A stretch of DNA of 64,000 bases from Neorhizobium galegae. Lineage in GTDB: Bacteria > Pseudomonadota > Alphaproteobacteria > Rhizobiales > Rhizobiaceae. The stretch lies in NCBI RefSeq assembly GCF_021391675.1, contig NZ_CP090096.1, forward strand, positions 558,001 to 622,000, written 5' to 3'. The stretch's first letter is position 1. The number at the start of each line of letters is the position of its first letter. This document shows positions 1-64,000 of this stretch, piece by piece. Both the position numbers and the translations under genes were made by a program. Below the pieces are notes generated by a model, which searched no databases, was not told the origin of the DNA, and saw nothing but the letters and a program-made list of their open reading frames with translations.

Positions 1-2232
1 CGTCGAAGCGGACGGAGGAATAGGCCAGCTGCGCCTGCGGCGTCAGCGACCACTGGCGCGTCAGGGCGATCTTTTGTCCGGCTTCGACGCTGAGGCCATA
101 ACCGAAGCCGTCATTGCTGTCGGCAAGTGTGGATTGGAGGGTCGAGGAGTTGAGGTTGCTGTCATACCAGGTGGCAGCCGCCTGCGTGTCGACGTAGAAG
201 CCGCTATTGCCGTACCAGGTCAAGGTGCCGTCGAAGCCATAGCCTGTCGTATCGATGCTGCCTTTGCCGAAGCGCGAAGAGATATCCGCCGAGGCCGTGT
301 CGAAGTGAAAACTGACGCCGCCGATCAGGGCGCCGGCGGCGCTTTCATGCAGCATTCCGTCGATGCCCGCTTGCATCGTCCAGGTGTCCACATCGTATTC
401 GGTGCCGGTCGTCGACGTTCTCGGATTGAAATGGGCATGCGTGCCGTCGATGCGGGTCCAGATCGCCTTGGCGGGATCGTTCTCCGCTAACCCCTCGTCG
501 ATCGCCCGCCCGCCGTTGCGCTGGCGCAGCGTGCCGAATTCGTTGAGCGTCTGCAGCACGCCGGCATAGCTCTCATAGATAGGAACGCTCGGCGCATATA
601 GCGGTCCAATGGGGGCGCCGACAGGATTAAGCAACGCGGAACGCAGATACCAGTCGCCGTCGGCAGGCGTACTGACGCCGCCCTGGTAGAGCCGATAGGC
701 ATATGCACCAGCGACCACGGCCTGATCGCCCTCGAACACATAGCTGCCGAGCAGCGAAAAAGTGCCGCCGGACACGCCTCCGACATCGACGATCTTGATG
801 CCCTCGGCGGTTTGCGCGCCACCGCCGCCGAGATTGATGACCGTGACGTTCGTCGTGCCCGCGGTATTGCCCGTCACCACGAGGAGGTCGGTCGGCGAGG
901 CATCCCCACCGAGCACGGCCTCGACTTCGAGCGTGCCGCCCGTGCCGGTATAGTTGCCGGCGATGGTCAGCGTGCCGATCGAATTGCCGGGCGCTATCGT
1001 GCCGGCATTGGTCACATCGCCGAAGATCGTGCCGGTGCCGCCGAGAATGCCGGCCCCCGAGGTCGCGACCGGGCTGGTGATCGAGCCGTTGACGGCCAGC
1101 CGGCCGCCGCTCACCGTCGTCGCGCCGGTATAGGTGTTGACGCCCGAAAGCGTCTGGCTGCCGCCGGTGACGGTCAATCCGCCCGTGCCGCCGATGACGC
1201 CGGCGAACGTGTCGTTGGCATTGGTGATCGTCAAGGTTTGAGCGCCAAGCAGCACGGTGCCGCCGCCGGCCAGGCTCTGGATGGCCGGAGCCGTGGCTGC
1301 CGAAACGTTAAAGGCGCCGTCTGCGACAACCCGGCTGGAATTGGCGACGGCGCCAGCGCCGGTCAGGGCGAGGCTGCTGCCGAAGTCGATCTGGGTCTCG
1401 CCTGAGTAGATGCTGTTTGCCTGCAGGTTGAAAATGCCGCCACCGGTGACGGTGAGGCCGCCAACGCCACTGAAGCCGGACGCGGCATCCGTTGCCACGG
1501 CAAAGCCGTTGGTGTCGATCGTCAGCCCGCCCGCGAGCAGGTTGAGCTCGGTGCCGGTAAATCCGTTGATGAAGGTCGCATTAGCGGCAGTCGCGCGCAG
1601 AATGCTGTCGTCGAAATTGGCCTGACTTGCGCCGGCACCGCCCCGAAAGGATTGGGTCTGCAGTATCCCGCCGCTGCTGATATTGAGTGTGCCGGAAGAG
1701 CCGGCGATGTTACCTAGGACTGTGGTGACCGCGTTGAATTGCCCGCCATTCCCAATGTTGAGGATGCCCCTACTAAGAAATCCGATATAAAAAGTGCCTG
1801 TTGCAGTCCATTGTGATCCTGGTCCGGTGATGGTGGCGATACCGGTGGTTCCCCCTGCTCCGCCCAGCCGGGAAGTACCAGTGCTAGTCAGGGTGCTGCC
1901 ATTCTGGATCGTCAGGATGCCGGGCACTGGTCCCCCCTGTCCAACGGTTACCGTCCCGACCGTAACGTTGGCCGGCCCTGTGACGCCGAGGACGACGGGT
2001 GTAACCCCGGGTGCCCCCCGGTGCTGATGTTGGCGACCTGGCCAACGCCGGGCGCACTGCCGCCTGCCCAGTTGCTCCCGTCCGTCCAGTCACTGCTCGT
2101 CAATCCGTGCCAGTCAACGGCGTGGGCCGCAACCGGCATTGCGAAGCAGAAGCCCAACAGCAACGCCGCCCCGCAGACCCCCGAAAGTAGCGTCTGTTTC
2201 CTGGTCCCGTGAAACCGACAGCCAGTCCGCAT
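1..2232 (-). CDS. Autotransporter outer-membrane protein, frameshifted and cut by the window edge
   Basis: The start at 2232 gives a long signal peptide (hydrophobic core GAALLLGFCF, cleavage after AAHA), then a glycine/threonine-rich passenger. From about 2013 the same protein continues in another minus frame, which I translated without a stop to position 1. The switch lies at a run of six C (plus strand) at 2014-2019; one more base would restore the frame. The passenger has autotransporter beta-strand repeats (LSGVNTYTGATTVSGG near 1110-1160) and a pertactin-like linker (YAYRLYQGG near 690-710). From about 475 to 1 it reads as the beta-barrel (for example LTPQAQLAYSS). About 100 barrel residues should lie outside the window. 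It is secreted by type V secretion and surface-exposed. It is either a pseudogene, a phase-variable gene, or intact with a sequencing error. Confidence 0.85.
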
Positions 2233-2669
2233 AATGTAGCCCCCGTAAAATGCTCTTTGAGATTGATTTCGAAAAATTTGAGCAAGATTCGCAATTGGCT
2301 TGATAAGAACTGACGAATGTTAAAAAAACATGACCGACCCCTGAAAATCGGGGGGCTAAAGGTAGGGCGTTGATGTTGAAGTTGCGGTAAGGTCTTTGCC
2401 TATCGGCCTAGATAAACCAGATCATCCGCATGCTCGAGAATGACGAAGCTCCGATCGCTGTCGGCGGGGTACAGAAAAGAGTTTTTTGGGCTTTCCGCCG
2501 GAAGACGAGGTAGATATCGCGGCGTCCGGCCTAAGCTCGGGACCCGCTGTCGAGCATAGCAAGGCTACGGCGCGGCGATGCGGATTGCCGGGGAAAGCGT
2601 GGCGCATCGACGGCCACGGCGAAAGCGGCCGGACCTGACGGCCGGCCGCTTCGGATTTCGTCGCGGTGA
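2233..2669. other. Intergenic region between autotransporter and lactonase
   Basis: It contains the 5' flank of the autotransporter (AT-rich around 2240-2340) and a terminator-like hairpin at 2623-2651. A minus-strand frame is open from about 2540 to a stop near 2403 and ends ILEHADDLVYLGR. It has no start codon and reads like the tail of a lost gene, but I do not recognise it. Confidence 0.4.
2623..2651 (-). terminator. Hairpin downstream of the lactonase gene
   Basis: Ten-base arms AAGCGGCCGG and CCGGCCGCTT enclose a 9-base loop, about 20 bases past the stop of the minus-strand lactonase gene. The T-tract is short (TTT), so termination may be partial. Confidence 0.5.
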
Positions 2670-3710
2670 TTAAACGGCGCCGCGGGTTTCCACGTAGATC
2701 GCGTAGACCGAGTGGCTGCTCGCCATATAGAGGCGGTTCTTCTTCGGGCCGCCGAAGACAAGGTTCGGGCACCGCTCCGGAAGCTTGATGAAGCCGATCG
2801 CCTTGCCGGCCGGGTTGAATATCTTGACGCCGTTCAGATCCTCGGGCTTGGCCCCTGCAGCGCCGTTCGATCCCCAGCCGCACCAGAGATTGCCATCGAC
2901 GTCGATCTTGAAGCCATCGAGGCCGCCGTTGTCGTCGGCCGTTACCAGCGCCGTCTTGTTCGAAAGCCTCACGCCGTCTGCGCCGACATCGTAGCTCCAG
3001 ATGATGCGGAATGGCGATGCGCGGCCTTCAACGACGTAGAGCTTCTTTTCATCCGGCGAAAATGCGAGGCCGTTCGGGCCTTTGAGCTCGTCGGTGACGA
3101 GGCCAAGCTTGCCGTCCGGCGATATGCGATAGACAGAGTGCGGCAGCTCCGCCGTGGCCTTGTCGCCCTCCCACTCGCCGGCGATGCCGAAGGGCGGGTC
3201 GGTGAACCAGATGGAGCCGTCCGACTTGCAGACGATATCGTTCGGGGAGTTGAGCTTCTTGCCGTTGTAGTTGTCTGCGAGCACGGTGATCGACCCGTCA
3301 TATTCGGTGCGGGTGACCCGACGTGTCAGATGTTCGCAGGAAAGCAATCGGCCCTGACGGTCGCGGGCGTGGCCGTTGGCATAGTTGGCGTTGGCGTTGT
3401 AGACGCTCCAGCTCTCGTTGGCTTCGTCATAGCGCATGACCCGATTGTTCGGAATGTCGCTGACAAGCAGATAACGCCCGTCGCCGAACCAGACCGGACC
3501 TTCCAGCCAGCGAGCGCCGGTTGCGACCTGTTCGAGCGAGCTGCTGGCGACACGATATTTCGCAAAGCTCGGATCGAGGATTTGGATGGCCGGATCGGGA
3601 TAGATGGGGCTCGGCGTAAAGCCGATCGCTTGCGCGGATGCCGTTTTCGGGAAGGCGGTTGCCAGGGCGGCCGCTGAAAGCGTCATGATGTTGCGGCGTG
3701 AAAAATTCAC
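2670..3710 (-). CDS. SMP-30/gluconolactonase/LRE family protein, Tat-exported
   Basis: This 346-residue protein opens with a twin-arginine signal (SRRNIMTL, cleavage near ASAQA), so it should be folded before export to the periplasm. The rest is a six-bladed propeller of the SMP-30 family. Visible elements are WLEGPVWFGDGRYLLVSDI, NSPNDIVCKSDGSIWFTDPP, GPNGLAFSPDEKKLYVVE and DGFKIDVDGNLWCGW, which supply the metal-binding Glu, Asn and Asp positions. The family hydrolyses sugar lactones or related esters with a divalent metal; the substrate here is unknown. It stands alone, is followed by a hairpin, and diverges from the chemoreceptor gene. A second, non-exported member lies at 38749-39642. 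Confidence 0.88.
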   Translation of the reverse strand: MNFSRRNIMTLSAAALATAFPKTASAQAIGFTPSPIYPDPAIQILDPSFAKYRVASSSLEQVATGARWLEGPVWFGDGRYLLVSDIPNNRVMRYDEANESWSVYNANANYANGHARDRQGRLLSCEHLTRRVTRTEYDGSITVLADNYNGKKLNSPNDIVCKSDGSIWFTDPPFGIAGEWEGDKATAELPHSVYRISPDGKLGLVTDELKGPNGLAFSPDEKKLYVVEGRASPFRIIWSYDVGADGVRLSNKTALVTADDNGGLDGFKIDVDGNLWCGWGSNGAAGAKPEDLNGVKIFNPAGKAIGFIKLPERCPNLVFGGPKKNRLYMASSHSVYAIYVETRGAV

Positions 3711-4058
3711 GTTGAAATCCTTCGATTATGGATAGTTGATTTCATATCAATTTGCCCGGTTTGACGGGGAACCGAGACCACGGTCCGCCTCACAGTTAAA
3801 GGCAGTCCATTGTGCGTCGCAACAAACAAGATTGCTTTCTGCCGCCTTTGGTTAAGCAGTGGTGTAATCCTCCCGGGAGGTCCGGATGAACATTTGACGC
3901 GCTGCGGCAAGAGTAAGATTTTATTATGAAAAAGCGCTTATGAAAAACGAAGGATCAAGTTCGATCACCATGCGCATGATGTGCACCGTCCGGCACGGCT
4001 CCGGCATTTTTCACTTTTTGATGCTCTGTCGCTCTCTCAGCGTTTTTCGAGGTATCTG
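3711..4058. other. Divergent intergenic region, lactonase and chemoreceptor
   Basis: It must contain both promoters. It is AT-richer between 3890 and 3960, but I found no convincing -35/-10 pair, operator or remnant. The only clear element is the ribosome-binding site GAGG at 4049-4052 for the chemoreceptor. Confidence 0.4.
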
Positions 4059-5981
4059 ATGCTCAAGAATTTAAAGATTAAGACAAAATTTCTCATGGCG
4101 ATTGCCATCCTCGCGGTCATTTCCCTTGCAGGCCTGATGTATGTCACCAGCAGGTTCAGCGCCGCCAACGAGGCTTATTCCGGCTTCCTGCAGAAGGAAA
4201 GCAATGCGGCGACCTTCGGACCCCGCGGCGCTGCCGGCATGTGGACCTCGACGACATGGCTGAGCCGCGCGCTGGCCCAGGACCCGGCAAGCGCGGCTTT
4301 CCAGGATCTTTCCGGCCGGTTTTCCAAGGAATTTGCGGGCGCCCGTGACCGGTTGACCCAGATCCCGGCGCTGGTGCCGAGCCGCAAGGCTGCGATCGAC
4401 GAACTGCTTGCCGGTGCAGACGCACTGAAGGCGGTCGGCGACGATCTTCTCAAGGCCCATACCGCAGGCGAGCAGGAAAAAGTCCGCGCGCTCTCCGCCA
4501 AGCTCGACCAGGCGATCGTCGATCTTTCGCCGAAATTCGGCGCCAACAACGGCGCCATGGCCGAAATCCTCAACAACGGCGCCAAGACGTTGAGCCAATC
4601 GGTCTCCAGCACGATCACCTATGCGATCTGCGGCATGCTTCTAGGCATCGCGATCGCGGCCGTGCTGTCCATGACAATAGCCCATAAGGGCATCACCGCG
4701 CCGATGGCCCGCCTGCGTGAGCGTATGGCTTCGCTGGCTGCCAGTCAGACGGAAGCCGCCATCGACGGCCTCGACCGCAAGGACGAAATCGGCGAGATGG
4801 CCAAGGCCGTTGCGATCTTCCGCGACAACGCGCTGGAGCGCACACGCCTGGAACGGGAAGCCGAAGACAATCGCGGCCTGTCCGAGCGCGAGCGCATGGA
4901 GCGCGAAACCCAGAAGACGCGCGAAGCCGCCGAGATCAAGTTCGCCGTCGACAATCTGGCGGAAGGCCTTAGCCATCTGTCCGATGGTAATGTGTCCTAT
5001 CGCATCGAAAAGCAGTTCACCGCGACGCTGGACGGTGTCCGCAACGATTTCAACGCCTCGGCTACCAAGCTGCAGACGGCCCTGGAGCAGGTGGCAGAGA
5101 ATGCCCGCAGCATCCAGGCCGGCTCGGCGGAGATCAAGGCAGCCGCCGATGATCTGGCCAAGCGCACCGAACAGCAGGCCGCTTCCGTCGAGGAAACCGC
5201 CGCGGCTCTCGAAGAAATCACCACCACCGTCAAGGACGCCACGAAGCGCGCTCAGGAGGCCGGCGCGCTGGTTGCCCGCACCCGCAGCGGCGCGGAAAAC
5301 TCCGGCGAGGTCGTCCAGCGCGCCGTCAAGGCGATGGAACAGATCGAGAAGTCCTCGGGCGAGATTTCCAACATCATTGGCGTCATCGACGATATCGCCT
5401 TCCAGACCAATCTTCTGGCATTGAACGCCGGCGTCGAAGCGGCCCGGGCGGGCGATGCCGGCAAGGGCTTTGCCGTCGTCGCTCAGGAAGTGCGCGAACT
5501 CGCCCAGCGTTCCGCCAAGGCCGCCAAGGAGATCAAGGCGCTGATCACGACGTCCAACGAGCAGGTCAATGCCGGGGTGCAGCTGGTGGGCCAGACCGGA
5601 CAGGCGCTGGTAACGATCGTTTCGGAAGTGCAGGAGATCAACCGGCACGTGAACGCGATCGTGGAGTCAGCCCAGGAACAGTCTTCGGGTCTTCAGCAGA
5701 TCAACACGGCCGTCAACCAGATGGACCAGGATACCCAGAAGAATGCCGCGATGGTCGAGGAATCGACCGCCGCAAGCCATGGTCTCGCCCGGGATGCGGC
5801 ATCGCTCAACGAACTGCTGGCCCAGTTCAAGCTGCCCGGTCAGCGCCACGTTCCGCGTCCGGCCGATCGCCGCGACACGCCGGCTGCCTCGCCGGCCCGC
5901 AATCTGGCCCGCAAGGTTGCCACTGCCTTCTCCGGCGGCTCCGCGGCCGCTGCGGTCAACAACGATTGGCAGGAGTTCTAG
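4059..5981 (+). CDS. Methyl-accepting chemotaxis protein
   Basis: I chose the start at 4059 (MLKNLKIKTKF) because GAGG lies six bases upstream and it puts the first membrane segment at residues 10-30; an upstream in-frame start at 3981 has no such site. The 640 residues give TM1, a periplasmic helical sensor of about 155 residues, TM2 (about 187-208), HAMP (about 210-262) and a signalling domain. Its conserved hairpin tip (DDIAFQTNLLALNAGVEAA) is near residue 445. The protein ends NDWQEF, a W-x-x-F tail like the CheR/CheB-docking pentapeptide NWETF of enteric receptors. The ligand is unknown. It is convergent with the regulator at 6014. Confidence 0.93.
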   Translation: MLKNLKIKTKFLMAIAILAVISLAGLMYVTSRFSAANEAYSGFLQKESNAATFGPRGAAGMWTSTTWLSRALAQDPASAAFQDLSGRFSKEFAGARDRLTQIPALVPSRKAAIDELLAGADALKAVGDDLLKAHTAGEQEKVRALSAKLDQAIVDLSPKFGANNGAMAEILNNGAKTLSQSVSSTITYAICGMLLGIAIAAVLSMTIAHKGITAPMARLRERMASLAASQTEAAIDGLDRKDEIGEMAKAVAIFRDNALERTRLEREAEDNRGLSERERMERETQKTREAAEIKFAVDNLAEGLSHLSDGNVSYRIEKQFTATLDGVRNDFNASATKLQTALEQVAENARSIQAGSAEIKAAADDLAKRTEQQAASVEETAAALEEITTTVKDATKRAQEAGALVARTRSGAENSGEVVQRAVKAMEQIEKSSGEISNIIGVIDDIAFQTNLLALNAGVEAARAGDAGKGFAVVAQEVRELAQRSAKAAKEIKALITTSNEQVNAGVQLVGQTGQALVTIVSEVQEINRHVNAIVESAQEQSSGLQQINTAVNQMDQDTQKNAAMVEESTAASHGLARDAASLNELLAQFKLPGQRHVPRPADRRDTPAASPARNLARKVATAFSGGSAAAAVNNDWQEF

Positions 5982-6013
5982 GCGCGTCTTTGACGGGCTA
6001 TCTGCGTCCGAGG

Positions 6014-6946
6014 TTATTTGTATCCACGCCTGAGCGCCTGCGGGGGCTGTCCCAAGCTTCTCAGGAACGCCCGCCGCATTCGCCCGGCGTCGCCGAAACC
6101 GGCGGCCTCGGCAATGTGTTCGAGCGGCGCGTGGCTGGTCTCGACCGCCATCCGCGCCGTTTCGAGCCGCAGGCGCTCCACGGCCTTGGCGGGTGTCGTG
6201 CCGGTTTCGGCTGTAAACGCCCTGGCAAAGTTGCGCGGGCTCATCGCCGCCTGGTCGGCCAGGCGCTCGACGGTCAGCCGCTCGGCCAGATGCTCGCGCA
6301 TCCAGCCGATCAGGGCCGAGAACCTGCCGGTGTGTCCTCCAAGGTCGACAAGCGCCGAGAACTGCGACTGGCCACCGGGCCGGCGCTGATGAACGACGAG
6401 CTGCTGTGCCGCCCTTCGCGCAATATCCGGCCCCAGATCATCTTCTATGAGAGCAAGTGCCAGGTCGATACCGGCGGAAATGCCGGCCGAAGTCCAGACA
6501 TGGCCGTCCTGGACATAGATGCGTTCGGCGTGCATTTCTATGTTGGGATAGCGGCGGGAAAAATCGTGCGAACTGTTCCAATGGGTGGTGGCGCGTCGCC
6601 CGTCGAGCAGCCCCGCTTCGGCGAGCAGATAGGCCCCGGAACAAACGCTCGTCACGCGCCTTGCGTCCGTGCGTTTCAGCCATTCGAGAATTTCGCGCAC
6701 CGCCTCCATGGAGCGGATGATCTCGCCGCCCGAGACCATCACCGTGTCGAACGGCCCATCCGCGAGCGGGGCTGCCGACAGTTTGAGGCCCGACGAGCTC
6801 TCGATCTCGCCACCGCCCGGCGCCATCAGGATCAGGTCGTAACTGCCCGGCAGGAATCGCTCCGCCATCTCGAAAGCCGACGTCGGCCCGGCCGCATCGA
6901 GAAGCTGGAAACCTGGATGCACCACGAGAGCAATCGTGCGAGCCAT
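6014..6946 (-). CDS. GlxA-family transcriptional regulator (DJ-1/PfpI plus AraC helix-turn-helix)
   Basis: The 310-residue protein has an N-terminal DJ-1/PfpI domain of about 190 residues. The nucleophile-elbow cysteine is in SVCSGAYLLAEAGLLDGR and is followed by ATTHW. A C-terminal AraC-type DNA-binding domain follows (LADQAAMSPRNFARAFTAET, then EAAGFGDAGRMRRAF). This layout is the GlxA/FtrA type, in which the first domain is thought to sense a small ligand. It is transcribed away from the DJ-1/PfpI gene at 7042, whose domain is clearly related, so regulation of that gene is likely but not shown. Confidence 0.9.
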   Translation of the reverse strand: MARTIALVVHPGFQLLDAAGPTSAFEMAERFLPGSYDLILMAPGGGEIESSSGLKLSAAPLADGPFDTVMVSGGEIIRSMEAVREILEWLKRTDARRVTSVCSGAYLLAEAGLLDGRRATTHWNSSHDFSRRYPNIEMHAERIYVQDGHVWTSAGISAGIDLALALIEDDLGPDIARRAAQQLVVHQRRPGGQSQFSALVDLGGHTGRFSALIGWMREHLAERLTVERLADQAAMSPRNFARAFTAETGTTPAKAVERLRLETARMAVETSHAPLEHIAEAAGFGDAGRMRRAFLRSLGQPPQALRRGYK

Positions 6947-7041
6947 GGCAGTTTTTGCCCGATTAATGTCATTTCAGTCAGACGATAGCAGCGGTAACTT
7001 TGCCTGCAAACAGAGGCAACCGATCGATCGGCGAAACTGTC

Positions 7042-8205
7042 ATGAAGTGGCGCTTTGTTCTTGCGGGCGGGTTGGGGCTTGCTGCGGTCTTCCTGGTGGT
7101 CGCCGGGGGCTGGATAGTCTCCCTGCCGTCCGGCTCGTCGGGCGGCGAAGCCAAACCTATTCCTGGCCCTATCCCCGGCGAGGAGACACGCGCCACGGTC
7201 GAGGCCTTGAAGCCGCCCAAACGTGCCCGTCCCGTGATCGCCATCGTCGGCATCAACGACGGTACGGAGATCACCGACTACCTGATGCCCTACGGCATCC
7301 TGCGCCGCGCCGATGTGGCCGACGTGGTCGCATTGTCGACGCAGCCCGGGCCGATGGTGCTCTATCCGGCTTTGAAGGTCGAGCCGCAGGCGACGATCGC
7401 GGATTTCGACAGGCAGCATCCGGAAGGCGCCGATTACGTCATCGTCCCCGCCATGGTACGCGAGGATGATCCGGCAGCGTTGGGCTGGATCAGGAGCCAG
7501 GCCGATAAAGGTGCGATGATCATCGGCGTCTGCGTCGGTGCCAAGGTGGTTGCGGCGACCGGCCTTCTCGACGGGCGAAAAGCCACGACCCACTGGTATT
7601 CGCTGGACGCCATGCTGGAGGAACATCCTTCCATCCGCCATGTCGCCGACCGCCGCTTCCTCGTCGACGGTCGCGTTGCGACGACGACGGGCATCAGCGC
7701 CTCCATGCCGATGTCGCTGACGCTGATCGAGGCGATCGCGGGCCGGGAGAAAGCTCAGGCTGTCGCGGCCGGTCTGGGGGTCGCGGATTGGGATGCGCGA
7801 CACGACAGCGGCGCCTTCGCGTTCACGCGGCCCTTCGCATTGACGGCAATCGGCAACTCGCTCGCCTTCTGGAGCCGGGAAACGCTCGGCATCGAGCTGT
7901 CTCAAGGCGTGGACGAAGTTTCGCTGGCTCTCGTCGCGGATGCCTGGTCGCGCACCTACCGCTCGCGTGTGATGACCTTCGCAGCCGGCGCGGATGCGGT
8001 GGAGAGCCGCGCCGGTATCCGCATCGTTCCCGACCAGGTGAACGCGAGCGCTTCGACGATGCGCGTGCCCGGAGCGCCGCTTGCCCGCAAACCGGCGGAC
8101 GCGCTGGATGAGACGCTCAAGGCCATCGGCGAGCGCTATCGGGAAAACACGGCCGATTTCGTCGCCATGCAGCTCGAATACAGGAGACGCGTGACGCCGC
8201 GGTAG
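7042..8205 (+). CDS. DJ-1/PfpI family protein with N-terminal membrane anchor
   Basis: I placed the start at ATG 7042 (MKWRFVLAGGLGLAAVFLVV); a TTG at 7000 is possible. One hydrophobic segment (about residues 5-25) is followed by a Pro-rich linker and a DJ-1/PfpI domain at about 60-250. The elbow GVCVGAKVVAATGLLDGRK and ATTHWYSLD match the divergently transcribed GlxA regulator. About 130 further residues have no motif I recognise. The domain is predicted to lie outside the cytoplasmic membrane, unusual for this mostly cytosolic fold. The product is 387 residues. Function unknown; annotated relatives are often called DJ-1/PfpI or ThiJ-like. Confidence 0.82.
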   Translation: MKWRFVLAGGLGLAAVFLVVAGGWIVSLPSGSSGGEAKPIPGPIPGEETRATVEALKPPKRARPVIAIVGINDGTEITDYLMPYGILRRADVADVVALSTQPGPMVLYPALKVEPQATIADFDRQHPEGADYVIVPAMVREDDPAALGWIRSQADKGAMIIGVCVGAKVVAATGLLDGRKATTHWYSLDAMLEEHPSIRHVADRRFLVDGRVATTTGISASMPMSLTLIEAIAGREKAQAVAAGLGVADWDARHDSGAFAFTRPFALTAIGNSLAFWSRETLGIELSQGVDEVSLALVADAWSRTYRSRVMTFAAGADAVESRAGIRIVPDQVNASASTMRVPGAPLARKPADALDETLKAIGERYRENTADFVAMQLEYRRRVTPR

Positions 8206-8258
8206 ATGGTCGCGGTCTGCGGTTTTCCGCGTCTAGAAACGGGAGGAAGGGACCAGTC

Positions 8259-8426
8259 ATGAAGGCACTCATCGCAGGCGCCGGCATCGGCGGATTGACG
8301 ACCGCACTTCACCTTCACGAGGCCGGGATCGAGGTCGAGATCTTTCGTCGGTATCTGCTTCGCTCTAAAGAGCATGGTCGCTGCTTCAGATCTCTTCAAG
8401 GCCAGGCTATAGTCCTATCCTGGTGA
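8259..8426 (+). pseudogene. 5' fragment of an FAD-dependent monooxygenase
   Basis: A good ribosome-binding site (GGGAGGAAGGG) leads into ATG 8259 and MKALIAGAGIGGLTTALHLH, the classic N-terminal dinucleotide-binding fold of salicylate hydroxylase-like flavoproteins. Similarity stops after about 30 residues (EVEIFR, near 8348). The frame then runs through unrelated sequence to a stop at 8424-8426, inside the 3' end of the LysR gene on the other strand. The remaining roughly 350 residues are missing, so this is the stump of a deleted gene. Confidence 0.75.
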
Positions 8427-9317
8427 TTTTGTGCAAAGTGCTTCCAGTTCCTTGGCGAATGACATCACCACGGGCCGCAAGACGCTCCGGCGCCGGTAGG
8501 CTATGCCGATATTGCGGGTCCACGTCCGGCTGTCGAGTTTAAGGGCCACGAACTGCGCGTCGCGTCCCTGTACGAACACGCTTGTTCGGGTGAGATAGCT
8601 GAGCCATTTCGAGCCGGCGATCATCGACATCTGGAAAGTTGATGAGGTTGTTTCGCAGATCGCAAGGGGGCGGGGAAGCTGCGCGGCAGCAAACAGAGAC
8701 TCGAGCGCCAACCGGTCCGGTTCAGGCCGGGCAGGGATCACCCAGCGATATTCTATCAGGTCGGCAAGGCTCACTTTGGGGAGCTTCACCAACTCATGAT
8801 CGCGGTCAGCAACGATGTCGACCGGAATTTCAAGCAAATTGAGAAATTCGATCTCTTCGGAAATATCTTTTGGCCGGGCCATCACGGCAATGTCGATGGC
8901 GCCATTGAGCAGGGAAGCATAAAGCGCTGAGCTGAGCTCCTCGTTGAGTGAAACATCGACTTCCGGTTGGGCTTTGAGAAATCGCTTGATGGCGGTCGGT
9001 ACGATTTCCCGCATTGCCGTTGTGACCGCACCGATGCGTAACCGGCCTCGGCGGGCACCGCGCATGGCGTCCAATTCGTTCCGCGCCTCGTCCGTCAGGG
9101 AGAGCACGAGCTCTCCATATTCGATGAGCCGCAAACCATAGTCAGTTGGTTTGACGCCCCAGGGGCCACGATCCAGGAGACGAACGCCCAACGACTCTTC
9201 CAGTGCGCGAATGCTCTTGCTGAGCGCGGGCTGTGTCACATTCAATCTCTCGGCTGCGACCCCGAAGCTGGCATAACGCGCCACCAGAACCAGATTTCTC
9301 AACTGCCTCAGATCCAC
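8415..9317 (-). CDS. LysR-family transcriptional regulator, locus A
   Basis: This 300-residue protein has the LysR winged helix at residues 1-60 (FGVAAERLNVTQPALSKSIR) and a periplasmic-binding-protein-like effector domain after it (LRIGAVTTAMREIVPTAIKR). It is divergent from the MmgE/PrpD gene at 9562 with about 245 bases between, the usual arrangement for a regulator of the adjoining operon. Its inducer is unknown. Its 3' end overlaps the tail of the flavoprotein remnant. Confidence 0.92.
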   Translation of the reverse strand: MDLRQLRNLVLVARYASFGVAAERLNVTQPALSKSIRALEESLGVRLLDRGPWGVKPTDYGLRLIEYGELVLSLTDEARNELDAMRGARRGRLRIGAVTTAMREIVPTAIKRFLKAQPEVDVSLNEELSSALYASLLNGAIDIAVMARPKDISEEIEFLNLLEIPVDIVADRDHELVKLPKVSLADLIEYRWVIPARPEPDRLALESLFAAAQLPRPLAICETTSSTFQMSMIAGSKWLSYLTRTSVFVQGRDAQFVALKLDSRTWTRNIGIAYRRRSVLRPVVMSFAKELEALCTKSPG

Positions 9318-9561
9318 GGTCTCTCCAATCGCATGTCCAATAACTTCCGGTTATCCAGGTGGCGTTTGGCATGGCCTCTGCTCTCTCAGGCGGCAGTTTC
9401 TCAGCGCTATCGATCTCGCATCGAGAGGCTCAAAGCCCATCCACAGCACTTCTATTATAACTAAAATTCATCATGGCCGACTAGTTAGTTTCTTGCCGAT
9501 ATCCATCCCTTTGGCCATCATCGGCCTCAATAACTGGCAAGAATGCCGGATGGGAACGACG

Positions 9562-10971
9562 ATGAACGCGGTGACGGCGCAAAGAGCCTCTCAAGTGGGC
9601 GAGGAGCGAAAACCACTTCGGATATTGTCCGAGTGGGCGGCCGGTGCCTGCAACTTCAGTCCGCTTGCCTACCGTCGCGGTGAAGACGCGTTCTCGGATA
9701 TCACTGCGTGTATGATCGCCGGAATGAATGACGTTTCGACCCGTTCCGTCGTCAACGTGATAGCGGAAGATGGCCTGGGGCAATGCTTCGCGTTTGGAGC
9801 ATCCGGCAGAGTGAGCGCGCCCTGGGCGGCCCTGATCAATGGAACCGCGGCGCATGCGCTTGATTTCGACGACAATTTTGCGCCCGCCTTTACCCATGCG
9901 ACGGCGGTCCTCGCTCCCGCGCTTTTATCTCTGGTGAATGGTCGCAGGATCGATGGGACCGCGCTTATCGACGCATTCATCGTCGGGCTGGAACTCCAGG
10001 GGCGCATTGGCCGCCTCATGCAGCCTGCTCACTACGAGCGCGGCTGGCATTCCACCTCGACGATCGGAGCTATCGGCACTGCCGGAGCTTGCGCGCGGCT
10101 GCTTGGCGCCACTCCGGACCAGGTGCTCGCAGCAATGAGCGCGGCAACCAGCATGGCTGCCGGTTCGAAGCTGCAATTCGGTTCCATGATAAAGCCGATC
10201 CATGCCGGGCTTGCCGCGAAGAATGCCGTTCTTGCGGCTCGGTTCGCCATGGCGGGTATCAGCGCAAATGACGACCCTCTTGTTGGCGACTGGGGTTTTG
10301 CGGCGATGACCGGGGCGGGCAACATCGGTGGCGAAGTCATGATCGAGGGTCTCGATGAGACGCTGGAAATCGAGACGAGCGGTTTGCTCGCAAAGCGTTT
10401 TCCTTGCTGCGGGGCGGTCCATCGTAGCGTGGATGCCTTGGAAGTCCTGCAGAGAGAGCCGGGCTTTTCGCTGGAGGCGATCGACCGGATCGAGACGTCT
10501 CTGCCCGAGATGGCAAAACGGAACCTTCGCTTCGACTGTCCCGCCGATGAAATGGAAGCGCGGTTCAGCGGCACCTATTGCATGGCGCGAATGCTGGTCG
10601 ACGGAGGGCTGGAACTCAAGCATTTCACGCCGGAAAGCGTGCGGGATGAGCGGATTGCCGCGTGGCTGTCTCGCATCCGCCTGATCGCTTACGACAATGC
10701 TCTGATGGTCGACGGCGCGAATTTCGAGGCGACCACACGGGTCTATCTGAAGGACGGCGGGGTCATGGAGGCGACGGTCAGCCATCCGAAAGGTTCGCCG
10801 GAGAACCCGCTGAACGAGGACGATCTGCGGGCAAAATTTCAGACCTGCTGTGCCTGGAGCGGCCACGCGGCAGCGGCCGAACCGCTTTTCGAACTCGCCA
10901 GGGCGTTGGGAGCGGCAATCGACGTCGGTGAAGTCATGGCGGGGTTCGAAAGGACCCTGCGCATCCAATAA
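9562..10971 (+). CDS. MmgE/PrpD family protein, locus A
   Basis: I prefer ATG 9562, with GGGA seven bases upstream; ATG 9550 and an earlier in-frame start at 9493 are alternatives. The 469-residue protein carries family hallmarks NGTAAHALDFDDNF (about 93-106), GWHSTSTIGAIGTA (about 160-174), KPIHAGLAAKNAVLAARF and a C-terminal lid. The family includes 2-methylcitrate dehydratase (PrpD), aconitate decarboxylase and many members of unknown activity. No other methylcitrate-cycle gene is nearby; it leads an operon for a peptide-type ABC importer. Propionate metabolism is therefore unlikely and the reaction is open. It closely resembles the locus C copy at 42052. Confidence 0.9.
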   Translation: MNAVTAQRASQVGEERKPLRILSEWAAGACNFSPLAYRRGEDAFSDITACMIAGMNDVSTRSVVNVIAEDGLGQCFAFGASGRVSAPWAALINGTAAHALDFDDNFAPAFTHATAVLAPALLSLVNGRRIDGTALIDAFIVGLELQGRIGRLMQPAHYERGWHSTSTIGAIGTAGACARLLGATPDQVLAAMSAATSMAAGSKLQFGSMIKPIHAGLAAKNAVLAARFAMAGISANDDPLVGDWGFAAMTGAGNIGGEVMIEGLDETLEIETSGLLAKRFPCCGAVHRSVDALEVLQREPGFSLEAIDRIETSLPEMAKRNLRFDCPADEMEARFSGTYCMARMLVDGGLELKHFTPESVRDERIAAWLSRIRLIAYDNALMVDGANFEATTRVYLKDGGVMEATVSHPKGSPENPLNEDDLRAKFQTCCAWSGHAAAAEPLFELARALGAAIDVGEVMAGFERTLRIQ

Positions 10972-11005
10972 CCTGCCCATCCGGGCCAATCGGTAAAAAG
11001 GGAAC

Positions 11006-11033
11006 GTCTTCGAAGAAATACAAATACGAAGAC
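11006..11033. other. Stem-loop before the locus A solute-binding-protein gene
   Basis: Seven-base arms GTCTTCG and CGAAGAC enclose a 14-base loop, 17 bases before the solute-binding-protein start. It lies in the leader of the intercistronic gap; the role is not known. Confidence 0.35.
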
Positions 11034-11050
11034 AGAAATGGAGTGAAATC

Positions 11051-12631
11051 ATGAATTTCGTGAAAACCAGGCTGGCCGCTTCGGCCGCTTTCCTTCTTGT
11101 GGGTGCATTGTCTCTTTCTGCCGCGGATCTGAAGATCGGCGTCAAATCGGAGCCGTCTTCGCTCGATCCCCAGTTCCACGTTCTCGTGCCGAACATGCAG
11201 GTGACCTTCGCCATGTTCGATCCGCTTGTAATGATGGACCCGAAGCTGGTGCCCAAGCCGGCGCTGGCCGAGAACTGGAAGGCGACCAGCGATACTGTCT
11301 GGGAATTCGCGTTGCGGAAGGATGCAAAGTTCTCAGACGGCTCGCCGCTGACCGCCGATGACGTGGTTTTCACCTTCGATCGCATTCCCAAGGTTCCGAA
11401 CAGCCCGACGGCTTTCACGCTGTTCACCCGTCAGATCGCCAAGGTCGAGGCAGCAGATGCGCACACGGTGCGCATCACCACAAAGCAGCCTTATCCCCTG
11501 CTGGTCACTGATATTGCCAACCTGCCGATCCTCTCGAAGGCGGCAGCATCCGGCCCGGCTCCGGAAGGCAAGACGACCGTCGAGTTCAACCGCGGCGAAG
11601 GACTTGTCGGCACCGGCCCGTTCAAGTTCGTTTCCTGGCAAAAGGGCGCAGATCTGATTCTGGAGCGCAATCCGAACTATTGGGGCAAGCCCGCGGCATG
11701 GGACAAGGTGATCTATCGCCCGATGACCAATCCGGCGGCCCGCGCCGCTGCCCTCCTGTCCGGCGACATCGACATGATGGAAGACCCGCCGACAACGGAC
11801 CTGGAGCAGTTCAAGACGAACCCCAAGCTGTCGGTCGCGGAAGCCCCCGGTACGCGTATCGTCTACATCGCCCTGGACCAGAAGGGCGAACCAAGCCCCG
11901 GCATTCCCGGCCAGGGCAACAAGAACCCGCTGATGGACAAGCGGGTCCGCGAAGCGCTTTCGCTGTCCATCGATCGCAAGGCAATCGCCGAACGGGTGAT
12001 GGGCGGCGTCGCCGTCGCCACGGGAGACCTGCTACCCGAGCCGATGTTCGGCGCGGTCAAGGCACGCCAGGCCGCACCGGTGGTCGACACTGCCAAGGCC
12101 AAGGCCCTGCTTGCGGAAGCCGGCTATCCCAACGGCTTCCAGATCACGCTCGGCACTCCGAACGGCCGCTATGTCAACGACGCCCGCGTCGCCCAGACGA
12201 TTGCCGCCATGTGGACGCGTGCCGGCGTCAAGGCCGAAGTCGCCGCCGCCGCTCCGCCGGTGTTCTTCAAGAGCCGCGACAATTTCGAATACAGCGCTTA
12301 TCTCGCCGCCTGGGGCAATTCCACCGGGGAGATGTCCACGACGCTGCGGTCGCTGGTCGGAACCCGCGAGCCGTCCAAGGGGTCGGGCACGTCGAACGGC
12401 GGGCGTTATTCCAATCCTGAACTCGACGCGCTTCTCGACAAGGCATCCGCCACGATGGACGACAAAGCCCGCAAGGAGCTGCTGCAGAAGGCCGACGAGA
12501 TGGTTCTGTCCGACTACGGTATCATTCCGGTACATTTCGAAGTGCCGGTCTGGGCGCTGCGCAAGGGCCTGACCTACGCTGCCCGCGCCGATCAGTATAC
12601 CCTGCCTCAGGACGTCGCGTCCGCGAAGTAA
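11051..12631 (+). CDS. ABC transporter substrate-binding protein, family 5 (peptide type), locus A
   Basis: The start has a GGAGTG ribosome-binding site. A Sec signal peptide (residues 1-24, core FLLVGALSLS) precedes a mature domain typical of DppA/OppA-type proteins: SEPSSLDPQFHVL near the N-terminus, FDPLVMMDPKLVPKPALAENW, and RVREALSLSIDRKAI near residue 300. The product is 526 residues, normal for family 5. It delivers a solute, probably a di- or oligopeptide or another amide, to the permeases that follow. The mature protein has no N-terminal lipobox cysteine, so it should be soluble in the periplasm. Confidence 0.93.
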   Translation: MNFVKTRLAASAAFLLVGALSLSAADLKIGVKSEPSSLDPQFHVLVPNMQVTFAMFDPLVMMDPKLVPKPALAENWKATSDTVWEFALRKDAKFSDGSPLTADDVVFTFDRIPKVPNSPTAFTLFTRQIAKVEAADAHTVRITTKQPYPLLVTDIANLPILSKAAASGPAPEGKTTVEFNRGEGLVGTGPFKFVSWQKGADLILERNPNYWGKPAAWDKVIYRPMTNPAARAAALLSGDIDMMEDPPTTDLEQFKTNPKLSVAEAPGTRIVYIALDQKGEPSPGIPGQGNKNPLMDKRVREALSLSIDRKAIAERVMGGVAVATGDLLPEPMFGAVKARQAAPVVDTAKAKALLAEAGYPNGFQITLGTPNGRYVNDARVAQTIAAMWTRAGVKAEVAAAAPPVFFKSRDNFEYSAYLAAWGNSTGEMSTTLRSLVGTREPSKGSGTSNGGRYSNPELDALLDKASATMDDKARKELLQKADEMVLSDYGIIPVHFEVPVWALRKGLTYAARADQYTLPQDVASAK

Positions 12632-12638
12632 ATCAAGT

Positions 12639-12673
12639 TTCCGGCCTGCGTCGCGATGCGCAGCGGGCCGGAA
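12639..12673 (+). other. Intercistronic hairpin after the solute-binding-protein gene
   Basis: Eight-base perfect arms TTCCGGCC and GGCCGGAA enclose an inner stem (TGCG/CGCA), starting eight bases after the stop codon. There is no T-tract. In ABC operons such structures often protect the binding-protein mRNA and reduce read-through to the permeases; that role is inferred. Confidence 0.55.
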
Positions 12674-12695
12674 CACGCGAAAGAAGGACAGGCAA

Positions 12696-13670
12696 GTGCC
12701 CGTTTTTATTATCAACCGACTGTTTCAGGCATTCGGCGTGATCCTTGTCATGTCGGTACTGGTCTTTGTCGGCCTTTACCTGATCGGTGATCCGACTTCG
12801 ATGCTGGTCAGCCCCGAGGCAACGGAGATCGAACGTCAGGCGCTGCGCAAGGCGCTCGGCCTCGATCAATCGATATGGGTTCAATACCTGACGTTTCTTG
12901 GAAATGCCGCGCAGGGTGATTTCGGTCGCAGCTTTCTCACCGGTCAGCCGGCGCTGCAGCTGATCATCGAGCGCATGCCCGCGACCGTCGAACTCGTGAT
13001 CGTTGCCATGACGTTTTCCGTCCTTGTCGGCGTTCCGCTGGGCATCCTGGCCGGGTTGCGGCCGAAGGCCCCGTCCAGCAAGGCGATCATGACGGGCTCG
13101 ATTCTCGGCTTCAGCCTGCCGAATTTCTGGATCGGCCTCATGCTGATCATGCTGTTTGCGGTCTATCTCGGTGTCCTGCCGGCCTCGGCACGCGGCGAAA
13201 CCGTCAATATCGGCCCGGTCGCCCTCAGCATATTGACGATCGACGGTTGGCAGCATCTGGCGCTGCCGGCGCTCACGCTCGGTCTGGCCAAGGCCGCGCT
13301 GATGATCCGCGTCACCAGAGCTGCCACCCGCGAAGTCCTGCCGATGGATTACATCAAATTTGCCCGCGCCAAGGGACTGCGCCCCTCTCGCATTCTCAAC
13401 GTCCACCTGCTGAAGAACATCCTCATCCCGATCATCACTGTCGCAGGGCTGGAATTCGGCCAGGCCATCGCGTTTGCGGTGGTCACCGAGAGCGTCTTCT
13501 CCTGGCCCGGGATGGGCAAGCTGCTGATCGATTCCATCATCACCCTCGATCGTCCCGTGGTCGTCGCCTACCTGATCATGATGGTGTTTTTCCTGGTGAT
13601 CCTGAACCTCGTCGTCGACATTCTCTACATGACGATCGACCCGAGTGCCCGCGAAAAGGTGCGCGACTGA
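12696..13670 (+). CDS. ABC transporter permease (DppB-like), locus A
   Basis: It starts with GTG at 12696 behind an AAGGA site. The 324-residue membrane protein has the DppB layout: N-terminal membrane segment, an exported loop (SIWVQYLTFLGNAAQGDFGRS), and a core with the EAA loop near TREVLPMDYIKFARAKGLRP. The C-terminus contains SVFSWPGMGKLLIDSI, characteristic of this permease class. Its stop overlaps the next start (TGATG at 13668-13672), indicating translational coupling. Confidence 0.93.
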   Translation: MPVFIINRLFQAFGVILVMSVLVFVGLYLIGDPTSMLVSPEATEIERQALRKALGLDQSIWVQYLTFLGNAAQGDFGRSFLTGQPALQLIIERMPATVELVIVAMTFSVLVGVPLGILAGLRPKAPSSKAIMTGSILGFSLPNFWIGLMLIMLFAVYLGVLPASARGETVNIGPVALSILTIDGWQHLALPALTLGLAKAALMIRVTRAATREVLPMDYIKFARAKGLRPSRILNVHLLKNILIPIITVAGLEFGQAIAFAVVTESVFSWPGMGKLLIDSIITLDRPVVVAYLIMMVFFLVILNLVVDILYMTIDPSAREKVRD

Positions 13671-14584
13671 TGAGCACGCCAACCACCGTTTTACCCACGA
13701 CAACCGTCGAGGAATCGCCCTTCCGCCGCTTTGTGGTCCAGTTCAGGGAAAACAAACTGGCTATGGCGGGACTGATCCTGATGATTCTGCTTGCGATTCC
13801 CGCCTTTGGGGCGCCGTGGATCGCGCCTCAGAACCCCTATGATATCGGTGCGCTTGATATTCTGGATTCGCAGATGCCGCCAGGCAGTGTCGCCGAGGTC
13901 AGCGGCATCACCCACTGGCTCGGCACTGACAGCCAGGCGCGCGACGTCCTCTCCGCCGTTCTCTACGGCATGCGGACGAGCCTGCTGGTTGCCTTCCTGT
14001 CCGTCACGGTCTCCCTTCTGATCGGCTCGACGGTCGGCCTCTGCGCGGCCTATTTCGGCGGCTGGCTGGACGCCCTGCTGATGCGCATCGTCGACATCCA
14101 GCTTTCCTTCCCGGCGATCCTCGTGGCGTTGGTCATGCTTTCGGTCCTCGGCCAGGGACTGGACAAGGTGATCATCGCGCTGATCATCGTGCAATGGGCC
14201 TATTTTGCCCGGACCGTCCGAGGCACCGCCCTTGTGGAGCGTAACCGCGAATACATTCTCGCGGCCCGCTGTCTTTCGCTCGGTTGGCGGCGCATCATTG
14301 CCCGCCACCTCCTGCCGAACTGTCTTCCGCCGCTGATCGTCATCGCAACGATCGATCTTGCGAACGCCATCGCACTGGAGGCGACCCTTTCCTTCCTCGG
14401 CGTCGGCGTTCCGGTCACCCAGCCGTCGCTCGGCATGCTGATCGCCAACGGTTTCGAATTCATGCTGTCCGGTCAGTACTGGATCTCGTTCTTTCCGGGT
14501 ATCGCGCTCGCTCTCGCCATCGTCGGCATCAATCTCGTGGGAGATCACCTTCGCGACATTCTCAACCCGAGGAATGCCCTGTGA
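13670..14584 (+). CDS. ABC transporter permease (DppC-like), locus A
   Basis: The 304-residue start at 13670 overlaps the stop of the preceding permease. The protein shows the DppC pattern: a cytoplasmic N-terminus, HWLGTDSQARDVLSAVLYGMR after the first membrane segment, AYFGGWLDALLMRIVDIQLSFP, and the EAA loop NREYILAARCLSLGW. The C-terminus has EATLSFLGVGVPVTQPSLG. It pairs with the DppB-like subunit to form the channel. The stop overlaps the ATPase start. Confidence 0.93.
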   Translation: MSTPTTVLPTTTVEESPFRRFVVQFRENKLAMAGLILMILLAIPAFGAPWIAPQNPYDIGALDILDSQMPPGSVAEVSGITHWLGTDSQARDVLSAVLYGMRTSLLVAFLSVTVSLLIGSTVGLCAAYFGGWLDALLMRIVDIQLSFPAILVALVMLSVLGQGLDKVIIALIIVQWAYFARTVRGTALVERNREYILAARCLSLGWRRIIARHLLPNCLPPLIVIATIDLANAIALEATLSFLGVGVPVTQPSLGMLIANGFEFMLSGQYWISFFPGIALALAIVGINLVGDHLRDILNPRNAL

Positions 14585-15582
14585 TGGACGTGAGCAGCAT
14601 GCAAGCAACGGCGACGACCAGACAGCCGCTGCTCTCGATCAAGGGGCTGAGAACTCATTTCGCCACGAGAGCAGGCGTCGTGAAAGCGGTCGATGGGGTC
14701 GATATCGAACTCGGTCGTGGCGAGATCCTGGGGCTTGTCGGCGAGTCCGGTTCCGGCAAGTCGATCACCGGCTTCTCCATTCTGGGTCTGATCGATCCGC
14801 CCGGCCGCATCGTGGACGGCAGCATAGACTATGACGGCCTCGACCTCGTTTCGATGGGCGAGGAGGCACGCCGGCAATTGCGCGGCAATGACATCGCGAT
14901 GATCTTCCAGGATCCGTCGATGACCCTCAATCCGGTTCTACGCATCGACACGCAGTTGATCGAAACGGTCCAGGCCCATGCCCAGGTCAGCACGGCTGAA
15001 GCCCGGCGGCGGGCCAGGGATACCCTCGTGCAGGTCGGCATTCCGTCTCCCGATGAACGCCTGAAAGCCTATCCTTACGAACTTTCTGGCGGCATGCGGC
15101 AGCGTATCGCCATCGCCATCGCTCTCATCAACAAGCCGAAGCTCATCATCGCGGACGAGCCGACGACCGCGCTCGACGTGTCGATCCAGGGTCAGATCAT
15201 CTATGAGGTGAAGCAGCTTTGCCGCAAGACCGGCACGGCGCTCATCTGGATCACCCACGACCTCGCTGTCGTTGCCGGTCTCGCCGACCGTATCTCGGTC
15301 ATGTATGCCGGCCGCATCGTCGAGACGGGTACCACCGCGGACGTGATCGAGAGGCCTCTGCACCCCTACACACAAGGGCTGATCGACTCCGTTCCTTCGC
15401 ATGCCACGCGTGGCCACAGACTTCACCAGATCAAGGGCATGACGCCGTCGCTGCTCAACCTGCCGCAGGGTTGCGCTTTTCGCGAACGGTGCGAAAGGGC
15501 GACGCCCGAATGTCTGGTCGCACCCGAACCTACCCTGTTGCCGGGCGGGAAGTCGGTGCGCTGCTGGAATCCAGCCCTATGA
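14584..15582 (+). CDS. ABC transporter ATP-binding protein (DppD-like), locus A
   Basis: ATG 14584 overlaps the upstream stop. The 332 residues include Walker A GESGSGKS, Q-loop MIFQDP, signature LSGGMRQRIAIAIAL, and Walker B LIIADEPTTALD. A C-terminal oligopeptide-transporter extension carries GCAFRERCERATPEC, the cysteine-rich segment that binds an iron-sulfur cluster in some relatives. One of two ATPases for the importer; its stop overlaps the next start. Confidence 0.93.
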   Translation: MDVSSMQATATTRQPLLSIKGLRTHFATRAGVVKAVDGVDIELGRGEILGLVGESGSGKSITGFSILGLIDPPGRIVDGSIDYDGLDLVSMGEEARRQLRGNDIAMIFQDPSMTLNPVLRIDTQLIETVQAHAQVSTAEARRRARDTLVQVGIPSPDERLKAYPYELSGGMRQRIAIAIALINKPKLIIADEPTTALDVSIQGQIIYEVKQLCRKTGTALIWITHDLAVVAGLADRISVMYAGRIVETGTTADVIERPLHPYTQGLIDSVPSHATRGHRLHQIKGMTPSLLNLPQGCAFRERCERATPECLVAPEPTLLPGGKSVRCWNPAL

Positions 15583-16607
15583 GACAGGACATGACGACAG
15601 AAAAAAGCCAGCAGGAACCGATGCTGGAACTCCGTTCCCTCGCCAAGACGTTCACCAAGCCGGTCGGCGTGGCCGGGCACATCGCCAACCTCTTTGGCGC
15701 CGGGGTCAAGAGGATCGACGTGCGCGCCGTTGCAGGCATCGATCTTTCCGTGAGAAGGGGAGAGGTCGTCGGGATCGTCGGCGAGTCCGGCTGCGGCAAG
15801 TCCACCGTAGCTCGGATGATCGCCGGCATCAGCAGTATCAGCGCCGGCACCATCAGCTACAAAGGGGTTTCGTCCGCGACGATGACGCCCGAACAGCGCC
15901 GGGATTTTGCGCTCAGCGTCCAGATGATTTTTCAGGACCCGTTCGCCTCACTTAATCCGCGCATGCGCGTGGTCGATATCATCGGTGAAGCGCCGGTCGC
16001 CCACGGGTTGATCCGCAAGGCCGAGCAGCGGGCCTACGTCGTCGACCTCATGGAAAAGGTCGGGCTTTCCGGTGCCTATGCCAACCGCTATCCACACCAG
16101 TTTTCCGGAGGTCAGCGGCAGCGCATCGGCATTGCCCGCGCTCTTGCGGTCAAGCCATCGTTGATCATCTGCGATGAGGCGGTCGCCGCGCTCGATGTCT
16201 CGATCCAGGCGCAGGTGCTGAACCTCTTCATGGATCTGCGTGACGAGCTGGACCTGACCTATCTGTTCATTTCGCACAATCTCGGCGTGGTCGAACATAT
16301 CTCCGACCGGGTGGTCATCATGTATCTCGGCCGGGTGGTGGAAATCGCGCCGACCGAAGAACTGTTTTCTACTCCCAACCATCCCTATACGCAGCTGTTG
16401 CTGGAGCAGTTGCCGGTGCTCGAAGCCGGCGAACGCGACTACAAGCCGATCCAGGGCGAGCTTCCATCGCCGCTCGATCCTCCGTCGGGTTGTCCGTTCC
16501 ATCCGCGCTGCCCGAGCGCAATGGATCGCTGCAAGCGAGACATTCCCGAACTCAAAGCGATCGGCCCTGGGCGCCTTTCAGCCTGTCATCTCAACGAAGC
16601 GGCCTGA
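15579..16607 (+). CDS. ABC transporter ATP-binding protein (DppF-like), locus A
   Basis: The start at 15579 (MRQDMTTEK) overlaps the upstream stop by four bases; ATG 15591 is also possible. The 342-residue protein has Walker A GESGCGKS, signature FSGGQRQRIGIARAL, Walker B LIICDEAVAALDVS (the DEAV variant common in DppF subunits), and the C-terminal motif GCPFHPRCPSAMDRC. It forms the heterodimeric motor with the preceding ATPase. Confidence 0.93.
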   Translation: MRQDMTTEKSQQEPMLELRSLAKTFTKPVGVAGHIANLFGAGVKRIDVRAVAGIDLSVRRGEVVGIVGESGCGKSTVARMIAGISSISAGTISYKGVSSATMTPEQRRDFALSVQMIFQDPFASLNPRMRVVDIIGEAPVAHGLIRKAEQRAYVVDLMEKVGLSGAYANRYPHQFSGGQRQRIGIARALAVKPSLIICDEAVAALDVSIQAQVLNLFMDLRDELDLTYLFISHNLGVVEHISDRVVIMYLGRVVEIAPTEELFSTPNHPYTQLLLEQLPVLEAGERDYKPIQGELPSPLDPPSGCPFHPRCPSAMDRCKRDIPELKAIGPGRLSACHLNEAA

Positions 16608-16609
16608 CC

Positions 16610-17857
16610 ATGCAAACCTTCAAAACCGCCCCGCTCGCCGGAGACACTGCGATCCCGGCGCTCCTCGCCAGCGCGTCTTTTCGCGCTGTGATAAACTCTC
16701 TCGCCCAGACGCATGAGCGTTTCATCAGCGAGCTAGTGACGCTCACCGAAATTCCGGCGCCCCCCTTCAAGGAAGAGGCTCGTGGGCAGGCATACCGGGA
16801 CATGCTCGAAGCTGCCGGGCTGGAGGACGTCGCGATCGATTCCATCGGCAATGTCATGGGAGTTCGCCGGGGCAACACTTCGGGCGGTCGCATGATCGCG
16901 GTTTCCGCTCACCTCGATACCGTGTTTCCCGAGGGTACCGATGTTGCCGTCCGGCGCGATGGCTTTCATCTTTCCGCGCCGGGCGTGGGCGACAACACCC
17001 GTGGCCTTGCCACCATCCTGGCCTATCTCCGCGCTCTCGATTCTGCCGGAATAGAGACTCGGGACGATATTCTTGTTCTGGCGAGCGTTGGCGAGGAAGG
17101 CGAAGGCGATCTACGTGGCATGCGGCACTTCTTTGCCAACAGCGCCTATCGTGACCGCATTGCGGCTCTCGTATGCCTTGATGGTCCGACGCCGGCCAAT
17201 ACCATCGTTTCCGCGGGAACGGGATCGAAGCGCTACCGGGTCACCTTCCGAGGACCGGGCGGCCACAGTTTTGCGGACCATGGAATCGTCAATCCGATGA
17301 TTGCCGCAGCCCGTGCCGTTGTCGAGCTTGGACGCCTGTCCTTGCCGGACGACCCGAAGACCACGTGCAGTTCCACGGTCATCAAGGGTGGCAGTTCCGT
17401 CAATGCCATCCCCGCGGAGGTTTCGCTGATGGTGGACCTGCGTTCCAATTCGGCATCCGAGCTGGCAGATCTCGATACTCGCTTTCGCGAGATCGTGTTG
17501 CAGTCCTGCCATGTCGAGAACGATAGCCGTTCGATCGAGAAGGGCTCAATTGCAGTCGAGATCGTGCTGATCGGCGATCGGCCGGCCGGGGTCACCGCCG
17601 ACGGTGAGCTGACGCGGTCTGCGGCGGCTGCCATCACAGCGATTGGCCAGAGCCCGGTGTTCAGCTCGTTTTCGACGGATGCCAATGTCGCCATGAGCCT
17701 CGGTGTTCCGACCGTTACCCTTTCGTGGGGAGGGAAGGGTGGCGACGCCCATACGCTGAACGAGTGGACGGACGTGGATCCGGCGACGACCCTTCCCGAA
17801 ATGTCCGTCGGACTGGCCGTGCTGCTCGCCTGCGCAGGCACCGATATTCTTAAGTGA
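16610..17857 (+). CDS. M20-family metallopeptidase (PepT-like), locus A
   Basis: The start at 16610 lies two bases after the ATPase stop, so it is in the same operon. The 415-residue protein shows the di-metal site of M20 enzymes: SAHLDTVFPEG (His, Asp), GVGDNTRGLA (bridging Asp), VGEEGEGDLRG (catalytic and ligand Glu) and a final His in GGDAHTLNEW. A dimerisation lid (GPGGHSFADHG) sits between the halves. There is no signal peptide, so it should act in the cytoplasm on the imported substrate, cutting a peptide or N-acyl bond. Confidence 0.9.
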   Translation: MQTFKTAPLAGDTAIPALLASASFRAVINSLAQTHERFISELVTLTEIPAPPFKEEARGQAYRDMLEAAGLEDVAIDSIGNVMGVRRGNTSGGRMIAVSAHLDTVFPEGTDVAVRRDGFHLSAPGVGDNTRGLATILAYLRALDSAGIETRDDILVLASVGEEGEGDLRGMRHFFANSAYRDRIAALVCLDGPTPANTIVSAGTGSKRYRVTFRGPGGHSFADHGIVNPMIAAARAVVELGRLSLPDDPKTTCSSTVIKGGSSVNAIPAEVSLMVDLRSNSASELADLDTRFREIVLQSCHVENDSRSIEKGSIAVEIVLIGDRPAGVTADGELTRSAAAAITAIGQSPVFSSFSTDANVAMSLGVPTVTLSWGGKGGDAHTLNEWTDVDPATTLPEMSVGLAVLLACAGTDILK

Positions 17858-17864
17858 TCGAGGA

Positions 17865-19334
17865 ATGACTGATATGCACGACGACCGGGCTGAGGCGACA
17901 CGGCGGAATGACGTTCTCGACGCCGACCATATTTCACGCTGCGCCGACGCCAAAGCTCAGGCCTTCATCGATCTCAGCGATCGCGTTTGGGGCATGCCGG
18001 AGCTGCGTTTCGAGGAATTCCGCTCGGTCGAGGAGCATATTGCCGCCATGGAAGCGGAAGGTTTCCGTGTCACTCGCGGCATTGCAGGAATGAAAACCGC
18101 TTTCATGGCCGAGGCAGGCGAGGGTGACGTCACGATCGGGTTCCTGGGGGAGTTCGACGCTCTGGCCGGGCTTTCACAGGAAGCCGGCATCACGGAACAG
18201 CGGGCTGCCGAGCCGGGCGCCAACGGCCACGGATGCCATCACAATCTCCTGGGCGCGGCCTCGCTTCTTGCGGCGGTCGCGCTGCGTGATGTCTTGGCCG
18301 AGAGCGGTGTGAAAGCACGGGTTCGGTATTATGGATGCCCTGCCGAAGAAGGGGGATCGGGCAAGACATACATGGTGCGCGCAGGCGCATTTGATGATCT
18401 TGATGCCGCCTTCTGCTGGCACCCTTGCGTATACAACGCCGTCATGTCCTCCTCGACGCTCGCCAATATCCAGGCCTATTTCCGCTTCAGCGGGCGCGCG
18501 GCGCATGCCGCGATGAGCCCGCAGGTCGGTCGCAGCGCTCTCGATGCCGTCGAGCTGATGAATGTCGGCATCAACTATATGCGCGAGCACATGCCCTCGG
18601 ACGCGCGTGTACATTATGCAATTACCCAGACGGGCGGCATTTCTCCCAATGTCGTGCAGGCTTCCGCGGAGGGCCTCTACCTGGTCCGTGCGCCGAAGCT
18701 CGGCGATGTCCGCAGTCTTTTCGAGCGGGTGCGCAAGATCGCCGAAGGCGCTGCGCTGATGACGGAGACGAAGGTCGAGATGGTTTTTGACCGCGCCACT
18801 TCGAATATCCTCCCGAACCGGGCCCTGGAGGAGGCGATGCATCGGCAGTTCGAGAGACTGGGTGCCCCCGGCTTCGATGCGGCGGACTTCGACTTCGCCG
18901 ACAGGTTACGCGCCGCCGCATTGACGGATGACGACGTCCGCGCGAGCGCCGAAGCCTTTGGCGGACCAGCCGATTATCCGAAATCCCTGCATGACGGGAT
19001 TCTGCCGCTGCCGGAACAGCCCGGCCTGCTCTTCGGTTCGACGGATGTGGGCGATGTCAGCTGGGTCGTACCCACTGCGCAGTGCCTGACGGCGACCGCG
19101 GCGATCGGCACGCCGTTCCATGCCTGGCAGACCGTGACCCAAGGCAAGCTACCGGCCGCCCACAAGGCCCTGGTCACGGCCGCCAAAGTGATGGCGGCAA
19201 CCGGTGCCAGGGTGATCGCCGATCCGGAATTGCTGTCGCGCGCCAAGAACGAACTACGTGCACGGCGCGGTGGCCGGGTGTATCAGAGCCCGCTCCCGGA
19301 AGGCAGCGAGCCGCCAACCGGGGCCGGGCGATAG
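17865..19334 (+). CDS. M20D-family amidohydrolase (AbgB-like), locus A
   Basis: Starts at 17865 or 17874 are possible. The 489-residue protein matches the p-aminobenzoyl-glutamate hydrolase subunit B/amidohydrolase group: GEFDALAGLSQEAG, CPAEEGGSGKTYM, a WHP motif, GRAAHAAMSPQVGRSALDAV in the lid, and TPFHAWQT near the end. The usual metal motif GHGCGHN reads GHGCHHN here, with His replacing Gly beside the Cys and His ligands. Relatives split amide bonds of N-acyl amino acids. It is a paralogue of the locus C enzyme at 49905 and closes the locus A operon. Confidence 0.9.
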   Translation: MTDMHDDRAEATRRNDVLDADHISRCADAKAQAFIDLSDRVWGMPELRFEEFRSVEEHIAAMEAEGFRVTRGIAGMKTAFMAEAGEGDVTIGFLGEFDALAGLSQEAGITEQRAAEPGANGHGCHHNLLGAASLLAAVALRDVLAESGVKARVRYYGCPAEEGGSGKTYMVRAGAFDDLDAAFCWHPCVYNAVMSSSTLANIQAYFRFSGRAAHAAMSPQVGRSALDAVELMNVGINYMREHMPSDARVHYAITQTGGISPNVVQASAEGLYLVRAPKLGDVRSLFERVRKIAEGAALMTETKVEMVFDRATSNILPNRALEEAMHRQFERLGAPGFDAADFDFADRLRAAALTDDDVRASAEAFGGPADYPKSLHDGILPLPEQPGLLFGSTDVGDVSWVVPTAQCLTATAAIGTPFHAWQTVTQGKLPAAHKALVTAAKVMAATGARVIADPELLSRAKNELRARRGGRVYQSPLPEGSEPPTGAGR

Positions 19335-19355
19335 GCAGTTCGAATAAGACGTGGC

Positions 19356-19750
19356 TCACCTGGTCGCCGGCAGCTCGTCGATCTCTCGGACGATCTGTCG
19401 AGCCTTGCCGACCACTGCGCGCGCCGTCTTGATAATGGCATCGATGCCTATCCTGCCGAGATCCTCGGCATGGATCACGGTCATGCCGCTCGCGTCGGAA
19501 AACTCCCAGAGATACTGCGCCGCACCGTGAATGCCGATCTGGACCACGCGGGTGGGATCGAGACGCCGTCGAGAACCGCGTTACGGAACGGGCCACCGTG
19601 GTGGCAGTTGGTAAGATCATAGGCGCCGCCGGTGTCGCAATGGGCATTGATGTGGATCATCCCGACGGAACGGTCCCGACCAAGGTCCATCGGTATGCCG
19701 ATCAGGGCGACGTCGAGATCACCCAGGTCAGGCTGGATGGCACCGACGGG
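19356..19750 (-). pseudogene. Agmatinase/ureohydrolase remnant
   Basis: Three pieces of an arginase/agmatinase-family enzyme remain in order on the minus strand. First is LDVALIGIPMDLG (to about 19678). It is joined directly to MIHINAHCDTGGAYD, losing about 100 residues. HHGGPFRNAVLDGV follows, with a one-base loss near 19561. The second frame then continues VVQIGIHGAAQYLWEFSDA and GMTVIHAEDLGRIGIDAI, and leaves the family after VVG near 19406, so the segment with the last metal ligands is gone. It overlaps the end of the deacetylase gene. Its presence suggests guanidino-nitrogen release was once part of this operon. Confidence 0.75.
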
Positions 19751-20612
19751 CCGCTTCCTGGGCCTCGAAATGGTCGGTGATTTGGCTGCCGGTCGCGATC
19801 CACACATCGCCTTTGGTGAGTACGTGCTTCAGGAAGTCCCGCAGCAGGTGCCAGCGCATCGGACGGCCGGAGACCTGGGGATGAAGCACGAGCGTCGTCA
19901 CCCCGCCCCAGGCATGGGTTGCCTCGAACTCGTCGATCCAAAGTGGCAGGATCATATCGCGCCCGAAGATCGGGCGCGGGCTGGTCCGGCTCGTCATGCC
20001 GAAATTCCAGTCGTCGAACGCGTAGTTGACGGGGATTTCGACCAGACCCGGCACGCCATCGTTTGCAGCGTGCCGGTAGGGCAAAATGTCGTCCCGGAAG
20101 GAGCTGGAATAGCGGATGCCGGACTTTTTGAGATAGGCGAGAAGCTCAGGGAAATTCTCGCCCGATGGGGCGCGATAGCCGACCGGGCGAACTCCGAGCG
20201 CCGACTGCAGGGCCTCAAACCCCCGGTCGATCTCTTCCATGGCTTCGTCGAGCCTGGTGCGATCAGGCAGCTTGTGCAGGTATCCATGGTGACCGATCTC
20301 GTGGCCGGCTGCCAGCATGGCTTCGCATTCGGCCCGATGCGCGAGCGCCGTCCAGCCAGGCGTGAAGAAAGTGGCCTTCAAGCCGAGTTCGTTCATCAGG
20401 CCAAGGATCCGGGCAATGCCGACGCGGGCATCATAACCGCCATGCGACGTGGTGACCATGCGATCGACATTGGATGGGTTGTTACCGATCCAGGCGGTCT
20501 CGGCATCCACGTCAAATCCGATGAATAGCGCGCTTTTCGTGCCGTTCGGCCAGGTCATGTCCGGTGTCTTCGCTGCCGGGTTGAGGGGGCGTGGTGTCAG
20601 ATCGAAGGTCAT
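19728..20612 (-). CDS. CE4 polysaccharide deacetylase-family (PuuE/imidase-like) hydrolase, locus B
   Basis: The 294-residue NodB-fold protein has FIGFDVDAETAW (metal/catalytic Asp region), HEIGHHGYLHKLP (His ligands) and VGYRAPSGENFPEL. There is no signal peptide. Length and motifs match the group that includes PuuE allantoinase and bacterial cyclic imidases as well as HpPgdA, and a cytoplasmic amide/imide hydrolase fits this amino-acid operon better than a cell-wall deacetylase. That choice is inference. AAGG precedes the start; the upstream MmgE/PrpD gene ends 11 bases before it. Confidence 0.82.
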   Translation of the reverse strand: MTFDLTPRPLNPAAKTPDMTWPNGTKSALFIGFDVDAETAWIGNNPSNVDRMVTTSHGGYDARVGIARILGLMNELGLKATFFTPGWTALAHRAECEAMLAAGHEIGHHGYLHKLPDRTRLDEAMEEIDRGFEALQSALGVRPVGYRAPSGENFPELLAYLKKSGIRYSSSFRDDILPYRHAANDGVPGLVEIPVNYAFDDWNFGMTSRTSPRPIFGRDMILPLWIDEFEATHAWGGVTTLVLHPQVSGRPMRWHLLRDFLKHVLTKGDVWIATGSQITDHFEAQEAARRCHPA

Positions 20613-20623
20613 GGAATTGCCTT

Positions 20624-22015
20624 TCAGCGGAAGGTGGGAAGCGTTTCTGCGTGGCCGGTCATTTGCGCCTCGATCTCCGTGCAGTCCCTGATCTGCTCAA
20701 GGTTGCCGAGCTTTTGCCAGAGCGTCTCCACCTGGTCTTCGGGCAGACTCATGGTGGCAAGTTCACGGAATTTGGCCGCGACGGCGAAAGCCGGCATCGG
20801 TCGCTCGGCAGAGCCCGTGGCGCGTGGCGCCATCCGCTCGACAATAAAGCCGTCGCGGAAGGTCAAGGTCACCACCGGCTCGGCCATGGCGTCCATCGAT
20901 GCGTCGACGGAAATGTCGATCCGTTCCATCACCGCCTGCACGTCTGGATGCTGGCGCCGCTCCTCGGTATAGGCCTGAAGGCCGGCGGTGCCGAAGACAC
21001 ACCGGGCGGCAAGCGCGAAAGGCAGGCTCATCTGGGTTGGCGCCATCGCGCCCGCCACCTTTGCGCCGCACATGTTCGCCAGCATGCCACTCATGCGAAG
21101 GCCGATCCGGGCGATCTCCTGCGGCACTCGACCGGTTTCGTCGAGCAGGTCCTCCAGCGCATCGACGGCGGAATGGGCGCCTCGGCAGGAGGCATAGGGT
21201 TTCAGCACCGCCCGGTTGACCTTCCAGACATCGCCAAGCCCCTCCGACAAGAGGTCAGGCTGGCAGGCGGACTTGTTGAACGACGTGAAGAAGCCACCCC
21301 AGACGTCATCGAACACGCGTGAGGGTCCGGCGAAGCCCTTAGCGGCGAGTAAGGCTGCAAGCAGGCCGCCCTCTGCTGCGCGCCCCGCATGCAACTTCTT
21401 TGCCTGCGAACCGTCATGGATAAAGGCCCAGAGACCTGAGGAAAAGCTTGTGGACAGGGTCATGGCATCACGGGTGGCGGAGGCATCGAGGCCAAGCAGG
21501 TTTGCAACGGCGGCTGCCGCGGCAAAGGTGCCGCAGGTGCCGGTCGAATGCCAGCCGAGCCCGTTATGGGCATCATAGCCGCCGGTGGCTTCGAGGATGC
21601 GGCGTCCCGCATCATAACCGGCGACAACGGCGGTGATCATGCGCTTGCCATCCACGGGCCGTGCCACTTCATGCAGGGCTGAAAAGACGGCGGGCATGAT
21701 GACAGCGCCGGAATGATCGCAACCGCCCGCGTCGTCGAGTTCGAAAGCATGGGCTGCGACACCGTTGATGAAGGCGCTGTCACGCGGCGAACCGGTAAGG
21801 CCTGTTCCCCAAAGCCGTGTACTGCCCGCTGAGTGCATCGCTTGCAACGCGCTTGCAAACTCCTGAGAGCGAGCACCCGCGATGGCTGCGCCCAGGGTAT
21901 CGGCAATGTGGACTTTTGTCTTGGCGACGACGCTTTCCGGTATGGAGCCATAGTCAAGATCGGAAATGAAACGGGCGAGCCTGTCAATCGGCGTGTCGGC
22001 GAGAGAACGGTTCAT
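20624..22015 (-). CDS. MmgE/PrpD family protein, locus B
   Basis: I prefer ATG 22015 (MNRSLADTPIDRL); an in-frame TTG at 22054 is possible. The 463-residue protein has NGVAAHAFELDDAGG, GLGWHSTGTCGTFAAAAAV and KLHAGRAAEGGLLAALLA. The DDAGGCDHSG segment differs from the DDNF seen in the locus A and C copies, so it is a separate branch with a probably different substrate. It sits between the solute-binding-protein and deacetylase genes. Confidence 0.9.
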   Translation of the reverse strand: MNRSLADTPIDRLARFISDLDYGSIPESVVAKTKVHIADTLGAAIAGARSQEFASALQAMHSAGSTRLWGTGLTGSPRDSAFINGVAAHAFELDDAGGCDHSGAVIMPAVFSALHEVARPVDGKRMITAVVAGYDAGRRILEATGGYDAHNGLGWHSTGTCGTFAAAAAVANLLGLDASATRDAMTLSTSFSSGLWAFIHDGSQAKKLHAGRAAEGGLLAALLAAKGFAGPSRVFDDVWGGFFTSFNKSACQPDLLSEGLGDVWKVNRAVLKPYASCRGAHSAVDALEDLLDETGRVPQEIARIGLRMSGMLANMCGAKVAGAMAPTQMSLPFALAARCVFGTAGLQAYTEERRQHPDVQAVMERIDISVDASMDAMAEPVVTLTFRDGFIVERMAPRATGSAERPMPAFAVAAKFRELATMSLPEDQVETLWQKLGNLEQIRDCTEIEAQMTGHAETLPTFR

Positions 22016-22056
22016 GAGAAAACTCTGAAATAAAGGGAAGGCCGGCAACGTCAACG

Positions 22057-22087
22057 CGGGAGAAATCCCGGCCGCGAGGCTATCGCG
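22057..22087 (-). other. Two small hairpins between solute-binding-protein and MmgE/PrpD genes, locus B
   Basis: One hairpin (22057-22070) has CGGGA/TCCCG arms and a GAAA loop. The other (22073-22087) has CGCGA/TCGCG arms. Both follow the binding-protein stop in the transcript. They may shield its 3' end; no T-tract is present. Confidence 0.4.
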
Positions 22088-22119
22088 ACCGGTGATTTGT
22101 GTCGTGGACGTCCTGCCGC

Positions 22120-22947
22120 TTACTTTGCGGCTTCGCCGTTGATGTAGATGCCGTCCAGCATCGTGCCTTCCAGGCCGTGCTTTACGAAGATCGCCTTATA
22201 CTCGCCGGATGCCATGATGGCCTTCAGCGCGCCGGCATAGGCATCGCGCAAGGCAGGATCCTTCTTGGAGAAGGCGATGCCCTGGTAAACGGCCGTGATC
22301 GGTTCACCGACGATGGCGTAGGTATTCTTCTCCAGAGCCATCAGGTAGGGCAGCGTTTCAGAGCCCTGCACGGCGCCATCGAGGCGGCCCTGCTTAAGCT
22401 GAGCGCGCGCATCGGCCGAGCCCTCCGTGCCAACGACCTTGATGGCGGCGAGACCCTTGGCCTCGCAGTTAGCCGCGCTCCACTTGGCGGTTTCATCCGG
22501 GAAGGATGTGCGGCGGCTCATGCCCACCGTCTTGCCGCAGAAGTCGGCCGGGGTCTTGAACTCCTCCTTGCGCGCCGCCGAGGTGTAGAACTGCGCGCCG
22601 GATTTCATGTAATCGACGAAATCGAGCGTATCACGGCGCTTCGGAAGGTCGCTCATGCCGCTATGGATGAGATCGACGCGGCCCGTCTCGAGAGATGAGA
22701 TCATCTGCTCGAAGCCGATATCCGCCCATTCGACCTTGGTGCCAAGCTGCTTGGCAAGCGCCACGCCAAGATCGATATCGACCCCCATCAGCGTATTGGT
22801 GGCGGGGTCCTTGTATTCCATCGGCGGGTAGTTGGGCTGGTTTGCGACGACGACCTTGGCCGCAGACTTGATGCGGTCCGGCAGGCCTTCGGCATGCACC
22901 ACCGTAGAGGCAAGAAGGGCGGCGAGGGTGATAAGAGCTGTTTTCAT
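22120..22947 (-). CDS. Amino-acid ABC transporter substrate-binding protein (family 3), locus B
   Basis: A Sec signal peptide (about residues 1-19) is followed by a family 3 fold: NYPPMEYKDPATNTLMGVDID, LETGRVDLIHSGMSDLPKR and a small disulfide-sized loop between the FCGKT and NCEAKG cysteines. Length 275 is typical. It should bind a polar amino acid or small amide in the periplasm for the permease encoded upstream. A strong hairpin lies in front of it and two weak ones behind it. Confidence 0.93.
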   Translation of the reverse strand: MKTALITLAALLASTVVHAEGLPDRIKSAAKVVVANQPNYPPMEYKDPATNTLMGVDIDLGVALAKQLGTKVEWADIGFEQMISSLETGRVDLIHSGMSDLPKRRDTLDFVDYMKSGAQFYTSAARKEEFKTPADFCGKTVGMSRRTSFPDETAKWSAANCEAKGLAAIKVVGTEGSADARAQLKQGRLDGAVQGSETLPYLMALEKNTYAIVGEPITAVYQGIAFSKKDPALRDAYAGALKAIMASGEYKAIFVKHGLEGTMLDGIYINGEAAK

Positions 22948-22996
22948 GCGAATTCCCCTTTTTTAAGCTGGCTGGATTGGTGTAGTCTTGAAGCGT

Positions 22997-23019
22997 GGGC
23001 CGGTCGGAGTGACCGGCCC
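22997..23019 (-). terminator. Strong intercistronic hairpin between ATPase and solute-binding-protein genes, locus B
   Basis: Perfect nine-base arms GGGCCGGTC and GACCGGCCC with a 5-base loop begin nine bases after the ATPase stop. No T-tract follows. It could attenuate, terminate partly, or separate message halves; the binding-protein gene may then need its own promoter. Confidence 0.5.
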
Positions 23020-23027
23020 GATTGATT

Positions 23028-23798
23028 TCAGCTGTGAACAGCCCTGATGAACTCGATAGTGCGAGGGCTCTTCGGCGAACTGAGAACTTCAGAGGCGGGG
23101 CCGACCTCGACCATCTTACCCGCCTCCATGAAGGCGACGGTATTCGCAACGCTCCGGGCGAAGCCCAGTTCGTGTGTCACCACGATCATGGTCATGCCGC
23201 TTGCGGCGAGATCCTTCATCACGTCCAGAACTTCGGAGACGAGTTCCGGATCGAGTGCGGACGTAGGTTCGTCGAACAGAATCAATTCCGGGCGCATGCA
23301 CATTGCACGGGCAATTGCTACGCGCTGCTGCTGGCCGCCGGACAATTGCGAGGGATAATGCCCGGCTTTGTCGCCCAGCCCCACGCGGACCAGTAGGTCT
23401 TTCGCCCGTTTGCGGACATCGGCTATCGGCTCGCCCAGAACCTGGACCGGGCCTTCCATGATGTTTTCCAGCGCGGTCTTGTGCGGAAACAGGTTGAACC
23501 GCTGGAAAACCATGCCGATGTGGCGGCGCTGCCGCGACATTTCCGCATCGCTGATTTCATGCAGGTTGTTGCCTTCGCGGCGATAACCGACCAGTTCGTC
23601 ATTCACCCAGATCGCACCAGAGTTCATCTTCTCAAGCTGATTGATGCAGCGCAGGAATGTGCTCTTGCCTGATCCGGAAGGGCCGATGATGCAGCAGACC
23701 TCGCCCTTGGGGATTTCCAGGCTGACTTTGTCGAGCGCCGTGAAAGTCCCATAAAGCTTGGTGACGTCAACGGCCTTTACAACGATATCCTTGCTCAT
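23028..23798 (-). CDS. Amino-acid ABC transporter ATP-binding protein, locus B
   Basis: The 256-residue protein has Walker [11 protein letters not shown]-loop [18 protein letters not shown] (typical of polar amino-acid importers), signature [14 protein letters not shown], Walker [15 protein letters not shown] and the switch His in [13 protein letters not shown]. It powers the permease encoded nine bases upstream in transcription. Confidence 0.94.
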
Positions 23799-23807
23799 CT
23801 CATCCCC

Positions 23808-24680
23808 TCACATCGATGCGCTGACGGCTTTGCTGCCGCGGCCGAAATATTGCTCGATATAATGCTGGGCGATCGAGAGGACGGAGACGACCGCGAGATA
23901 CCAGAAGCTCGCAACCAGGAGCAGTTCCAGCACGCGGGTGTTGGCAAAGTAGATGATCTGGGCGTTGTGCAGGATCTCCGAATACTGGATGACGCTGGCA
24001 AGCGAAGTAAGCTTGACCATGCCGATCACTTCGTTGCCGATCGGCGGCACCATGACGCGCATGGCCTGTGGCAGCACGATGCGGCGCAGCATCATCATCT
24101 GCGTCATGCCGATCGAGCGGGCTGCCTCATACTGTCCGCTATCCACTGACAGAAGGCCGCTGCGGACGACCTCTGACGTGTAGGCGCCCTGGGAAATTCC
24201 AAGCCCCAGCATGGCTGCCACAAACGGCGTCATGATGTCCACGGTGCGGAATTCGAACAGGCCGGGAATGCCCATGGTTGGAAAAATGAGCGCCAGGTTG
24301 AACCAGATCATCAGTTGCAGGAGCGCTGGCGCGCCGCGGAAGATCCAGACATAGCCCACCGCAATGGACGACAGGACCGGGTTGCCCGAAACGCGCATCA
24401 GGGCGATGACCACGCCAAGAACGATGCCGAGCGTCATGGCGGCCACGGTCATCACCAGCGTGCTCTGCAGCCCCTGCAGGATGGCAGGTGCAAAGAGGAA
24501 GTCGCGGACATAGCTCCACTCGATCTGGCCGACGCTGAAGGCGCGGACGAGGGCGGCAAGAGCGGCCAGAACCAAGGCGGCGGTCACCATGCGCCCGATA
24601 TGGCGCTTGGGAACGAGCGTCAGGTGGGCGATCTCGTATTTCTGGTCGAGCGATGCCGCTTGGGGTGCTGGCATGGTCAT
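23808..24680 (-). CDS. Amino-acid ABC transporter permease, locus B
   Basis: ATG 24680 overlaps the ArgH-like stop (ATGA); ATG 24674 is an alternative. The 290 residues give an N-terminal tail, about six membrane segments and a His/Gln-type EAA loop (QYEAARSIGMTQMMMLRRIV). Only one permease gene is present, so a homodimeric channel is expected. Confidence 0.93.
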   Translation of the reverse strand: MTMPAPQAASLDQKYEIAHLTLVPKRHIGRMVTAALVLAALAALVRAFSVGQIEWSYVRDFLFAPAILQGLQSTLVMTVAAMTLGIVLGVVIALMRVSGNPVLSSIAVGYVWIFRGAPALLQLMIWFNLALIFPTMGIPGLFEFRTVDIMTPFVAAMLGLGISQGAYTSEVVRSGLLSVDSGQYEAARSIGMTQMMMLRRIVLPQAMRVMVPPIGNEVIGMVKLTSLASVIQYSEILHNAQIIYFANTRVLELLLVASFWYLAVVSVLSIAQHYIEQYFGRGSKAVSASM

Positions 24681-26137
24681 CGGACGCCTCGTGCGTTCTC
24701 GGAGGGGGAAACTCTGCCCGGCAGGTTCAGCGTGCTCTCTGCGAAGTCCTTTCTTGCCTCCAGCGCGCCGGTGAAGCGCTCGATCTGTTCCCGCACCCTG
24801 GCTGGCGACGTCGAGCCAAAGCCGGTGCGGCTGGTGAGCGCGCCTTCCAGTGTAATGGCCTTGAGAACAGCGGGCGTAAGGCGGGCGTCGATACGGGGCA
24901 GGTCTTCCTCGCTCAGACCCGCAAGATCATGGCCGCGCTCTTCGCAATAGCGCACGACGGCGCCGGTAATGTCATGGGCCTGCGCGAACGGCACGTTCTG
25001 GGATACCAGCCAGTCCGCCACTTCCGTTGCCAGCGTGAAGCCCCTCGGCGCTTCTTCGCGCAATTTCGCGACATCGAATTCCAGCGTTTCCACCATGCCG
25101 GCGAAAGCGGGCAGGATGAGTTCGAGAACATCGATGCTCTCAAAGAGCGCCCGCTTGTCTTCAGCGAGGTCGCGGTTATAGGCGAGTGGCATGGCCTTCA
25201 TCGTTGCCAGAAACCCGGCAATGTTGCCGATCAGCGTGCCGCTCATACCGCGGGTCAGTTCGGCAATGTCGGGGTTCTTCTTCTGCGGCATGATGGAGGA
25301 GCCGGTCGAGTAGGAATCATGCAGCCTGACCCAGCTGAACTGCTTGGAACTCCAGATGCAGATTTCTTCCGCAAGGCGAGACAGGCTGATGGTGACCAGT
25401 GAGCAGATGAACAGGAATTCGGCCACATGATCGCGGGCCGAAACGGCGTCGATGGAGTTTTCGCAGGCCGCGGCGTAGCCAAGTTCGACCGCCGACAGAT
25501 CCGGGCGGCAGGCGATACCGGAACCGGCCAGAGCGGCGGCGCCAAGCGGCGAACGGTCGAAGCGCCGGTCGAAATCCTCGAAACGCTCCAGGTCGCGCAG
25601 CAGGCTCTGCGCATGCGCCATGAGATGATGGCCGAGCACGACAGGCTGCGCGGGCTGCAGATGCGTGAAGCCCGGCATCACCGTTTCGGTATGCCTGGAG
25701 GCTTGCGAGATGAGCGCCAGTTCGATTTCGACAATGCCGCGCGACAATTCCCGCGCCATGCGGCGCAGGTAAAGGCGGGTATTGTTGGAGGTCTGGTCGT
25801 TGCGCGAGCGCCCGGCGCGCAGCTTGCCACCCAGCACGCCGAGACGCTGCATCAGCAAGCGTTCAAGGAAGGTGTGAATGTCTTCGTCTGCGGCGATGGG
25901 CTTTTCGTTCCCGGTTGCGACATCGGTCTCGATATGGTCGAGCGTTTCACGGATCGTGGCGAACTCCGCCTCATCCAGCACGCCGGCGCGCTTCAGTTCG
26001 GAGGCATGAGCACGCGAGCCGGCGAGGTCTTCGCGGTAAAGCCGAAAGTAAGAGGGGTGCGAGCGTGAAAGATTGGCAAGCGCTTCCGAGGGGCCGGACT
26101 TGAAGCGTCCACCCCAGAGCTGGGTCGGCTCCGACAT
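24677..26137 (-). CDS. argH: Argininosuccinate lyase-family protein, locus B
   Basis: The 486-residue protein carries the fumarase/aspartase superfamily signature GSSIMPQKKNPD (about residues 279-290, with the catalytic-loop serine), GRSRNDQT and FTHLQPAQPV. It therefore catalyses a reversible beta-elimination releasing fumarate from an N-succinyl-type substrate, argininosuccinate in ArgH. It heads an uptake operon under a divergent LysR gene, with no other arginine-biosynthesis gene nearby. A catabolic role on an imported compound, as for EDDS lyase, is a serious alternative. The symbol reflects family, not proven function. Confidence 0.88.
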   Translation of the reverse strand: MSEPTQLWGGRFKSGPSEALANLSRSHPSYFRLYREDLAGSRAHASELKRAGVLDEAEFATIRETLDHIETDVATGNEKPIAADEDIHTFLERLLMQRLGVLGGKLRAGRSRNDQTSNNTRLYLRRMARELSRGIVEIELALISQASRHTETVMPGFTHLQPAQPVVLGHHLMAHAQSLLRDLERFEDFDRRFDRSPLGAAALAGSGIACRPDLSAVELGYAAACENSIDAVSARDHVAEFLFICSLVTISLSRLAEEICIWSSKQFSWVRLHDSYSTGSSIMPQKKNPDIAELTRGMSGTLIGNIAGFLATMKAMPLAYNRDLAEDKRALFESIDVLELILPAFAGMVETLEFDVAKLREEAPRGFTLATEVADWLVSQNVPFAQAHDITGAVVRYCEERGHDLAGLSEEDLPRIDARLTPAVLKAITLEGALTSRTGFGSTSPARVREQIERFTGALEARKDFAESTLNLPGRVSPSENARGVR

Positions 26138-26188
26138 GATAGTTCCCTTTTATGTTTAATATTGAGGCAATGCTCCTATTTGGCGCTA

Positions 26189-26209
26189 ATTAAGGCAAGC
26201 GAAGTTAAT
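26189..26209. promoter_or_regulatory. Putative LysR-type operator between argH-like and LysR genes
   Basis: ATTAA and TTAAT form an inverted repeat with an 11-base spacer, in the 152-base divergent region. A second small dyad, ATTG-AGG-CAAT, is at 26161-26171. LysR proteins bind such interrupted dyads between divergent genes; assignment is by position only. Confidence 0.35.
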
Positions 26210-26289
26210 TCCTTGGCCTATGACAAAAACGACTAGCCAGCCATGCCTTGGATGCTTAGTCTGAAAACGACTGAATGGGCGAGGTGAGT

Positions 26290-27189
26290 ATGTCTGGCCG
26301 CAAGCAATTTCCCTCCATGACGGCGCTACAGGTTCTGCTGGCTGTGGGCGAGCGTGGCTCGACGAGTGCTGCCGCAGAGCCGCTCGCGCTCTCGCAAAGC
26401 GCGGTCAGCAAGCAATTGATCGGATTGGAAGAACTCATCGGTGGCCCAGCTTTCCAGCGCACGCCGAACGGTATGGTTCCAACCGAGTTGGGCGCCATTT
26501 ACATCGAGCATGCCCGCACGGCGATCAAGGCAATGGAGGATGCAGCCCTAAAGGTCGCTCGCCTCAAGCCGGGGCCGCGTGTTCTTCGTCTTCAGGTGCC
26601 GCCGATCTTCGGTGATCGCTGGCTTCTGCCGCGCTTTGTCCAATTCACTGAGGCCCATCCCGAAATCGAAGTGCAGTTTACGACCTTCGTCTCAAAGACG
26701 CAGACGGAAACTCCCGATGGAAGCGTACGTTTTTTCGTGGCCCCGGCACCGGATGAGGAGGGCACATATCTCTTCGGCAATGACATTCGTCTCGTCAGCG
26801 CCGCATCCTACTGGGAAAAGCTTGGAGATCCCGCGACCATCGAAGCCGTAGCGCGGGGTGTCATGCTGGAGCATCCACAGACGCCGTTCCATTGGCCATT
26901 CTTCGTGCAGGCGAATGGATTGCTCGGGCTGGAGGTTCGTCACACGATGCGTTTCGGCTATTATACGATGGTTATCCGCGCGGCCCTGGCAGGGCAGGGC
27001 ATGGCGCTGATCCCACATGGCCTGATTGTCGATGAACTTGCTGCCGGCCGCCTCGTCAATCCCGGAGGTCTGGGCTTCCGGAGTGACCATGGATACTGGT
27101 TCACCAAGCCGGGCAACATTCCCACTAGCCAGTCGATGCGTCTTTTTGAACAATGGCTGCACGAAGAAGCCCGTTCAACGAAAGATTAG
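26290..27189 (+). CDS. LysR-family transcriptional regulator, locus B (GcvA-like)
   Basis: ATG 26290 has GAGGTG four bases upstream, better than the in-frame ATG at 26275. The 299-residue protein has a LysR winged helix at residues 8-65 (SAAAEPLALSQSAVSKQLI) and a co-inducer domain with PPIFGDRWLLPRF, as in the GcvA/AmpR group. It is divergent from the argH-like operon and probably controls it. Confidence 0.92.
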   Translation: MSGRKQFPSMTALQVLLAVGERGSTSAAAEPLALSQSAVSKQLIGLEELIGGPAFQRTPNGMVPTELGAIYIEHARTAIKAMEDAALKVARLKPGPRVLRLQVPPIFGDRWLLPRFVQFTEAHPEIEVQFTTFVSKTQTETPDGSVRFFVAPAPDEEGTYLFGNDIRLVSAASYWEKLGDPATIEAVARGVMLEHPQTPFHWPFFVQANGLLGLEVRHTMRFGYYTMVIRAALAGQGMALIPHGLIVDELAAGRLVNPGGLGFRSDHGYWFTKPGNIPTSQSMRLFEQWLHEEARSTKD

Positions 27190-27207
27190 ATCGGGATCAT
27201 CCCGACA

Positions 27208-27681
27208 TCAGGAGGCGAGACGCTTCAGGGCATCGCCATCCAGCCGATAGAAGATCTTGTCAGGTTTTTGCTGTCCGCCAATGCTGTCATAGAAACGCAG
27301 CAGGCGCTCGTCGTTAGCATCGGCGGTCCAGTCGATCCGCGACAATCCACGATCTCTTGCTAGGCGTGCGAGGTGGGCGAGCATTTCCTGACCTATTCCA
27401 CGGCCGCGATAGGCGCCACGCACGTATAGCTCTTTCAGGAAAAGGCCAGCTTGCAGATAGGGGCCGGGATAGATGGCGCTGAAGGCGGCGAACCCCGCCA
27501 TAGTCGATGCATCCATTGCGACAATGATTTCCGCGCCTTTCGGTCGTTCTATCAAGCCCCGCAGAATGTCATCTGCTGAAGGGCAGGGCACGTCGTAATG
27601 CGCCTGCATTTCCTGTAGCATCTCTATGAGGCTTGTTATTCGCGATGGCTCGGCGCCGAGCGTTTCGATTGAAAAAGTCAT
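27208..27681 (-). CDS. GNAT-family N-acetyltransferase
   Basis: ATG 27681 follows GGGACC and gives a complete 157-residue GNAT domain; a longer frame upstream adds an unlikely basic tail. The acetyl-CoA pyrophosphate loop is YRGRGIGQEML (about residues 94-104), preceded by LKELYVRGA (strand 4). The substrate is unknown. It is convergent with the LysR gene. Confidence 0.88.
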   Translation of the reverse strand: MTFSIETLGAEPSRITSLIEMLQEMQAHYDVPCPSADDILRGLIERPKGAEIIVAMDASTMAGFAAFSAIYPGPYLQAGLFLKELYVRGAYRGRGIGQEMLAHLARLARDRGLSRIDWTADANDERLLRFYDSIGGQQKPDKIFYRLDGDALKRLAS

Positions 27682-27929
27682 TTTGGTCCCTGAAAGCCAC
27701 CCAATATCGGTTTTACGCGTTGCCCTCTCGCATTTCCGCCCAGACACGCCCTGTCTCCTGCTGTTGCGATGATGTTCGGCCTTGTGCATACCTGCGCATC
27801 GGCATTGGCTCAATCCCTTTTGCCGGCTGAGTACTACTGGCCTGTATCACGAAACGTGCCGCCAATATTGGTCTGGCGGGTCTACCTGCCGACATAGTTG
27901 GCGCATGCCACATATTCTGCCTTTCCGTA

Positions 27930-28262
27930 TCACTCGGAGAGTGGCTTAAGTTCGAAGCAGTCCCGCGTCGTCGAATACGTGCTCCCCCCATTCTTCCGAC
28001 GGCATCGAGGATCACGGGGTCGATATGATATCGATCATTTATCATGTCGCTCCTCAGCTGCGCAGCAACGATTTCGCCGAGTATAACTTCTCGTGACCTG
28101 CCCGAGGTCGACGAAGGAGTGGAGCCGGCATTCCAGTGAGGCGGGGGCTTCAGCTATGGCAGGGCACGCGATCTTGCTACCCGACCGGAGCGTGAGCTCT
28201 GCCATTTCAATTTCGCTAACATGCTCTTCAAATGGAACGGCGGTGATGTTCATCGCACTCAC
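27930..28262 (-). pseudogene. Flavin reductase-like protein remnant
   Basis: Only the C-terminal half of a flavin reductase-like FMN-binding protein is left, in three frames. Piece one reads MNITAVPFEEHVSEIEMAEL to LECRLHSFVDLG. After a frame change near 28105 it reads REVILGEIVAAQLRSD and DRYHIDPVILDAVGRMGG. After a run of six C at 27984-27989 (one base short) it reads STYSTTRDCFELKPLSE to the stop at 27930. The N-terminal half is missing, so this is a true remnant. Confidence 0.72.
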
Positions 28263-28305
28263 GCGGCACACCGCAATGGGGATCGCCTGGCCTCTGCCGT
28301 CCACG

Positions 28306-28968
28306 TCACCGTTCGAAGACGCGGGTGCGGCTGTTGCCGCGCGGGCCGGTGCGGGTCACGGAGCAGGATTGGTCCACCCGGCTGCAATTGCGCACCCTCG
28401 ACGCCGTGTTGCCGCGGGGACCGTCGACGTCGCGAGTCGCGGTGCATTCGCCGTTTGCGCAGGTGCGGTTATGGGTGGCCGTGCCGCCATAGATGCCGGT
28501 CGTCGAGCGGGTTGCGGTGCAGGTGCCGTTTGCGCATTCCACCGTCCGGTCGAAGGAATTGACGCGCGGCGCGACAATCGGCGGGTCATAACGCCAGCTC
28601 GAGTACCACGGGTAGCGCACGTAGTGGCGATCCCAATAGGCGCGATTGTAGCCGACGACCACGACGCCGATGCGCGGGGCAAGGGCCGGCGTCAGCACCA
28701 CGGGCGCACCGCGATAGACGACCTGGATATAGTTCGCCGAGACCCAGCCTCGCATGGCGCCGAGCCCGATATCGCACCAGCTATAGCCGTCGAGGCAGCC
28801 GTAGGTGGTGATGCGGGCGCCCACCGGTACGACGGTGACGACCGGATAGGCGGTCGAGGGGCCGGCCCTCAGATTGACATTGCCGGTGGCGATCGCGGCG
28901 GTAGCGGCGGCTGCGACGGATGTCATGCCGGCGAGCATCGCGAGTGCGAGAAGCAGTTTCCTGAACAT
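28306..28968 (-). CDS. Secreted SH3b-domain protein with Cys-rich repeats
   Basis: A Sec signal peptide (residues 1-22) leads into a bacterial SH3 domain (NVNLRAGPSTAYPVVTVVPVG, ending GWVSANYIQVVY). A Tyr/Trp-rich linker follows, then about 75 residues with three copies of a motif like C-A-N-G-x-C-T-A-T-R ... G-P-R-G-N. The same motif type makes up the small protein at 30248. Product 220 residues. SH3b domains often bind peptidoglycan, so a periplasmic or envelope role is likely. It lies 26 bases after the Cys-rich protein gene and is probably cotranscribed. Confidence 0.85.
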   Translation of the reverse strand: MFRKLLLALAMLAGMTSVAAAATAAIATGNVNLRAGPSTAYPVVTVVPVGARITTYGCLDGYSWCDIGLGAMRGWVSANYIQVVYRGAPVVLTPALAPRIGVVVVGYNRAYWDRHYVRYPWYSSWRYDPPIVAPRVNSFDRTVECANGTCTATRSTTGIYGGTATHNRTCANGECTATRDVDGPRGNTASRVRNCSRVDQSCSVTRTGPRGNSRTRVFER

Positions 28969-28994
28969 CGGATTTTCCTTTCGAAGGTGAGAAT

Positions 28995-29258
28995 TCAGTG
29001 CTGGATCACGTCACTCAGCGCCGAGCGGCAGGGGGAGGAGAGCTTTTGCGCATTGTCCCTGAGGCAGGCGGCGATGCGGCCATCGCCGCGCTCGACGCCG
29101 TCGCAATAGGTTTTCAGGTCGGTGCGGCAGGCGCGGGCGACCTTGAACGCCTGCTGCCGCATTTCGGGCGATACCTGCGTCTGGGCCGAGGCCGTGCCGG
29201 CGAGCGCCGCGAGGATGAGGGCGAGAACGCTGGGCGCGACGAGGAGCTTGCGGATCAT
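28995..29258 (-). CDS. Small secreted cysteine-rich repeat protein
   Basis: The 87-residue product has a signal peptide (cleavage after ASAQ) and one cysteine-rich repeat: C-x5-YC, then C and C, in ACRTDLKTYC, IAACLRDNAQ and SPCRSAL. This resembles the GLG1-type Cys-rich repeat found in many small alphaproteobacterial exported proteins of unknown function. Its start overlaps the sterol desaturase stop (29255-29258), so the two are translationally coupled. Confidence 0.85.
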   Translation of the reverse strand: MIRKLLVAPSVLALILAALAGTASAQTQVSPEMRQQAFKVARACRTDLKTYCDGVERGDGRIAACLRDNAQKLSSPCRSALSDVIQH

Positions 29259-30172
29259 GGGGATAGTCCTTCGGTTCTGGTGGTGGAGTTGTTGTCGGTC
29301 GGAAGACTGTCATTTGCAGGTCTTTCGATCGGCCGCGGTGCGGGGCCGACCGGTCCGAATAGCACCCGGAGCTTGGCGGTCGGGCCGGTTGTGCGGCGGA
29401 AATCCCGCCAAAGGATGGCCCATTCGCCAAGCGCGATTCGCCCCGGATTGAGCGAGGCCGGGCGGCCGCGCAGGCCGTAGCGCAAGGCCTCGGTCTTCGG
29501 CGCTTCCGTAAAGGTGCCAAACAGCCGGTCGAAGACGATCAGGATGCCGCCGAAATTCTTGTCGAGGCAGCCGGCATTGGACGCGTGGTGCACTCGATGG
29601 TGCGCAGGCGTGTTCAGCACCCATTCGAGCGGGCCGAGACGCGGCGAAAGCTCGGTATGGATGAAGAACTGATAGGCGAGGTTGAGGCCGAGCATCGCGA
29701 CGATGCCGAACGGATGGAAGCCTGCCCAGGCAAGCGGCACAAAGAACAGGAAATGGCCGGAAATATCACCGGTCCAGCCGAGCCGGATCGCCGCCGTCAG
29801 GTTGAGCCTGGTCGGCGAGTGATGCACTGCATGCGTCGCCCAGAGCCAGCGGATGTGATGCGAGGCACGGTGATGCCAATAATAGACGAAGTCCACCGCG
29901 ACGAAGAGCGCCAGCAGCCCGGCCGCTGTCGTGATGTCTATGTCGAACAGACGGTGCCGGTAGGCGAACATGAACGGCACAGCGACGAGGGCGGCTTCGA
30001 GAGGGCGCACGAGGCCATGGATCACCGCGACGCCGAAGGACGCAGCCGATTCTTTGAGGTCATGCGTGTCGTGCCTCGCCAGCCTGCCGATCAGATATTC
30101 GAGCAGCATGAAGCAGGCCGCAATGATAAGGATGCCGGCACGCAGCGACGGATCGACGGAACTCTGGAACAT
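29255..30172 (-). CDS. Sterol desaturase/fatty acid hydroxylase-family membrane protein
   Basis: The 305-residue protein has several membrane segments and the diiron His clusters of the superfamily: HHRASHH, HAVHHS and HHRVHHAS, with a further FFIHTE between them. GAGG precedes the start. Relatives hydroxylate or desaturate lipids such as carotenoids, sterols or ceramide-like chains; the bacterial substrate here is unknown. It begins a short operon with two exported Cys-containing proteins. Confidence 0.9.
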   Translation of the reverse strand: MFQSSVDPSLRAGILIIAACFMLLEYLIGRLARHDTHDLKESAASFGVAVIHGLVRPLEAALVAVPFMFAYRHRLFDIDITTAAGLLALFVAVDFVYYWHHRASHHIRWLWATHAVHHSPTRLNLTAAIRLGWTGDISGHFLFFVPLAWAGFHPFGIVAMLGLNLAYQFFIHTELSPRLGPLEWVLNTPAHHRVHHASNAGCLDKNFGGILIVFDRLFGTFTEAPKTEALRYGLRGRPASLNPGRIALGEWAILWRDFRRTTGPTAKLRVLFGPVGPAPRPIERPANDSLPTDNNSTTRTEGLSP

Positions 30173-30247
30173 GGGAGAACCTCGCGAAAAAAAGTTGCCC
30201 GGCGGCTCGTGCTGGGGGCGGGAAGCCGCCGGGCGCCGCGCCTCGGG

Positions 30248-30553
30248 TCAGTAGCGATGAAAGCTGCCCGAGCGGGTAACCGTGTTGCCGCTCGGGCCGG
30301 TCGTGGTCCGGGAGCCGGTGCAATAGCCGCCGTCGCACGAGGCCGAGCCGTTGCGCGACATGCTGTAGCCGTTTGGGCCAGTGCGATTGATGCTGCGCGA
30401 GCAAGAGCCGCCTGCGCAGCCGCCGCTCGCATGCACGGATGCGGTGCCGCGTGGGCTGCTAGTCGAGCCGTCGCGGGTCCAGGCATTTGCCTGACCGACC
30501 GAAAGCAGAGCGAAAGTGCCGGCGAGCAGGCCGGCTGTCAGTGTCTTGGTCAT
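30248..30553 (-). CDS. Small secreted protein with CxxGxC repeats
   Basis: ATG 30553 follows GAGGATGAAACG; a longer frame to 30748 adds an Arg-rich non-coding-like tail. The 101 residues begin with a signal peptide (cleavage after ANA) and carry two copies of C-x-G-G-x-C ... R-x-x-T-G-P-x-G (GGCAGGSCSRSINRTGPNG and CDGGYCTGSRTTTGPSG). This is the motif seen in the SH3b protein at 28306. It faces the response-regulator gene across 205 bases containing phased TTTGT repeats. Confidence 0.8.
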   Translation of the reverse strand: MTKTLTAGLLAGTFALLSVGQANAWTRDGSTSSPRGTASVHASGGCAGGSCSRSINRTGPNGYSMSRNGSASCDGGYCTGSRTTTGPSGNTVTRSGSFHRY

Positions 30554-30667
30554 CGTTTCATCCTCGTTTCGATGTGGATCGTCGCGTCGACGAAAGCAGG
30601 GGATCGATCGTCGACGTGAGTGAGGATGGCGGCGCGATGTATGCCGGTTATGTCGCGCCGGTTTCGA

Positions 30668-30703
30668 TTTGTAGGCCTTTGTCGCCGGTTTGTAGCGTTT
30701 TGT
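30668..30703. promoter_or_regulatory. Four helically phased TTTGT repeats, putative response-regulator binding site
   Basis: TTTGT begins at 30668, 30678, 30689 and 30699, spacings of 10, 11 and 10 bases; three copies continue as TTTGTA. Direct repeats on one helix face are the standard target of OmpR-family regulators. The site is 55 bases before the regulator gene and about 115 before the divergent small-protein gene, so it may serve either. Confidence 0.6.
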
Positions 30704-30757
30704 ATCAACGGCCCGCCGGCGCTTGATTTCGGCAAATCGCTTGTTCATGGTTGTGCC

Positions 30758-31474
30758 ATGGACCGATCCATGCCCACGATTCTGATCGTCGATGACGATG
30801 CCGACATAAGGCAGCTCGTTGGCGATCTGCTGTTGCGCGAAGGTTTTGCCGTCGAGGCGGCCGAGGATGCGCGCGCCATGGACGAGGTGCTTCTGCGGCG
30901 TGAGCCGGACCTGATGATCCTGGATCTGATGATGCCCGGCGAAGACGGCCTCTCGGTCTGCCGGCGCATCCGTGCAACGCGGCCGTTGCCGATCCTGATG
31001 CTGACCGCGAAAAGCGACGAGACCGACCGCGTCGTCGGCCTCGAACTCGGGGCCGACGACTATCTTGTCAAACCGTTCGGCCCCCGCGAACTCTTGGCGC
31101 GCGTCCGGGCACTGTTGCGCCGCGCCGCGCCCCAGGTGTTCCAGCGGCCGAGCCGGCGTTACGCCTTCGACCGTTTCGTCGCCGATCTCGATGCACGCCA
31201 GCTCGAAGCCGGGTCGGAAGGCGTCGTTTCACTGACGAGTGGAGAGTTCGAACTTCTCTCTTGCTTCGTGATCAGGCCGCGCCGGGTTCTCTCGCGTGAC
31301 CAGATTCTTGACTGGACCCATGGCCGCACCGCCGATCCCTTCGACCGCACTGTCGATATTCTCGTCTCGCGGCTGCGCAAGAAACTGGAAGCGGCAAGCC
31401 CTGGCAGCAACCTGATCAGTACCGTGCGCAACGGCGGTTATCTGCTGACGGTGCCGGTGCGGCAGGTGACATGA
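30758..31474 (+). CDS. OmpR-family response regulator
   Basis: ATG 30758 (MDRSMPTILIVDDDADI) is preferred; 30770 is also possible. The 238-residue protein has a receiver with acidic pocket VDDD, phosphorylated Asp56 in LMILDLMMPGEDG, Thr in MLTAKS and Lys in YLVKPFG. A winged helix follows (SLTSGEFELLSCF ... RTVDILVSRLRKKLE). It is coupled to the sensor kinase by a four-base overlap. Confidence 0.94.
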   Translation: MDRSMPTILIVDDDADIRQLVGDLLLREGFAVEAAEDARAMDEVLLRREPDLMILDLMMPGEDGLSVCRRIRATRPLPILMLTAKSDETDRVVGLELGADDYLVKPFGPRELLARVRALLRRAAPQVFQRPSRRYAFDRFVADLDARQLEAGSEGVVSLTSGEFELLSCFVIRPRRVLSRDQILDWTHGRTADPFDRTVDILVSRLRKKLEAASPGSNLISTVRNGGYLLTVPVRQVT

Positions 31475-32817
31475 TGTTTCGCCTGAGCCTTTCCAGGCGG
31501 CTCATCGCAATCGGAGGGGCGGGTTTCCTGGCGCTCTGGATTGTGCTGATTTCGTTCTACTATCTTGCCAACGGCCTTAGCCGCACCGCGTCCAACCCGC
31601 CGCCCGGCCAGATTGCCGCCATCGTCACGCTTTTGAAGAGCGAACCTTCCGCCCGTTGGCCGGCGCTGCTCGACGCGGTGAGCTCACCAATCCTCGATCT
31701 GAGCGTTGTCGAGAATGATTTGGGACCAGAAAACGCCCTCGATCTCTGGGAGGATCCAGACTACGGGATATATCGAGCGGTTCTCGGCAGCGACCTGCTG
31801 TCGATCCGCCTTCTGGTTCCGGAGCGCAGGTTCCGGCGGCCGCGTCTGTTTCAGGGCGTGCTCAATCCCGTCCAGTTCCGCATCCGCCTTTCGCCGGATC
31901 GGGTGCTGGTGATGGAAACCCGCACGCCCTTCATCGTCGCCTGGTTCGGCCTGCCGGCGGGGCTCGGCGCCGGGTTGATCGGGACGTTGTTCGCCGTCGC
32001 GGCGCTGATCGTCCTCCATCGGGAAATCCGCCCGCTGACCCGGCTCGCCGCCGTCGTCGATCGGATCGACCCGATCGGGGCGCCAGTCGTGCTGCCGAAA
32101 CTGAAAGGAGCAGCGCCCGAAACTCAGGCGCTGCTCAAGGCCTTTGATCGGTTGCAGACGCGCCTGCATGCGATCGTCCGCGCCAGGTTGGCGCTGATTG
32201 GCGGTATCCAGCACGATGTGCGCACGTTCGCGACCCGACTGAGGCTTCGCGTCGAGCACATCCCGAACAAGACGGAACGGGAAAAGGCCGCAGCCGACAT
32301 AGACGATATGATCGAGCTTCTCGACAATGCGCTACTGGCCGGCCGCGCCGGTGTCGGAGCTCTGGACGAGGAACTCCTCGACCTCGTGCCGCTTTTGGAA
32401 GCGGAGGTAATGGACCGCCGGGCGGCAGGCGCGCATATCACCTTGGCCGCCCTTCCGCCCGAGACGGCAATGGTAATTGGCGATCGTCTGGCTCTGCGGC
32501 GGGTATTCGCAAACCTGATCGATAACGCGCTCAAATACGGCGGTGCGGCGCATCTGGCGCTTGTGATCGAGGCGGAGTGGCTGCGAGTGACGGTCGACGA
32601 CGAGGGATCGGGGATTCCAGCCGATTGGCGCGAGGTCCTGACGGAGCCCTTCGTGCGTCTGGAACCCTCCCGTGCCCGCAAGACCGGCGGGGCCGGTCTT
32701 GGCCTCGCCGTCGCCCGCAATCTGGTGGAAGCCCATGGGGGCACACTGGAAATCGACGATGCACCGGGCGGGGGTGCGAGGCTGAGCGTCCGGCTTTATC
32801 TATTCGGCAGCCGATGA
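31471..32817 (+). CDS. EnvZ-type sensor histidine kinase
   Basis: The 448 residues give TM1 (about 13-34), a periplasmic domain of about 120 residues, TM2 (about 152-176), HAMP, a phosphoacceptor region with His248 in IQHDVRTFATRLRL, N-box NLIDNALKYGG, G1 DEGSGIP and G2 GGAGLGLAVARN. The H-box reads HDVRTFATRL where HDLRTPLTRL is usual; the Pro-to-Phe change may shift kinase/phosphatase balance. Partner of the preceding regulator. Confidence 0.93.
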   Translation: MMFRLSLSRRLIAIGGAGFLALWIVLISFYYLANGLSRTASNPPPGQIAAIVTLLKSEPSARWPALLDAVSSPILDLSVVENDLGPENALDLWEDPDYGIYRAVLGSDLLSIRLLVPERRFRRPRLFQGVLNPVQFRIRLSPDRVLVMETRTPFIVAWFGLPAGLGAGLIGTLFAVAALIVLHREIRPLTRLAAVVDRIDPIGAPVVLPKLKGAAPETQALLKAFDRLQTRLHAIVRARLALIGGIQHDVRTFATRLRLRVEHIPNKTEREKAAADIDDMIELLDNALLAGRAGVGALDEELLDLVPLLEAEVMDRRAAGAHITLAALPPETAMVIGDRLALRRVFANLIDNALKYGGAAHLALVIEAEWLRVTVDDEGSGIPADWREVLTEPFVRLEPSRARKTGGAGLGLAVARNLVEAHGGTLEIDDAPGGGARLSVRLYLFGSR

Positions 32818-33059
32818 GGTCGCCCTTCAGGATCGGCGTGGGGATGGTTGGATTGGCTCCGGTCTCTGAGCTGCGATCCACGAAGGACGGTTAGATGAGG
32901 GAAACGGCGGCGGGTTTCGTTGCTGGGTGCTGGGAGTGCTCGGATTTGTGGTTCCGCCTGTCCTTTGCATCTCGTAGCCTGCGGTTTCGCAGTTTACCAA
33001 TATGCAACGAACCAGCGATCGCCAGATTAAACCTGAGAAATTCGGGGCGCTGAAGCATA

Positions 33060-34937
33060 TCATTGCGGGGGTCTACTGGGTGCACCGGACCGTTGATCGA
33101 ACGTTGGCTTGATCCTCAGCGCCCGAAGAGCATTCAGGATAACGGCCACATCGATCAGTTCCTGGAGCAGAGCCCCCTGCACGGGCGTCAAATATCCAAG
33201 TGCGGCTGCGATCATTCCGCAGATGGACATTCCGATTCCGGCTACCACGCTTTCCAGCGCGATACGCCGCGAGCGTTTCGCTATTTCAATGCCTGGGAGC
33301 AAGCGGTCCAGGTGGTCGACCAGAAGTACGATATCCGCCGCCTCTGCGGAGGCGGCGGCCCCCCGGGCGCCCATAGCCACCCCAATATCGGCGGCAGCAA
33401 GAGCTGGCGCATCGTTAACCCCGTCGCCGACCATCATGACCGGCCCATTCTTGCGCTCTGTCAATACCAGCAGAACCTTCTGGTCCGGTGTGAGGTCTGA
33501 GCGGACTGCGTCCAGCCGCAACCCTCTGGTCACTGTCTCGGCGACCGCCCGGCGGTCACCAGTCGCCAGCAAGATGCGGCTGATGCCTAACCGCCGTAGA
33601 CCCGCGATGAGCTCGGCGGTGCCTGATCGCAGCGCGTCCGCCATGGTGAGATACCCCGCGATCCTGTTATCAACCGCAAGGGCGACGACCACGGTCCCCG
33701 CCGTCATGGCCAGGCTCCCTGTCGGCTCAACGCCGACCTTCGTACTCACGAACGCAACACCTCCTACGGCGACCTCCCGGCCGTCGACTGTTCCGGCAAG
33801 GCCTTCACCGGCCCGTTCGCTCACATGTTCCGGGACAGGCAGCAAGACCCGTTGTCGGTGTGCTGCCGCGACAATCGCTTGGGCCATCGGGTGTTTCGAC
33901 GCCTGTTCCAGAGCGGCCGCGAAATAAAGAACCTCGCTTTCTGACATGCCGTTGTGGGTTTCGATGGAAACGATCTGCGGTCGTCCATCTGTCAGTGTAC
34001 CGGTCTTGTCGAGGATCAACGTGCTGATCCCTGCCAGAGCCTCCAGGGGCTTTGCTCCTTTGATGAGGACGCCGAAGTGTGCCGCTCGAGACAGACCAGC
34101 CACCAACGCCACTGGAACTGCAAGTATCAGCGGGCATGGTGTTGCCACGACCAGAACAGCCACCGCGCGAATGGGATCACCGGTGAGCCACCAGGCCGCT
34201 GTCGATAATGCGATGGTGACGGCCAGAAACAGCAGGGAATACCGGTCGGCCAGCCGGGCCATCGGCGCCTTGGATGCCTGAGCTGCCTCGACCAGCCGGA
34301 CGATGCCGGCATAGGTGCTGTCTGCCACACGATGCCGGACCCGCAGGTCAAAGGCATCGCCGGCATTGGTCGACCCACTCATTGCTTCCTGACCATGCTC
34401 CAGTCGTACAGGCATGGATTCGCCGGTCAGCGCCGATTTGTCGAGGATCGCCCGCGGGCTTTCGATGTCACCGTCTGCCGGCACGACGGCGCCCTGGTGG
34501 ATCATCAGCAGATCGCCCGGTTCGATATCCTGCAACCCGATCTCTTCGAGGCCCTCCTTGGTGTGACGCGTGGCGGATCTCGGCACACGCGAGAGGAGTG
34601 CGCTCATTTCGCGCCGTGCACGCCCCTCGGCAAAGCTCTCCAGAAATGTCCCGCCGGAGTACATTAGGGCAACGACGGATGCGGCGAGCGTTTCCCCGAA
34701 CAACAACGCCGCAGACATTGAAAGTGCCGCCACGATGTCCAGTCCAATTTCTCGACGCCAGAGACCGCGCATGATTTCGATGATCAGTGCGGCGAGGACC
34801 GGGATGACACCCGCCTGCCACGCGAGTTTGGCTATATCGGGCATATCGACGGCATAGACAAGCAGCCCGAGCGCAAGGCCTGATGCGGCCAAGAGGAGTA
34901 GTGCAGACTTCAGGCGATCGGAGCTCGGATAAACCAT
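33060..34937 (-). CDS. P1B-type heavy-metal ATPase with TPC membrane motif
   Basis: The 625-residue pump has the A-domain loop SALTGESMPV, a membrane metal site TPCPLILAVP, the phosphorylated Asp in DKTGTLTDG, the P1B-specific HP dipeptide (ASKHPMAQAIV) and hinge GDGVNDAPAL. There is no N-terminal metal-binding domain, and no C-terminal hemerythrin domain as in TPC-type nickel/iron exporters. The TPC motif argues against plain Cu(I) or Zn/Cd pumps (CPC). Metal specificity is unsettled. It stands alone, convergent with the kinase gene. Confidence 0.92.
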   Translation of the reverse strand: MVYPSSDRLKSALLLLAASGLALGLLVYAVDMPDIAKLAWQAGVIPVLAALIIEIMRGLWRREIGLDIVAALSMSAALLFGETLAASVVALMYSGGTFLESFAEGRARREMSALLSRVPRSATRHTKEGLEEIGLQDIEPGDLLMIHQGAVVPADGDIESPRAILDKSALTGESMPVRLEHGQEAMSGSTNAGDAFDLRVRHRVADSTYAGIVRLVEAAQASKAPMARLADRYSLLFLAVTIALSTAAWWLTGDPIRAVAVLVVATPCPLILAVPVALVAGLSRAAHFGVLIKGAKPLEALAGISTLILDKTGTLTDGRPQIVSIETHNGMSESEVLYFAAALEQASKHPMAQAIVAAAHRQRVLLPVPEHVSERAGEGLAGTVDGREVAVGGVAFVSTKVGVEPTGSLAMTAGTVVVALAVDNRIAGYLTMADALRSGTAELIAGLRRLGISRILLATGDRRAVAETVTRGLRLDAVRSDLTPDQKVLLVLTERKNGPVMMVGDGVNDAPALAAADIGVAMGARGAAASAEAADIVLLVDHLDRLLPGIEIAKRSRRIALESVVAGIGMSICGMIAAALGYLTPVQGALLQELIDVAVILNALRALRIKPTFDQRSGAPSRPPQ

Positions 34938-35302
34938 GGTTTTCTTTCCTCACCGTTTGCTGGCGATAGTATTTCAGAGCTGTCAGCGGCGACCGAGGAG
35001 ACACGACGATCGGGCAAGCCATCGAGACGATACCGTCATTGGCGCCGAGACTGCCGCCCTAAGCCAACCGAGAGGGGAGACGGTTCCCATCGTCTCAAGA
35101 CTTCCGCTTGATAGTACCATCAAGGCGCGTCGCTGCGGCCACGGTGGTCGCCGCTCTCGCGCGGCTGCACCATTATCCCGCATTCGACGGGCACGGGCTC
35201 AGGAGGACGGGACCAAACTCAAGATCGGCGTTTGAAGGCCAAAAGGATTCCCGGTCCGTCCACCTGGATCCGTCAGGACTGATCAAGCCCTGAGGATTCG
35301 AA
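34938..35302. other. Intergenic region upstream of the metal ATPase
   Basis: It holds the ATPase promoter region near 34940-34990. I found no credible gene, repeat or operator; frames in 34980-35280 have no recognisable protein. Confidence 0.35.
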
Positions 35303-35658
35303 TTCTTCTCGCTCGGAAACGTCTGTCGCCGGCTCGCCGAAAAGGCGGAAGCTCTGGGCGTCGAGATCTGTCCGGGCCTTGCGGCCGCCGAAGTGCTGTA
35401 CGACGCGAACGGGGCAGTCAAGGGCGTCGCCATCGGCGACATGGGCATCGAGAAGAACGGCTAGCCCCCGAACTTCACCCGCGGCATGGAGCTTCATGGA
35501 AAATATGTGGTGATCGGCGAGGGCGTGCGGGATTCTCTCGCCAAGCAGCTGATCCAGAAGTTCGACCTGCAGAAGGATCGCGAGCCGCAGAAATACGGCA
35601 TCGGCCTGAAGGAGCTCTGGCAGGTCACGCCGGAGAACCACAAGCCGGGGCTGGTGCT
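35303..35658 (+). pseudogene. Electron-transfer flavoprotein-ubiquinone oxidoreductase remnant
   Basis: An internal piece of ETF-QO survives in one frame: SLGNVCRRLAEKAEALGVEI, AAAEVLYDANGAVKGVA, GDMGIEKNG, then an in-frame amber stop (35462-35464), then NFTRGMELHGKYVVIGEGVR, AKQLIQKFDLQKDREPQKYG and IGLKELWQVTPENHKPGLV. Beyond that the frame is unrelated up to 35743. Both ends of the roughly 550-residue enzyme are missing. The intact gene normally passes electrons from acyl-CoA and amino-acid oxidation to quinone. Confidence 0.8.
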
Positions 35659-36072
35659 GCGCCACAAGCAGATGATTTCGGACGCCGCCCTGAGCTATCT
35701 GATTGCGTCTGCGCGCCGACGCCATCCGTTTTCCGACAGGTGAAGAGACCGGCACGGCCCAGAAAAATCGGAGCGCCGCTCGCTTCCGCTTGAATTAACC
35801 AAATAGTACGTTAATTTATTTTCTGGGGAGGAGAGGCACCAAGCTTCTCGACATTCAGTTCGTTTTCGCCGGAGCCAAAAGCTTCGAACGGCGGGCCGTA
35901 TGTTCACCGACCGTCACAGAGCTTGGAGGAGCATCACACCATCTCCCGACTACTGACCACAGGATCTGCGTCCATGGTGGACAGGGGGCATGCGGGTAGT
36001 GACGAGGATCACGGCGGGTGAGCTTTCCACACTGCGTCAGCTCACCCGAGCCATCGGAATGAGGAGGAAGGC
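35659..36072. other. Intergenic region upstream of the carboxylesterase
   Basis: An AT-rich patch at 35795-35825 could contain a promoter. A strong inverted repeat lies at 36015-36048 and the ribosome-binding site GAGGAGGAAGG just before ATG 36073. No gene is evident. Confidence 0.4.
36015..36048. promoter_or_regulatory. Ten-base inverted repeat in the carboxylesterase leader
   Basis: CGGGTGAGCT and AGCTCACCCG are perfect arms around a 14-base loop, ending 24 bases before the start codon. It can act as an RNA hairpin in the leader or an operator for a dimeric repressor; the sequence does not decide. Confidence 0.5.
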
Positions 36073-37761
36073 ATGATTGCGACAGGACCACGGAGCTCCG
36101 GCCTGATATGGCTCCGACGTTACCTGCAGGGGCTGGGGCTGGCTGCGGTAATAGCGGTTGCGCCGTCAGCGACAGCGCAGGTCGTGTCTCCGCTGGCGCC
36201 GGTGACGACGGAATCCGGTCATGTGGCCGGCCAGACCCTCAAGTCGGGCGTCAAGGCGTGGCTCGGCATGCCCTATGCGGCACCACCGGTTCAGGATCTT
36301 CGCTGGAGGCCGCCTCAGCCTATTTTTTGGGAAGGCGTATGGAACGCGGACAGGCTCGGTCCGGAATGCATTCAAGTTCTGCGTCCGCACGACATCAACC
36401 ACTATTTTGGTGAGGAGCCCACCTCCGAGAACTGCCTCTACATGAACATCTGGTCGCCGGGCGCGGCCGAGGCCGACAGTAAGCTTCCGGTCGTCGTTTT
36501 CCTTTACGGCGGCGGCGGCACGATCGGTTCGAGCGGCATGGATTCCTACAAGGGCGAGGAATTGGCCAAGCGCGGCGCGGTGTTCGTGAACTTCAACTAC
36601 CGCGTCGGACTCATGGGCTTCATGGCGCATCCGGAACTGACGGCTGAACAGGGTGGCCATTCGGGCAACTACGCCTACCTCGACCAGAACGCCGCCCTAA
36701 AATGGATCAAGAGCAACATCGCCAAGTTCGGCGGCGATTCCGACCGGGTCGTCATCATGGGGCAATCGGCCGGGGCGCGTTCGGTTACCGAGCAGATCTT
36801 CAGCCCCCTGTCTAAGGGCCTGTTCAGCGGCGCGGTAATGTCCTCCGGCTGCACCTGGAATATCGCCACCGACAGCCTGGCCGACGGTGAGAAGACCGGG
36901 CTCAAGGCCCAGGAACTGCTTGGGGCGAAAAACCTCGCCGCGATGCGCAACATCCCGGCGGACAAAATCCTCGCTATCCAGAGCGAATCTCAGGTCGGCA
37001 CCAAAAGAGAGGGCGTGAAGGCGAACGGTGTGATTGACGGTTACTTCACGCCGAAGAGCCACAAGGAAATTCTGGCCGCGGGGGAGATGTCGGACGTCCC
37101 GATCATCGCGCACTACAATCGCGACGAGACCAACTCGCCTTTCTCGGGCGTCAAAAACCTCGAAGACTATAATGAACTCGCCGAACGCATCTATGGTGAC
37201 AAGGCAAAAGCGTTCCTCAAACTCTATCCCGCCGCATCCGACGATGACGTCGCGGCGCGGGCGACGCAAATCGCCCTCGACTCGCGGCTTGCCAAGAATG
37301 CGCGCGATTGTGCAGCCCTTCAGGTCAAGCACAACAAGTCGCCGGCCTATGTGAGCATGTTTTCCCGCAAGCATTCCTTCGCGCCCGGCGTAGACTATGC
37401 GGACATCGACGAGAAGACGATCGGTGCCTACCACACGGCTGACATTCCGTTTTGGTTCGGCACGCTCGAAACTTTCAACAAGCTCCGGCAGGGACGCGCC
37501 TGGACCGACACCGACCGCGCGCTTTCGGAAAAGATGATGGCGAGCCTGATCTCCTTCGCCAAGACAGGCGATCCCAAGACGAGCGACATCAACTGGAAGC
37601 CGTGGAGCACCTCCAACGACGCGGCGCTCACCCTCGATGCGGCGATCGGCACTACGCCGTCCAACCCCGCAGGTATCGACTTCATTGCCGCCAATCCCCT
37701 GCCGCAGGCCGCGCCCGGAGTTGCCCCCGGCCGCGTTCCCGGCACCGGACCACGTGACTGA
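36073..37761 (+). CDS. Exported type-B carboxylesterase
   Basis: The 562-residue protein has a long signal peptide (core GLGLAAVIAVAPSATAQ) and a carboxylesterase/lipase type-B fold. Visible are VKAWLGMPYAAPPV, TSENCLYMNIWSP (variant of EDCLYLN), oxyanion-hole YGGGGTIGS, nucleophile Ser232 in MGQSAGARS and the catalytic His in YHTADIPFWFG. A Pro-rich tail ends the protein. It hydrolyses an ester or carbamate in the periplasm. First gene of a set with a cyclase, a lactonase and a TRAP solute-binding protein. Confidence 0.9.
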   Translation: MIATGPRSSGLIWLRRYLQGLGLAAVIAVAPSATAQVVSPLAPVTTESGHVAGQTLKSGVKAWLGMPYAAPPVQDLRWRPPQPIFWEGVWNADRLGPECIQVLRPHDINHYFGEEPTSENCLYMNIWSPGAAEADSKLPVVVFLYGGGGTIGSSGMDSYKGEELAKRGAVFVNFNYRVGLMGFMAHPELTAEQGGHSGNYAYLDQNAALKWIKSNIAKFGGDSDRVVIMGQSAGARSVTEQIFSPLSKGLFSGAVMSSGCTWNIATDSLADGEKTGLKAQELLGAKNLAAMRNIPADKILAIQSESQVGTKREGVKANGVIDGYFTPKSHKEILAAGEMSDVPIIAHYNRDETNSPFSGVKNLEDYNELAERIYGDKAKAFLKLYPAASDDDVAARATQIALDSRLAKNARDCAALQVKHNKSPAYVSMFSRKHSFAPGVDYADIDEKTIGAYHTADIPFWFGTLETFNKLRQGRAWTDTDRALSEKMMASLISFAKTGDPKTSDINWKPWSTSNDAALTLDAAIGTTPSNPAGIDFIAANPLPQAAPGVAPGRVPGTGPRD

Positions 37762-37854
37762 TATCGGAGGTGGCGATCTCGACGGATCGCCGCGTCATCT
37801 TCTCATTCGCCACGGCAGAAGCAGACATCTCATCGAACGACGGAGTGTATTTCC

Positions 37855-38682
37855 ATGTGCCCACCAGGATGCCTTCATTCCATTTGCCAGACTGCGACGC
37901 GGCGGGGACTTTTGAAGTCCGGTTTCGCGCTCGGCATCGGAGCGGCCGCGTTCCCGTCCGTCACCTCGGCCCAAACCACGCCGCGATTTGCGTTCAGCGA
38001 CACCATAGATCTCTCACATGTTCTCTACGAAGGGTTCCCCACCTTTAGCGGCGACAAGTGGTTCACGGTCGAGCACCTGGCGACATTCGAGAAGGATAAG
38101 GTGAACCTGCATCGCTGGACGATCGTGGAGCATAGCGGCACCCATATCGACGCTCCGATCCACTTTTCTGCCGACGGAATGACGGCGGACATGATCCCGA
38201 TTTCCGATATGATCGTACCGCTCGTCGTGATCGACATACAGGCCCGTGCCGCCGACGATCCGGACACGTCCCTGACGCCCGACGACATAAAGAAATGGGA
38301 AGCCAAGAACGGTCGCCTCCCGAGCGGATGCTGCGTCGCCATGAACTCCGGCTGGCATAAGCTGGTCGGCGACAAGAAGTTCACCGGCAACGATGAGCAG
38401 AAGCGCAACCACACGCCCGGATTCCATGCGGAGACGGCGCATTTCCTGATTTCGGAACGGGAGGTCAAGGGCATCGGCGTCGATACGCTGTCGCTCGACA
38501 CGGGTCTGAATTCCGGCGGCGCCTTCCCGGTGCATTACGAATGGCTCGGCAGCGGCCGGTGGGGTGTGGAATGCCTCGCCAACCTCGATGCCATTCCCGA
38601 AAAGGGCACGCACCTGCTTCTGGGGACGCCGAAGGTCAAGGGTGCGACCGGCGGCCCGACGCGTGCGATCGCGCTGGTCTAG
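37855..38682 (+). CDS. Exported cyclase-family hydrolase (kynurenine formamidase-like fold)
   Basis: A Tat-type signal (TRRGLLKSGFALGIGAAAF, cleavage near TSAQ) precedes a cyclase-family domain with the metal motif HSGTHIDAPIH (residues 93-103). IDLSHVLYEGFPTF at the N-terminus and VDTLSLDTG downstream fit the same fold. The family covers arylformamidases, isatin hydrolases and polyketide cyclases, so ring-opening or formamide hydrolysis in the periplasm is likely. Product 275 residues; neighbours are an esterase and a lactonase. Confidence 0.88.
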   Translation: MCPPGCLHSICQTATRRGLLKSGFALGIGAAAFPSVTSAQTTPRFAFSDTIDLSHVLYEGFPTFSGDKWFTVEHLATFEKDKVNLHRWTIVEHSGTHIDAPIHFSADGMTADMIPISDMIVPLVVIDIQARAADDPDTSLTPDDIKKWEAKNGRLPSGCCVAMNSGWHKLVGDKKFTGNDEQKRNHTPGFHAETAHFLISEREVKGIGVDTLSLDTGLNSGGAFPVHYEWLGSGRWGVECLANLDAIPEKGTHLLLGTPKVKGATGGPTRAIALV

Positions 38683-38748
38683 GACACGGCGAGGCTGCTG
38701 CTGATTAATGAGTTCAGGCGAAGGCCCCAGTCGATATGCGAGGTTTTG

Positions 38749-39642
38749 ATGGTTGAGAGGATGATCTCCGCCGAAAAACTGGATTGCGTGGTGCGTACGG
38801 CGGACCAATTGGGCGAAACGCCCCTTTGGTGCGACAGGACGCGCAAATTATGGTGGGTGGACATCGAAAGGCCGAAGCTGCAAAGCTTCGACCTTTCGTC
38901 CGGCCACCATGACGTTTTCCTCGATCCTAACGTCACCTATCTCGGCGGCCAGGCGTTTACCTCTTCGGGAGGCCACCTCCTCGCTCGTGACCTGTCGCTT
39001 TTTACTCGCTCCGACGACGGCGAGCTTCGGTTCTTCGCGGAGATCGAAAGCGGGATCGACAATCGCCTTAACGACGGACGGGTGGACGCCTGGGGCCGGC
39101 TGTGGATCGGGACCATGGACAACCAGCTCCACCGCCCGAATGGCGCGCTCTACCGCATCGATCCGGATGGCACTGTGGAGAGGATCTTCGACCAGGTGAT
39201 CGTGAGCAACGGCATCGCCTTCTCGCCGGATCGGCGCCGCATGCATTTTACCGATACACGCCGCTATCAGAGCTGGGTCCTCGACGTGGATCCGCTTACC
39301 GGCTCGGTCGCGGAACGGCGGATGTTTGCGGACTATTCGGCGACGGGCGATCGGCCGGACGGAGCCTGTTTCGATGTGGACGGCGGTTTGTGGACCGCCT
39401 TCTTCGGCGGAGGACGGGTGGTACGTTACGCCCCGGATGGACGTATCGACACCGTTTTATCCATGCCGGTCAGCAATCCGACCTGCGTCTGTTTCGGGGG
39501 GCGAGACTACCGAACGCTGTTCATCACCACTGCATCGAAATTCCTGACGGAGGAACAGCGGGCGGCCGAGCCCATGGCGGGCGCTGTCTTCGCCCTCGAG
39601 GGCGTGGCGCAGGGATTCGCGGAACACCGATTTGCAATCTGA
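38749..39642 (+). CDS. SMP-30/gluconolactonase/LRE family protein
   Basis: ATG 38749 has GAGG nearby; ATG 38761 is possible. The 297-residue propeller has LGETPLWCDRTRKLWWVDIE (metal Glu), RLNDGRVDAWGRLWIGTMD (Asn and Asp), VSNGIAFSPDRRRMHFTDT and PDGACFDVDGGLWTAFFGG (Asp), the full metal set of the family. With no signal peptide it is cytosolic, unlike the copy at 2670. It probably opens a lactone produced from the imported compound. Confidence 0.92.
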   Translation: MVERMISAEKLDCVVRTADQLGETPLWCDRTRKLWWVDIERPKLQSFDLSSGHHDVFLDPNVTYLGGQAFTSSGGHLLARDLSLFTRSDDGELRFFAEIESGIDNRLNDGRVDAWGRLWIGTMDNQLHRPNGALYRIDPDGTVERIFDQVIVSNGIAFSPDRRRMHFTDTRRYQSWVLDVDPLTGSVAERRMFADYSATGDRPDGACFDVDGGLWTAFFGGGRVVRYAPDGRIDTVLSMPVSNPTCVCFGGRDYRTLFITTASKFLTEEQRAAEPMAGAVFALEGVAQGFAEHRFAI

Positions 39643-39674
39643 GGAGCGCCGGGAGCGCTGAAGGGGAGGAAGAC

Positions 39675-40661
39675 ATGCAAGCCTTATCGAGACGAAACGT
39701 TCTGGCGGGCGCGGCCGCGGTTGCGGCTTCGGCCGGACTGCCCGGTGCGGCACTTGCGGCCACCAAGCTGCGTTTTGCGGACGTGACCACCGCAGATGCG
39801 CCGCGTTCGCTCGCACTGACCAACATCTTCGCGAAGGAGATGGGAGCCGACTACGAATTTCAGGGTTATTTCGGATCGACGCTGTTCAAGCAGGGCACGG
39901 AACTGGTCGCCGTTCAGCGCGGCAACCTGGAGATGGCAATGTTGCCGCCTTCGGATTTTGCCAAGCAGGCGCCCGAATTCGATATCCTCGGCGCGGCCTA
40001 TGTGGTTCGCGACGCCGATCATCTCAACAAGATCTTCGAGAGCGACGTCGGCGAGGAGTTCAGAAAAACGGCTCGCGAAAAACTGAAGGTGGAGATCCTG
40101 GCGCCCGCCTATTACGGAGCACGCCACGTCAACCTCAAGGGAAACAAGAAGGTGTCCAAGCCGGAGGACTTAGCCAGCGTCAAGCTTCGCATGCCGGGCG
40201 GCGAAAGCTGGCAGTTCCTCGGCAAGGCGATTGGCGCCAATCCCGTCGCCATGGATTACGCCGAGGTCTACACCGGTCTGCAGACCGGTGCGATAGACGC
40301 GCAGGACAATCCGCTGCCCAACGACAAGCTGATGAAGTTCTACGAGGTGACGAACCAGATTGTACTGACGGGCCACAATGTCGGATTCGGCATGCTGCTG
40401 ATCGGCTCCTCCGTCTTCGACAAGCTTCCCGAAACCGAGCAGAAGCGCATGCGGGACGTCGCCAAGAAGGCCTTCGCCTGGAGTACGGCCGAATACCTCA
40501 AGCAGGAAAGCGAGCTGATCCAATTCTTCAAGGAAAAGGGTCTGGAGGTCTACGAGCCGGATGTCGCCGCCTTCCGCGACTACGCCCAGAAGCAGTATGC
40601 CCGCTCGCCGCTGTCCTCGTCCTGGCCGCAGGGCATGATCGACCGCATCAACAAGCTGTAG
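39675..40661 (+). CDS. TRAP transporter solute-binding protein (DctP-type), orphan
   Basis: GGGGAGGAAGAC precedes ATG 39675. The 328-residue protein has a Tat-like signal (SRRNVLAGAAAVAA) and a DctP fold: EMGADYEFQGYFGSTLFKQG, LRMPGGESWQFLGKAIGANP (containing the substrate-carboxylate Arg) and EVYTGLQTGAIDAQDNPLP. TRAP systems import organic acids using an ion gradient, but no DctQ or DctM membrane gene follows. A LysR gene is next instead, so it must work with membrane subunits encoded elsewhere or act as a sensor. Confidence 0.92.
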   Translation: MQALSRRNVLAGAAAVAASAGLPGAALAATKLRFADVTTADAPRSLALTNIFAKEMGADYEFQGYFGSTLFKQGTELVAVQRGNLEMAMLPPSDFAKQAPEFDILGAAYVVRDADHLNKIFESDVGEEFRKTAREKLKVEILAPAYYGARHVNLKGNKKVSKPEDLASVKLRMPGGESWQFLGKAIGANPVAMDYAEVYTGLQTGAIDAQDNPLPNDKLMKFYEVTNQIVLTGHNVGFGMLLIGSSVFDKLPETEQKRMRDVAKKAFAWSTAEYLKQESELIQFFKEKGLEVYEPDVAAFRDYAQKQYARSPLSSSWPQGMIDRINKL

Positions 40662-41104
40662 TGCGGATATGACCCCACAGGCGCGAGGCGGCGACACGGT
40701 CGCCTGGCGCCAAATCGACCACCAGGGGAAGACTTGACGAAATCGAAATGGCTTGCGGCAGGCGCGCGCGGCAAGCGATAGCAGGCTTAAGAATGGTTTG
40801 AACCTCCGGGATGTGGCAGGCATGCCTGAAATCTCCGTTTGAAGTTTAACCAGATGTCCCGAAGTCCGTCCGGTCCAAGACAACAACGGCATAGTCACGA
40901 CATCAAAGAGCAGAATCCATTCACGCCGGGGGCGATGCACCAAGGCCGCGAGGAATATGAACCGCCGGACTGCGATTGTCCGTCCGCTTTCTCTTTGATT
41001 ACATAGCCGTCGCTGTGCATAATCCTCAGTTTGCGCCAGTGCCTTGGCAATATCTGCGTCGGCAAAGACCGGCTGGAAACACTGCGAATGGTTGGAGAAG
41101 CTGG
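40662..41104. other. Intergenic region before the locus D LysR gene
   Basis: An imperfect GC hairpin (40680-40711) follows the TRAP gene and may end transcription. A perfect 12-base palindrome CAGGCATGCCTG lies at 40817-40828. The LysR promoter should be within 40850-41100. No gene seen. Confidence 0.4.
40680..40711 (+). terminator. Hairpin after the TRAP solute-binding-protein gene
   Basis: GGCGCGAGGCGGCGAC pairs with GTCGCCTGGCGCC, with single-base bulges, around a 3-base loop, 19 bases after the stop. It is GC-strong but has no T-tract, so the call is tentative. Confidence 0.4.
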
Positions 41105-42022
41105 ATGGAACTGAAGTGGCTTGAAGACTTCGTCAGCTTGGCGCGTTTCATGAACTTCACGCTTGCGGCCCATGACAGAAACATCACCCAGTCGGCACTC
41201 AGCCGCCGTATCCGGCAACTTGAGCAATGGGTCGGGCTGCCCCTGATCGATCGTTCAACCTATCCGGTCAAGCTGACGCCGGCAGGCTACAGCTTCCTGC
41301 CGAAGGCGCGCAAGAGCGTCGACATGCTCTGCGCCTTGCGCGAAGATACGATCGAAGCGCATGGCTCGGCGGAGGAGGTCCTCTCCTTTGCCACGATGAG
41401 TACCCTCGTGCTGACATTCTTCCCGGCCTGGATGGAAAAGGTCGAGGCGCTCGGAGAACCGTTCCGCACACGCTTCACGGAAGCCTACTCATCGTTTTCC
41501 AACAACGTCGCGACACTTTTCCGCAACGAGTGCGACTTCCTGCTGATCTACGCCCACGATTCTGTTCCGGCGATGCAGGACCTTTCCGAACACGATTATC
41601 TGACGCTTGGAGCCGAGCAGGTGATCGCCGTGTCCGCACCGGCCGAGAATGGCGATCCGCTGCATGGCGTGCAATCCGATGGTAGGCTGATCGACTACCT
41701 CAGCTACCGGGACAATTCATTTTTCGCGCAGGCCTTGCCGAATGCCGTCTTCGACAAGAAAGCGCTCCGGTTCAATACGGTCTACGAGAATGCGATGTCG
41801 GCGGCGTTGAAGGCGATGGCCGTGTCTGGCCACGGAGTGGCGTGGATCCCGGAAAGCCTGGCCATTCAGGAACTGCGGACCGGTCAACTCGTCCGGGCGG
41901 CCGATCCCTCCTTCGATATCGAAGTCGAAATCAGGCTCTACCGCTCCTATCGCCTGCGCGGCAAGCGCGCCGGTCAGTTCTGGAGACAGGCGGAAGAGGT
42001 CGCGCTGCAAGCCAATCGCTAG
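41105..42022 (+). CDS. LysR-family transcriptional regulator, locus D/C
   Basis: ATG 41105 (MELKWLEDFVSLARFMNF) gives the canonical LysR start; a frame from 40976 adds a non-conserved extension. Winged helix at residues 1-60 (TLAAHDRNITQSALSRRIR), effector domain after about 90. Product 305 residues. It lies between the TRAP/lactonase genes (same strand) and the locus C MmgE/PrpD gene (convergent), so its target is unclear. Confidence 0.9.
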   Translation: MELKWLEDFVSLARFMNFTLAAHDRNITQSALSRRIRQLEQWVGLPLIDRSTYPVKLTPAGYSFLPKARKSVDMLCALREDTIEAHGSAEEVLSFATMSTLVLTFFPAWMEKVEALGEPFRTRFTEAYSSFSNNVATLFRNECDFLLIYAHDSVPAMQDLSEHDYLTLGAEQVIAVSAPAENGDPLHGVQSDGRLIDYLSYRDNSFFAQALPNAVFDKKALRFNTVYENAMSAALKAMAVSGHGVAWIPESLAIQELRTGQLVRAADPSFDIEVEIRLYRSYRLRGKRAGQFWRQAEEVALQANR

Positions 42023-42051
42023 ACTACGGACCCTTCCTGGCTAGGTCTCGG

Positions 42052-43410
42052 TCATTTCCTGGCACCGCCGTCGAAAACGGGGGCCAGAAATGCAAGGTCC
42101 GGCTGCTCGTCCAGGGCAGCGAGAGCGGCATAGACGGACATAGGGTTTGCAACACCTTCCAGGCAGTCTGCAAACTTCGTCCTGCGGTCATCCTCCGAAA
42201 ACGGCTCGGCCAGGCCGCCGCGTGCAAAGCTGCGCTCCACCACATACACTTGTCCGTCGCGGAGCGTGATCCGCAAGCGGTGCGGCAGGTAGCTCGTTGC
42301 ACAGGCTTCTTCCGCGGCGCTGTAGTGGGTCATCGATATCTTTGCGAGGAGCGGGTCCTTTGCCACGATGTCGACGCTTGCGGGCGTGAAGTCGAGCAGC
42401 GACAGGCTTTTGTTGCGGAATGCCAGTGCCAGGCAATACTGCATGGAGAAACGGGCTTCCATCTCGTCACGCGGTTGCGGGTAGGCAAGGTTGCGGTAGT
42501 TGGCAATCCCGACATGGCATTCGGCGGATACGATCGCATCCGGATCGATCGGCGCGTCCTTCATCAGGTCGAGGGCCGCATCGACGATCAGATGCGTCGA
42601 GCCACAACATGGATGCAATTTCGGCATGACGCCGACCGTCTCGATCGTATGCTCGCGTGTGCCTGAGATATCCGCAAGGTCGTAGCCCTTCGGCGCCTCG
42701 CCGCCGAACATTTCCAGGAAGCCTTGCGGGCCCTCGAGAATGTCGAGGCGTCCCAGAAGCCCCGTCCCGGCCAGAAGTGCTGCCTCCACGGCATTGCGGG
42801 CCGCCATCCCGGCATGGAAGGGTTTTGCCGGTGTGCCGAATTGGCCCTTCGTTCCCGAAGCCATGCTGGCGCCCATCGACAGCGCCCGGGCAATGCCGTC
42901 CGTGTCCATTCCCAAAAGCTTGGCGACGCCGGCTGCGGTGCCGATACTGCCGACCGTCGACGTCCCGTGCCATCCGGCAGTATAATGCGATCCGGCAACG
43001 CCGCTGCCGACGAAGGCCTGGGCCTGGAGAGCGGCGAGATACGCATCCGTCAGCGCCCGCCCGCTGACGCTCAACCCATCGGCGACGGCCAGAAGCGCCG
43101 GCACGAGGACGGCCGAGGCGTGGCTCATGCCGGGACGGAAATTGTCGTCGTAATCGAGCGCATGTGCGGCGGTGCCGTTGACCAGCGCGGCCACCGACGG
43201 CGACTGACGTCCGCCGGTGACGAGCGGCGCTTCACCGTCCGGTCGCCGACCGAAGGCCTGCGCGACGGCAAGCGTGCTCTTGTCGGCACGACCGGCATAC
43301 AAACAGGCGATGGTGTCGGCGATGGCCTGATGGGCCAGCCGGCGCGCATCGTCGGAGATTGCCGGCGGGGCGGCACACCAGGCTGCGATAGTCTCGATAA
43401 CGGTTCTCAT
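42052..43410 (-). CDS. MmgE/PrpD family protein, locus C
   Basis: The 452-residue protein has NGTAAHALDYDDNFRPGMSH, AGWHGTSTVGSIGTAAGVAK, FHAGMAARNAVEAALL and LHPCCGSTHL, closely matching the locus A copy. It is last in the locus C gene string, 91 bases after the beta-lactamase-fold gene and on the same strand, so cotranscription is likely but not certain. Its reaction is unknown; the family covers 2-methylcitrate dehydratase and other hydro-lyases or decarboxylases. Confidence 0.9.
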   Translation of the reverse strand: MRTVIETIAAWCAAPPAISDDARRLAHQAIADTIACLYAGRADKSTLAVAQAFGRRPDGEAPLVTGGRQSPSVAALVNGTAAHALDYDDNFRPGMSHASAVLVPALLAVADGLSVSGRALTDAYLAALQAQAFVGSGVAGSHYTAGWHGTSTVGSIGTAAGVAKLLGMDTDGIARALSMGASMASGTKGQFGTPAKPFHAGMAARNAVEAALLAGTGLLGRLDILEGPQGFLEMFGGEAPKGYDLADISGTREHTIETVGVMPKLHPCCGSTHLIVDAALDLMKDAPIDPDAIVSAECHVGIANYRNLAYPQPRDEMEARFSMQYCLALAFRNKSLSLLDFTPASVDIVAKDPLLAKISMTHYSAAEEACATSYLPHRLRITLRDGQVYVVERSFARGGLAEPFSEDDRRTKFADCLEGVANPMSVYAALAALDEQPDLAFLAPVFDGGARK

Positions 43411-43501
43411 GGGAAGCTCGCTGGTTCTTGATGGGAAGACATGCGGTCACGTTCGCGCTCCTGACGGGCACGGTTGCCGACCGAGATTTTTGGCTTTGGT
43501 T

Positions 43502-44539
43502 TCAGGAAGACTCGTCCACCGCCGCGAGCAATTGGCGCAGCAACCGGCCCATGCCGAATGCACTAACTTGACGGCCTGTTATTTCCGTATCGACGCGATG
43601 GACGACGACCATGTCGAGGGCGGGCATCATAAGGCAATAGTGCCCGCCGGCCCCCATCGCGGCATAGCTTCCCTTTGGCGTCACCAAGCCCGGCAGGAAA
43701 ACGCCGTCCCGTTCGAGCCACCACATATAGCCGTAGGCGCCATGCGTCCCTGCATGCGAATAGGGCATGACGCATTCCTGCACCCAGCCGGCCGGCAGCA
43801 CTTGGGCCGAATTCCAGACTCCGTGGCGCAGGAAAAGCTGTCCGAAACGGGCCAGATCCCGGCTGGACATGCGGAATGGATAGGCGCGGTGCTCGCTGAT
43901 ATCGAAGCTCTCGTGCCATCCGTCGGGCCGGCCTCCGGATCGTTCGTCGGTCAGCGAAAAGTCCTGCATGCCGGTGGGACCGGCAATCTGCCGGGCAAAA
44001 GCTTGGTGAAGGCTTTCGCCTGTAAGCTTTTCGAAAATCGTCCCGAGCGCATTGAAATCCCAGTTGTTGTAGCACCAGAAGGTGCCCGGCCCGTGGGCAT
44101 GACGTCGCTCCTTGATCCGGCGCATCCAGGGCGTCTCGTATCCGGCTGGATGGTATATGCCAGAGCGCGCCGTCAGCAGATCGTAGACGGTCGCCTGCCT
44201 TTCGACCTCGCTCAGCCCCTCCCGGTCATCGATACCCAGGGTTTCCATGGTGCTCGACAGGTCGATCCGGCCGCTCTCGACCTCCGTGCCGATCAACGCC
44301 GCCAGAAAGCTCTTGCGGATCGAATGACACAGGAATTTCTTCGTCGGATCGCCGAGAGTAAAAGCCACTCTGCCATGACGGATGACCAGCAACATATCGG
44401 TGGCCTGCAACGCAGCGATGGCGCGCAGCTTTTCAAGCCCGGCGGCATGGAAGCCTGTGTCGCGCGTCGTGTCGAAATGCTCCCACGCCCCGGAGGGCTC
44501 ACCGGGCCTGTCGATAGCATATGCCTGAAGCGCGGTCAT
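43502..44539 (-). CDS. Beta-lactamase-fold serine hydrolase, locus C
   Basis: The 345-residue protein has the class C/esterase-type nucleophile S73-I-R-K76 (HSIRKSFLAALIG) and the Tyr-Asn motif CYNNWDFNALG; GAGGHYCLMM occupies the place of the third box. There is no signal peptide, so it is a cytoplasmic esterase, amidase or D-aminopeptidase-like enzyme rather than a beta-lactamase. It overlaps the ATPase gene by four bases. Confidence 0.88.
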   Translation of the reverse strand: MTALQAYAIDRPGEPSGAWEHFDTTRDTGFHAAGLEKLRAIAALQATDMLLVIRHGRVAFTLGDPTKKFLCHSIRKSFLAALIGTEVESGRIDLSSTMETLGIDDREGLSEVERQATVYDLLTARSGIYHPAGYETPWMRRIKERRHAHGPGTFWCYNNWDFNALGTIFEKLTGESLHQAFARQIAGPTGMQDFSLTDERSGGRPDGWHESFDISEHRAYPFRMSSRDLARFGQLFLRHGVWNSAQVLPAGWVQECVMPYSHAGTHGAYGYMWWLERDGVFLPGLVTPKGSYAAMGAGGHYCLMMPALDMVVVHRVDTEITGRQVSAFGMGRLLRQLLAAVDESS

Positions 44540-45321
44540 GCCACCGCCTCGTCACGCCTCGCGACGGCCTCGATCGTGGCCTGCAGGAACTCGCGGGTAT
44601 AGTCTTCCTTGGCTTGCGACTGGCGGATCTGATGCGAGGTCAGTTCCTCGATGATCTTGCCCTTGTGCATCATGCCGGCGCGCTCGCAGATATGGGCGAT
44701 GACGGCGAGATCGTGCGACACCATGAGGTAGGTAAGGTTACGCTCGATCCGCAGCCGCCTCAGAAGGTTGAGGATTTCCGCCTGCACCGAGACGTCGAGC
44801 GCCGAGGTCGGTTCGTCGAGCAGCAGGATTTCCGGCTCGGTGATCAGCGCCCGGGCGATCGCAACGCGCTGCCGCTGACCACCGGAAAGCTCGTGCGGGT
44901 AACGATAGCGGAAGGACGGCCCGAGGCCCACGGCATCGAGCGTTTCGGTAATGCGCTCGGAGGCTCGGTCGATGCCGTGGATGGCAAGCGGTTCGGCCAG
45001 AACCTTTTCGACGATCTTGCGGGGGTGGAGGCTGCCATAGGGGTCCTGGAACACCATCTGCACTCGGCGGAAGAAATCTTTGCTCCGCGTCTTCGGCAGT
45101 TCCTTGTCGGCCAGCGTCAAAGCACCGTCATAGTCGCCGTTGAGCCCGCTCAAGGCCCGCAGGATCGTCGACTTGCCGCAACCGGATTCGCCGATCAGGC
45201 CATAGGCCTCACCCTTGTTGATCCGGAACGATACGTCGTCCACGACGCGGGTGCGGGCATGTTTAGGGCCAAAACTGATCGAAAGACCAACGGCCTCGAT
45301 CAGCGGTCTCGTCGGTTTCAT
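44536..45321 (-). CDS. ABC transporter ATP-binding protein (DppF-like), locus C
   Basis: The 261 residues carry Walker A GESGCGKST, Q-loop MVFQDPYGSLHPRKIV, signature [15 protein letters not shown] and Walker [14 protein letters not shown]. It is shorter than the locus A DppF and lacks the C-terminal cysteine segment. Overlaps both neighbours by four bases. Confidence 0.93.
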   Translation of the reverse strand: MKPTRPLIEAVGLSISFGPKHARTRVVDDVSFRINKGEAYGLIGESGCGKSTILRALSGLNGDYDGALTLADKELPKTRSKDFFRRVQMVFQDPYGSLHPRKIVEKVLAEPLAIHGIDRASERITETLDAVGLGPSFRYRYPHELSGGQRQRVAIARALITEPEILLLDEPTSALDVSVQAEILNLLRRLRIERNLTYLMVSHDLAVIAHICERAGMMHKGKIIEELTSHQIRQSQAKEDYTREFLQATIEAVARRDEAVA

Positions 45322-46184
45322 GCGAGCGCTCCATTGCGATAGACGGGGCCGTCGAGCCAGCTTGGGTCCCGAACCGGCACCGTGAGGTTTTCAACGGCGA
45401 CATCAAGCCGTGGCAGGCTTTCGAGCAGCGATTGCGTATAAGGGTGCCGGGCATTGTGCAGTTCGCTCGCCGGCAGATCTTCCATGATCCGGCCGGCATA
45501 CATGACCAGAACCCGGTCGCAGAAGCTGGCAACGAGATTGAGGTCGTGGCTGATGAACATCAGGCCGGTGCCACGGCGGGTGACCAGTTCGTCGAGGATG
45601 GTCAGAACTTGCCGGCGCACCGTCACATCGAGGGCGGAGGTCGGTTCGTCGGCGATGATGAGATCCGGCTCGGGGATCAGCATCATGGCAATCATGATGC
45701 GTTGGCCCATGCCGCCCGACACTTCGTGCGGGAAGAGCTTGAACACCCGGTCCGGATCGCGGATCTGCACTGCTTCCAGCATGGCCAGCGCCTTTTCCTT
45801 CGCCTCGGCCGGCCGCGCCTTGTGATGCAGGCGATAGGCCTCGACGATCTGGTTGCCGATCCGCATCAGCGGATTGAGCGAGTATTTCGGATCTTGGAGA
45901 ATCATCGAAATATGGTTGCCGCGGATCTTGCGCATCTCCCTTTCGCTGGCGGACAGAAGGTCGATATCCTTGAAGCGCATATGCGTTGCGCTGATCTCCG
46001 CGCCCTTCGGCGTCAGCTTCAGGAGCGACCGGCCGGTCAGCGATTTTCCCGAGCCGGATTCGCCGACGATGCCGACCTTTTCGCGGCCGATGGTGAACGA
46101 GACGCCGCGCACGGCATCATGGCTGCGCTGCGCGCCGTGGAAGCGGATCCTCAAGTCCTTGACGTCGATGAGCGGCTTATCCAT
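45318..46184 (-). CDS. ABC transporter ATP-binding protein (DppD-like), locus C
   Basis: ATG 46184 (MDKPLIDVKDLRIRF) overlaps the end of the permease gene. The 288 residues include Walker A GESGSGKS, Q-loop MILQDP, signature VSGGMGQRIMIAMML and Walker [15 protein letters not shown]. The signature VSGGM departs slightly from LSGGQ, as is common in DppD. Partner of the preceding ATPase. Confidence 0.92.
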   Translation of the reverse strand: MDKPLIDVKDLRIRFHGAQRSHDAVRGVSFTIGREKVGIVGESGSGKSLTGRSLLKLTPKGAEISATHMRFKDIDLLSASEREMRKIRGNHISMILQDPKYSLNPLMRIGNQIVEAYRLHHKARPAEAKEKALAMLEAVQIRDPDRVFKLFPHEVSGGMGQRIMIAMMLIPEPDLIIADEPTSALDVTVRRQVLTILDELVTRRGTGLMFISHDLNLVASFCDRVLVMYAGRIMEDLPASELHNARHPYTQSLLESLPRLDVAVENLTVPVRDPSWLDGPVYRNGALA

Positions 46185-47118
46185 GGCGGGGATCCAGAAT
46201 GTCGCGCAGGCCATCGCCGAGAAGATTGAAGGCGAGGCTGGTCAGGAGGATGGCGGTGCCGGGAATGGCGGCGATCCACCAGCTGGTCATCACGAATTCG
46301 CGGCCGGAGGACAGCATCGTGCCCCATTCCGGGCTCGGCGGCTGGGCGCCAAGCCCGAGAAAGCCGAGGCCGGCAGCGGTAAGAATGATGGCTGCCATGT
46401 TGAGCGTGACGCGCACCACTACCGATGGAATGCACATGGGCATGATGTGTCCGAAGATGATGCGCGCACTGGATGCACCCTGAAGGCGCATGGCGGCGAT
46501 GTAATCGGACTTGCGGATCGTCAGCGTTTCGGCGCGCGCCAGCCGGGCGATCGGCGGCCAGGAGGCGAGCGAAATGGCGATGATGGCATTCTGGATGCCC
46601 GGTCCGAGCGCTGCGACGAAGGCCAGCGCCAGGATGAGGTTCGGGAAGGCCAGAAACACATCGACGATGCGCATCAGCACCGTATCGACCCAGCCGCCGA
46701 GATAACCTGCCGTGGTACCGACGATGAGCCCGATCGGCGCGACGATGACGGTCGTCAGAAGCGCGATGTAGAGAGTGATGCGAGCACCGAAAAGCAGACG
46801 GCTATAGACGTCGCGACCGAGTTCGTCGGTGCCGAGCCAATGCTGGAAGGAGGGCGCCAGCAGCCGCGCCGCAAGGTCCTGCTCGTAGATATCATGCGTC
46901 GCCAGAATGGGCGCAAGCAACGCCGCGACGAGCATGACGACGACGACGCAAAGGCCGAACAGCGCCGACGCGTTGGACCGCAGCCGCCGCCATTGCAGCC
47001 AAAGCTGCTGCATGCGGGCATGAAAGGGCGAAGTCGGAACCGGCGCCCGCAGCCAGAGACCGAGGCTACCGGACGAAGCGGCGATCTTTGCGGTCCGGGA
47101 AAGGGATTTGTCTGTCAT
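46177..47118 (-). CDS. ABC transporter permease (DppC-like), locus C
   Basis: The 313-residue protein has the DppC pattern: HWLGTDELGRDVYSRLLFGAR, AGYLGGWVDTVLMRIVDVFL, EAA loop KSDYIAAMRLQGAS and AAGLGFLGLGAQPPSPEWG. The N-terminal 45 residues are cytoplasmic. It lies eight bases after the DppB-like gene. Confidence 0.93.
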   Translation of the reverse strand: MTDKSLSRTAKIAASSGSLGLWLRAPVPTSPFHARMQQLWLQWRRLRSNASALFGLCVVVVMLVAALLAPILATHDIYEQDLAARLLAPSFQHWLGTDELGRDVYSRLLFGARITLYIALLTTVIVAPIGLIVGTTAGYLGGWVDTVLMRIVDVFLAFPNLILALAFVAALGPGIQNAIIAISLASWPPIARLARAETLTIRKSDYIAAMRLQGASSARIIFGHIMPMCIPSVVVRVTLNMAAIILTAAGLGFLGLGAQPPSPEWGTMLSSGREFVMTSWWIAAIPGTAILLTSLAFNLLGDGLRDILDPRHG

Positions 47119-47125
47119 GGCTGCC

Positions 47126-48202
47126 TCACCGGGTTCTGGGGTCGAAGACGCGATAGAGGAGGTCGCAGATGAGGTTGAGGGTCACGAAGATGACACCGAC
47201 CAGAAGCGAGCAACCGACGACGGCATTCATGTCACCGACGAGAAGCGCGTTGGTCAGATAACGGCCAAAGCCGGGCCAGGCGAACACCGTTTCGGTCAGC
47301 ACGGCGCCTTCGAGCAGGAAAGCATAGGATAGCGCCACCACGGTGAGCACCTGAACCGCGACGTTGCGGAACGCGTGCACCCAGACGGTGCGTGCCCAGG
47401 ACAGGCCCTTGACGCGGGCCGTGACGATATATTCCTGCGCGAGCTGCTCGATCATGAAGCTGCGCGTCATGCGGCTGATATAGGCAAGTGCGCCGAAGCC
47501 GAGGATCGAGGCAGGCAGGATGATATGGCCGAAGACGTTGCGGAATATCTCCCAGTTGCCGGCAAGTGCGCTGTCGATCAGATGGAAACCGGTGACCGGC
47601 TCGAGATCGAACTCATAGATGAAGTCGATGCGCCCCGGCCCGCCGATCCAGCCGAGCGTCGCGTAGAACAGCACCAGTCCCATCAGGCCGAGCCAGAAAT
47701 TCGGCGCCGAATAGCCGATCAGGCCCGTGAAGCGGATGGCATTGTCGAGCCAGGAATTGCGGTACATGGCCGACAGCACGCCGGCGGGAATGCCAAGCCC
47801 CGTGCCGATGACGATTGCCAGCGTGGCAAGCTCGATGGTGGCCGGAAACACGCGGGCGATGTCTTGCATCACGGGCTTGCCGGTGGTCAGCGCGTCGCCG
47901 AAATCGAGCGACAGGATACCCTTCACGTAGACGCCGAACTGGTACCAGAGCGGCTTGTCCATGCCGAGCGCGCGAGACATCTTCTCATAGGCTTCCTGCG
48001 TGGCATTGTCGCCGAGGATGGAAGCGACGGGATCGATCGGCAGCATCCTGCCGATGAAGAATGTCAGGGCCGCAAGGCCGAACAGCGTCACGAACACCGG
48101 CAATAGCGTCCTGCCGAGAATGCTCAGCAGGGCGAATGCCGGGTTCGGCCTGGCCACGTTCCCCGCATCGCTGCGGGGAACCGGGAAGGTGGGGTCCGTC
48201 AT
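47126..48202 (-). CDS. ABC transporter permease (DppB-like), locus C
   Basis: The 358-residue membrane protein has FGLAALTFFIGRMLPIDPV (TM1), ALGMDKPLWYQFGVYVKGIL, EAA loop QEYIVTARVKGLSW and TVFAWPGFGRYLTNALL near the C-terminus. It follows the solute-binding-protein gene by 13 bases and pairs with the DppC-like subunit. Confidence 0.93.
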   Translation of the reverse strand: MTDPTFPVPRSDAGNVARPNPAFALLSILGRTLLPVFVTLFGLAALTFFIGRMLPIDPVASILGDNATQEAYEKMSRALGMDKPLWYQFGVYVKGILSLDFGDALTTGKPVMQDIARVFPATIELATLAIVIGTGLGIPAGVLSAMYRNSWLDNAIRFTGLIGYSAPNFWLGLMGLVLFYATLGWIGGPGRIDFIYEFDLEPVTGFHLIDSALAGNWEIFRNVFGHIILPASILGFGALAYISRMTRSFMIEQLAQEYIVTARVKGLSWARTVWVHAFRNVAVQVLTVVALSYAFLLEGAVLTETVFAWPGFGRYLTNALLVGDMNAVVGCSLLVGVIFVTLNLICDLLYRVFDPRTR

Positions 48203-48215
48203 GAACGCCTGTCCC

Positions 48216-49826
48216 TTATTTGGAGACGAGGTCGTAATAGACGCGGAAGCCGTTCCAGGTCCAATCCTTGACCTTACCGCTCATGCCGACGGTATTGTAC
48301 ATCTGGAACATGATGGCCATCGGGCCCTGTTGCATGACGTCCTTCTGCAGCGCGTAATAAAGTTCGTTGCGCTTGGCCGGATCGCCTTCCAGAAGTGCTG
48401 CCTTCACCTGCTTGTTGAAGTCCTCGTTCTGGTAGGCGGAGCGCCAGGCCGGGATCTGGGTCAGCTTGGCTTCCGGACGGTTGTCGGGATTATAGACCAG
48501 ACGCGAGGCATTGCCGTGCGCATCCGGGACGCCGGTCTGCCAGGCCAGCATGCCGGTCTGGAACTCGCGGCCACGGATACGGGCAAAGAGCTGGGCATTG
48601 GCCATCCGCTCGAGGTTGAGCTTAACGCCGACCTTGGAGGCGTTCTGCTGGATGCTCTGGGCGATCGGTGCCGAATGCGGCAAGGTGCCAATCAGCACGT
48701 TCGCTTCGAAGCCATCCGGATACCCGGCCTCGGTCAGCAGCGCCTTGGCCTTCTCGATATCGAGCTTGAACGGCTGGCCTTCCTTGGTATCGAGAGCCCC
48801 GGTGGCGCCGAGCTGGGCAAAGCTTGCCCGCGGCACGCCGAGATAGGTCATGACCGACTTGGCAAGACCGTCGTAATCGATCAGGTAACGCATCGCCAGA
48901 CGCACTTTTTCGTTCTTGAAGATCGGGTCGGCGGCGTTGAAGGTCCAGAAAAACAGCTGTGGCTTCAGCACGCGCTCAACCTTCAAGCCAGGCTTGCCGT
49001 CGAGATCGGCAAGATCGTCGGGCGACAGGTCGCGGGCAATATCAATGTCGCCCTGGGTCAACAGCAGGCGCTGCGTGCCCGGCTCGGCGACGTGACGGAT
49101 CAGGATGCGCTTCAGCTTCGGCTTGGCGCCGTAATAGTCCTCGTTAGCCTGTAGCACGATGGACTCGCCGGAGTTCCACTGCACCAATTTGTAGGGACCG
49201 ACGCAGGCCGTGTTGGTGGCGAGGTATTTGTTGCCCATGTCGCCATTGATCTCCTTCGAGATCAGCGTCTTCTGGTCGAGGAGCGCCGACACGCGATTGG
49301 CGCCGATGGCCTGCAGGATGAGGTTGGTCGGATAGGGATTATCCAGCGACAACACGAGCGTGTTGTCGTCGGTCGCGGAGATACGTTCCTTCACGTTGTC
49401 CTTGCTGAAGCCGTATTCGGTCAGCGTTGCGGCATTGCCGTAACCGAGCAGCACGACGCGCTGCATCGACCAGGCCAATTCCTTCGCCGTCGCCGGGGCG
49501 CCGCCTGGGAATTTCAGGCCGGTATTGAGATGGAAGGTGATCTGCTTGCGGTCTTCGGACACATCCCAGCTTTTCGCGAGAAGCGGTAAGGCCTTGGACT
49601 CGTCCTTCGGATCGAAATCCACCAGGGAATCGCAGGTGTTTTGCATCAGCTCGCTGGTCACGACTTCGCCGATCTGCGCCGGATCGAAGGTGCTGATGGC
49701 ATCGATATTCCACGCCATGACAAGCGCCGTGTCCGGCGTTGCAGCCCGCGCCGGCAGGCTGATCGAGGCCGACAGGGCCGCGACGGCAGCAAGATAGCTG
49801 ATCTTGGAAATGCTTCTGGTAATCAT
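48216..49826 (-). CDS. ABC transporter substrate-binding protein, family 5 (peptide type), locus C
   Basis: ATG 49826 follows AAAGGGAACG; a frame from 49901 would add 25 polar residues before the signal peptide. Signal peptide to about residue 28 (ISLPARA). The mature part has AWNIDAISTFDPAQIGEV, VLSLDNPYPTNLILQAIGA and EKVRLAMRYLIDYDGLAKS. Length 536. It should bind the substrate that the three cytoplasmic hydrolases of this operon process. Confidence 0.93.
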   Translation of the reverse strand: MITRSISKISYLAAVAALSASISLPARAATPDTALVMAWNIDAISTFDPAQIGEVVTSELMQNTCDSLVDFDPKDESKALPLLAKSWDVSEDRKQITFHLNTGLKFPGGAPATAKELAWSMQRVVLLGYGNAATLTEYGFSKDNVKERISATDDNTLVLSLDNPYPTNLILQAIGANRVSALLDQKTLISKEINGDMGNKYLATNTACVGPYKLVQWNSGESIVLQANEDYYGAKPKLKRILIRHVAEPGTQRLLLTQGDIDIARDLSPDDLADLDGKPGLKVERVLKPQLFFWTFNAADPIFKNEKVRLAMRYLIDYDGLAKSVMTYLGVPRASFAQLGATGALDTKEGQPFKLDIEKAKALLTEAGYPDGFEANVLIGTLPHSAPIAQSIQQNASKVGVKLNLERMANAQLFARIRGREFQTGMLAWQTGVPDAHGNASRLVYNPDNRPEAKLTQIPAWRSAYQNEDFNKQVKAALLEGDPAKRNELYYALQKDVMQQGPMAIMFQMYNTVGMSGKVKDWTWNGFRVYYDLVSK

Positions 49827-49872
49827 GCTTTTCGTTCCCTTTATTTTTGTGACTTTCAAGCTCTGATCTGGG

Positions 49873-49894
49873 CCGGGGGCTGGACCGCCCCCGG
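49873..49894 (-). terminator. Strong hairpin between M20 and solute-binding-protein genes, locus C
   Basis: Perfect eight-base arms CCGGGGGC and GCCCCCGG with a 6-base loop, 10 bases after the M20 stop and before the binding-protein start. No T-tract. Likely attenuates, or marks the upstream edge of the binding-protein message. Confidence 0.5.
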
Positions 49895-49904
49895 TCTTCA
49901 AGGG

Positions 49905-51335
49905 TCAGGCGGCCTCCTTCGGACGCGGCTGCAGCGGCGGGTTGACGTCCGGCGGGATCGGGCAAACGTAAGACGTCTTGCCCAAACGCGCCTGATGGTC
50001 CGCCTTGGCCGCAGCCAGTAACTGGCTGTCGCTGAGAAGATCGATGGCGGTGCCGGCCATCATTTTCGCGGCATGGGTCATGCCTTTATGGGCAGCAGCC
50101 GTCTTGCCCTGCGCCGTCACCTGCCAGGAATGGCCAGGCGTACCGATGGCGATAGTCGCGGCATGCGCCTGCACGGTCGGCATCAACCAACTGACATCGC
50201 CGACATCCGTCGACCCGATCATCGGTTCGCCATCGACATCCAGCGGCACGATGAAGTCGCAGAGCGGGGTTTCCTCCTTGCGCGGCAGGCCGACGCGAAG
50301 ATAGGCGTTGTCGATATCCTCCTCGCTGAGCGTTGCCTGGATCTGTGCCGCAAACGCCTTGTCTTCCGCATCGAAAGGGACGGGCCCGAGCCGATCCAGA
50401 TTGCGCTGCATCACCTCTTCCAACGGGCGGTTGGCCAACAGGTTGGAAACCGCACTCATGATGGAGATATCGACCGTCGTTCCGGTCATCATTGCCGCGC
50501 CCAGCGCCACCTGTTTGACTCGCTCGTTGAGATCCAGCATGCCTTTGAGGTCCCGCGAGCGGATCGCATACCGCACCGCCGACTTTGCCTGCACGACGTT
50601 CGGGGCAATCCCGCCAGAATCGAGCATGGCATAATGGATACGGCTGGAATCCGGCACGTGTTCGCGCAGGTAATTGACCCCGACATTCATCAGTTCGACG
50701 GCATCCAGCGCGGAGCGACCGAGATGCGGCGCCGCGGCAGCGTGCGAGGATCGGCCGGTGAAGCGAAAATCCATCCGGGTATTGGCGAGCGACAGGGCTT
50801 TGGCGACCTCGGTAAAGGCGCTCGGATGCCAGGTGATGGCCGCATCGACGCCGTCGAACGCGCCTTCGCGCGCCATGAACGACTTCGCCGCTCCGCCCTC
50901 TTCCGCCGGGCAGCCATAATAGCGCACCCGGCCAGGCTTGCCGGACTGGGCCAGCCAGTCCTTGATCGCCGTCGCGGCCAGCATCGCTGCTGAGCCGAGC
51001 AGGTTATGACCGCAGCCATGCCCGTGACCGTTGCCGGGCAAAGGCTTCGGTTCGGCGATGCCTGCCTCCTGGCTCAGGCCCGGCAGCGCATCGTATTCGC
51101 CGAGAATGGCGATGATCGGCCCGCCCTTGCCTGCCTCGCCCATCACCGCGGTGGGGATGCCCGCGACGTTTTCGGTGACGCGAAAGCCCTGTTCCCGGAG
51201 CATGGCGGCGTGTTCGGCAACCGAGGCGTATTCCGTATAGGCGATTTCTGGCATGCCCCAGACACGGTCGCTCAGGGCGACGAATTCCGCCCTGTGCTCG
51301 TCCACCAGATCCCAGATTCGCTCGCTATTCTGCAT
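49905..51335 (-). CDS. M20D-family amidohydrolase (AbgB-like), locus C
   Basis: ATG 51335 follows GGAGA; a start at 51377 would overlap the S9 peptidase gene. The 476-residue enzyme has GEYDALPGLSQEAG, intact GHGHGCGHNLLG metal motif, CPAEEGGAAKSFM and GRSSHAAAAPHLGRSALDAV. It is a clear paralogue of the locus A enzyme, but here the motif is the normal CGH. It hydrolyses an amide bond in the cytoplasm, as N-acyl amino acid or AbgB-type enzymes do. Confidence 0.92.
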   Translation of the reverse strand: MQNSERIWDLVDEHRAEFVALSDRVWGMPEIAYTEYASVAEHAAMLREQGFRVTENVAGIPTAVMGEAGKGGPIIAILGEYDALPGLSQEAGIAEPKPLPGNGHGHGCGHNLLGSAAMLAATAIKDWLAQSGKPGRVRYYGCPAEEGGAAKSFMAREGAFDGVDAAITWHPSAFTEVAKALSLANTRMDFRFTGRSSHAAAAPHLGRSALDAVELMNVGVNYLREHVPDSSRIHYAMLDSGGIAPNVVQAKSAVRYAIRSRDLKGMLDLNERVKQVALGAAMMTGTTVDISIMSAVSNLLANRPLEEVMQRNLDRLGPVPFDAEDKAFAAQIQATLSEEDIDNAYLRVGLPRKEETPLCDFIVPLDVDGEPMIGSTDVGDVSWLMPTVQAHAATIAIGTPGHSWQVTAQGKTAAAHKGMTHAAKMMAGTAIDLLSDSQLLAAAKADHQARLGKTSYVCPIPPDVNPPLQPRPKEAA

Positions 51336-51360
51336 TTCGAAGTCTCCATACGGCTTGATG

Positions 51361-53169
51361 TCAAAGGTGTTTTTCAAGGAACCGGGCGAAGGCAGAAAAC
51401 GCCTTTAAGCGGTTTTCCCGGCGCGCAAAGCCATGCCCCTCGTGGTCGATGCGCAGGTATTCGCAATCGTGGCCGAGACCGCTCAGGCACGAATAGACGT
51501 CTTCACTCTGCCCCATCGGCACGCGGGGGTCGCGGTTGGCGTGGACGATCAGAAGCGGCGCCTTCATCCGGGCGATCCGGTTGATCGGCGAAAACCGCTC
51601 CAAAGCGTCGCGCATGACGGATGGTTCGCCATATTCGGCGGCCCGCTGCTGCCGGCCCCAAGGGCCGGTCGCAAGAAGATGGGTCAGGAAATTCCCGACA
51701 CCGTAGAAATCCACGCCGAGTTTCCAGAGTTTGGGATCTTCGGTCAGCGCCGACAGAACCATGAAGCCGCCATAGGAGCGGCCGAACACGCCGATACGGC
51801 TGTCATCCACATCCGCTCGCGCCCCGATGGCGAGCCGGATCGCCCGCAGGTCGGCCACCGAATCCAGACGCTTTTCGCGGTCGTCGAGCTCGTGGAAGGC
51901 ACGGCCATAGCCGGTGCTGCCGCGCACGTTCGGTGCCACCACCATGACACCCTGCGAAACGAGAAACTGGACGTCGGCGCGGAAATCCGGCTTCCACTGC
52001 ATTTCCGGCCCACCATGCACGATGAAAAGAACAGGGTAACCGGCGGCAGGCGCCGGCGAGGATGGTGTGTAGACGAAGGCCGGTATCAGCCGTCCGTCAA
52101 AACTTTCAAAGCGTTCGACCACCGGCTCCCGGAAGGATACGACGTCCAGCCCCAATGTGTCGGAAGCGACCGTCAGTTCGAAACGCCCGCTGGCCAGATC
52201 TAGCCTCCAGATGCCCGGCGGTGTCGCCGCCCCTTCAAGCGGGAAGACCAGCGACTGGCCGTCCGGCGTGAATGCGACGGAGGTGATGACCCCGACCGGC
52301 TGCCCTTCGAATGACCGCATATCGCTGCCGTCACGGTTGCACAGGCCGATGCGGCTCCAGCCGTCTTCGTTGGAGACGTAGGCAATGCGCTGCTGGTCGG
52401 GCGACAGGGCCACGGCTTCGATATCCCGGTCGGAAAGCTCGACCAAGGGTGCGACGCTGCCGTCTTCGGCAGCAAACCGGCAAATAGCCATGAAATCGCG
52501 GCCCTGGTCGCAGACGGCCACGCCGCCGCTGCCGTCCTTGAACAGCCGTGCCGCAAGATAACGGGCTTTCCCGGCATGCGGCATGATCGGCGTTAGTTCG
52601 CCGCTGGCAATCTCCAGCCGATACATGTCCTGATCGTTGCCGGAGCGTAGCGATTCCCGCACCAGCAAAGCGTTTCCGTCGGGGAAGAAGGCAAGTGCCT
52701 CGCGCATACCGATGCCGGCAAAGACTGTCGACGCCTCGCGCGTCGTCACATTCATGACGTGGATGTCCATGTCATAAGGGGAACGAGCGTTGGACGCATA
52801 GGCGATCCGCTCACCCTCCGGAGACCAGGCGCCCCAGATATGCACGACACCCGGCGCCTGCGTCAGCGCGACGGGTTGGGCTTCGATGTCCGGCAAAAGC
52901 CAGAGCTGATGCCGCTCGTCACCGCCGCAATCCATGGTGAAGAGGATTCCCGGTCCCTTCGGATTGAAGGCGAATGCGCCGATGGGTTCGGGCATGGCGG
53001 TAACCTGCCGTGCCGGCCCGCCGGCGAATGGCCTGACCCACAGCTGGCTGAAGCCGGTGGCATTCGAGAGATAGGCAAGCCATTGGCCGTCGGGCGACAC
53101 GGCCGGCGATTTGACGGACTGGATCTCCAGGAACGGAGCGATGGTTTCAGCCTCAAACGACGACGTCAT
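51361..53169 (-). CDS. S9-family serine peptidase (prolyl oligopeptidase/acylaminoacyl peptidase type)
   Basis: ATG 53169 follows GGAGGG, which lies in the end of the upstream gene. The 602-residue protein has a WD-like propeller of about 350 residues (SPDGQWLAYLS, SPEGERIAYAS, SPDQQRIAYVS repeats) that gates a C-terminal alpha/beta hydrolase. Catalytic residues are Ser in GRSYGGFM, Asp in ANRDPRVPMGQ and His in DHEGHGF. No signal peptide. It cuts short peptides or N-acyl peptides after import. Confidence 0.92.
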   Translation of the reverse strand: MTSSFEAETIAPFLEIQSVKSPAVSPDGQWLAYLSNATGFSQLWVRPFAGGPARQVTAMPEPIGAFAFNPKGPGILFTMDCGGDERHQLWLLPDIEAQPVALTQAPGVVHIWGAWSPEGERIAYASNARSPYDMDIHVMNVTTREASTVFAGIGMREALAFFPDGNALLVRESLRSGNDQDMYRLEIASGELTPIMPHAGKARYLAARLFKDGSGGVAVCDQGRDFMAICRFAAEDGSVAPLVELSDRDIEAVALSPDQQRIAYVSNEDGWSRIGLCNRDGSDMRSFEGQPVGVITSVAFTPDGQSLVFPLEGAATPPGIWRLDLASGRFELTVASDTLGLDVVSFREPVVERFESFDGRLIPAFVYTPSSPAPAAGYPVLFIVHGGPEMQWKPDFRADVQFLVSQGVMVVAPNVRGSTGYGRAFHELDDREKRLDSVADLRAIRLAIGARADVDDSRIGVFGRSYGGFMVLSALTEDPKLWKLGVDFYGVGNFLTHLLATGPWGRQQRAAEYGEPSVMRDALERFSPINRIARMKAPLLIVHANRDPRVPMGQSEDVYSCLSGLGHDCEYLRIDHEGHGFARRENRLKAFSAFARFLEKHL

Positions 53170-53173
53170 CCGA

Positions 53174-54142
53174 TCACACCCTCCGGCATTCAAGCGCGTT
53201 GACCGCGACAAGCTTGCCGCGCAGCCGCTCGGAGGCGTTTTTCAGCTCTTCGAAAAGCGGACCTTTGGTCGATTGATGATTGGCTTCCGTGACGATCGAG
53301 AAGCCGGCTTCCGGCCAGGCCCGATAGAGCTGCCAGGCGGACGCCATCGGGGTCACCGTATCATACCGTCCCTGGACGATCTCGCAGGGCAGGTGGCAGA
53401 TCCGGCCGATATCGCGAAGCAGCTGGCCCGGAGCGAGAAACGCGCCGTGCATGCAGTAATGCGTAAACAGCCGGGCAACGGCGAGCGCGGCAGTCGGCTC
53501 CATCAGGGCTGCGACATGGCCGGGGTCCGGCAGAAATGTCTGGGTCTTGGCGGAAAAGCCTCGCAGGCTGAGCGCCGCGGCCACCTCTTCATGGGCATTG
53601 CCGCTGGTCAGCCGCCGGTAGTAGGCCGACAGGAGATTGCCACGCTCGGCTTCGGGAATGAAGGCCGCAAATTCCTCCCACTGATCCGGAAAAATGGCCC
53701 GCACACCATTGAACCACCAGTCGATATCCTCCTTGCCGGCGAGGAAAATGCCGTGAAGGCGAAAGCCGAGGCAGTGGTCGGGATACGCCTCCCCATAGGC
53801 CAGCGCCAGGCAGCTGCCCCAGGATCCGCCGGAAACCAGCCATCTGTCGATGCCGAGATGGTCTCGCAGCAATTCCATGTCGGCGACCAGGGCCGTCGTC
53901 GTGTTGCCGTCGAGATTCGCATGCGGCGTCGACCGGCCGGCGCCGCGCTGATCGAAGATAACGATCCGAAACGTAGAGCGGTCAAAGGTTTCAACCTGCT
54001 TCAGGGACATGCCAGCACCTGGCCCGCCGTGAAGAACAACGACAGGGATACCCTCAGGATTGCCATGCTCCTCGACATAGAGGCTCCGAACCTCGTCCAC
54101 CGGGAGATAGAAGCTCCGTTCACCCTGCTGCTGCGACTGCAT
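53174..54142 (-). CDS. Proline iminopeptidase-like alpha/beta hydrolase
   Basis: The 322-residue S33-type enzyme has HGGPGAG (38-44, oxyanion hole), DQRGAGRSTPHA, nucleophile Ser107 in GGSWGSCLAL, Asp in GRYDTVTPM and His in ANHQSTKG. These match prolyl aminopeptidases; amide hydrolysis of other small substrates is possible. It is the first gene of the minus-strand locus C string, directly preceded by inverted repeats. Confidence 0.9.
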   Translation of the reverse strand: MQSQQQGERSFYLPVDEVRSLYVEEHGNPEGIPVVVLHGGPGAGMSLKQVETFDRSTFRIVIFDQRGAGRSTPHANLDGNTTTALVADMELLRDHLGIDRWLVSGGSWGSCLALAYGEAYPDHCLGFRLHGIFLAGKEDIDWWFNGVRAIFPDQWEEFAAFIPEAERGNLLSAYYRRLTSGNAHEEVAAALSLRGFSAKTQTFLPDPGHVAALMEPTAALAVARLFTHYCMHGAFLAPGQLLRDIGRICHLPCEIVQGRYDTVTPMASAWQLYRAWPEAGFSIVTEANHQSTKGPLFEELKNASERLRGKLVAVNALECRRV

Positions 54143-54452
54143 TCGCCCACTCCAATGCGCAACACTGCATGCCTATTTTATAGGCATGCCAATTCTATGT
54201 GCATAGTGAGGCGATCTAGGCCTTTCTGTCTAATGAGAAAACAAGATGGCCCATTCCAAATCGGAATAATTATCCGATGCATTTATCGAACAACAGGTTA
54301 GGTGACACTCTAAGTGTCAGTCCATAACGAAGTTGAATGATATGATTCGCTTGTGATTCCATGCAGTTGATTTGATTCGACGAGGCATGGAAGCAATGTG
54401 GACGACATCGTAAAGTTAATCGAGCAACGATCAAAATGTGGGATCTGGTGGC
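54143..54452. other. Regulatory region upstream of locus C
   Basis: Besides the 23-base inverted repeat at 54167-54189 it holds CTATG-TG-CATAG at 54195-54206 and a perfect seven-base dyad TGACACT/AGTGTCA at 54303-54319. It is AT-richer than its surroundings (54200-54300), as expected of promoter DNA. No gene seen. Confidence 0.45.
54167..54189. promoter_or_regulatory. Nine-base perfect inverted repeat, probable operator for locus C
   Basis: GCATGCCTA and TAGGCATGC flank TTTTA. The element begins 25 bases before the first start codon of locus C, where a repressor of the GntR or similar dimeric type would block transcription. The regulator is not identified. Confidence 0.5.
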
Positions 54453-54524
54453 ATGACCAAACTTGCCCGTGATCCGCTATATCGCCGCCATCGCTTTCCC
54501 GCTGACATCTTCGCCTATCCCTGA
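54453..54524 (+). mobile_element. IS6-family transposase N-terminal relic
   Basis: The frame reads MTKLARDPLYRRHRFPADI before diverging to a stop. This is the conserved beginning of rhizobial IS6-type transposases (DPLYRRHRFP). Only about 20 residues remain; no terminal repeats were found. It abuts the DUF5996 fragment. Confidence 0.6.
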
Positions 54525-55035
54525 TGGCCCTGGCATCGAGATTGTGTTCGACTTTCATGACCATGCGGTCGTCGGTACCAGCGGCGACGGACGTCGGGCC
54601 TCTTTTGCGTTGGCGACATCCACGGTCGCGGAGTTCCATGCCAATTTCGCTCGGCTCATCTCCGATCTTGGAGGTACCCCGGACTTCCACGGCCAACCCA
54701 ATGAGGTGCCGGATCCTGTCCCGTTCGATGAGGACTATCGTGACCGCCCCTATGACCGTGATGCCGTTCGACGTTTTCATCAGGCGTTGATGGCCGTGGA
54801 CGCGGTTTTCAAGTCGTTTCGGACGTCTTTTCTCGGGAAGTCCAGCCCTGTGCGCCTCTTTTGGGGAAGTTTCGATCTGGCCGTTACACGGTTTTCGGGA
54901 CGGCAGGCGCCGATACATCCCGGCGGCTTTCCAGCCTTACCAGACGATGTGGCGCAGGAAGCCTACGACCGGGAGGTTTCTTCGGCAGGCTTTTGGCCTG
55001 GAGGCGGCGGCATCGATTATCCACCCAGGGAGTAG
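54502..55035 (+). pseudogene. Truncated DUF5996-family gene
   Basis: From about 54502 the frame matches the middle of DUF5996 proteins: TSSPIPDGPGIEIVFDFHDH, SVADF-like TVAEFHANF, RPYDRDAVRRFHQAL, SPVRLFWGSFDLAVTRFSGR and HPGGFPALPDD, ending SSAGFWPGGGGIDYP and a stop. The usual N-terminal 50-odd residues are replaced by the IS6 relic, and the C-terminal tail is shortened. The frame could still be translated from 54463, but as a gene it is broken. DUF5996 function is unknown. Confidence 0.7.
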
Positions 55036-55296
55036 TGGGTTGTCCCGTGCCAACCGGGACAGGCTGTTCAAGGGGCGCTAGTTCTGTATGAGCAAGGCGG
55101 GCGATGACGAGCGAGGGGATAAGGTGGGCACCGAACTGCCGACGGAATAGCGTTGATGCTTTGAGCTCAAGCCTCACAAATAGACTTTACCTCGAGGTCC
55201 GATTTATCAAGCACTCGACTCACCTGACTAAGGCGCCGCCGGTTCAGATCCCATCAAGGCGAGACAGTTGGTTTTAACTGGCGCTTCGTGAGCGGT

Positions 55297-56202
55297 TCAC
55301 CCGGCTGCCGGTCGCGAGAGTTCACGAGCTAGTTCCAAGAACGCTCTGACTCCGGCCGAGAGGTTTCGGCGCCCAGGATAATACAGGCAAAGCCCCGGAT
55401 ATGGGGGCGTCCAATCTTCCAGAATACGGATGACGCGCCCCGCCTCGATCTCCGGAAGAATGTCTTGTTCAAAGATATAGCCGACGCCGGCACCTTCAAG
55501 CACCGCAGTCCGTGTCAGGCTGGCTTCATCGAGCGCAATCGGTCCCCGCACATCAATCTGCACCTGCTCGCCGTCCTTCTCAAAACGCCATCTAAACAAG
55601 GAGCCGTCCGGCAACCGAACACGAATGCATCTGTGATTGAGAAGATCAGGAGGAACCATGGGCTTGCCATGCTGCTCGAAATACTTAGGAGAACCCACCA
55701 CGGCGTGTCGTTGAGGCCGGCCGAGCGAAACCGCGATCATGTCGCTGGGAACGAGGCCTGCAACCCTGACGCCCAGATCGAAACCGTCCTTGACGATATC
55801 GACCATTTTTCCTTCGGTGACGATATCGACATTCATGTCGGGATAGCGGCGCAGGAACTCAAGCACGAGCGGTGAGATGATGGCGCGCGCCGCAAACGGG
55901 GCGGCGTTGATCCTTATCGTTCCGGAAGGTGTCTCGCGCTGCGAGCGCACCAGATCCAGAGCGGCATGGAGATCCTGGAGCGATGGCGCGACCTGCTGCA
56001 CAAAGAGCCTGCCGGCATCTGTCAGCGACACGCTGCGTGTGGTGCGGTTGAACAATCGCACACCCAGCCCCGCCTCAAGCCTGCCTATCGTGTGGCTCAG
56101 CGCAGTCGTTGACATCCCGAGATCAATGGCCGCTGCGCGGAAGGTCCCGCGCCGGGCAATCGCAACGGCCGCTTCGAGTTCCTTCAGGCTAGCGTGTTCC
56201 AT
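55297..56202 (-). CDS. LysR-family transcriptional regulator
   Basis: The 301-residue protein has a LysR winged helix at residues 3-62 ([19 protein letters not shown]) and an effector domain resembling the CrgA/DsdC-like group ([20 protein letters not shown]). It is divergent from the SnoaL-SDR pair across 95 bases, which should contain its operator. It probably controls that pair and itself. Confidence 0.92.
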
Positions 56203-56297
56203 TGTCCCGATCTGTTCAATAGCGCATGCCGGCTTATCCCACTTATCTATGCAATGGTCGAGCGCTAACTTAGGGGCAGCTCAGAAGGAGAAATACG

Positions 56298-56621
56298 ATG
56301 GATATGCCCTCTATTGTGAACATGTATTTTGACGCCGACAGTCGCAATGATGCCGATACGCTGTTGAAAACCCTTGCGGTCGAAGCGGCGGTCGAGGACG
56401 AAAATGCGCGCCATCAGGGCATTGTTGCAGTCCGTGAATGGTGGTTGGCTGCGAAGAAGGCGACCCAATACCGTGCAGAACCCGTGGAATCCACGGTTGA
56501 CGGCGACAAGGCACTCGTCCGGGCGAGGGTGAGCGGCCAGTTTCCCGGTAGCCCGGTGATGCTCACCCACGCCTTCACCATCAAGGACGACAGGATCGTC
56601 AGGCTGGAGATCCGTTCATGA
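56298..56621 (+). CDS. SnoaL/NTF2-like protein
   Basis: AGAAGGAG precedes ATG 56298. The 107-residue protein fits the NTF2-like cone fold: an N-terminal helix ([19 protein letters not shown]), [12 protein letters not shown], and a C-terminal sheet ([15 protein letters not shown]). Members bind or isomerise small molecules; no catalytic residue is certain here. Its stop overlaps the SDR start, so it is coupled to it. Confidence 0.85.
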
Positions 56622-57397
56622 CCGACTTTCTCAACCTGAGGGGCAAACGTGCACTCATTACGGCTGGAACCAAGGGTGCCGGCGCTGCGACCGTCAGCCT
56701 GTTTCGGGAGCTCGGCGCAAAGGTGCTGACAACCGCTCGGGCCCGTCCGGAAAGCCTGTCGGAAGAGCTGTTCGTCGAGGCGGACCTGACCACCGAAGAG
56801 GGATGTGCAATCGTCGCAGAGGCCACGCGGCGGCGCCTTGGCGGCGTCGACGTCATCGTCCATATGCTGGGTGGCTCTTCAGCGGCCGGAGGTGGATTTT
56901 CTGCACTGTCGGAAGACGACTGGCATAAGGAGCTGTCGCTCAACCTCTTTCCAGCCGTTCGCCTGGATCGGCTGCTCGTTCCGGACATGGTCACCCGAGG
57001 AAACGGTGTGGTCGTGCACGTCACATCGATCCAGAGGGTCCTCCCGCTTCCGGAATCGACGACTGCCTATGCTGCAGCCAAGGCAGCACTTTCCACCTAC
57101 AGCAAGGCGATGTCGAAGGAAGTGTCGCCAAAAGGTGTCCGGGTCGTTCGGGTGTCGCCGGGCTGGATCGAAACGGAAGCATCCGTCCGTCTTGCCGAAC
57201 GCTTGGCGAAGCAGGCCGGAACTGACCTCGAGGGCGGCAAAAAGATCATCATGGACGGGCTGGGCGGCATTCCGCTCGGTCGTCCGGCAAAACCGGAAGA
57301 GGTCGCAAACCTGATTGCGTTCCTTGCCTCCGACCGGGCCGCATCGATCACTGGCACCGAGTATACGATCGATGGAGGGACAGTGCCAACAGCCTAG
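56618..57397 (+). CDS. Short-chain dehydrogenase/reductase
   Basis: The 259-residue protein has a variant cofactor motif TAGTKGAG (TGxxxGxG class), active-site Ser in [10 protein letters not shown], Tyr-x3-Lys in [11 protein letters not shown] and the C-terminal [12 protein letters not shown]. It is an NAD(P)-dependent oxidoreductase of unknown substrate. The stop at 57395-57397 abuts a kinase fragment. Confidence 0.93.
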
Positions 57398-57829
57398 GTG
57401 TCTGTCAACGTTGCCATGCCAGCTGGGCTCGTGTTCAATGAACTCCTGACCAGTGCCTTGAAGCATGCCTTCGTTGCGCGCGACACCGGAGAAATTAAGC
57501 TACGCTGTGTCGTCAGCGATGACGGGTGCAGGATCATCGTCGCTGACAACGGGGTAGGCCTCCCCCAAGATATGAGCTGGCCGAAGCGCGGTAAGTTAAG
57601 CGAAATGATCGTCCAGTCGCTGAAACAAAATGCCCGCGCGGAGATCGCGGTCAGTTCGTCATCCGAAGCCGGCATGAGTGTCATGCTTGTCTTTTCGAAA
57701 GAAGCGGCAAGCACCGTGAGGGCCAGCGGTTGCCCGCTTGGGGAAGGCTGCAACTGTTCATCACCCGCTGCGGCCTGGCCCGCATCGGGTTCGCGATGCG
57801 TCCGCCGCTGGCCCTGGTGCGCTCGCTAA
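57398..57829 (+). pseudogene. C-terminal fragment of an HWE/HisKA_2 histidine kinase
   Basis: Right after the SDR stop the frame reads SVNVAMPAGLVFNELLTSAL, KHAFVARDTGEIKL, RIIVADNGVGLPQD and RGKLSEMIVQSLKQNARA, then ends the family similarity at VMLVFSKEAA near 57714; the rest to 57829 is unrelated. N-box and G1 box are present, but the phosphoacceptor His, dimerisation part and any sensor domain are missing. A GTG at 57398 could start translation, yet this is a 5'-truncated relic. Confidence 0.78.
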
Positions 57830-58088
57830 GGTGTAGGTCCGGGGAGCCGTGGTAGCACAATCGCGGCATGTTTTCCTTGAAACCGGGAACTCCTTGCCGA
57901 AGCGGGGCGGTACTTTGTGCGATCTCCACACGCGACGTCGCAAGTGCTCTAAGTTTCGCCATCAAAGGATGTATGTTCTAATTCTAAATCAAGTTCAGAT
58001 AGTGTATTTCTATCGGAAAGTTCTCCAAGAGAATTTCCTCAGTCGTCGTGATCCACGAAATCCCAAGTAGTCATACAAAGGGAATTTT

Positions 58089-60395
58089 ATGCCAAGCACA
58101 ACATCTCCGCATGTGAGGGCCATTCCTATTGGGGGGCGGCCAGGCGACCAACCGCTGGCGATCGTGGAGCGGCTGCAGGCGGAACTTCAAGCTCGTCTGA
58201 CGGCGGAAGCGGAGTGGGGCGACGAGCGCGCGCTACTGCGCGCCATGATTGACCAAGTTCCGGATTATCTGTTCGTCAAGGATCTTGAATGCCGCTTTCT
58301 CATCGTCAACACCGCGGTGGCCCACATCCATGGCTTCCGCGACCCTGATATGCTCATCGGCAAGACCGATTTTGACCTTCATCCGTTTGATCGCGCTTCA
58401 GGGTTCTTCGAAATTGAGCAGGCGATAATAGAGACCGGATGCCCGATGATCGACATGGAGGAGGTCGTCGTTGATGCCGAGACCGGCAAAAAAAGATGGC
58501 TCTCGACTTCCAAGGTCGCCATGCGCAATGATCAACACCAGATCATTGGGCTCGTGGGGATATCACGCGATGTAAGCGTGCGAAAACGGGCCGATCTTTT
58601 GCGCGACGAACAGGCTCTCGTCCTCGAGATGATTGCGATGAATTCGCCGCTGGAAGAAGTGCTCGACCGGATCGTAAGGCTGATCGAAGCGCAGCTCGAA
58701 GGCGTCCTCGGCTCCATTCTGCTGCTTGATGAAAGTGGGAACCATCTCAAGCATGGCGCGGCTCCAAACCTGCCACCGGCCTATTGTCGGGCGATCGACG
58801 GTGTTGCTGTCGGGCCGAAGGCTGGTTCATGTGGCACCGCCGTCCACAGGCGGACGAATGTCGTCGTCAGCGACATCATGGGCGATCCCCTATGGGCCGA
58901 TTATCGTGAACTGGCCGCCCAGCACGGGCTGCGTTCCTGTTGGTCAACTCCTATCCTGTCGCATCAGGGTGCCGTGCTCGGCACATTTGCGATGTATTCT
59001 TACGCGGTGCGTGAACCCGGAAATTTTGAGACAGACCTCACCGATATGGCAACTCGTATTGCTGCCATCGCCATTGAACGCAAGCTGGCCGAAGATCAAA
59101 TAAGCTTTCTGGCACATCATGATATCTTGACGGGACTTCCCAATCGCAGCCTTCTGAAAGATCGCCTTGTCCAGGCAATGCTGCAGACTGAACGTCACAA
59201 TCCTTGCGTCTCCGTCGTCTTCATTGACCTCGATAACTTCAAATCGGTCAACGACAGCCAGGGCCACTCTGCCGGCGACGAACTCTTGAAGATCGTTGCA
59301 CATCGGATGGTGGAGTGCGTCAGGCCGGTCGATGCGGTGGTGCGGCTCGGCGGCGATGAGTTCGTGATCCTGCTCGTCGATCAACCAGAAGGATCCGACG
59401 CGATTTCGGTTACACTCGACAGGGTCCGGACGGCGATTTCGGAGCCGATAACGATCGGCGGCCGGGTTTTCCACGTCACCTGCAGCATGGGCGTGGCGAC
59501 CTTTCCGCATGACGGTGCCGATGCAGAGACTCTTCTGATGAACGCAGATGCCGCCATGTACAAGGTCAAGGAAGCCGGAGGCGACGGATTCCAGTTCTTC
59601 ACGGTTCAGATGAATATCACGGTGCACGAGCGGCTGGAATTGCAGGATGCCATGCGCGACGGCCTTGCCCGGTCGGAATTTTATCTGCTTTACCAGCCGC
59701 AGATTGATTTGAAATCGGGCGAGATCTTTGCAGTGGAAGCACTCGTTCGTTGGAGGCATCCAACACTTGGGGTGGTTTCTCCTGACAGGTTCATCCCGCT
59801 GGCCGAGGAAACCGGGCTAATCGTTCCCCTGGGTGATTGGATTCTCAACGAAGCCTGTCGCCAGAACAAGGCATGGCAGGACGGCGGCCTTTTGCCTGTC
59901 AGCGTCTGCGTCAATGTCTCGGCCCGCCAGTTCCAGGACAAGAACTTGATCAAAAACGTCACGAGCGCCTTAACGGAAAGCGGACTTTCCGCCGAATATC
60001 TCGAACTGGAACTTACCGAAAGCCTGGTCATGCGGGACGTCGAGCAAGCCATCGCGACAATGAAGGAACTGCAGAGCCTCGGCGTTCATTTCGCGATTGA
60101 CGATTTTGGAACCGGTTATTTAAGCCTTTCTGCTTTGAAGAGCTTGCCTGTATCGAGGCTCAAGATCGATCAGTCCTTCGTTCGTAACCTCGCGCAAGAT
60201 GAGGACGACAGGACCATCACTGCGGCGGTGATCTCGCTTGGACAAAGGCTGAAGATGAAGGTGATCGCGGAAGGGGTGGAGACGGACGAGCAACTGACCT
60301 TCTTGCGCGAAAGCCATTGCGACGAGATACAGGGCTACCACTTCAGCCGACCGGTTGAGGCGGCGGCCATCGCTGCGCTGCTTTCGGCAGCCTGA
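58089..60395 (+). CDS. PAS-GAF-GGDEF-EAL cyclic-di-GMP protein
   Basis: The 768 residues give a PAS domain (about 45-165), a GAF domain (about 180-320), GGDEF (about 340-500) and EAL (about 515-765), with no membrane segment. GGDEF is intact (RLGGDEF, about residue 418) with an upstream inhibitory-site RPVD. EAL is also complete: EALVRW, ELTESL, DDFGTGY, LKIDQSF, EGVETDEQL and QGYHFSRP. Both cyclase and phosphodiesterase activity are therefore possible; PAS and GAF should choose between them. Confidence 0.94.
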   Translation: MPSTTSPHVRAIPIGGRPGDQPLAIVERLQAELQARLTAEAEWGDERALLRAMIDQVPDYLFVKDLECRFLIVNTAVAHIHGFRDPDMLIGKTDFDLHPFDRASGFFEIEQAIIETGCPMIDMEEVVVDAETGKKRWLSTSKVAMRNDQHQIIGLVGISRDVSVRKRADLLRDEQALVLEMIAMNSPLEEVLDRIVRLIEAQLEGVLGSILLLDESGNHLKHGAAPNLPPAYCRAIDGVAVGPKAGSCGTAVHRRTNVVVSDIMGDPLWADYRELAAQHGLRSCWSTPILSHQGAVLGTFAMYSYAVREPGNFETDLTDMATRIAAIAIERKLAEDQISFLAHHDILTGLPNRSLLKDRLVQAMLQTERHNPCVSVVFIDLDNFKSVNDSQGHSAGDELLKIVAHRMVECVRPVDAVVRLGGDEFVILLVDQPEGSDAISVTLDRVRTAISEPITIGGRVFHVTCSMGVATFPHDGADAETLLMNADAAMYKVKEAGGDGFQFFTVQMNITVHERLELQDAMRDGLARSEFYLLYQPQIDLKSGEIFAVEALVRWRHPTLGVVSPDRFIPLAEETGLIVPLGDWILNEACRQNKAWQDGGLLPVSVCVNVSARQFQDKNLIKNVTSALTESGLSAEYLELELTESLVMRDVEQAIATMKELQSLGVHFAIDDFGTGYLSLSALKSLPVSRLKIDQSFVRNLAQDEDDRTITAAVISLGQRLKMKVIAEGVETDEQLTFLRESHCDEIQGYHFSRPVEAAAIAALLSAA

Positions 60396-60457
60396 AGGAA
60401 TCGAACAGCCGCAACTTGTCCCAGGACTTTTGGCCAAAGCGCGCGAGCGGATCGGGG

Positions 60458-60862
60458 TTAAATATGCTCCGATCGCCCGAGTGCCTGTTCAGTCCTCGCA
60501 TCTGACAGAAGCCGAGCGAGGCTGTTCCCCACGTCGGCAAAACTGTACGGTTTCGGCAACAGCGGGCGGTCCCGATAATTTTCAGGGAACGCGTCGATGC
60601 CGTAGCCTGTCGCGAAGATGTATGGCACGTGCCGCGCGGCGAGTGCCTCGGCGATCGGAAAGCTCTTTTCGCCGTTCAGGTTCACGTCCAAAATAGCGAC
60701 ATCGAATGGTTGGCTGTCGATCAAGGCCAGCGCCTGTTTCACGGTGGCTGCGATACTGACGCTTCGGCAGCCTAGGTCGGTCAGGATGTCCTCCAGCAGC
60801 ATGAGAAGCATCATCTCGTCCTCGACGATCAGTAGGCGCTGGGCCGTCAGCAGCTTATTCAT
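60458..60862 (-). CDS. Single-domain response regulator
   Basis: The 134-residue receiver has VEDEMM, phosphorylated Asp in DVAILDVNLNGE, Thr in IFATGYG and Lys in LLPKPYSF. There is no output domain. It overlaps the kinase stop by eight bases, so it is the kinase's direct partner or phosphate sink, a common pairing with HWE kinases. Confidence 0.92.
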   Translation of the reverse strand: MNKLLTAQRLLIVEDEMMLLMLLEDILTDLGCRSVSIAATVKQALALIDSQPFDVAILDVNLNGEKSFPIAEALAARHVPYIFATGYGIDAFPENYRDRPLLPKPYSFADVGNSLARLLSDARTEQALGRSEHI

Positions 60863-61907
60863 TTAGATCGTCCACCACCGGAAAGGTGATCGCGCAGGAA
60901 ACGCCATCCTCATGATATCGCAACACGACCGAACCGTCCAACTCATGAGCCAGGCCGCGCTCGAGGAGCCTGGTACCGAAGCCGTTCCGGGATGGGAGCG
61001 CAACAGTCGGACCATCCTTCTCCTGCCATAAGATGTTCAGCTCTCGGCCGCCCGAGGTTTGCTTCACCACCCAGTTGACGAGAACGGAACCGCCAACACT
61101 AGAGAGCGCACCGTATTTGACGGCGTTTGTCGCGAGTTCATGGAACGCCATTCCGAGCGCCAGGGTTGCTTTCGAAGGCAAGCGGATCTTCGGTCCGGTG
61201 ATGACGAAACGCTCCCGCTGTGAAGATGGGTTCCTGAACGGTGCCAGCGCTGCGGCAACCACATCGCGAAGTTCGGCACCGTTCCAGCTTTCTCGGCTAA
61301 GGAGATCGTGCGATCGGGAAAGGGCAAATATTCTGGACTCGATCGCTTCGCGGATAAGTTCAGGGTGGGATGTCTGTCGCAAGGTCTGTGAGACCATCGA
61401 CTGCACGGTCGCCAGGGTATTCTTCACACGGTGATTCAACTCATCGATGAACATTCTCGACCGCGCCAGTTCCTGCTTGTGTCTTGAGAGGTCGACGAAA
61501 GAAATGAAATGCTGGACGACCTGACCGTGATCATCACGAACCGGGCTGATGAAGATGGCCGCCCAGAATACGCTGCCATCTTTGCGGGAGTAGCATACCT
61601 CCAGATCGCTATCGCCACCGTCCGAGAAGATCGCCGCAAGCTTTGCCAACACGGCGGGCGCGGAACCGCGGGCCATCAACGTATTGAAGCCTTGGCCAAG
61701 CACCTCGTCCCGCTCATATCCAGTCAGCGCAAGAAAGCTGTCATTGGCGAAGATGATCGGCTCGTCCGCCTCCCTGGCATTTGTGAATACCATGGCCATG
61801 CGGGTGGTTTCGGTCGCGACGACGAATGGTCCCAGATCCTCGCGAAACCCCTCGACTTCGCCTTCAGCGATGATCTGACCTTGGGACTTTTTCTCTATCT
61901 TCAACAT
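60855..61907 (-). CDS. PAS-domain HWE-family histidine kinase
   Basis: A PAS domain (about 25-145) with IFANDSFLALTGYERDEVLG is LOV-like, but the flavin-binding cysteine segment (NCRFLQ in LOV) reads FNTLMA, so classic LOV photochemistry is excluded. The HWE kinase core has His in ELNHRVKNTLATVQSM, N-box HELATNAVKYGAL and the Trp-x-Glu of NILWQEKDG. Product 350 residues, soluble. Such kinases often feed general-stress or light responses. Confidence 0.92.
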   Translation of the reverse strand: MLKIEKKSQGQIIAEGEVEGFREDLGPFVVATETTRMAMVFTNAREADEPIIFANDSFLALTGYERDEVLGQGFNTLMARGSAPAVLAKLAAIFSDGGDSDLEVCYSRKDGSVFWAAIFISPVRDDHGQVVQHFISFVDLSRHKQELARSRMFIDELNHRVKNTLATVQSMVSQTLRQTSHPELIREAIESRIFALSRSHDLLSRESWNGAELRDVVAAALAPFRNPSSQRERFVITGPKIRLPSKATLALGMAFHELATNAVKYGALSSVGGSVLVNWVVKQTSGGRELNILWQEKDGPTVALPSRNGFGTRLLERGLAHELDGSVVLRYHEDGVSCAITFPVVDDLNE

Positions 61908-62121
61908 CTGGCCGCCCTATCCCTCTTGAGAGATCTTCCCGGCAGGATTGAAGAAGAGAAGAATGGATCCGAGCCTTCTTGTCGCGTCGGCCCCGAGATG
62001 AGTTGTAGTGCCGCGCGCATACCTCCCGAAAGGCATGCGGGATTGCTGTCGAAGAGGGTCTCGCTAACACGTTTGCTGTAAAATGAGGTCATGCGGCGTC
62101 CTCAAAAAGTTCCATTGTCGA

Positions 62122-62892
62122 TCAGGCGGGCCGTCTCAACGGAGCGTCATCATCAGGAATTGGCTGCTTGGATTTCCCAAGGGGAATACCGGTAAGGCGT
62201 TCATATTCTGTCTCGGCTGGGCCATAGGTGCCCTGGCTGAGATCGATCAACCCATTGCGGTCTCTCACGAGAATTTCGCCTCGTTGCGATTCGATGAAGC
62301 GCTTTGATTCGAGAATTTGCAGCGCGACGGTCACACCCGGCCGCCGAACCCCCAGCATCATGGCAAGAAATTCATGCGTCACCGAAAAGCTGTCGCCGTC
62401 CATGCGATCGTGAACCATGAGGATCCATCGCGCCAACCGTTCCGCCAGCTTGATCTGGCCGTTGGCAAGCGCCGTATAGGTGGTCTGGATGCCGAGCGCT
62501 CGGGCGTAGTGCATCAAAAGCGCTGCCAAGGGGATACTCTTTGACAAGACGTCTCGCAGATTGTCGGCAGAAACGCGCAATGCCGAGCCGCCCATTTGGA
62601 CGAAGCAGTCGAATGGGCTTTCGGTATCACCTTGAACAAGCGATGTGCCCGTCATGCCATCCCGGCCGAAAAGGCCGACTTCGACTGTGGAACCGCCCTC
62701 TTTGCTCGCCACTACAGAACCAAGGCCGGCCTCGAGAAAGTAGACGAACTCGATCGGCTGATGGGCGCTCTCAAGCGATTGGCGAAGGTTGAGCTGTATC
62801 CTTTCCAGAGATGGCGCAAGCAGGCGCCTATCGTCGGGTGTGATGGCTGACAATAAGCGGTTTTTGGATGCACTTAAATTCTCGGGGGTCAT
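62122..62892 (-). CDS. Crp/Fnr-family transcriptional regulator
   Basis: ATG 62892 (MTPENLSASKNRLLSAI) starts a 256-residue protein; a frame to 63024 adds a non-conserved extension. A cyclic-nucleotide-binding beta barrel (VYFLEAGLGSVVA ... VEVGLFGRDGMTG) leads to a Crp-type helix-turn-helix (HEFLAMMLGVRRPGVTVAL). There is no N-terminal cysteine cluster, so it is not an oxygen-sensing Fnr. Confidence 0.9.
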   Translation of the reverse strand: MTPENLSASKNRLLSAITPDDRRLLAPSLERIQLNLRQSLESAHQPIEFVYFLEAGLGSVVASKEGGSTVEVGLFGRDGMTGTSLVQGDTESPFDCFVQMGGSALRVSADNLRDVLSKSIPLAALLMHYARALGIQTTYTALANGQIKLAERLARWILMVHDRMDGDSFSVTHEFLAMMLGVRRPGVTVALQILESKRFIESQRGEILVRDRNGLIDLSQGTYGPAETEYERLTGIPLGKSKQPIPDDDAPLRRPA

Positions 62893-62933
62893 CGGGCTCT
62901 CCAGGGGGCGAAAGCACGATGATCTTCCAAACG

Positions 62934-63407
62934 TCAGCGCCCTTGCGTGGCCAACGCTGTATATAAGGATGCTCTTAAAAATTGAGTCACGCAACAACTT
63001 TGGTACGAAATCGTACCGACGCACGACCCACCGTTGTTTCCGTGGAGACGGCTACCTCGCCGAGGCGAGGGAACTGCCAGCCCGTCACGGCGGTTTCCGA
63101 GGTCGTCGCGGAGCAGTTTCTCTTGAAGAACGAGCCGACGAACCTCGTCCGCTCCAAGTGCAATGAGAACGAACATACGTTCCGCTCCTTCACGAGCTTG
63201 GACTTCGGCGACGACGTTTCGGGCGATGAGCTCTTCCATGGTTATGTCGGATACTCCAGGGATGACGGAGGTCGGCTGAGGTTCGGGATGATACCGTCCA
63301 AGGAACCTGATGGCCTTATTCTGTCTGCCGTTAAGACCAAGCCGCGGGCCTTCGTTCCTGCGTTCGCGTTGCGCTCGGATCGACAAAACGGCTCGGTGTG
63401 TCATCAT
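62934..63407 (-). CDS. Hypothetical protein
   Basis: A strong GGAGGAAGTA site precedes ATG 63407 (or 63404). The 157-residue frame has one amphipathic, protein-like stretch (DITMEELIARNVVAEVQARE to GADEVRRLVLQEKLLRDDL) and a low-complexity end. I recognise no family. It ends 42 bases before the Crp/Fnr start. A frameshift in the last third is possible. Confidence 0.4.
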   Translation of the reverse strand: MMTHRAVLSIRAQRERRNEGPRLGLNGRQNKAIRFLGRYHPEPQPTSVIPGVSDITMEELIARNVVAEVQAREGAERMFVLIALGADEVRRLVLQEKLLRDDLGNRRDGLAVPSPRRGSRLHGNNGGSCVGTISYQSCCVTQFLRASLYTALATQGR

Positions 63408-63445
63408 TACTTCCTCCGCGCTTGATCCTTCGGCAGGTCGTTGAG

Positions 63446-63721
63446 CTATCCACCGGGTGAGGCCAGAAGCTTGCTGCCCCTTAGATGGCTCCAAGAAGAA
63501 GTGGAAGCCCTTACGTTCTTTGTGCCATCGCGCCGATTGGGATATCTTCGCGGCACAACGTTCAGTTGCAACGATAGTTCCGTGTTCGAAGATAAAGTGC
63601 TCGGCCAGCATTTGATGTTTTGCGTGAACAAAGTTTCCGCATCGATGCCAAACACCTGGTAGGCAGCGGAATGCACGACGATCTCTACTGTCTCGTCGTC
63701 GAATTCGGTGAAAACCGCCAC
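63446..63721 (-). CDS. Hypothetical protein, uncertain
   Basis: From GTG 63721 the frame begins AVFTEFDDETVEIVVHSAAY, which is protein-like, but the second half is Arg/Ser-rich and unconvincing. In-frame sequence continues upstream to a stop without a better start. Alternatively, the next frame (MLAEHFIFEHGTIVATERCA from 63611) is coding. Not recognised. Confidence 0.25.
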   Translation of the reverse strand: MAVFTEFDDETVEIVVHSAAYQVFGIDAETLFTQNIKCWPSTLSSNTELSLQLNVVPRRYPNRRDGTKNVRASTSSWSHLRGSKLLASPGG

Positions 63722-63762
63722 AGATGCTCGTACGTCATCAAGGAAATTTAAGCCGTTACTGG

Positions 63763-63900
63763 CTATCTAGCAGGCTCCTTTCTGATCAGGAGAAGGGCAC
63801 AGCGTTCGGGCAAGATTTCTATGGAGCCAGCCATAGGCAAGGGAGTGACGGAAACAACTTGTCGGGACGTCAACATGCCGGTGTCATCGGAGGCGATCAT
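63763..63900 (-). CDS. Small hypothetical protein
   Basis: GGAGG lies seven bases before ATG 63900 and gives 45 residues (MIASDDTGMLTSRQVVSVTP ...); ATG 63945 would make 60. There is no recognised domain. Only the ribosome-binding site and balanced composition support it. Confidence 0.25.
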   Translation of the reverse strand: MIASDDTGMLTSRQVVSVTPLPMAGSIEILPERCALLLIRKEPAR

Positions 63901-64000
63901 AGCCATGCCTCCGGTACCGGATCGCTTGTCATCCGGGGGGCACATGACTGCACAACAAGCCGTTCAAGCTTCGGCCAGTCCGCGTCACGGGTCGTGCGAA

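Follow-up and report, generated by a model that had tools for sequence, protein, structure and literature searches.

Iminodisuccinate (IDS) epimerase works in a pair with a stereoselective C-N lyase that releases fumarate, and its PDB entries 2HP0 and 2HP3 are presumably those of the enzyme from Agrobacterium tumefaciens BY6. It is described in PMC7347537 as an MmgE/PrpD epimerase of an N-substituted aspartate. PMC12290011 gives the characterised MmgE/PrpD members a common 1,4-dicarboxylate substrate and protonation or deprotonation at C2, ascribes a His/Tyr pair to IDS epimerase and to (S)-(R)-methylsuccinate isomerase, which sits in a CoA-transferase itaconate/methylsuccinate cluster, and calls the majority of MmgE/PrpD homologues uncharacterised. 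EDDS lyase adds amines to fumarate and thereby yields N-substituted L-aspartates, according to the abstract of PMC12363623. For Sinorhizobium meliloti, PMC2912261 reads the argH2 region as an additional argininosuccinate lyase plus an ABC transporter with no known function; in the array of a tolC mutant of strain 1021, SMb21094 (argH2) and SMb21095-21097 were down 10- to 21-fold (4.5-fold for argH2 by real-time PCR), and ntrB, ntrC and glnK were down together with SMb21094-21097.

We analysed a window of 64,000 nucleotides from Neorhizobium galegae (contig NZ_CP090096.1), which holds three of the four MmgE/PrpD genes of the whole genome, the fourth lying at C2:993531. The three genes, MmgE1 (9562-10971, + strand), MmgE2 (20624-22054, - strand) and MmgE3 (42052-43410, - strand), were confirmed where a first-pass annotation had placed them, both Pfam domains (PF03972 and PF19305) scoring above their curated cut-offs in each protein. 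Using Pfam and NCBIfam models, we also recovered the remaining parts it had listed, namely an ABC importer in a co-directional string with each gene (SBP_bac_5 with DppBCDF twice, SBP_bac_3 with one permease and an ATPase once), and the hydrolases and lyase; the motifs, DDNF in MmgE1 and MmgE3 and DDAGG in MmgE2, are also as it gave them. Its unifying claim of three repeats of one plan fails, as both the tree and the gene content disagree with it: MmgE2 belongs to another clade and stands beside another importer in a string without an M20 gene, and the window contains two unrelated kinds of operon. MmgE1 and MmgE3 are 40% identical, and the M20D proteins of their operons 50%, while MmgE2 is 28% identical to MmgE1 and 32% identical to MmgE3 over 272 residues. 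The catabolic step that it suggested for these proteins is not entirely undescribed in kind: IDS epimerase, an MmgE/PrpD enzyme already known, acts on an N-substituted aspartate. Within the genus the operons mostly occur apart, and among the loci opened only G023 has two: operon 1 was found in G022, G023 and G027, operon 3 in G002, G003, G013, G015, G030, G033 and G035, and MmgE2 (76-84% identity) in G007, G008, G018 and G023. Clustered MmgE genes are not unusual in this genus: both G031:C44 and G009:C1 hold four within about 22 kb.

Operon 1 is accompanied by a divergent LysR-like regulator (8415-9317, - strand; ORF and coding score), which was assigned by position and takes its name from weak BLAST similarity to the window's other LysR proteins. 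MmgE1 (469 aa; PF03972 155 bits and PF19305 105 bits, taken on a longer ORF starting at 9493) is followed on the + strand by an SBP_bac_5 solute-binding protein (11051-12631; Pfam 320 bits), whose PDB matches include murein-peptide, dipeptide and oligopeptide binders, and by dipeptide-type ABC permeases and ATPases (12696-16607; Pfam and gene calls) in the order DppB (12696-13670), DppC (13670-14584), DppD (14584-15582) and DppF (15579-16607), a string identical in layout in the three other genomes with operon 1. Downstream are a PepT/ArgE-like M20 peptidase (16610-17857, +; Pfam M20 79.5 bits on a longer ORF), which falls under the cut-off of each NCBIfam model among the best 25 of 40 matches, and an M20D-type amidohydrolase (17865-19334, +; TIGR01891 254 bits, above cut-off).

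Operon 3, with a convergent LysR regulator (41105-42022, + strand; Pfam on a longer ORF, gene call), runs on the - strand. MmgE3 (Pfam 166 bits) adjoins a serine hydrolase of the beta-lactamase family (43502-44539; Pfam), as in 7/7 same-genus operon-3 loci opened, and the string continues with genes F, D, C and B for the ATPases and permeases of a dipeptide-type ABC importer (44536-48202; Pfam), an SBP_bac_5 solute-binding protein (48216-49826; Pfam) with PDB matches that include peptide, heme and agrocinopine binders, and an M20D-type amidohydrolase (49905-51377; TIGR01891 251 bits, above cut-off), copies of which with 69-74% identity were found in five records outside the family. An S9 peptidase (51361-53169) and an S33 prolyl aminopeptidase (53174-54142) complete it (Pfam and gene call for both), the latter scoring 309.8 bits with TIGR01249 against a cut-off of 259.75. 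The same operon was also found in Paracoccus, Ketogulonicigenium, Sodalis, Pantoea and Nitratireductor.

Operon 2 consists of a LysR regulator, an ArgH-like lyase, a one-permease amino-acid importer, an MmgE protein and a CE4 amidohydrolase. Divergent from the LysR gene (26275-27189, + strand; Pfam), the - strand carries ArgH2, an argininosuccinate-lyase-like C-N lyase (24677-26137), a single permease (23808-24680) and an ATPase (23028-23798) of the polar-amino-acid type, the SBP_bac_3 solute-binding protein SBP3 (22120-22947), MmgE2 (Pfam 184 bits) and the CE4 enzyme of the polysaccharide-deacetylase family (19728-20612), the importer parts and CE4 all assigned with Pfam. A start of MmgE2 at 22015 (463 aa) appears likelier, judging by the length of many close relatives. 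The operon was seen in 20 named genera and spans alpha-, beta- and gammaproteobacteria, with varying gene order and mostly conserved content: among the 80 closest loci, CE4 was linked in 80/80, ArgH, the ABC ATPase and the permease in 75/80 each, the window LysR's group in 27/80 and any of four LysR groups in 74/80. Importer and lyase can also stand together where MmgE, CE4 or both are missing (L258-L261 without MmgE2 and CE4; L250 and L251 with CE4 but without MmgE2), and L098 and L109 retain MmgE2 and two CE4 genes but have no ArgH nearby. The S. meliloti region SMb21094-SMb21097 resembles operon 2, with the full order in strain ml46. No paper joining MmgE, argininosuccinate lyase and an ABC transporter was found in the literature searched, which lay largely beyond subscription journals. 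A link of these loci to Asp/Glu/hydantoin-type racemases, an idea from two annotated records, was rejected after the two racemase proteins matched in 0/80 loci. Outside the 80-locus set, the CE4 locus L262 carries a racemase of this type.

In the MmgE tree, MmgE1 and MmgE3 group with the fourth copy of the genome in a single clade (0.999), in which 18/20 tips adjoin dipeptide-type importers, and MmgE2 falls in a separate clade, outside that of IDS epimerase. Clades track transporter type, as had been predicted: the transporter label changes 13 times along the tree, whereas each of 2000 shuffles gave at least 26 changes. H99, H150, K198 and K266 (2hp3 numbering) are conserved in all three window proteins, which have the same His99 and carboxylate-side His/Lys residues as IDS epimerase. 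IDS epimerase is also the best PDB match of MmgE2 and of MmgE3, and comes second, after B. subtilis 'IRG1', among the matches of MmgE1. The His99/Tyr145 pair is retained in MmgE1, MmgE3 and the fourth copy, as in all 18 dipeptide-labelled tips of their clade; Tyr145 is also conserved in 8/8 relatives on annotated plasmids, and missing from three dipeptide-labelled MmgE proteins outside the clade. Because the pair is retained, racemisation or epimerisation is the best supported of the chemistries first proposed for MmgE1 and MmgE3. These two resemble methylsuccinate isomerase, a 1,4-dicarboxylate isomerase of the family with the same His/Tyr pair, but the partner families of its cluster numbered 0 among the 30 window ORFs scanned.

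MmgE2 has Asn in place of Tyr145, like 80/80 of its relatives, and its chemistry is therefore less certain. As the protein lacks the Tyr that serves both known epimerases as second catalytic residue, it could instead perform a one-base dehydration or decarboxylation in the operon-2 pathway; PMC12290011 treats the cis-aconitate decarboxylase route as one-base and leaves that of 2-methylcitrate dehydratase open. However, the GGCDH motif found in 79/80 MmgE2 relatives sets a Cys and an Asp beside the catalytic His, where they might supply a second base, and the occurrence of the operon without MmgE is easier to square with an accessory epimerase than with a dehydratase that the pathway requires. 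We consider one-base chemistry unlikely, though a serious candidate.

Operon 2 might alternatively import argininosuccinate (or canavaninosuccinate), with ArgH2 acting as an ordinary argininosuccinate lyase in arginine catabolism. ArgH2 scores 507 bits with TIGR00838, against an equivalog cut-off of 279.5, and shares 53% identity with PDB 6IEM, which is a genuine argininosuccinate lyase. Its score with 6IEM is 500 bits and with 6G3D, which we take to be EDDS lyase of Chelativorans sp. BNC1, 191 bits; EDDS lyase is ArgH-related like ArgH2 and joins fumarate and amine, but ArgH2 is nearer to the argininosuccinate lyases. An arginase-family gene near 11/80 loci (the one tested scored above the agmatinase cut-off) and genes clustering with DDAH and AstA near 6/80 also speak for arginine. 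Yet a separate, canonical ArgH is encoded in the genome (609 bits; 41% identity to ArgH2), and the Gln of the Y-x-x-D-L-Q-E-D-K stretch, presumably a contact to the arginine part of the substrate, is replaced by Ala, Ser, Gly or Ile in 75/75 operon-2 lyases of the 80 loci but kept in all 24 readable canonical ArgH sequences (of 30; 6 not read). In G104 (L265), an MmgE2-type gene is paired with a more distant lyase (39%) that carries this Gln, a point in favour of arginine. We further assume that in SBP_bac_3 polar amino-acid binders an Arg holds the alpha-carboxylate and an Asp the free alpha-amino group; in the SBP3 family alignment the Arg is present in 87/87 sequences and Gly replaces the Asp in 87/87. 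The loss of the ArgH2 Gln and of the SBP3 Asp disfavours ordinary arginine metabolism, which we judge distinctly improbable for operon 2. The CE4 enzyme retains the metal-ligand pattern of its family (D34, D36 and H109-x3-H113, invariant in 13 sequences), and its PDB matches include 3RXZ 'Polysaccharide deacetylase' at 192 bits, 3QBU peptidoglycan deacetylase at 89 bits and PuuE at 64 bits. It shares the family with CE4 deacetylases and PuuE allantoinase, but has H-x3-H where PuuE has H-x3-W, and an identification as PuuE allantoinase was unsupported (TIGR03212 73 bits, cut-off 424.6).

The family name, the frequent labelling of relatives in databases as 2-methylcitrate dehydratase (for instance '2-methylcitrate dehydratase PrpD') and PDB matches that include cis-aconitate decarboxylases would all suit three such enzymes of ordinary carbon metabolism. 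We regard this as very improbable: the family models appear to lend the dehydratase no support (one NCBIfam PrpD model matched, at 34.6 bits for MmgE1 and 42.9 bits for MmgE3 against a cut-off of 950, with no match for MmgE2), the Pfam scan of 30 window ORFs turned up no methylcitrate-cycle partner, in keeping with the first-pass annotation, and MmgE1 and MmgE3 keep Tyr145.

We compared 56 MmgE stretches of relatives with 24 control stretches, the stretches not being independent of one another. The dipeptide permease pair (17/56 against 1/24, p = 0.009), a serine hydrolase (12/56 against 0/24, p = 0.014) and any importer (29/56 against 6/24, Fisher p = 0.03) were enriched beside MmgE; the excess of M20D was not significant (12/56 against 1/24, p = 0.095), and the polar-amino-acid permease gave p = 1 (13/56 against 5/24). 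The proposed association of MmgE with importers holds by clade, where the strong signal sits, but as a general rule it is weak against control stretches, amino-acid-type importers not being above control. That the neighbourhoods arise by chance, MmgE genes falling beside importers abundant in Rhizobiaceae, would agree with the non-significant M20D and polar-amino-acid permease counts and the modest excess of any importer, but is hardly credible and, where operons 2 and 3 are concerned, stands contradicted by the retention of operon 2 across three proteobacterial classes despite reordered genes, the recurrence of operon 3 in the five genera named above, and the small number of label changes on the tree.

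From the computed gene content, conservation, clades and residues we infer all substrates, reaction directions and epimerase activity, and we tentatively propose, with a little less than even confidence, two kinds of nitrogen-scavenging operon whose MmgE/PrpD proteins would be stereo-correcting enzymes for 1,4-dicarboxylates of an aspartate-like kind. Operon 2 is best read as a variant of the known IDS epimerase/C-N lyase logic, differing from it in the missing Tyr145 of MmgE2 and in its built-in importer, regulator and CE4 enzyme. It would import a compound that has a carboxylate but lacks a free alpha-amino group, for example an N-substituted aspartate; CE4 would first hydrolyse an acylated or ring-closed form, MmgE2 would invert the succinyl carbon and so make wrong-hand isomers usable, and the ArgH-like lyase would cleave the N-succinyl bond and so release fumarate and an amine. 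Loci with importer and lyase but without MmgE2 are expected if MmgE serves only to make more isomers usable. In operons 1 and 3, the dipeptide-type importers would bring in peptides or N-acyl amino acids, which the M20-type hydrolases would cut, joined in operon 3 by the serine hydrolase and peptidases. MmgE1 and MmgE3, with their two-base His/Tyr pair, may epimerise an aspartyl-type product and thereby open it to stereospecific hydrolases; the stereochemistry of M20D and epimerase is assumed here. We count in favour of the proposal the characterised relatives with their 1,4-dicarboxylate substrates, the conserved residues of the MmgE proteins, the retained Arg and the Gly for Asp in SBP3, the chemistry of EDDS lyase with the match of ArgH2 to 6G3D, the loci without MmgE2 and the nitrogen-linked co-decrease of the S. 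meliloti argH2 region, and against it MmgE2 without Tyr, the three Tyr-less dipeptide-labelled MmgE proteins outside the clade, the G104 lyase with Gln, L098 and L109 without ArgH, and the lack of significance of the M20D excess. The S9 and S33 peptidases point to ordinary peptides, for which no enzyme of 1,4-dicarboxylates would be needed, and also count against the proposal.

A bolder and rather doubtful version makes operon 2 an undescribed, widespread ureido-/guanidino-succinate pathway, in which CE4 would open a hydantoin-like ring, MmgE2 would be a new MmgE/PrpD racemase using its invariant Cys-Asp-His in place of His/Tyr, ArgH2 would act as a lyase of guanidinosuccinate (or ureidosuccinate) and yield fumarate plus a small amine (such as guanidine or urea), and the adjacent agmatinase-family hydrolase of some genomes would take guanidine on.

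For the MmgE/PrpD family, the two-operon proposal offers a testable rule by which clade, His/Tyr pair and importer type together lead to different predicted substrates. The lyase/epimerase pair of operon 2 may be of use in making N-substituted aspartates. The function of operon 2, once shown, would settle the argininosuccinate-lyase annotation in S. meliloti and explain a nitrogen-linked operon of rhizobia.

There are four MmgE/PrpD genes in the genome of Neorhizobium galegae (6.05 Mb in three contigs), and the window, C2:558001-622000, contains three of these (MmgE1, MmgE2 and MmgE3, numbered by operon). The nearest named relative among plasmid records, N. galegae CP090555, has all three window genes, with identities of 93% (MmgE1), 87% (MmgE2) and 99% (MmgE3). 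Operon 1 (+ strand) comprises MmgE1, an SBP_bac_5 binding protein, DppB, C, D and F, an M20 peptidase and an M20D-type amidohydrolase. Operon 2 (- strand, with a divergent LysR) comprises an ArgH-like C-N lyase (ArgH2), one permease, an ATPase, an SBP_bac_3 binding protein (SBP3), MmgE2 and a CE4 amidohydrolase. Operon 3 (- strand, with a convergent LysR) comprises an S33 prolyl aminopeptidase, an S9 peptidase, an M20D-type amidohydrolase, SBP_bac_5, DppB, C, D and F, a beta-lactamase-family serine hydrolase and MmgE3. The MmgE2 gene spans 20624-22054 (-), but its TTG start at 22054 is probably too far upstream, and a start at 22015 gives 463 aa, the same length as in many close relatives. The first-pass annotation had described one plan repeated three times, an importer with MmgE/PrpD and C-N hydrolases or lyases. 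Each MmgE/PrpD gene does stand in a gene string with an ABC importer, but the unifying plan does not hold: by protein identity (MmgE 40%, M20D 50%, permeases 33% and 37%) operon 1 is homologous in plan to operon 3, whereas MmgE2 is only 28% identical to MmgE1 and 32% to MmgE3 (over 272 residues) and falls in a separate clade.

We searched 60 genomes, including that of the window, using MmgE2 as a query and found MmgE homologues in 38. We opened 56 stretches around part of these matches (one, L189, without an MmgE match at the threshold used). A further 24 stretches, drawn from a subset of these genomes, served as controls, and homologues of the window proteins were mapped in both sets. Across all MmgE stretches the importer excess over controls was modest; comparing the 56 with the 24, polar-amino-acid permeases showed no excess and that of M20D was not significant. 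An MmgE tree was built from 84 sequences (70 from stretches, the three window proteins, the fourth own copy, 8 MmgE2 relatives and 2 references). MmgE1, MmgE3 and the fourth copy formed one clade (0.999) of 20 tips, 18 with a dipeptide-type importer label, and MmgE2 formed another with its 8 relatives (1.0). Three more dipeptide-labelled tips lay outside the MmgE1/MmgE3 clade and lacked Tyr145 (numbering of 2hp3, the iminodisuccinate (IDS) epimerase structure). MmgE clades thus track transporter type, as the first-pass annotation had anticipated, with 13 importer-label changes observed versus a mean of 36.5 and a minimum of 26 in 2000 shuffles, which we read as support and not as a p-value because tips are related and the labels of window, own and MmgE2 tips were set by hand. 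Separately, some genomes of the genus group three or four MmgE/PrpD genes into ~4-22 kb (G031:C44:245193-267398; G009:C1:718508-740704; L155 in G002); the three tandem genes of L155 cluster with IDS epimerase (0.994) and adjoin an amino-acid importer.

Close homologues of MmgE1 and MmgE3 are rare across the order (4 and 3 of 249 genomes respectively, own included; E <= 1e-90). Operon 1 was found again in 3 genomes (L163, L170, L174) and operon 3, from M20D through MmgE, in 7 (L175, L176, L178, L180, L181, L186, L187). A third arrangement, in which MmgE diverges from a dipeptide importer accompanied by a different serine hydrolase, was present in 5 genomes (L145, L154, L164, L169, L173), in three R. 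leguminosarum or R. indigoferae records and around the fourth own copy (C2:993531, L131). Outside the family, M20D (69-74%), SBP_bac_5, DppBCDF and MmgE (54-58%) occurred together in all five annotated plasmid records opened (Paracoccus, Ketogulonicigenium, Sodalis, Pantoea, Nitratireductor), and the serine hydrolase in all of these except Pantoea. All three window MmgE proteins have His99, His150, Lys198 and Lys266, and Tyr145 is present in 18/18 dipeptide-labelled tips of the MmgE1/MmgE3 clade. According to PMC12290011, IDS epimerase and methylsuccinate isomerase use a two-base His/Tyr mechanism, and cis-aconitate decarboxylase uses a one-base mechanism. As a weaker inference, the His/Tyr pair would fit epimerisation by MmgE of an aspartyl-type compound freed from peptides or N-acyl amino acids in operons 1 and 3.

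For operon 2, an MmgE2 scan of 84,980 species genomes yielded 165 confirmed loci, of which we retained the best 80; being the closest relatives, with Pseudomonas (26), Burkholderia and Caballeronia making up much of it, this set is selected and uneven. On the same strand and within 7.5 kb of MmgE2, CE4 was present in all of these best 80 of 165 loci, SBP in 77 of them, and each of permease, ATPase and ArgH in 75; the loci span 20 named alpha-, beta- and gammaproteobacterial genera. Three of the five ArgH-less loci reach a contig end (L091, L100, L105), and in L098 and L109 ArgH was not found within reach of MmgE2; L064 has LysR, ArgH, MmgE and CE4 without an importer. Gene order varies, alpha loci being mostly ArgH-permease-ATPase-SBP-MmgE-CE4 and beta and gamma loci mostly having two CE4 genes ahead of MmgE (two CE4 genes in 53/80 overall). 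In 11/80 an arginase-family gene is found no more than 7.5 kb away, and the single one typed scores above the agmatinase cut-off. Six Pseudomonas loci share opposite-strand neighbour genes, DDAH- and AstA-like in the one scanned (L096).

Within the window's family (247 genomes, own included), MmgE2-type genes were found in 6 (E <= 1e-100), ArgH2-type in 9 (E <= 1e-140) and CE4-type in 8 (E <= 1e-80). All six MmgE2 carriers have an ArgH-like gene within ~5 kb, a more distant homologue (39%) in G104. Importer and lyase look like the core of operon 2, with MmgE and CE4 as additions, because in four genomes (L258-L261) LysR and ArgH2 accompany permease, ATPase and SBP while MmgE2 and CE4 are absent both nearby and, at E <= 1e-100 and 1e-80, from the rest of the genome, and two more genomes, from the window's genus (L250, L251), have this set plus CE4 without MmgE2. 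Related genes also occur in other settings. In L269 (G001:C13:611000-629500), 3503-11604, another MmgE (30% to MmgE1) and another ArgH-like protein (32%) are joined by a two-permease amino-acid importer, a SIS-domain protein and a PfkB kinase, a set perhaps for glycated amino acid breakdown. The third ArgH-like protein of the own genome (307 bits; L132, G000:C1:241000-260500, 7121-13660) comes from a gene string that includes a sugar-type binding protein, permeases, an ABC ATPase and a PfkB kinase but no amino-acid genes. In L262 (G409:C6), 3299-15853, a CE4 relative adjoins an Asp/Glu/hydantoin racemase, M20, M24 and M28 peptidases and a dipeptide-type importer; this racemase, of another family, may play a role similar to MmgE.

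The operon order in S. meliloti ml46 is ArgH-permease-ATPase-SBP-MmgE-CE4. For strain 1021, PMC2912261 reports a tolC mutant array with SMb21094 down 20.7-fold and SMb21095-21097 down 10.3- to 17.5-fold alongside ntrB, ntrC and glnK, and a real-time PCR value of 4.5-fold for argH2; its authors consider lower NtrC probably responsible for the drop of nitrogen transport genes. These data fit SMb21094-21097 being one nitrogen-regulated unit.

We then read the residues of the operon 2 proteins. The GSSIMPQKKNPD stretch is retained in ArgH2, whereas the Gln of YxxDLQEDK, which we take to contact the arginine part of the substrate in ArgH, is lost: this Gln is replaced by Ala, Ser, Gly or Ile in 75/75 operon-2 lyases and by Ala or Ile in 8/8 further lyases of this type (L250, L251, L258-L261, L266, L268), and is present in 24/30 canonical ArgH, the other 6 lacking the search anchor and not being read. 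The rule has an exception, since the G104 lyase beside an MmgE2-type gene (L265) keeps Gln (FNKDQQESK). In SBP3 (n=87, the window protein and 86 from loci, second SBP copies counted), Arg is present in 87/87 and Gly replaces Asp in 87/87; in this family Arg presumably binds the alpha-carboxylate and Asp the alpha-amino group, so SBP3 would refuse a free alpha-amino group yet require the carboxylate. CE4 enzymes hydrolyse amides, and the H-x3-H metal pattern is present in the window protein and the first copies examined. In the tandem CE4 pairs of beta and gamma loci (e.g. L079, 7185-8980), the second copy may be a non-catalytic partner because the first His is gone in 6/6 examined. MmgE2 relatives have GGCDH[ST]G in 79/80 and Asn at the Tyr145 position in 80/80.

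Our searches of open-licence papers found no description of the operon-2 module. Together with the 1,4-dicarboxylate substrates of characterised MmgE enzymes, the SBP3 residues, the lyase stretch without Gln and CE4 amide hydrolysis point to N-substituted aspartate-type compounds, whose cleavage would yield fumarate and an amine, MmgE2 acting as an accessory stereo-corrector. The absence of Tyr from MmgE2 is the main evidence against this reading, and the absence of MmgE from otherwise syntenic operons fits it. The likely chemistry is explained by known logic, that of IDS epimerase working with a C-N lyase.
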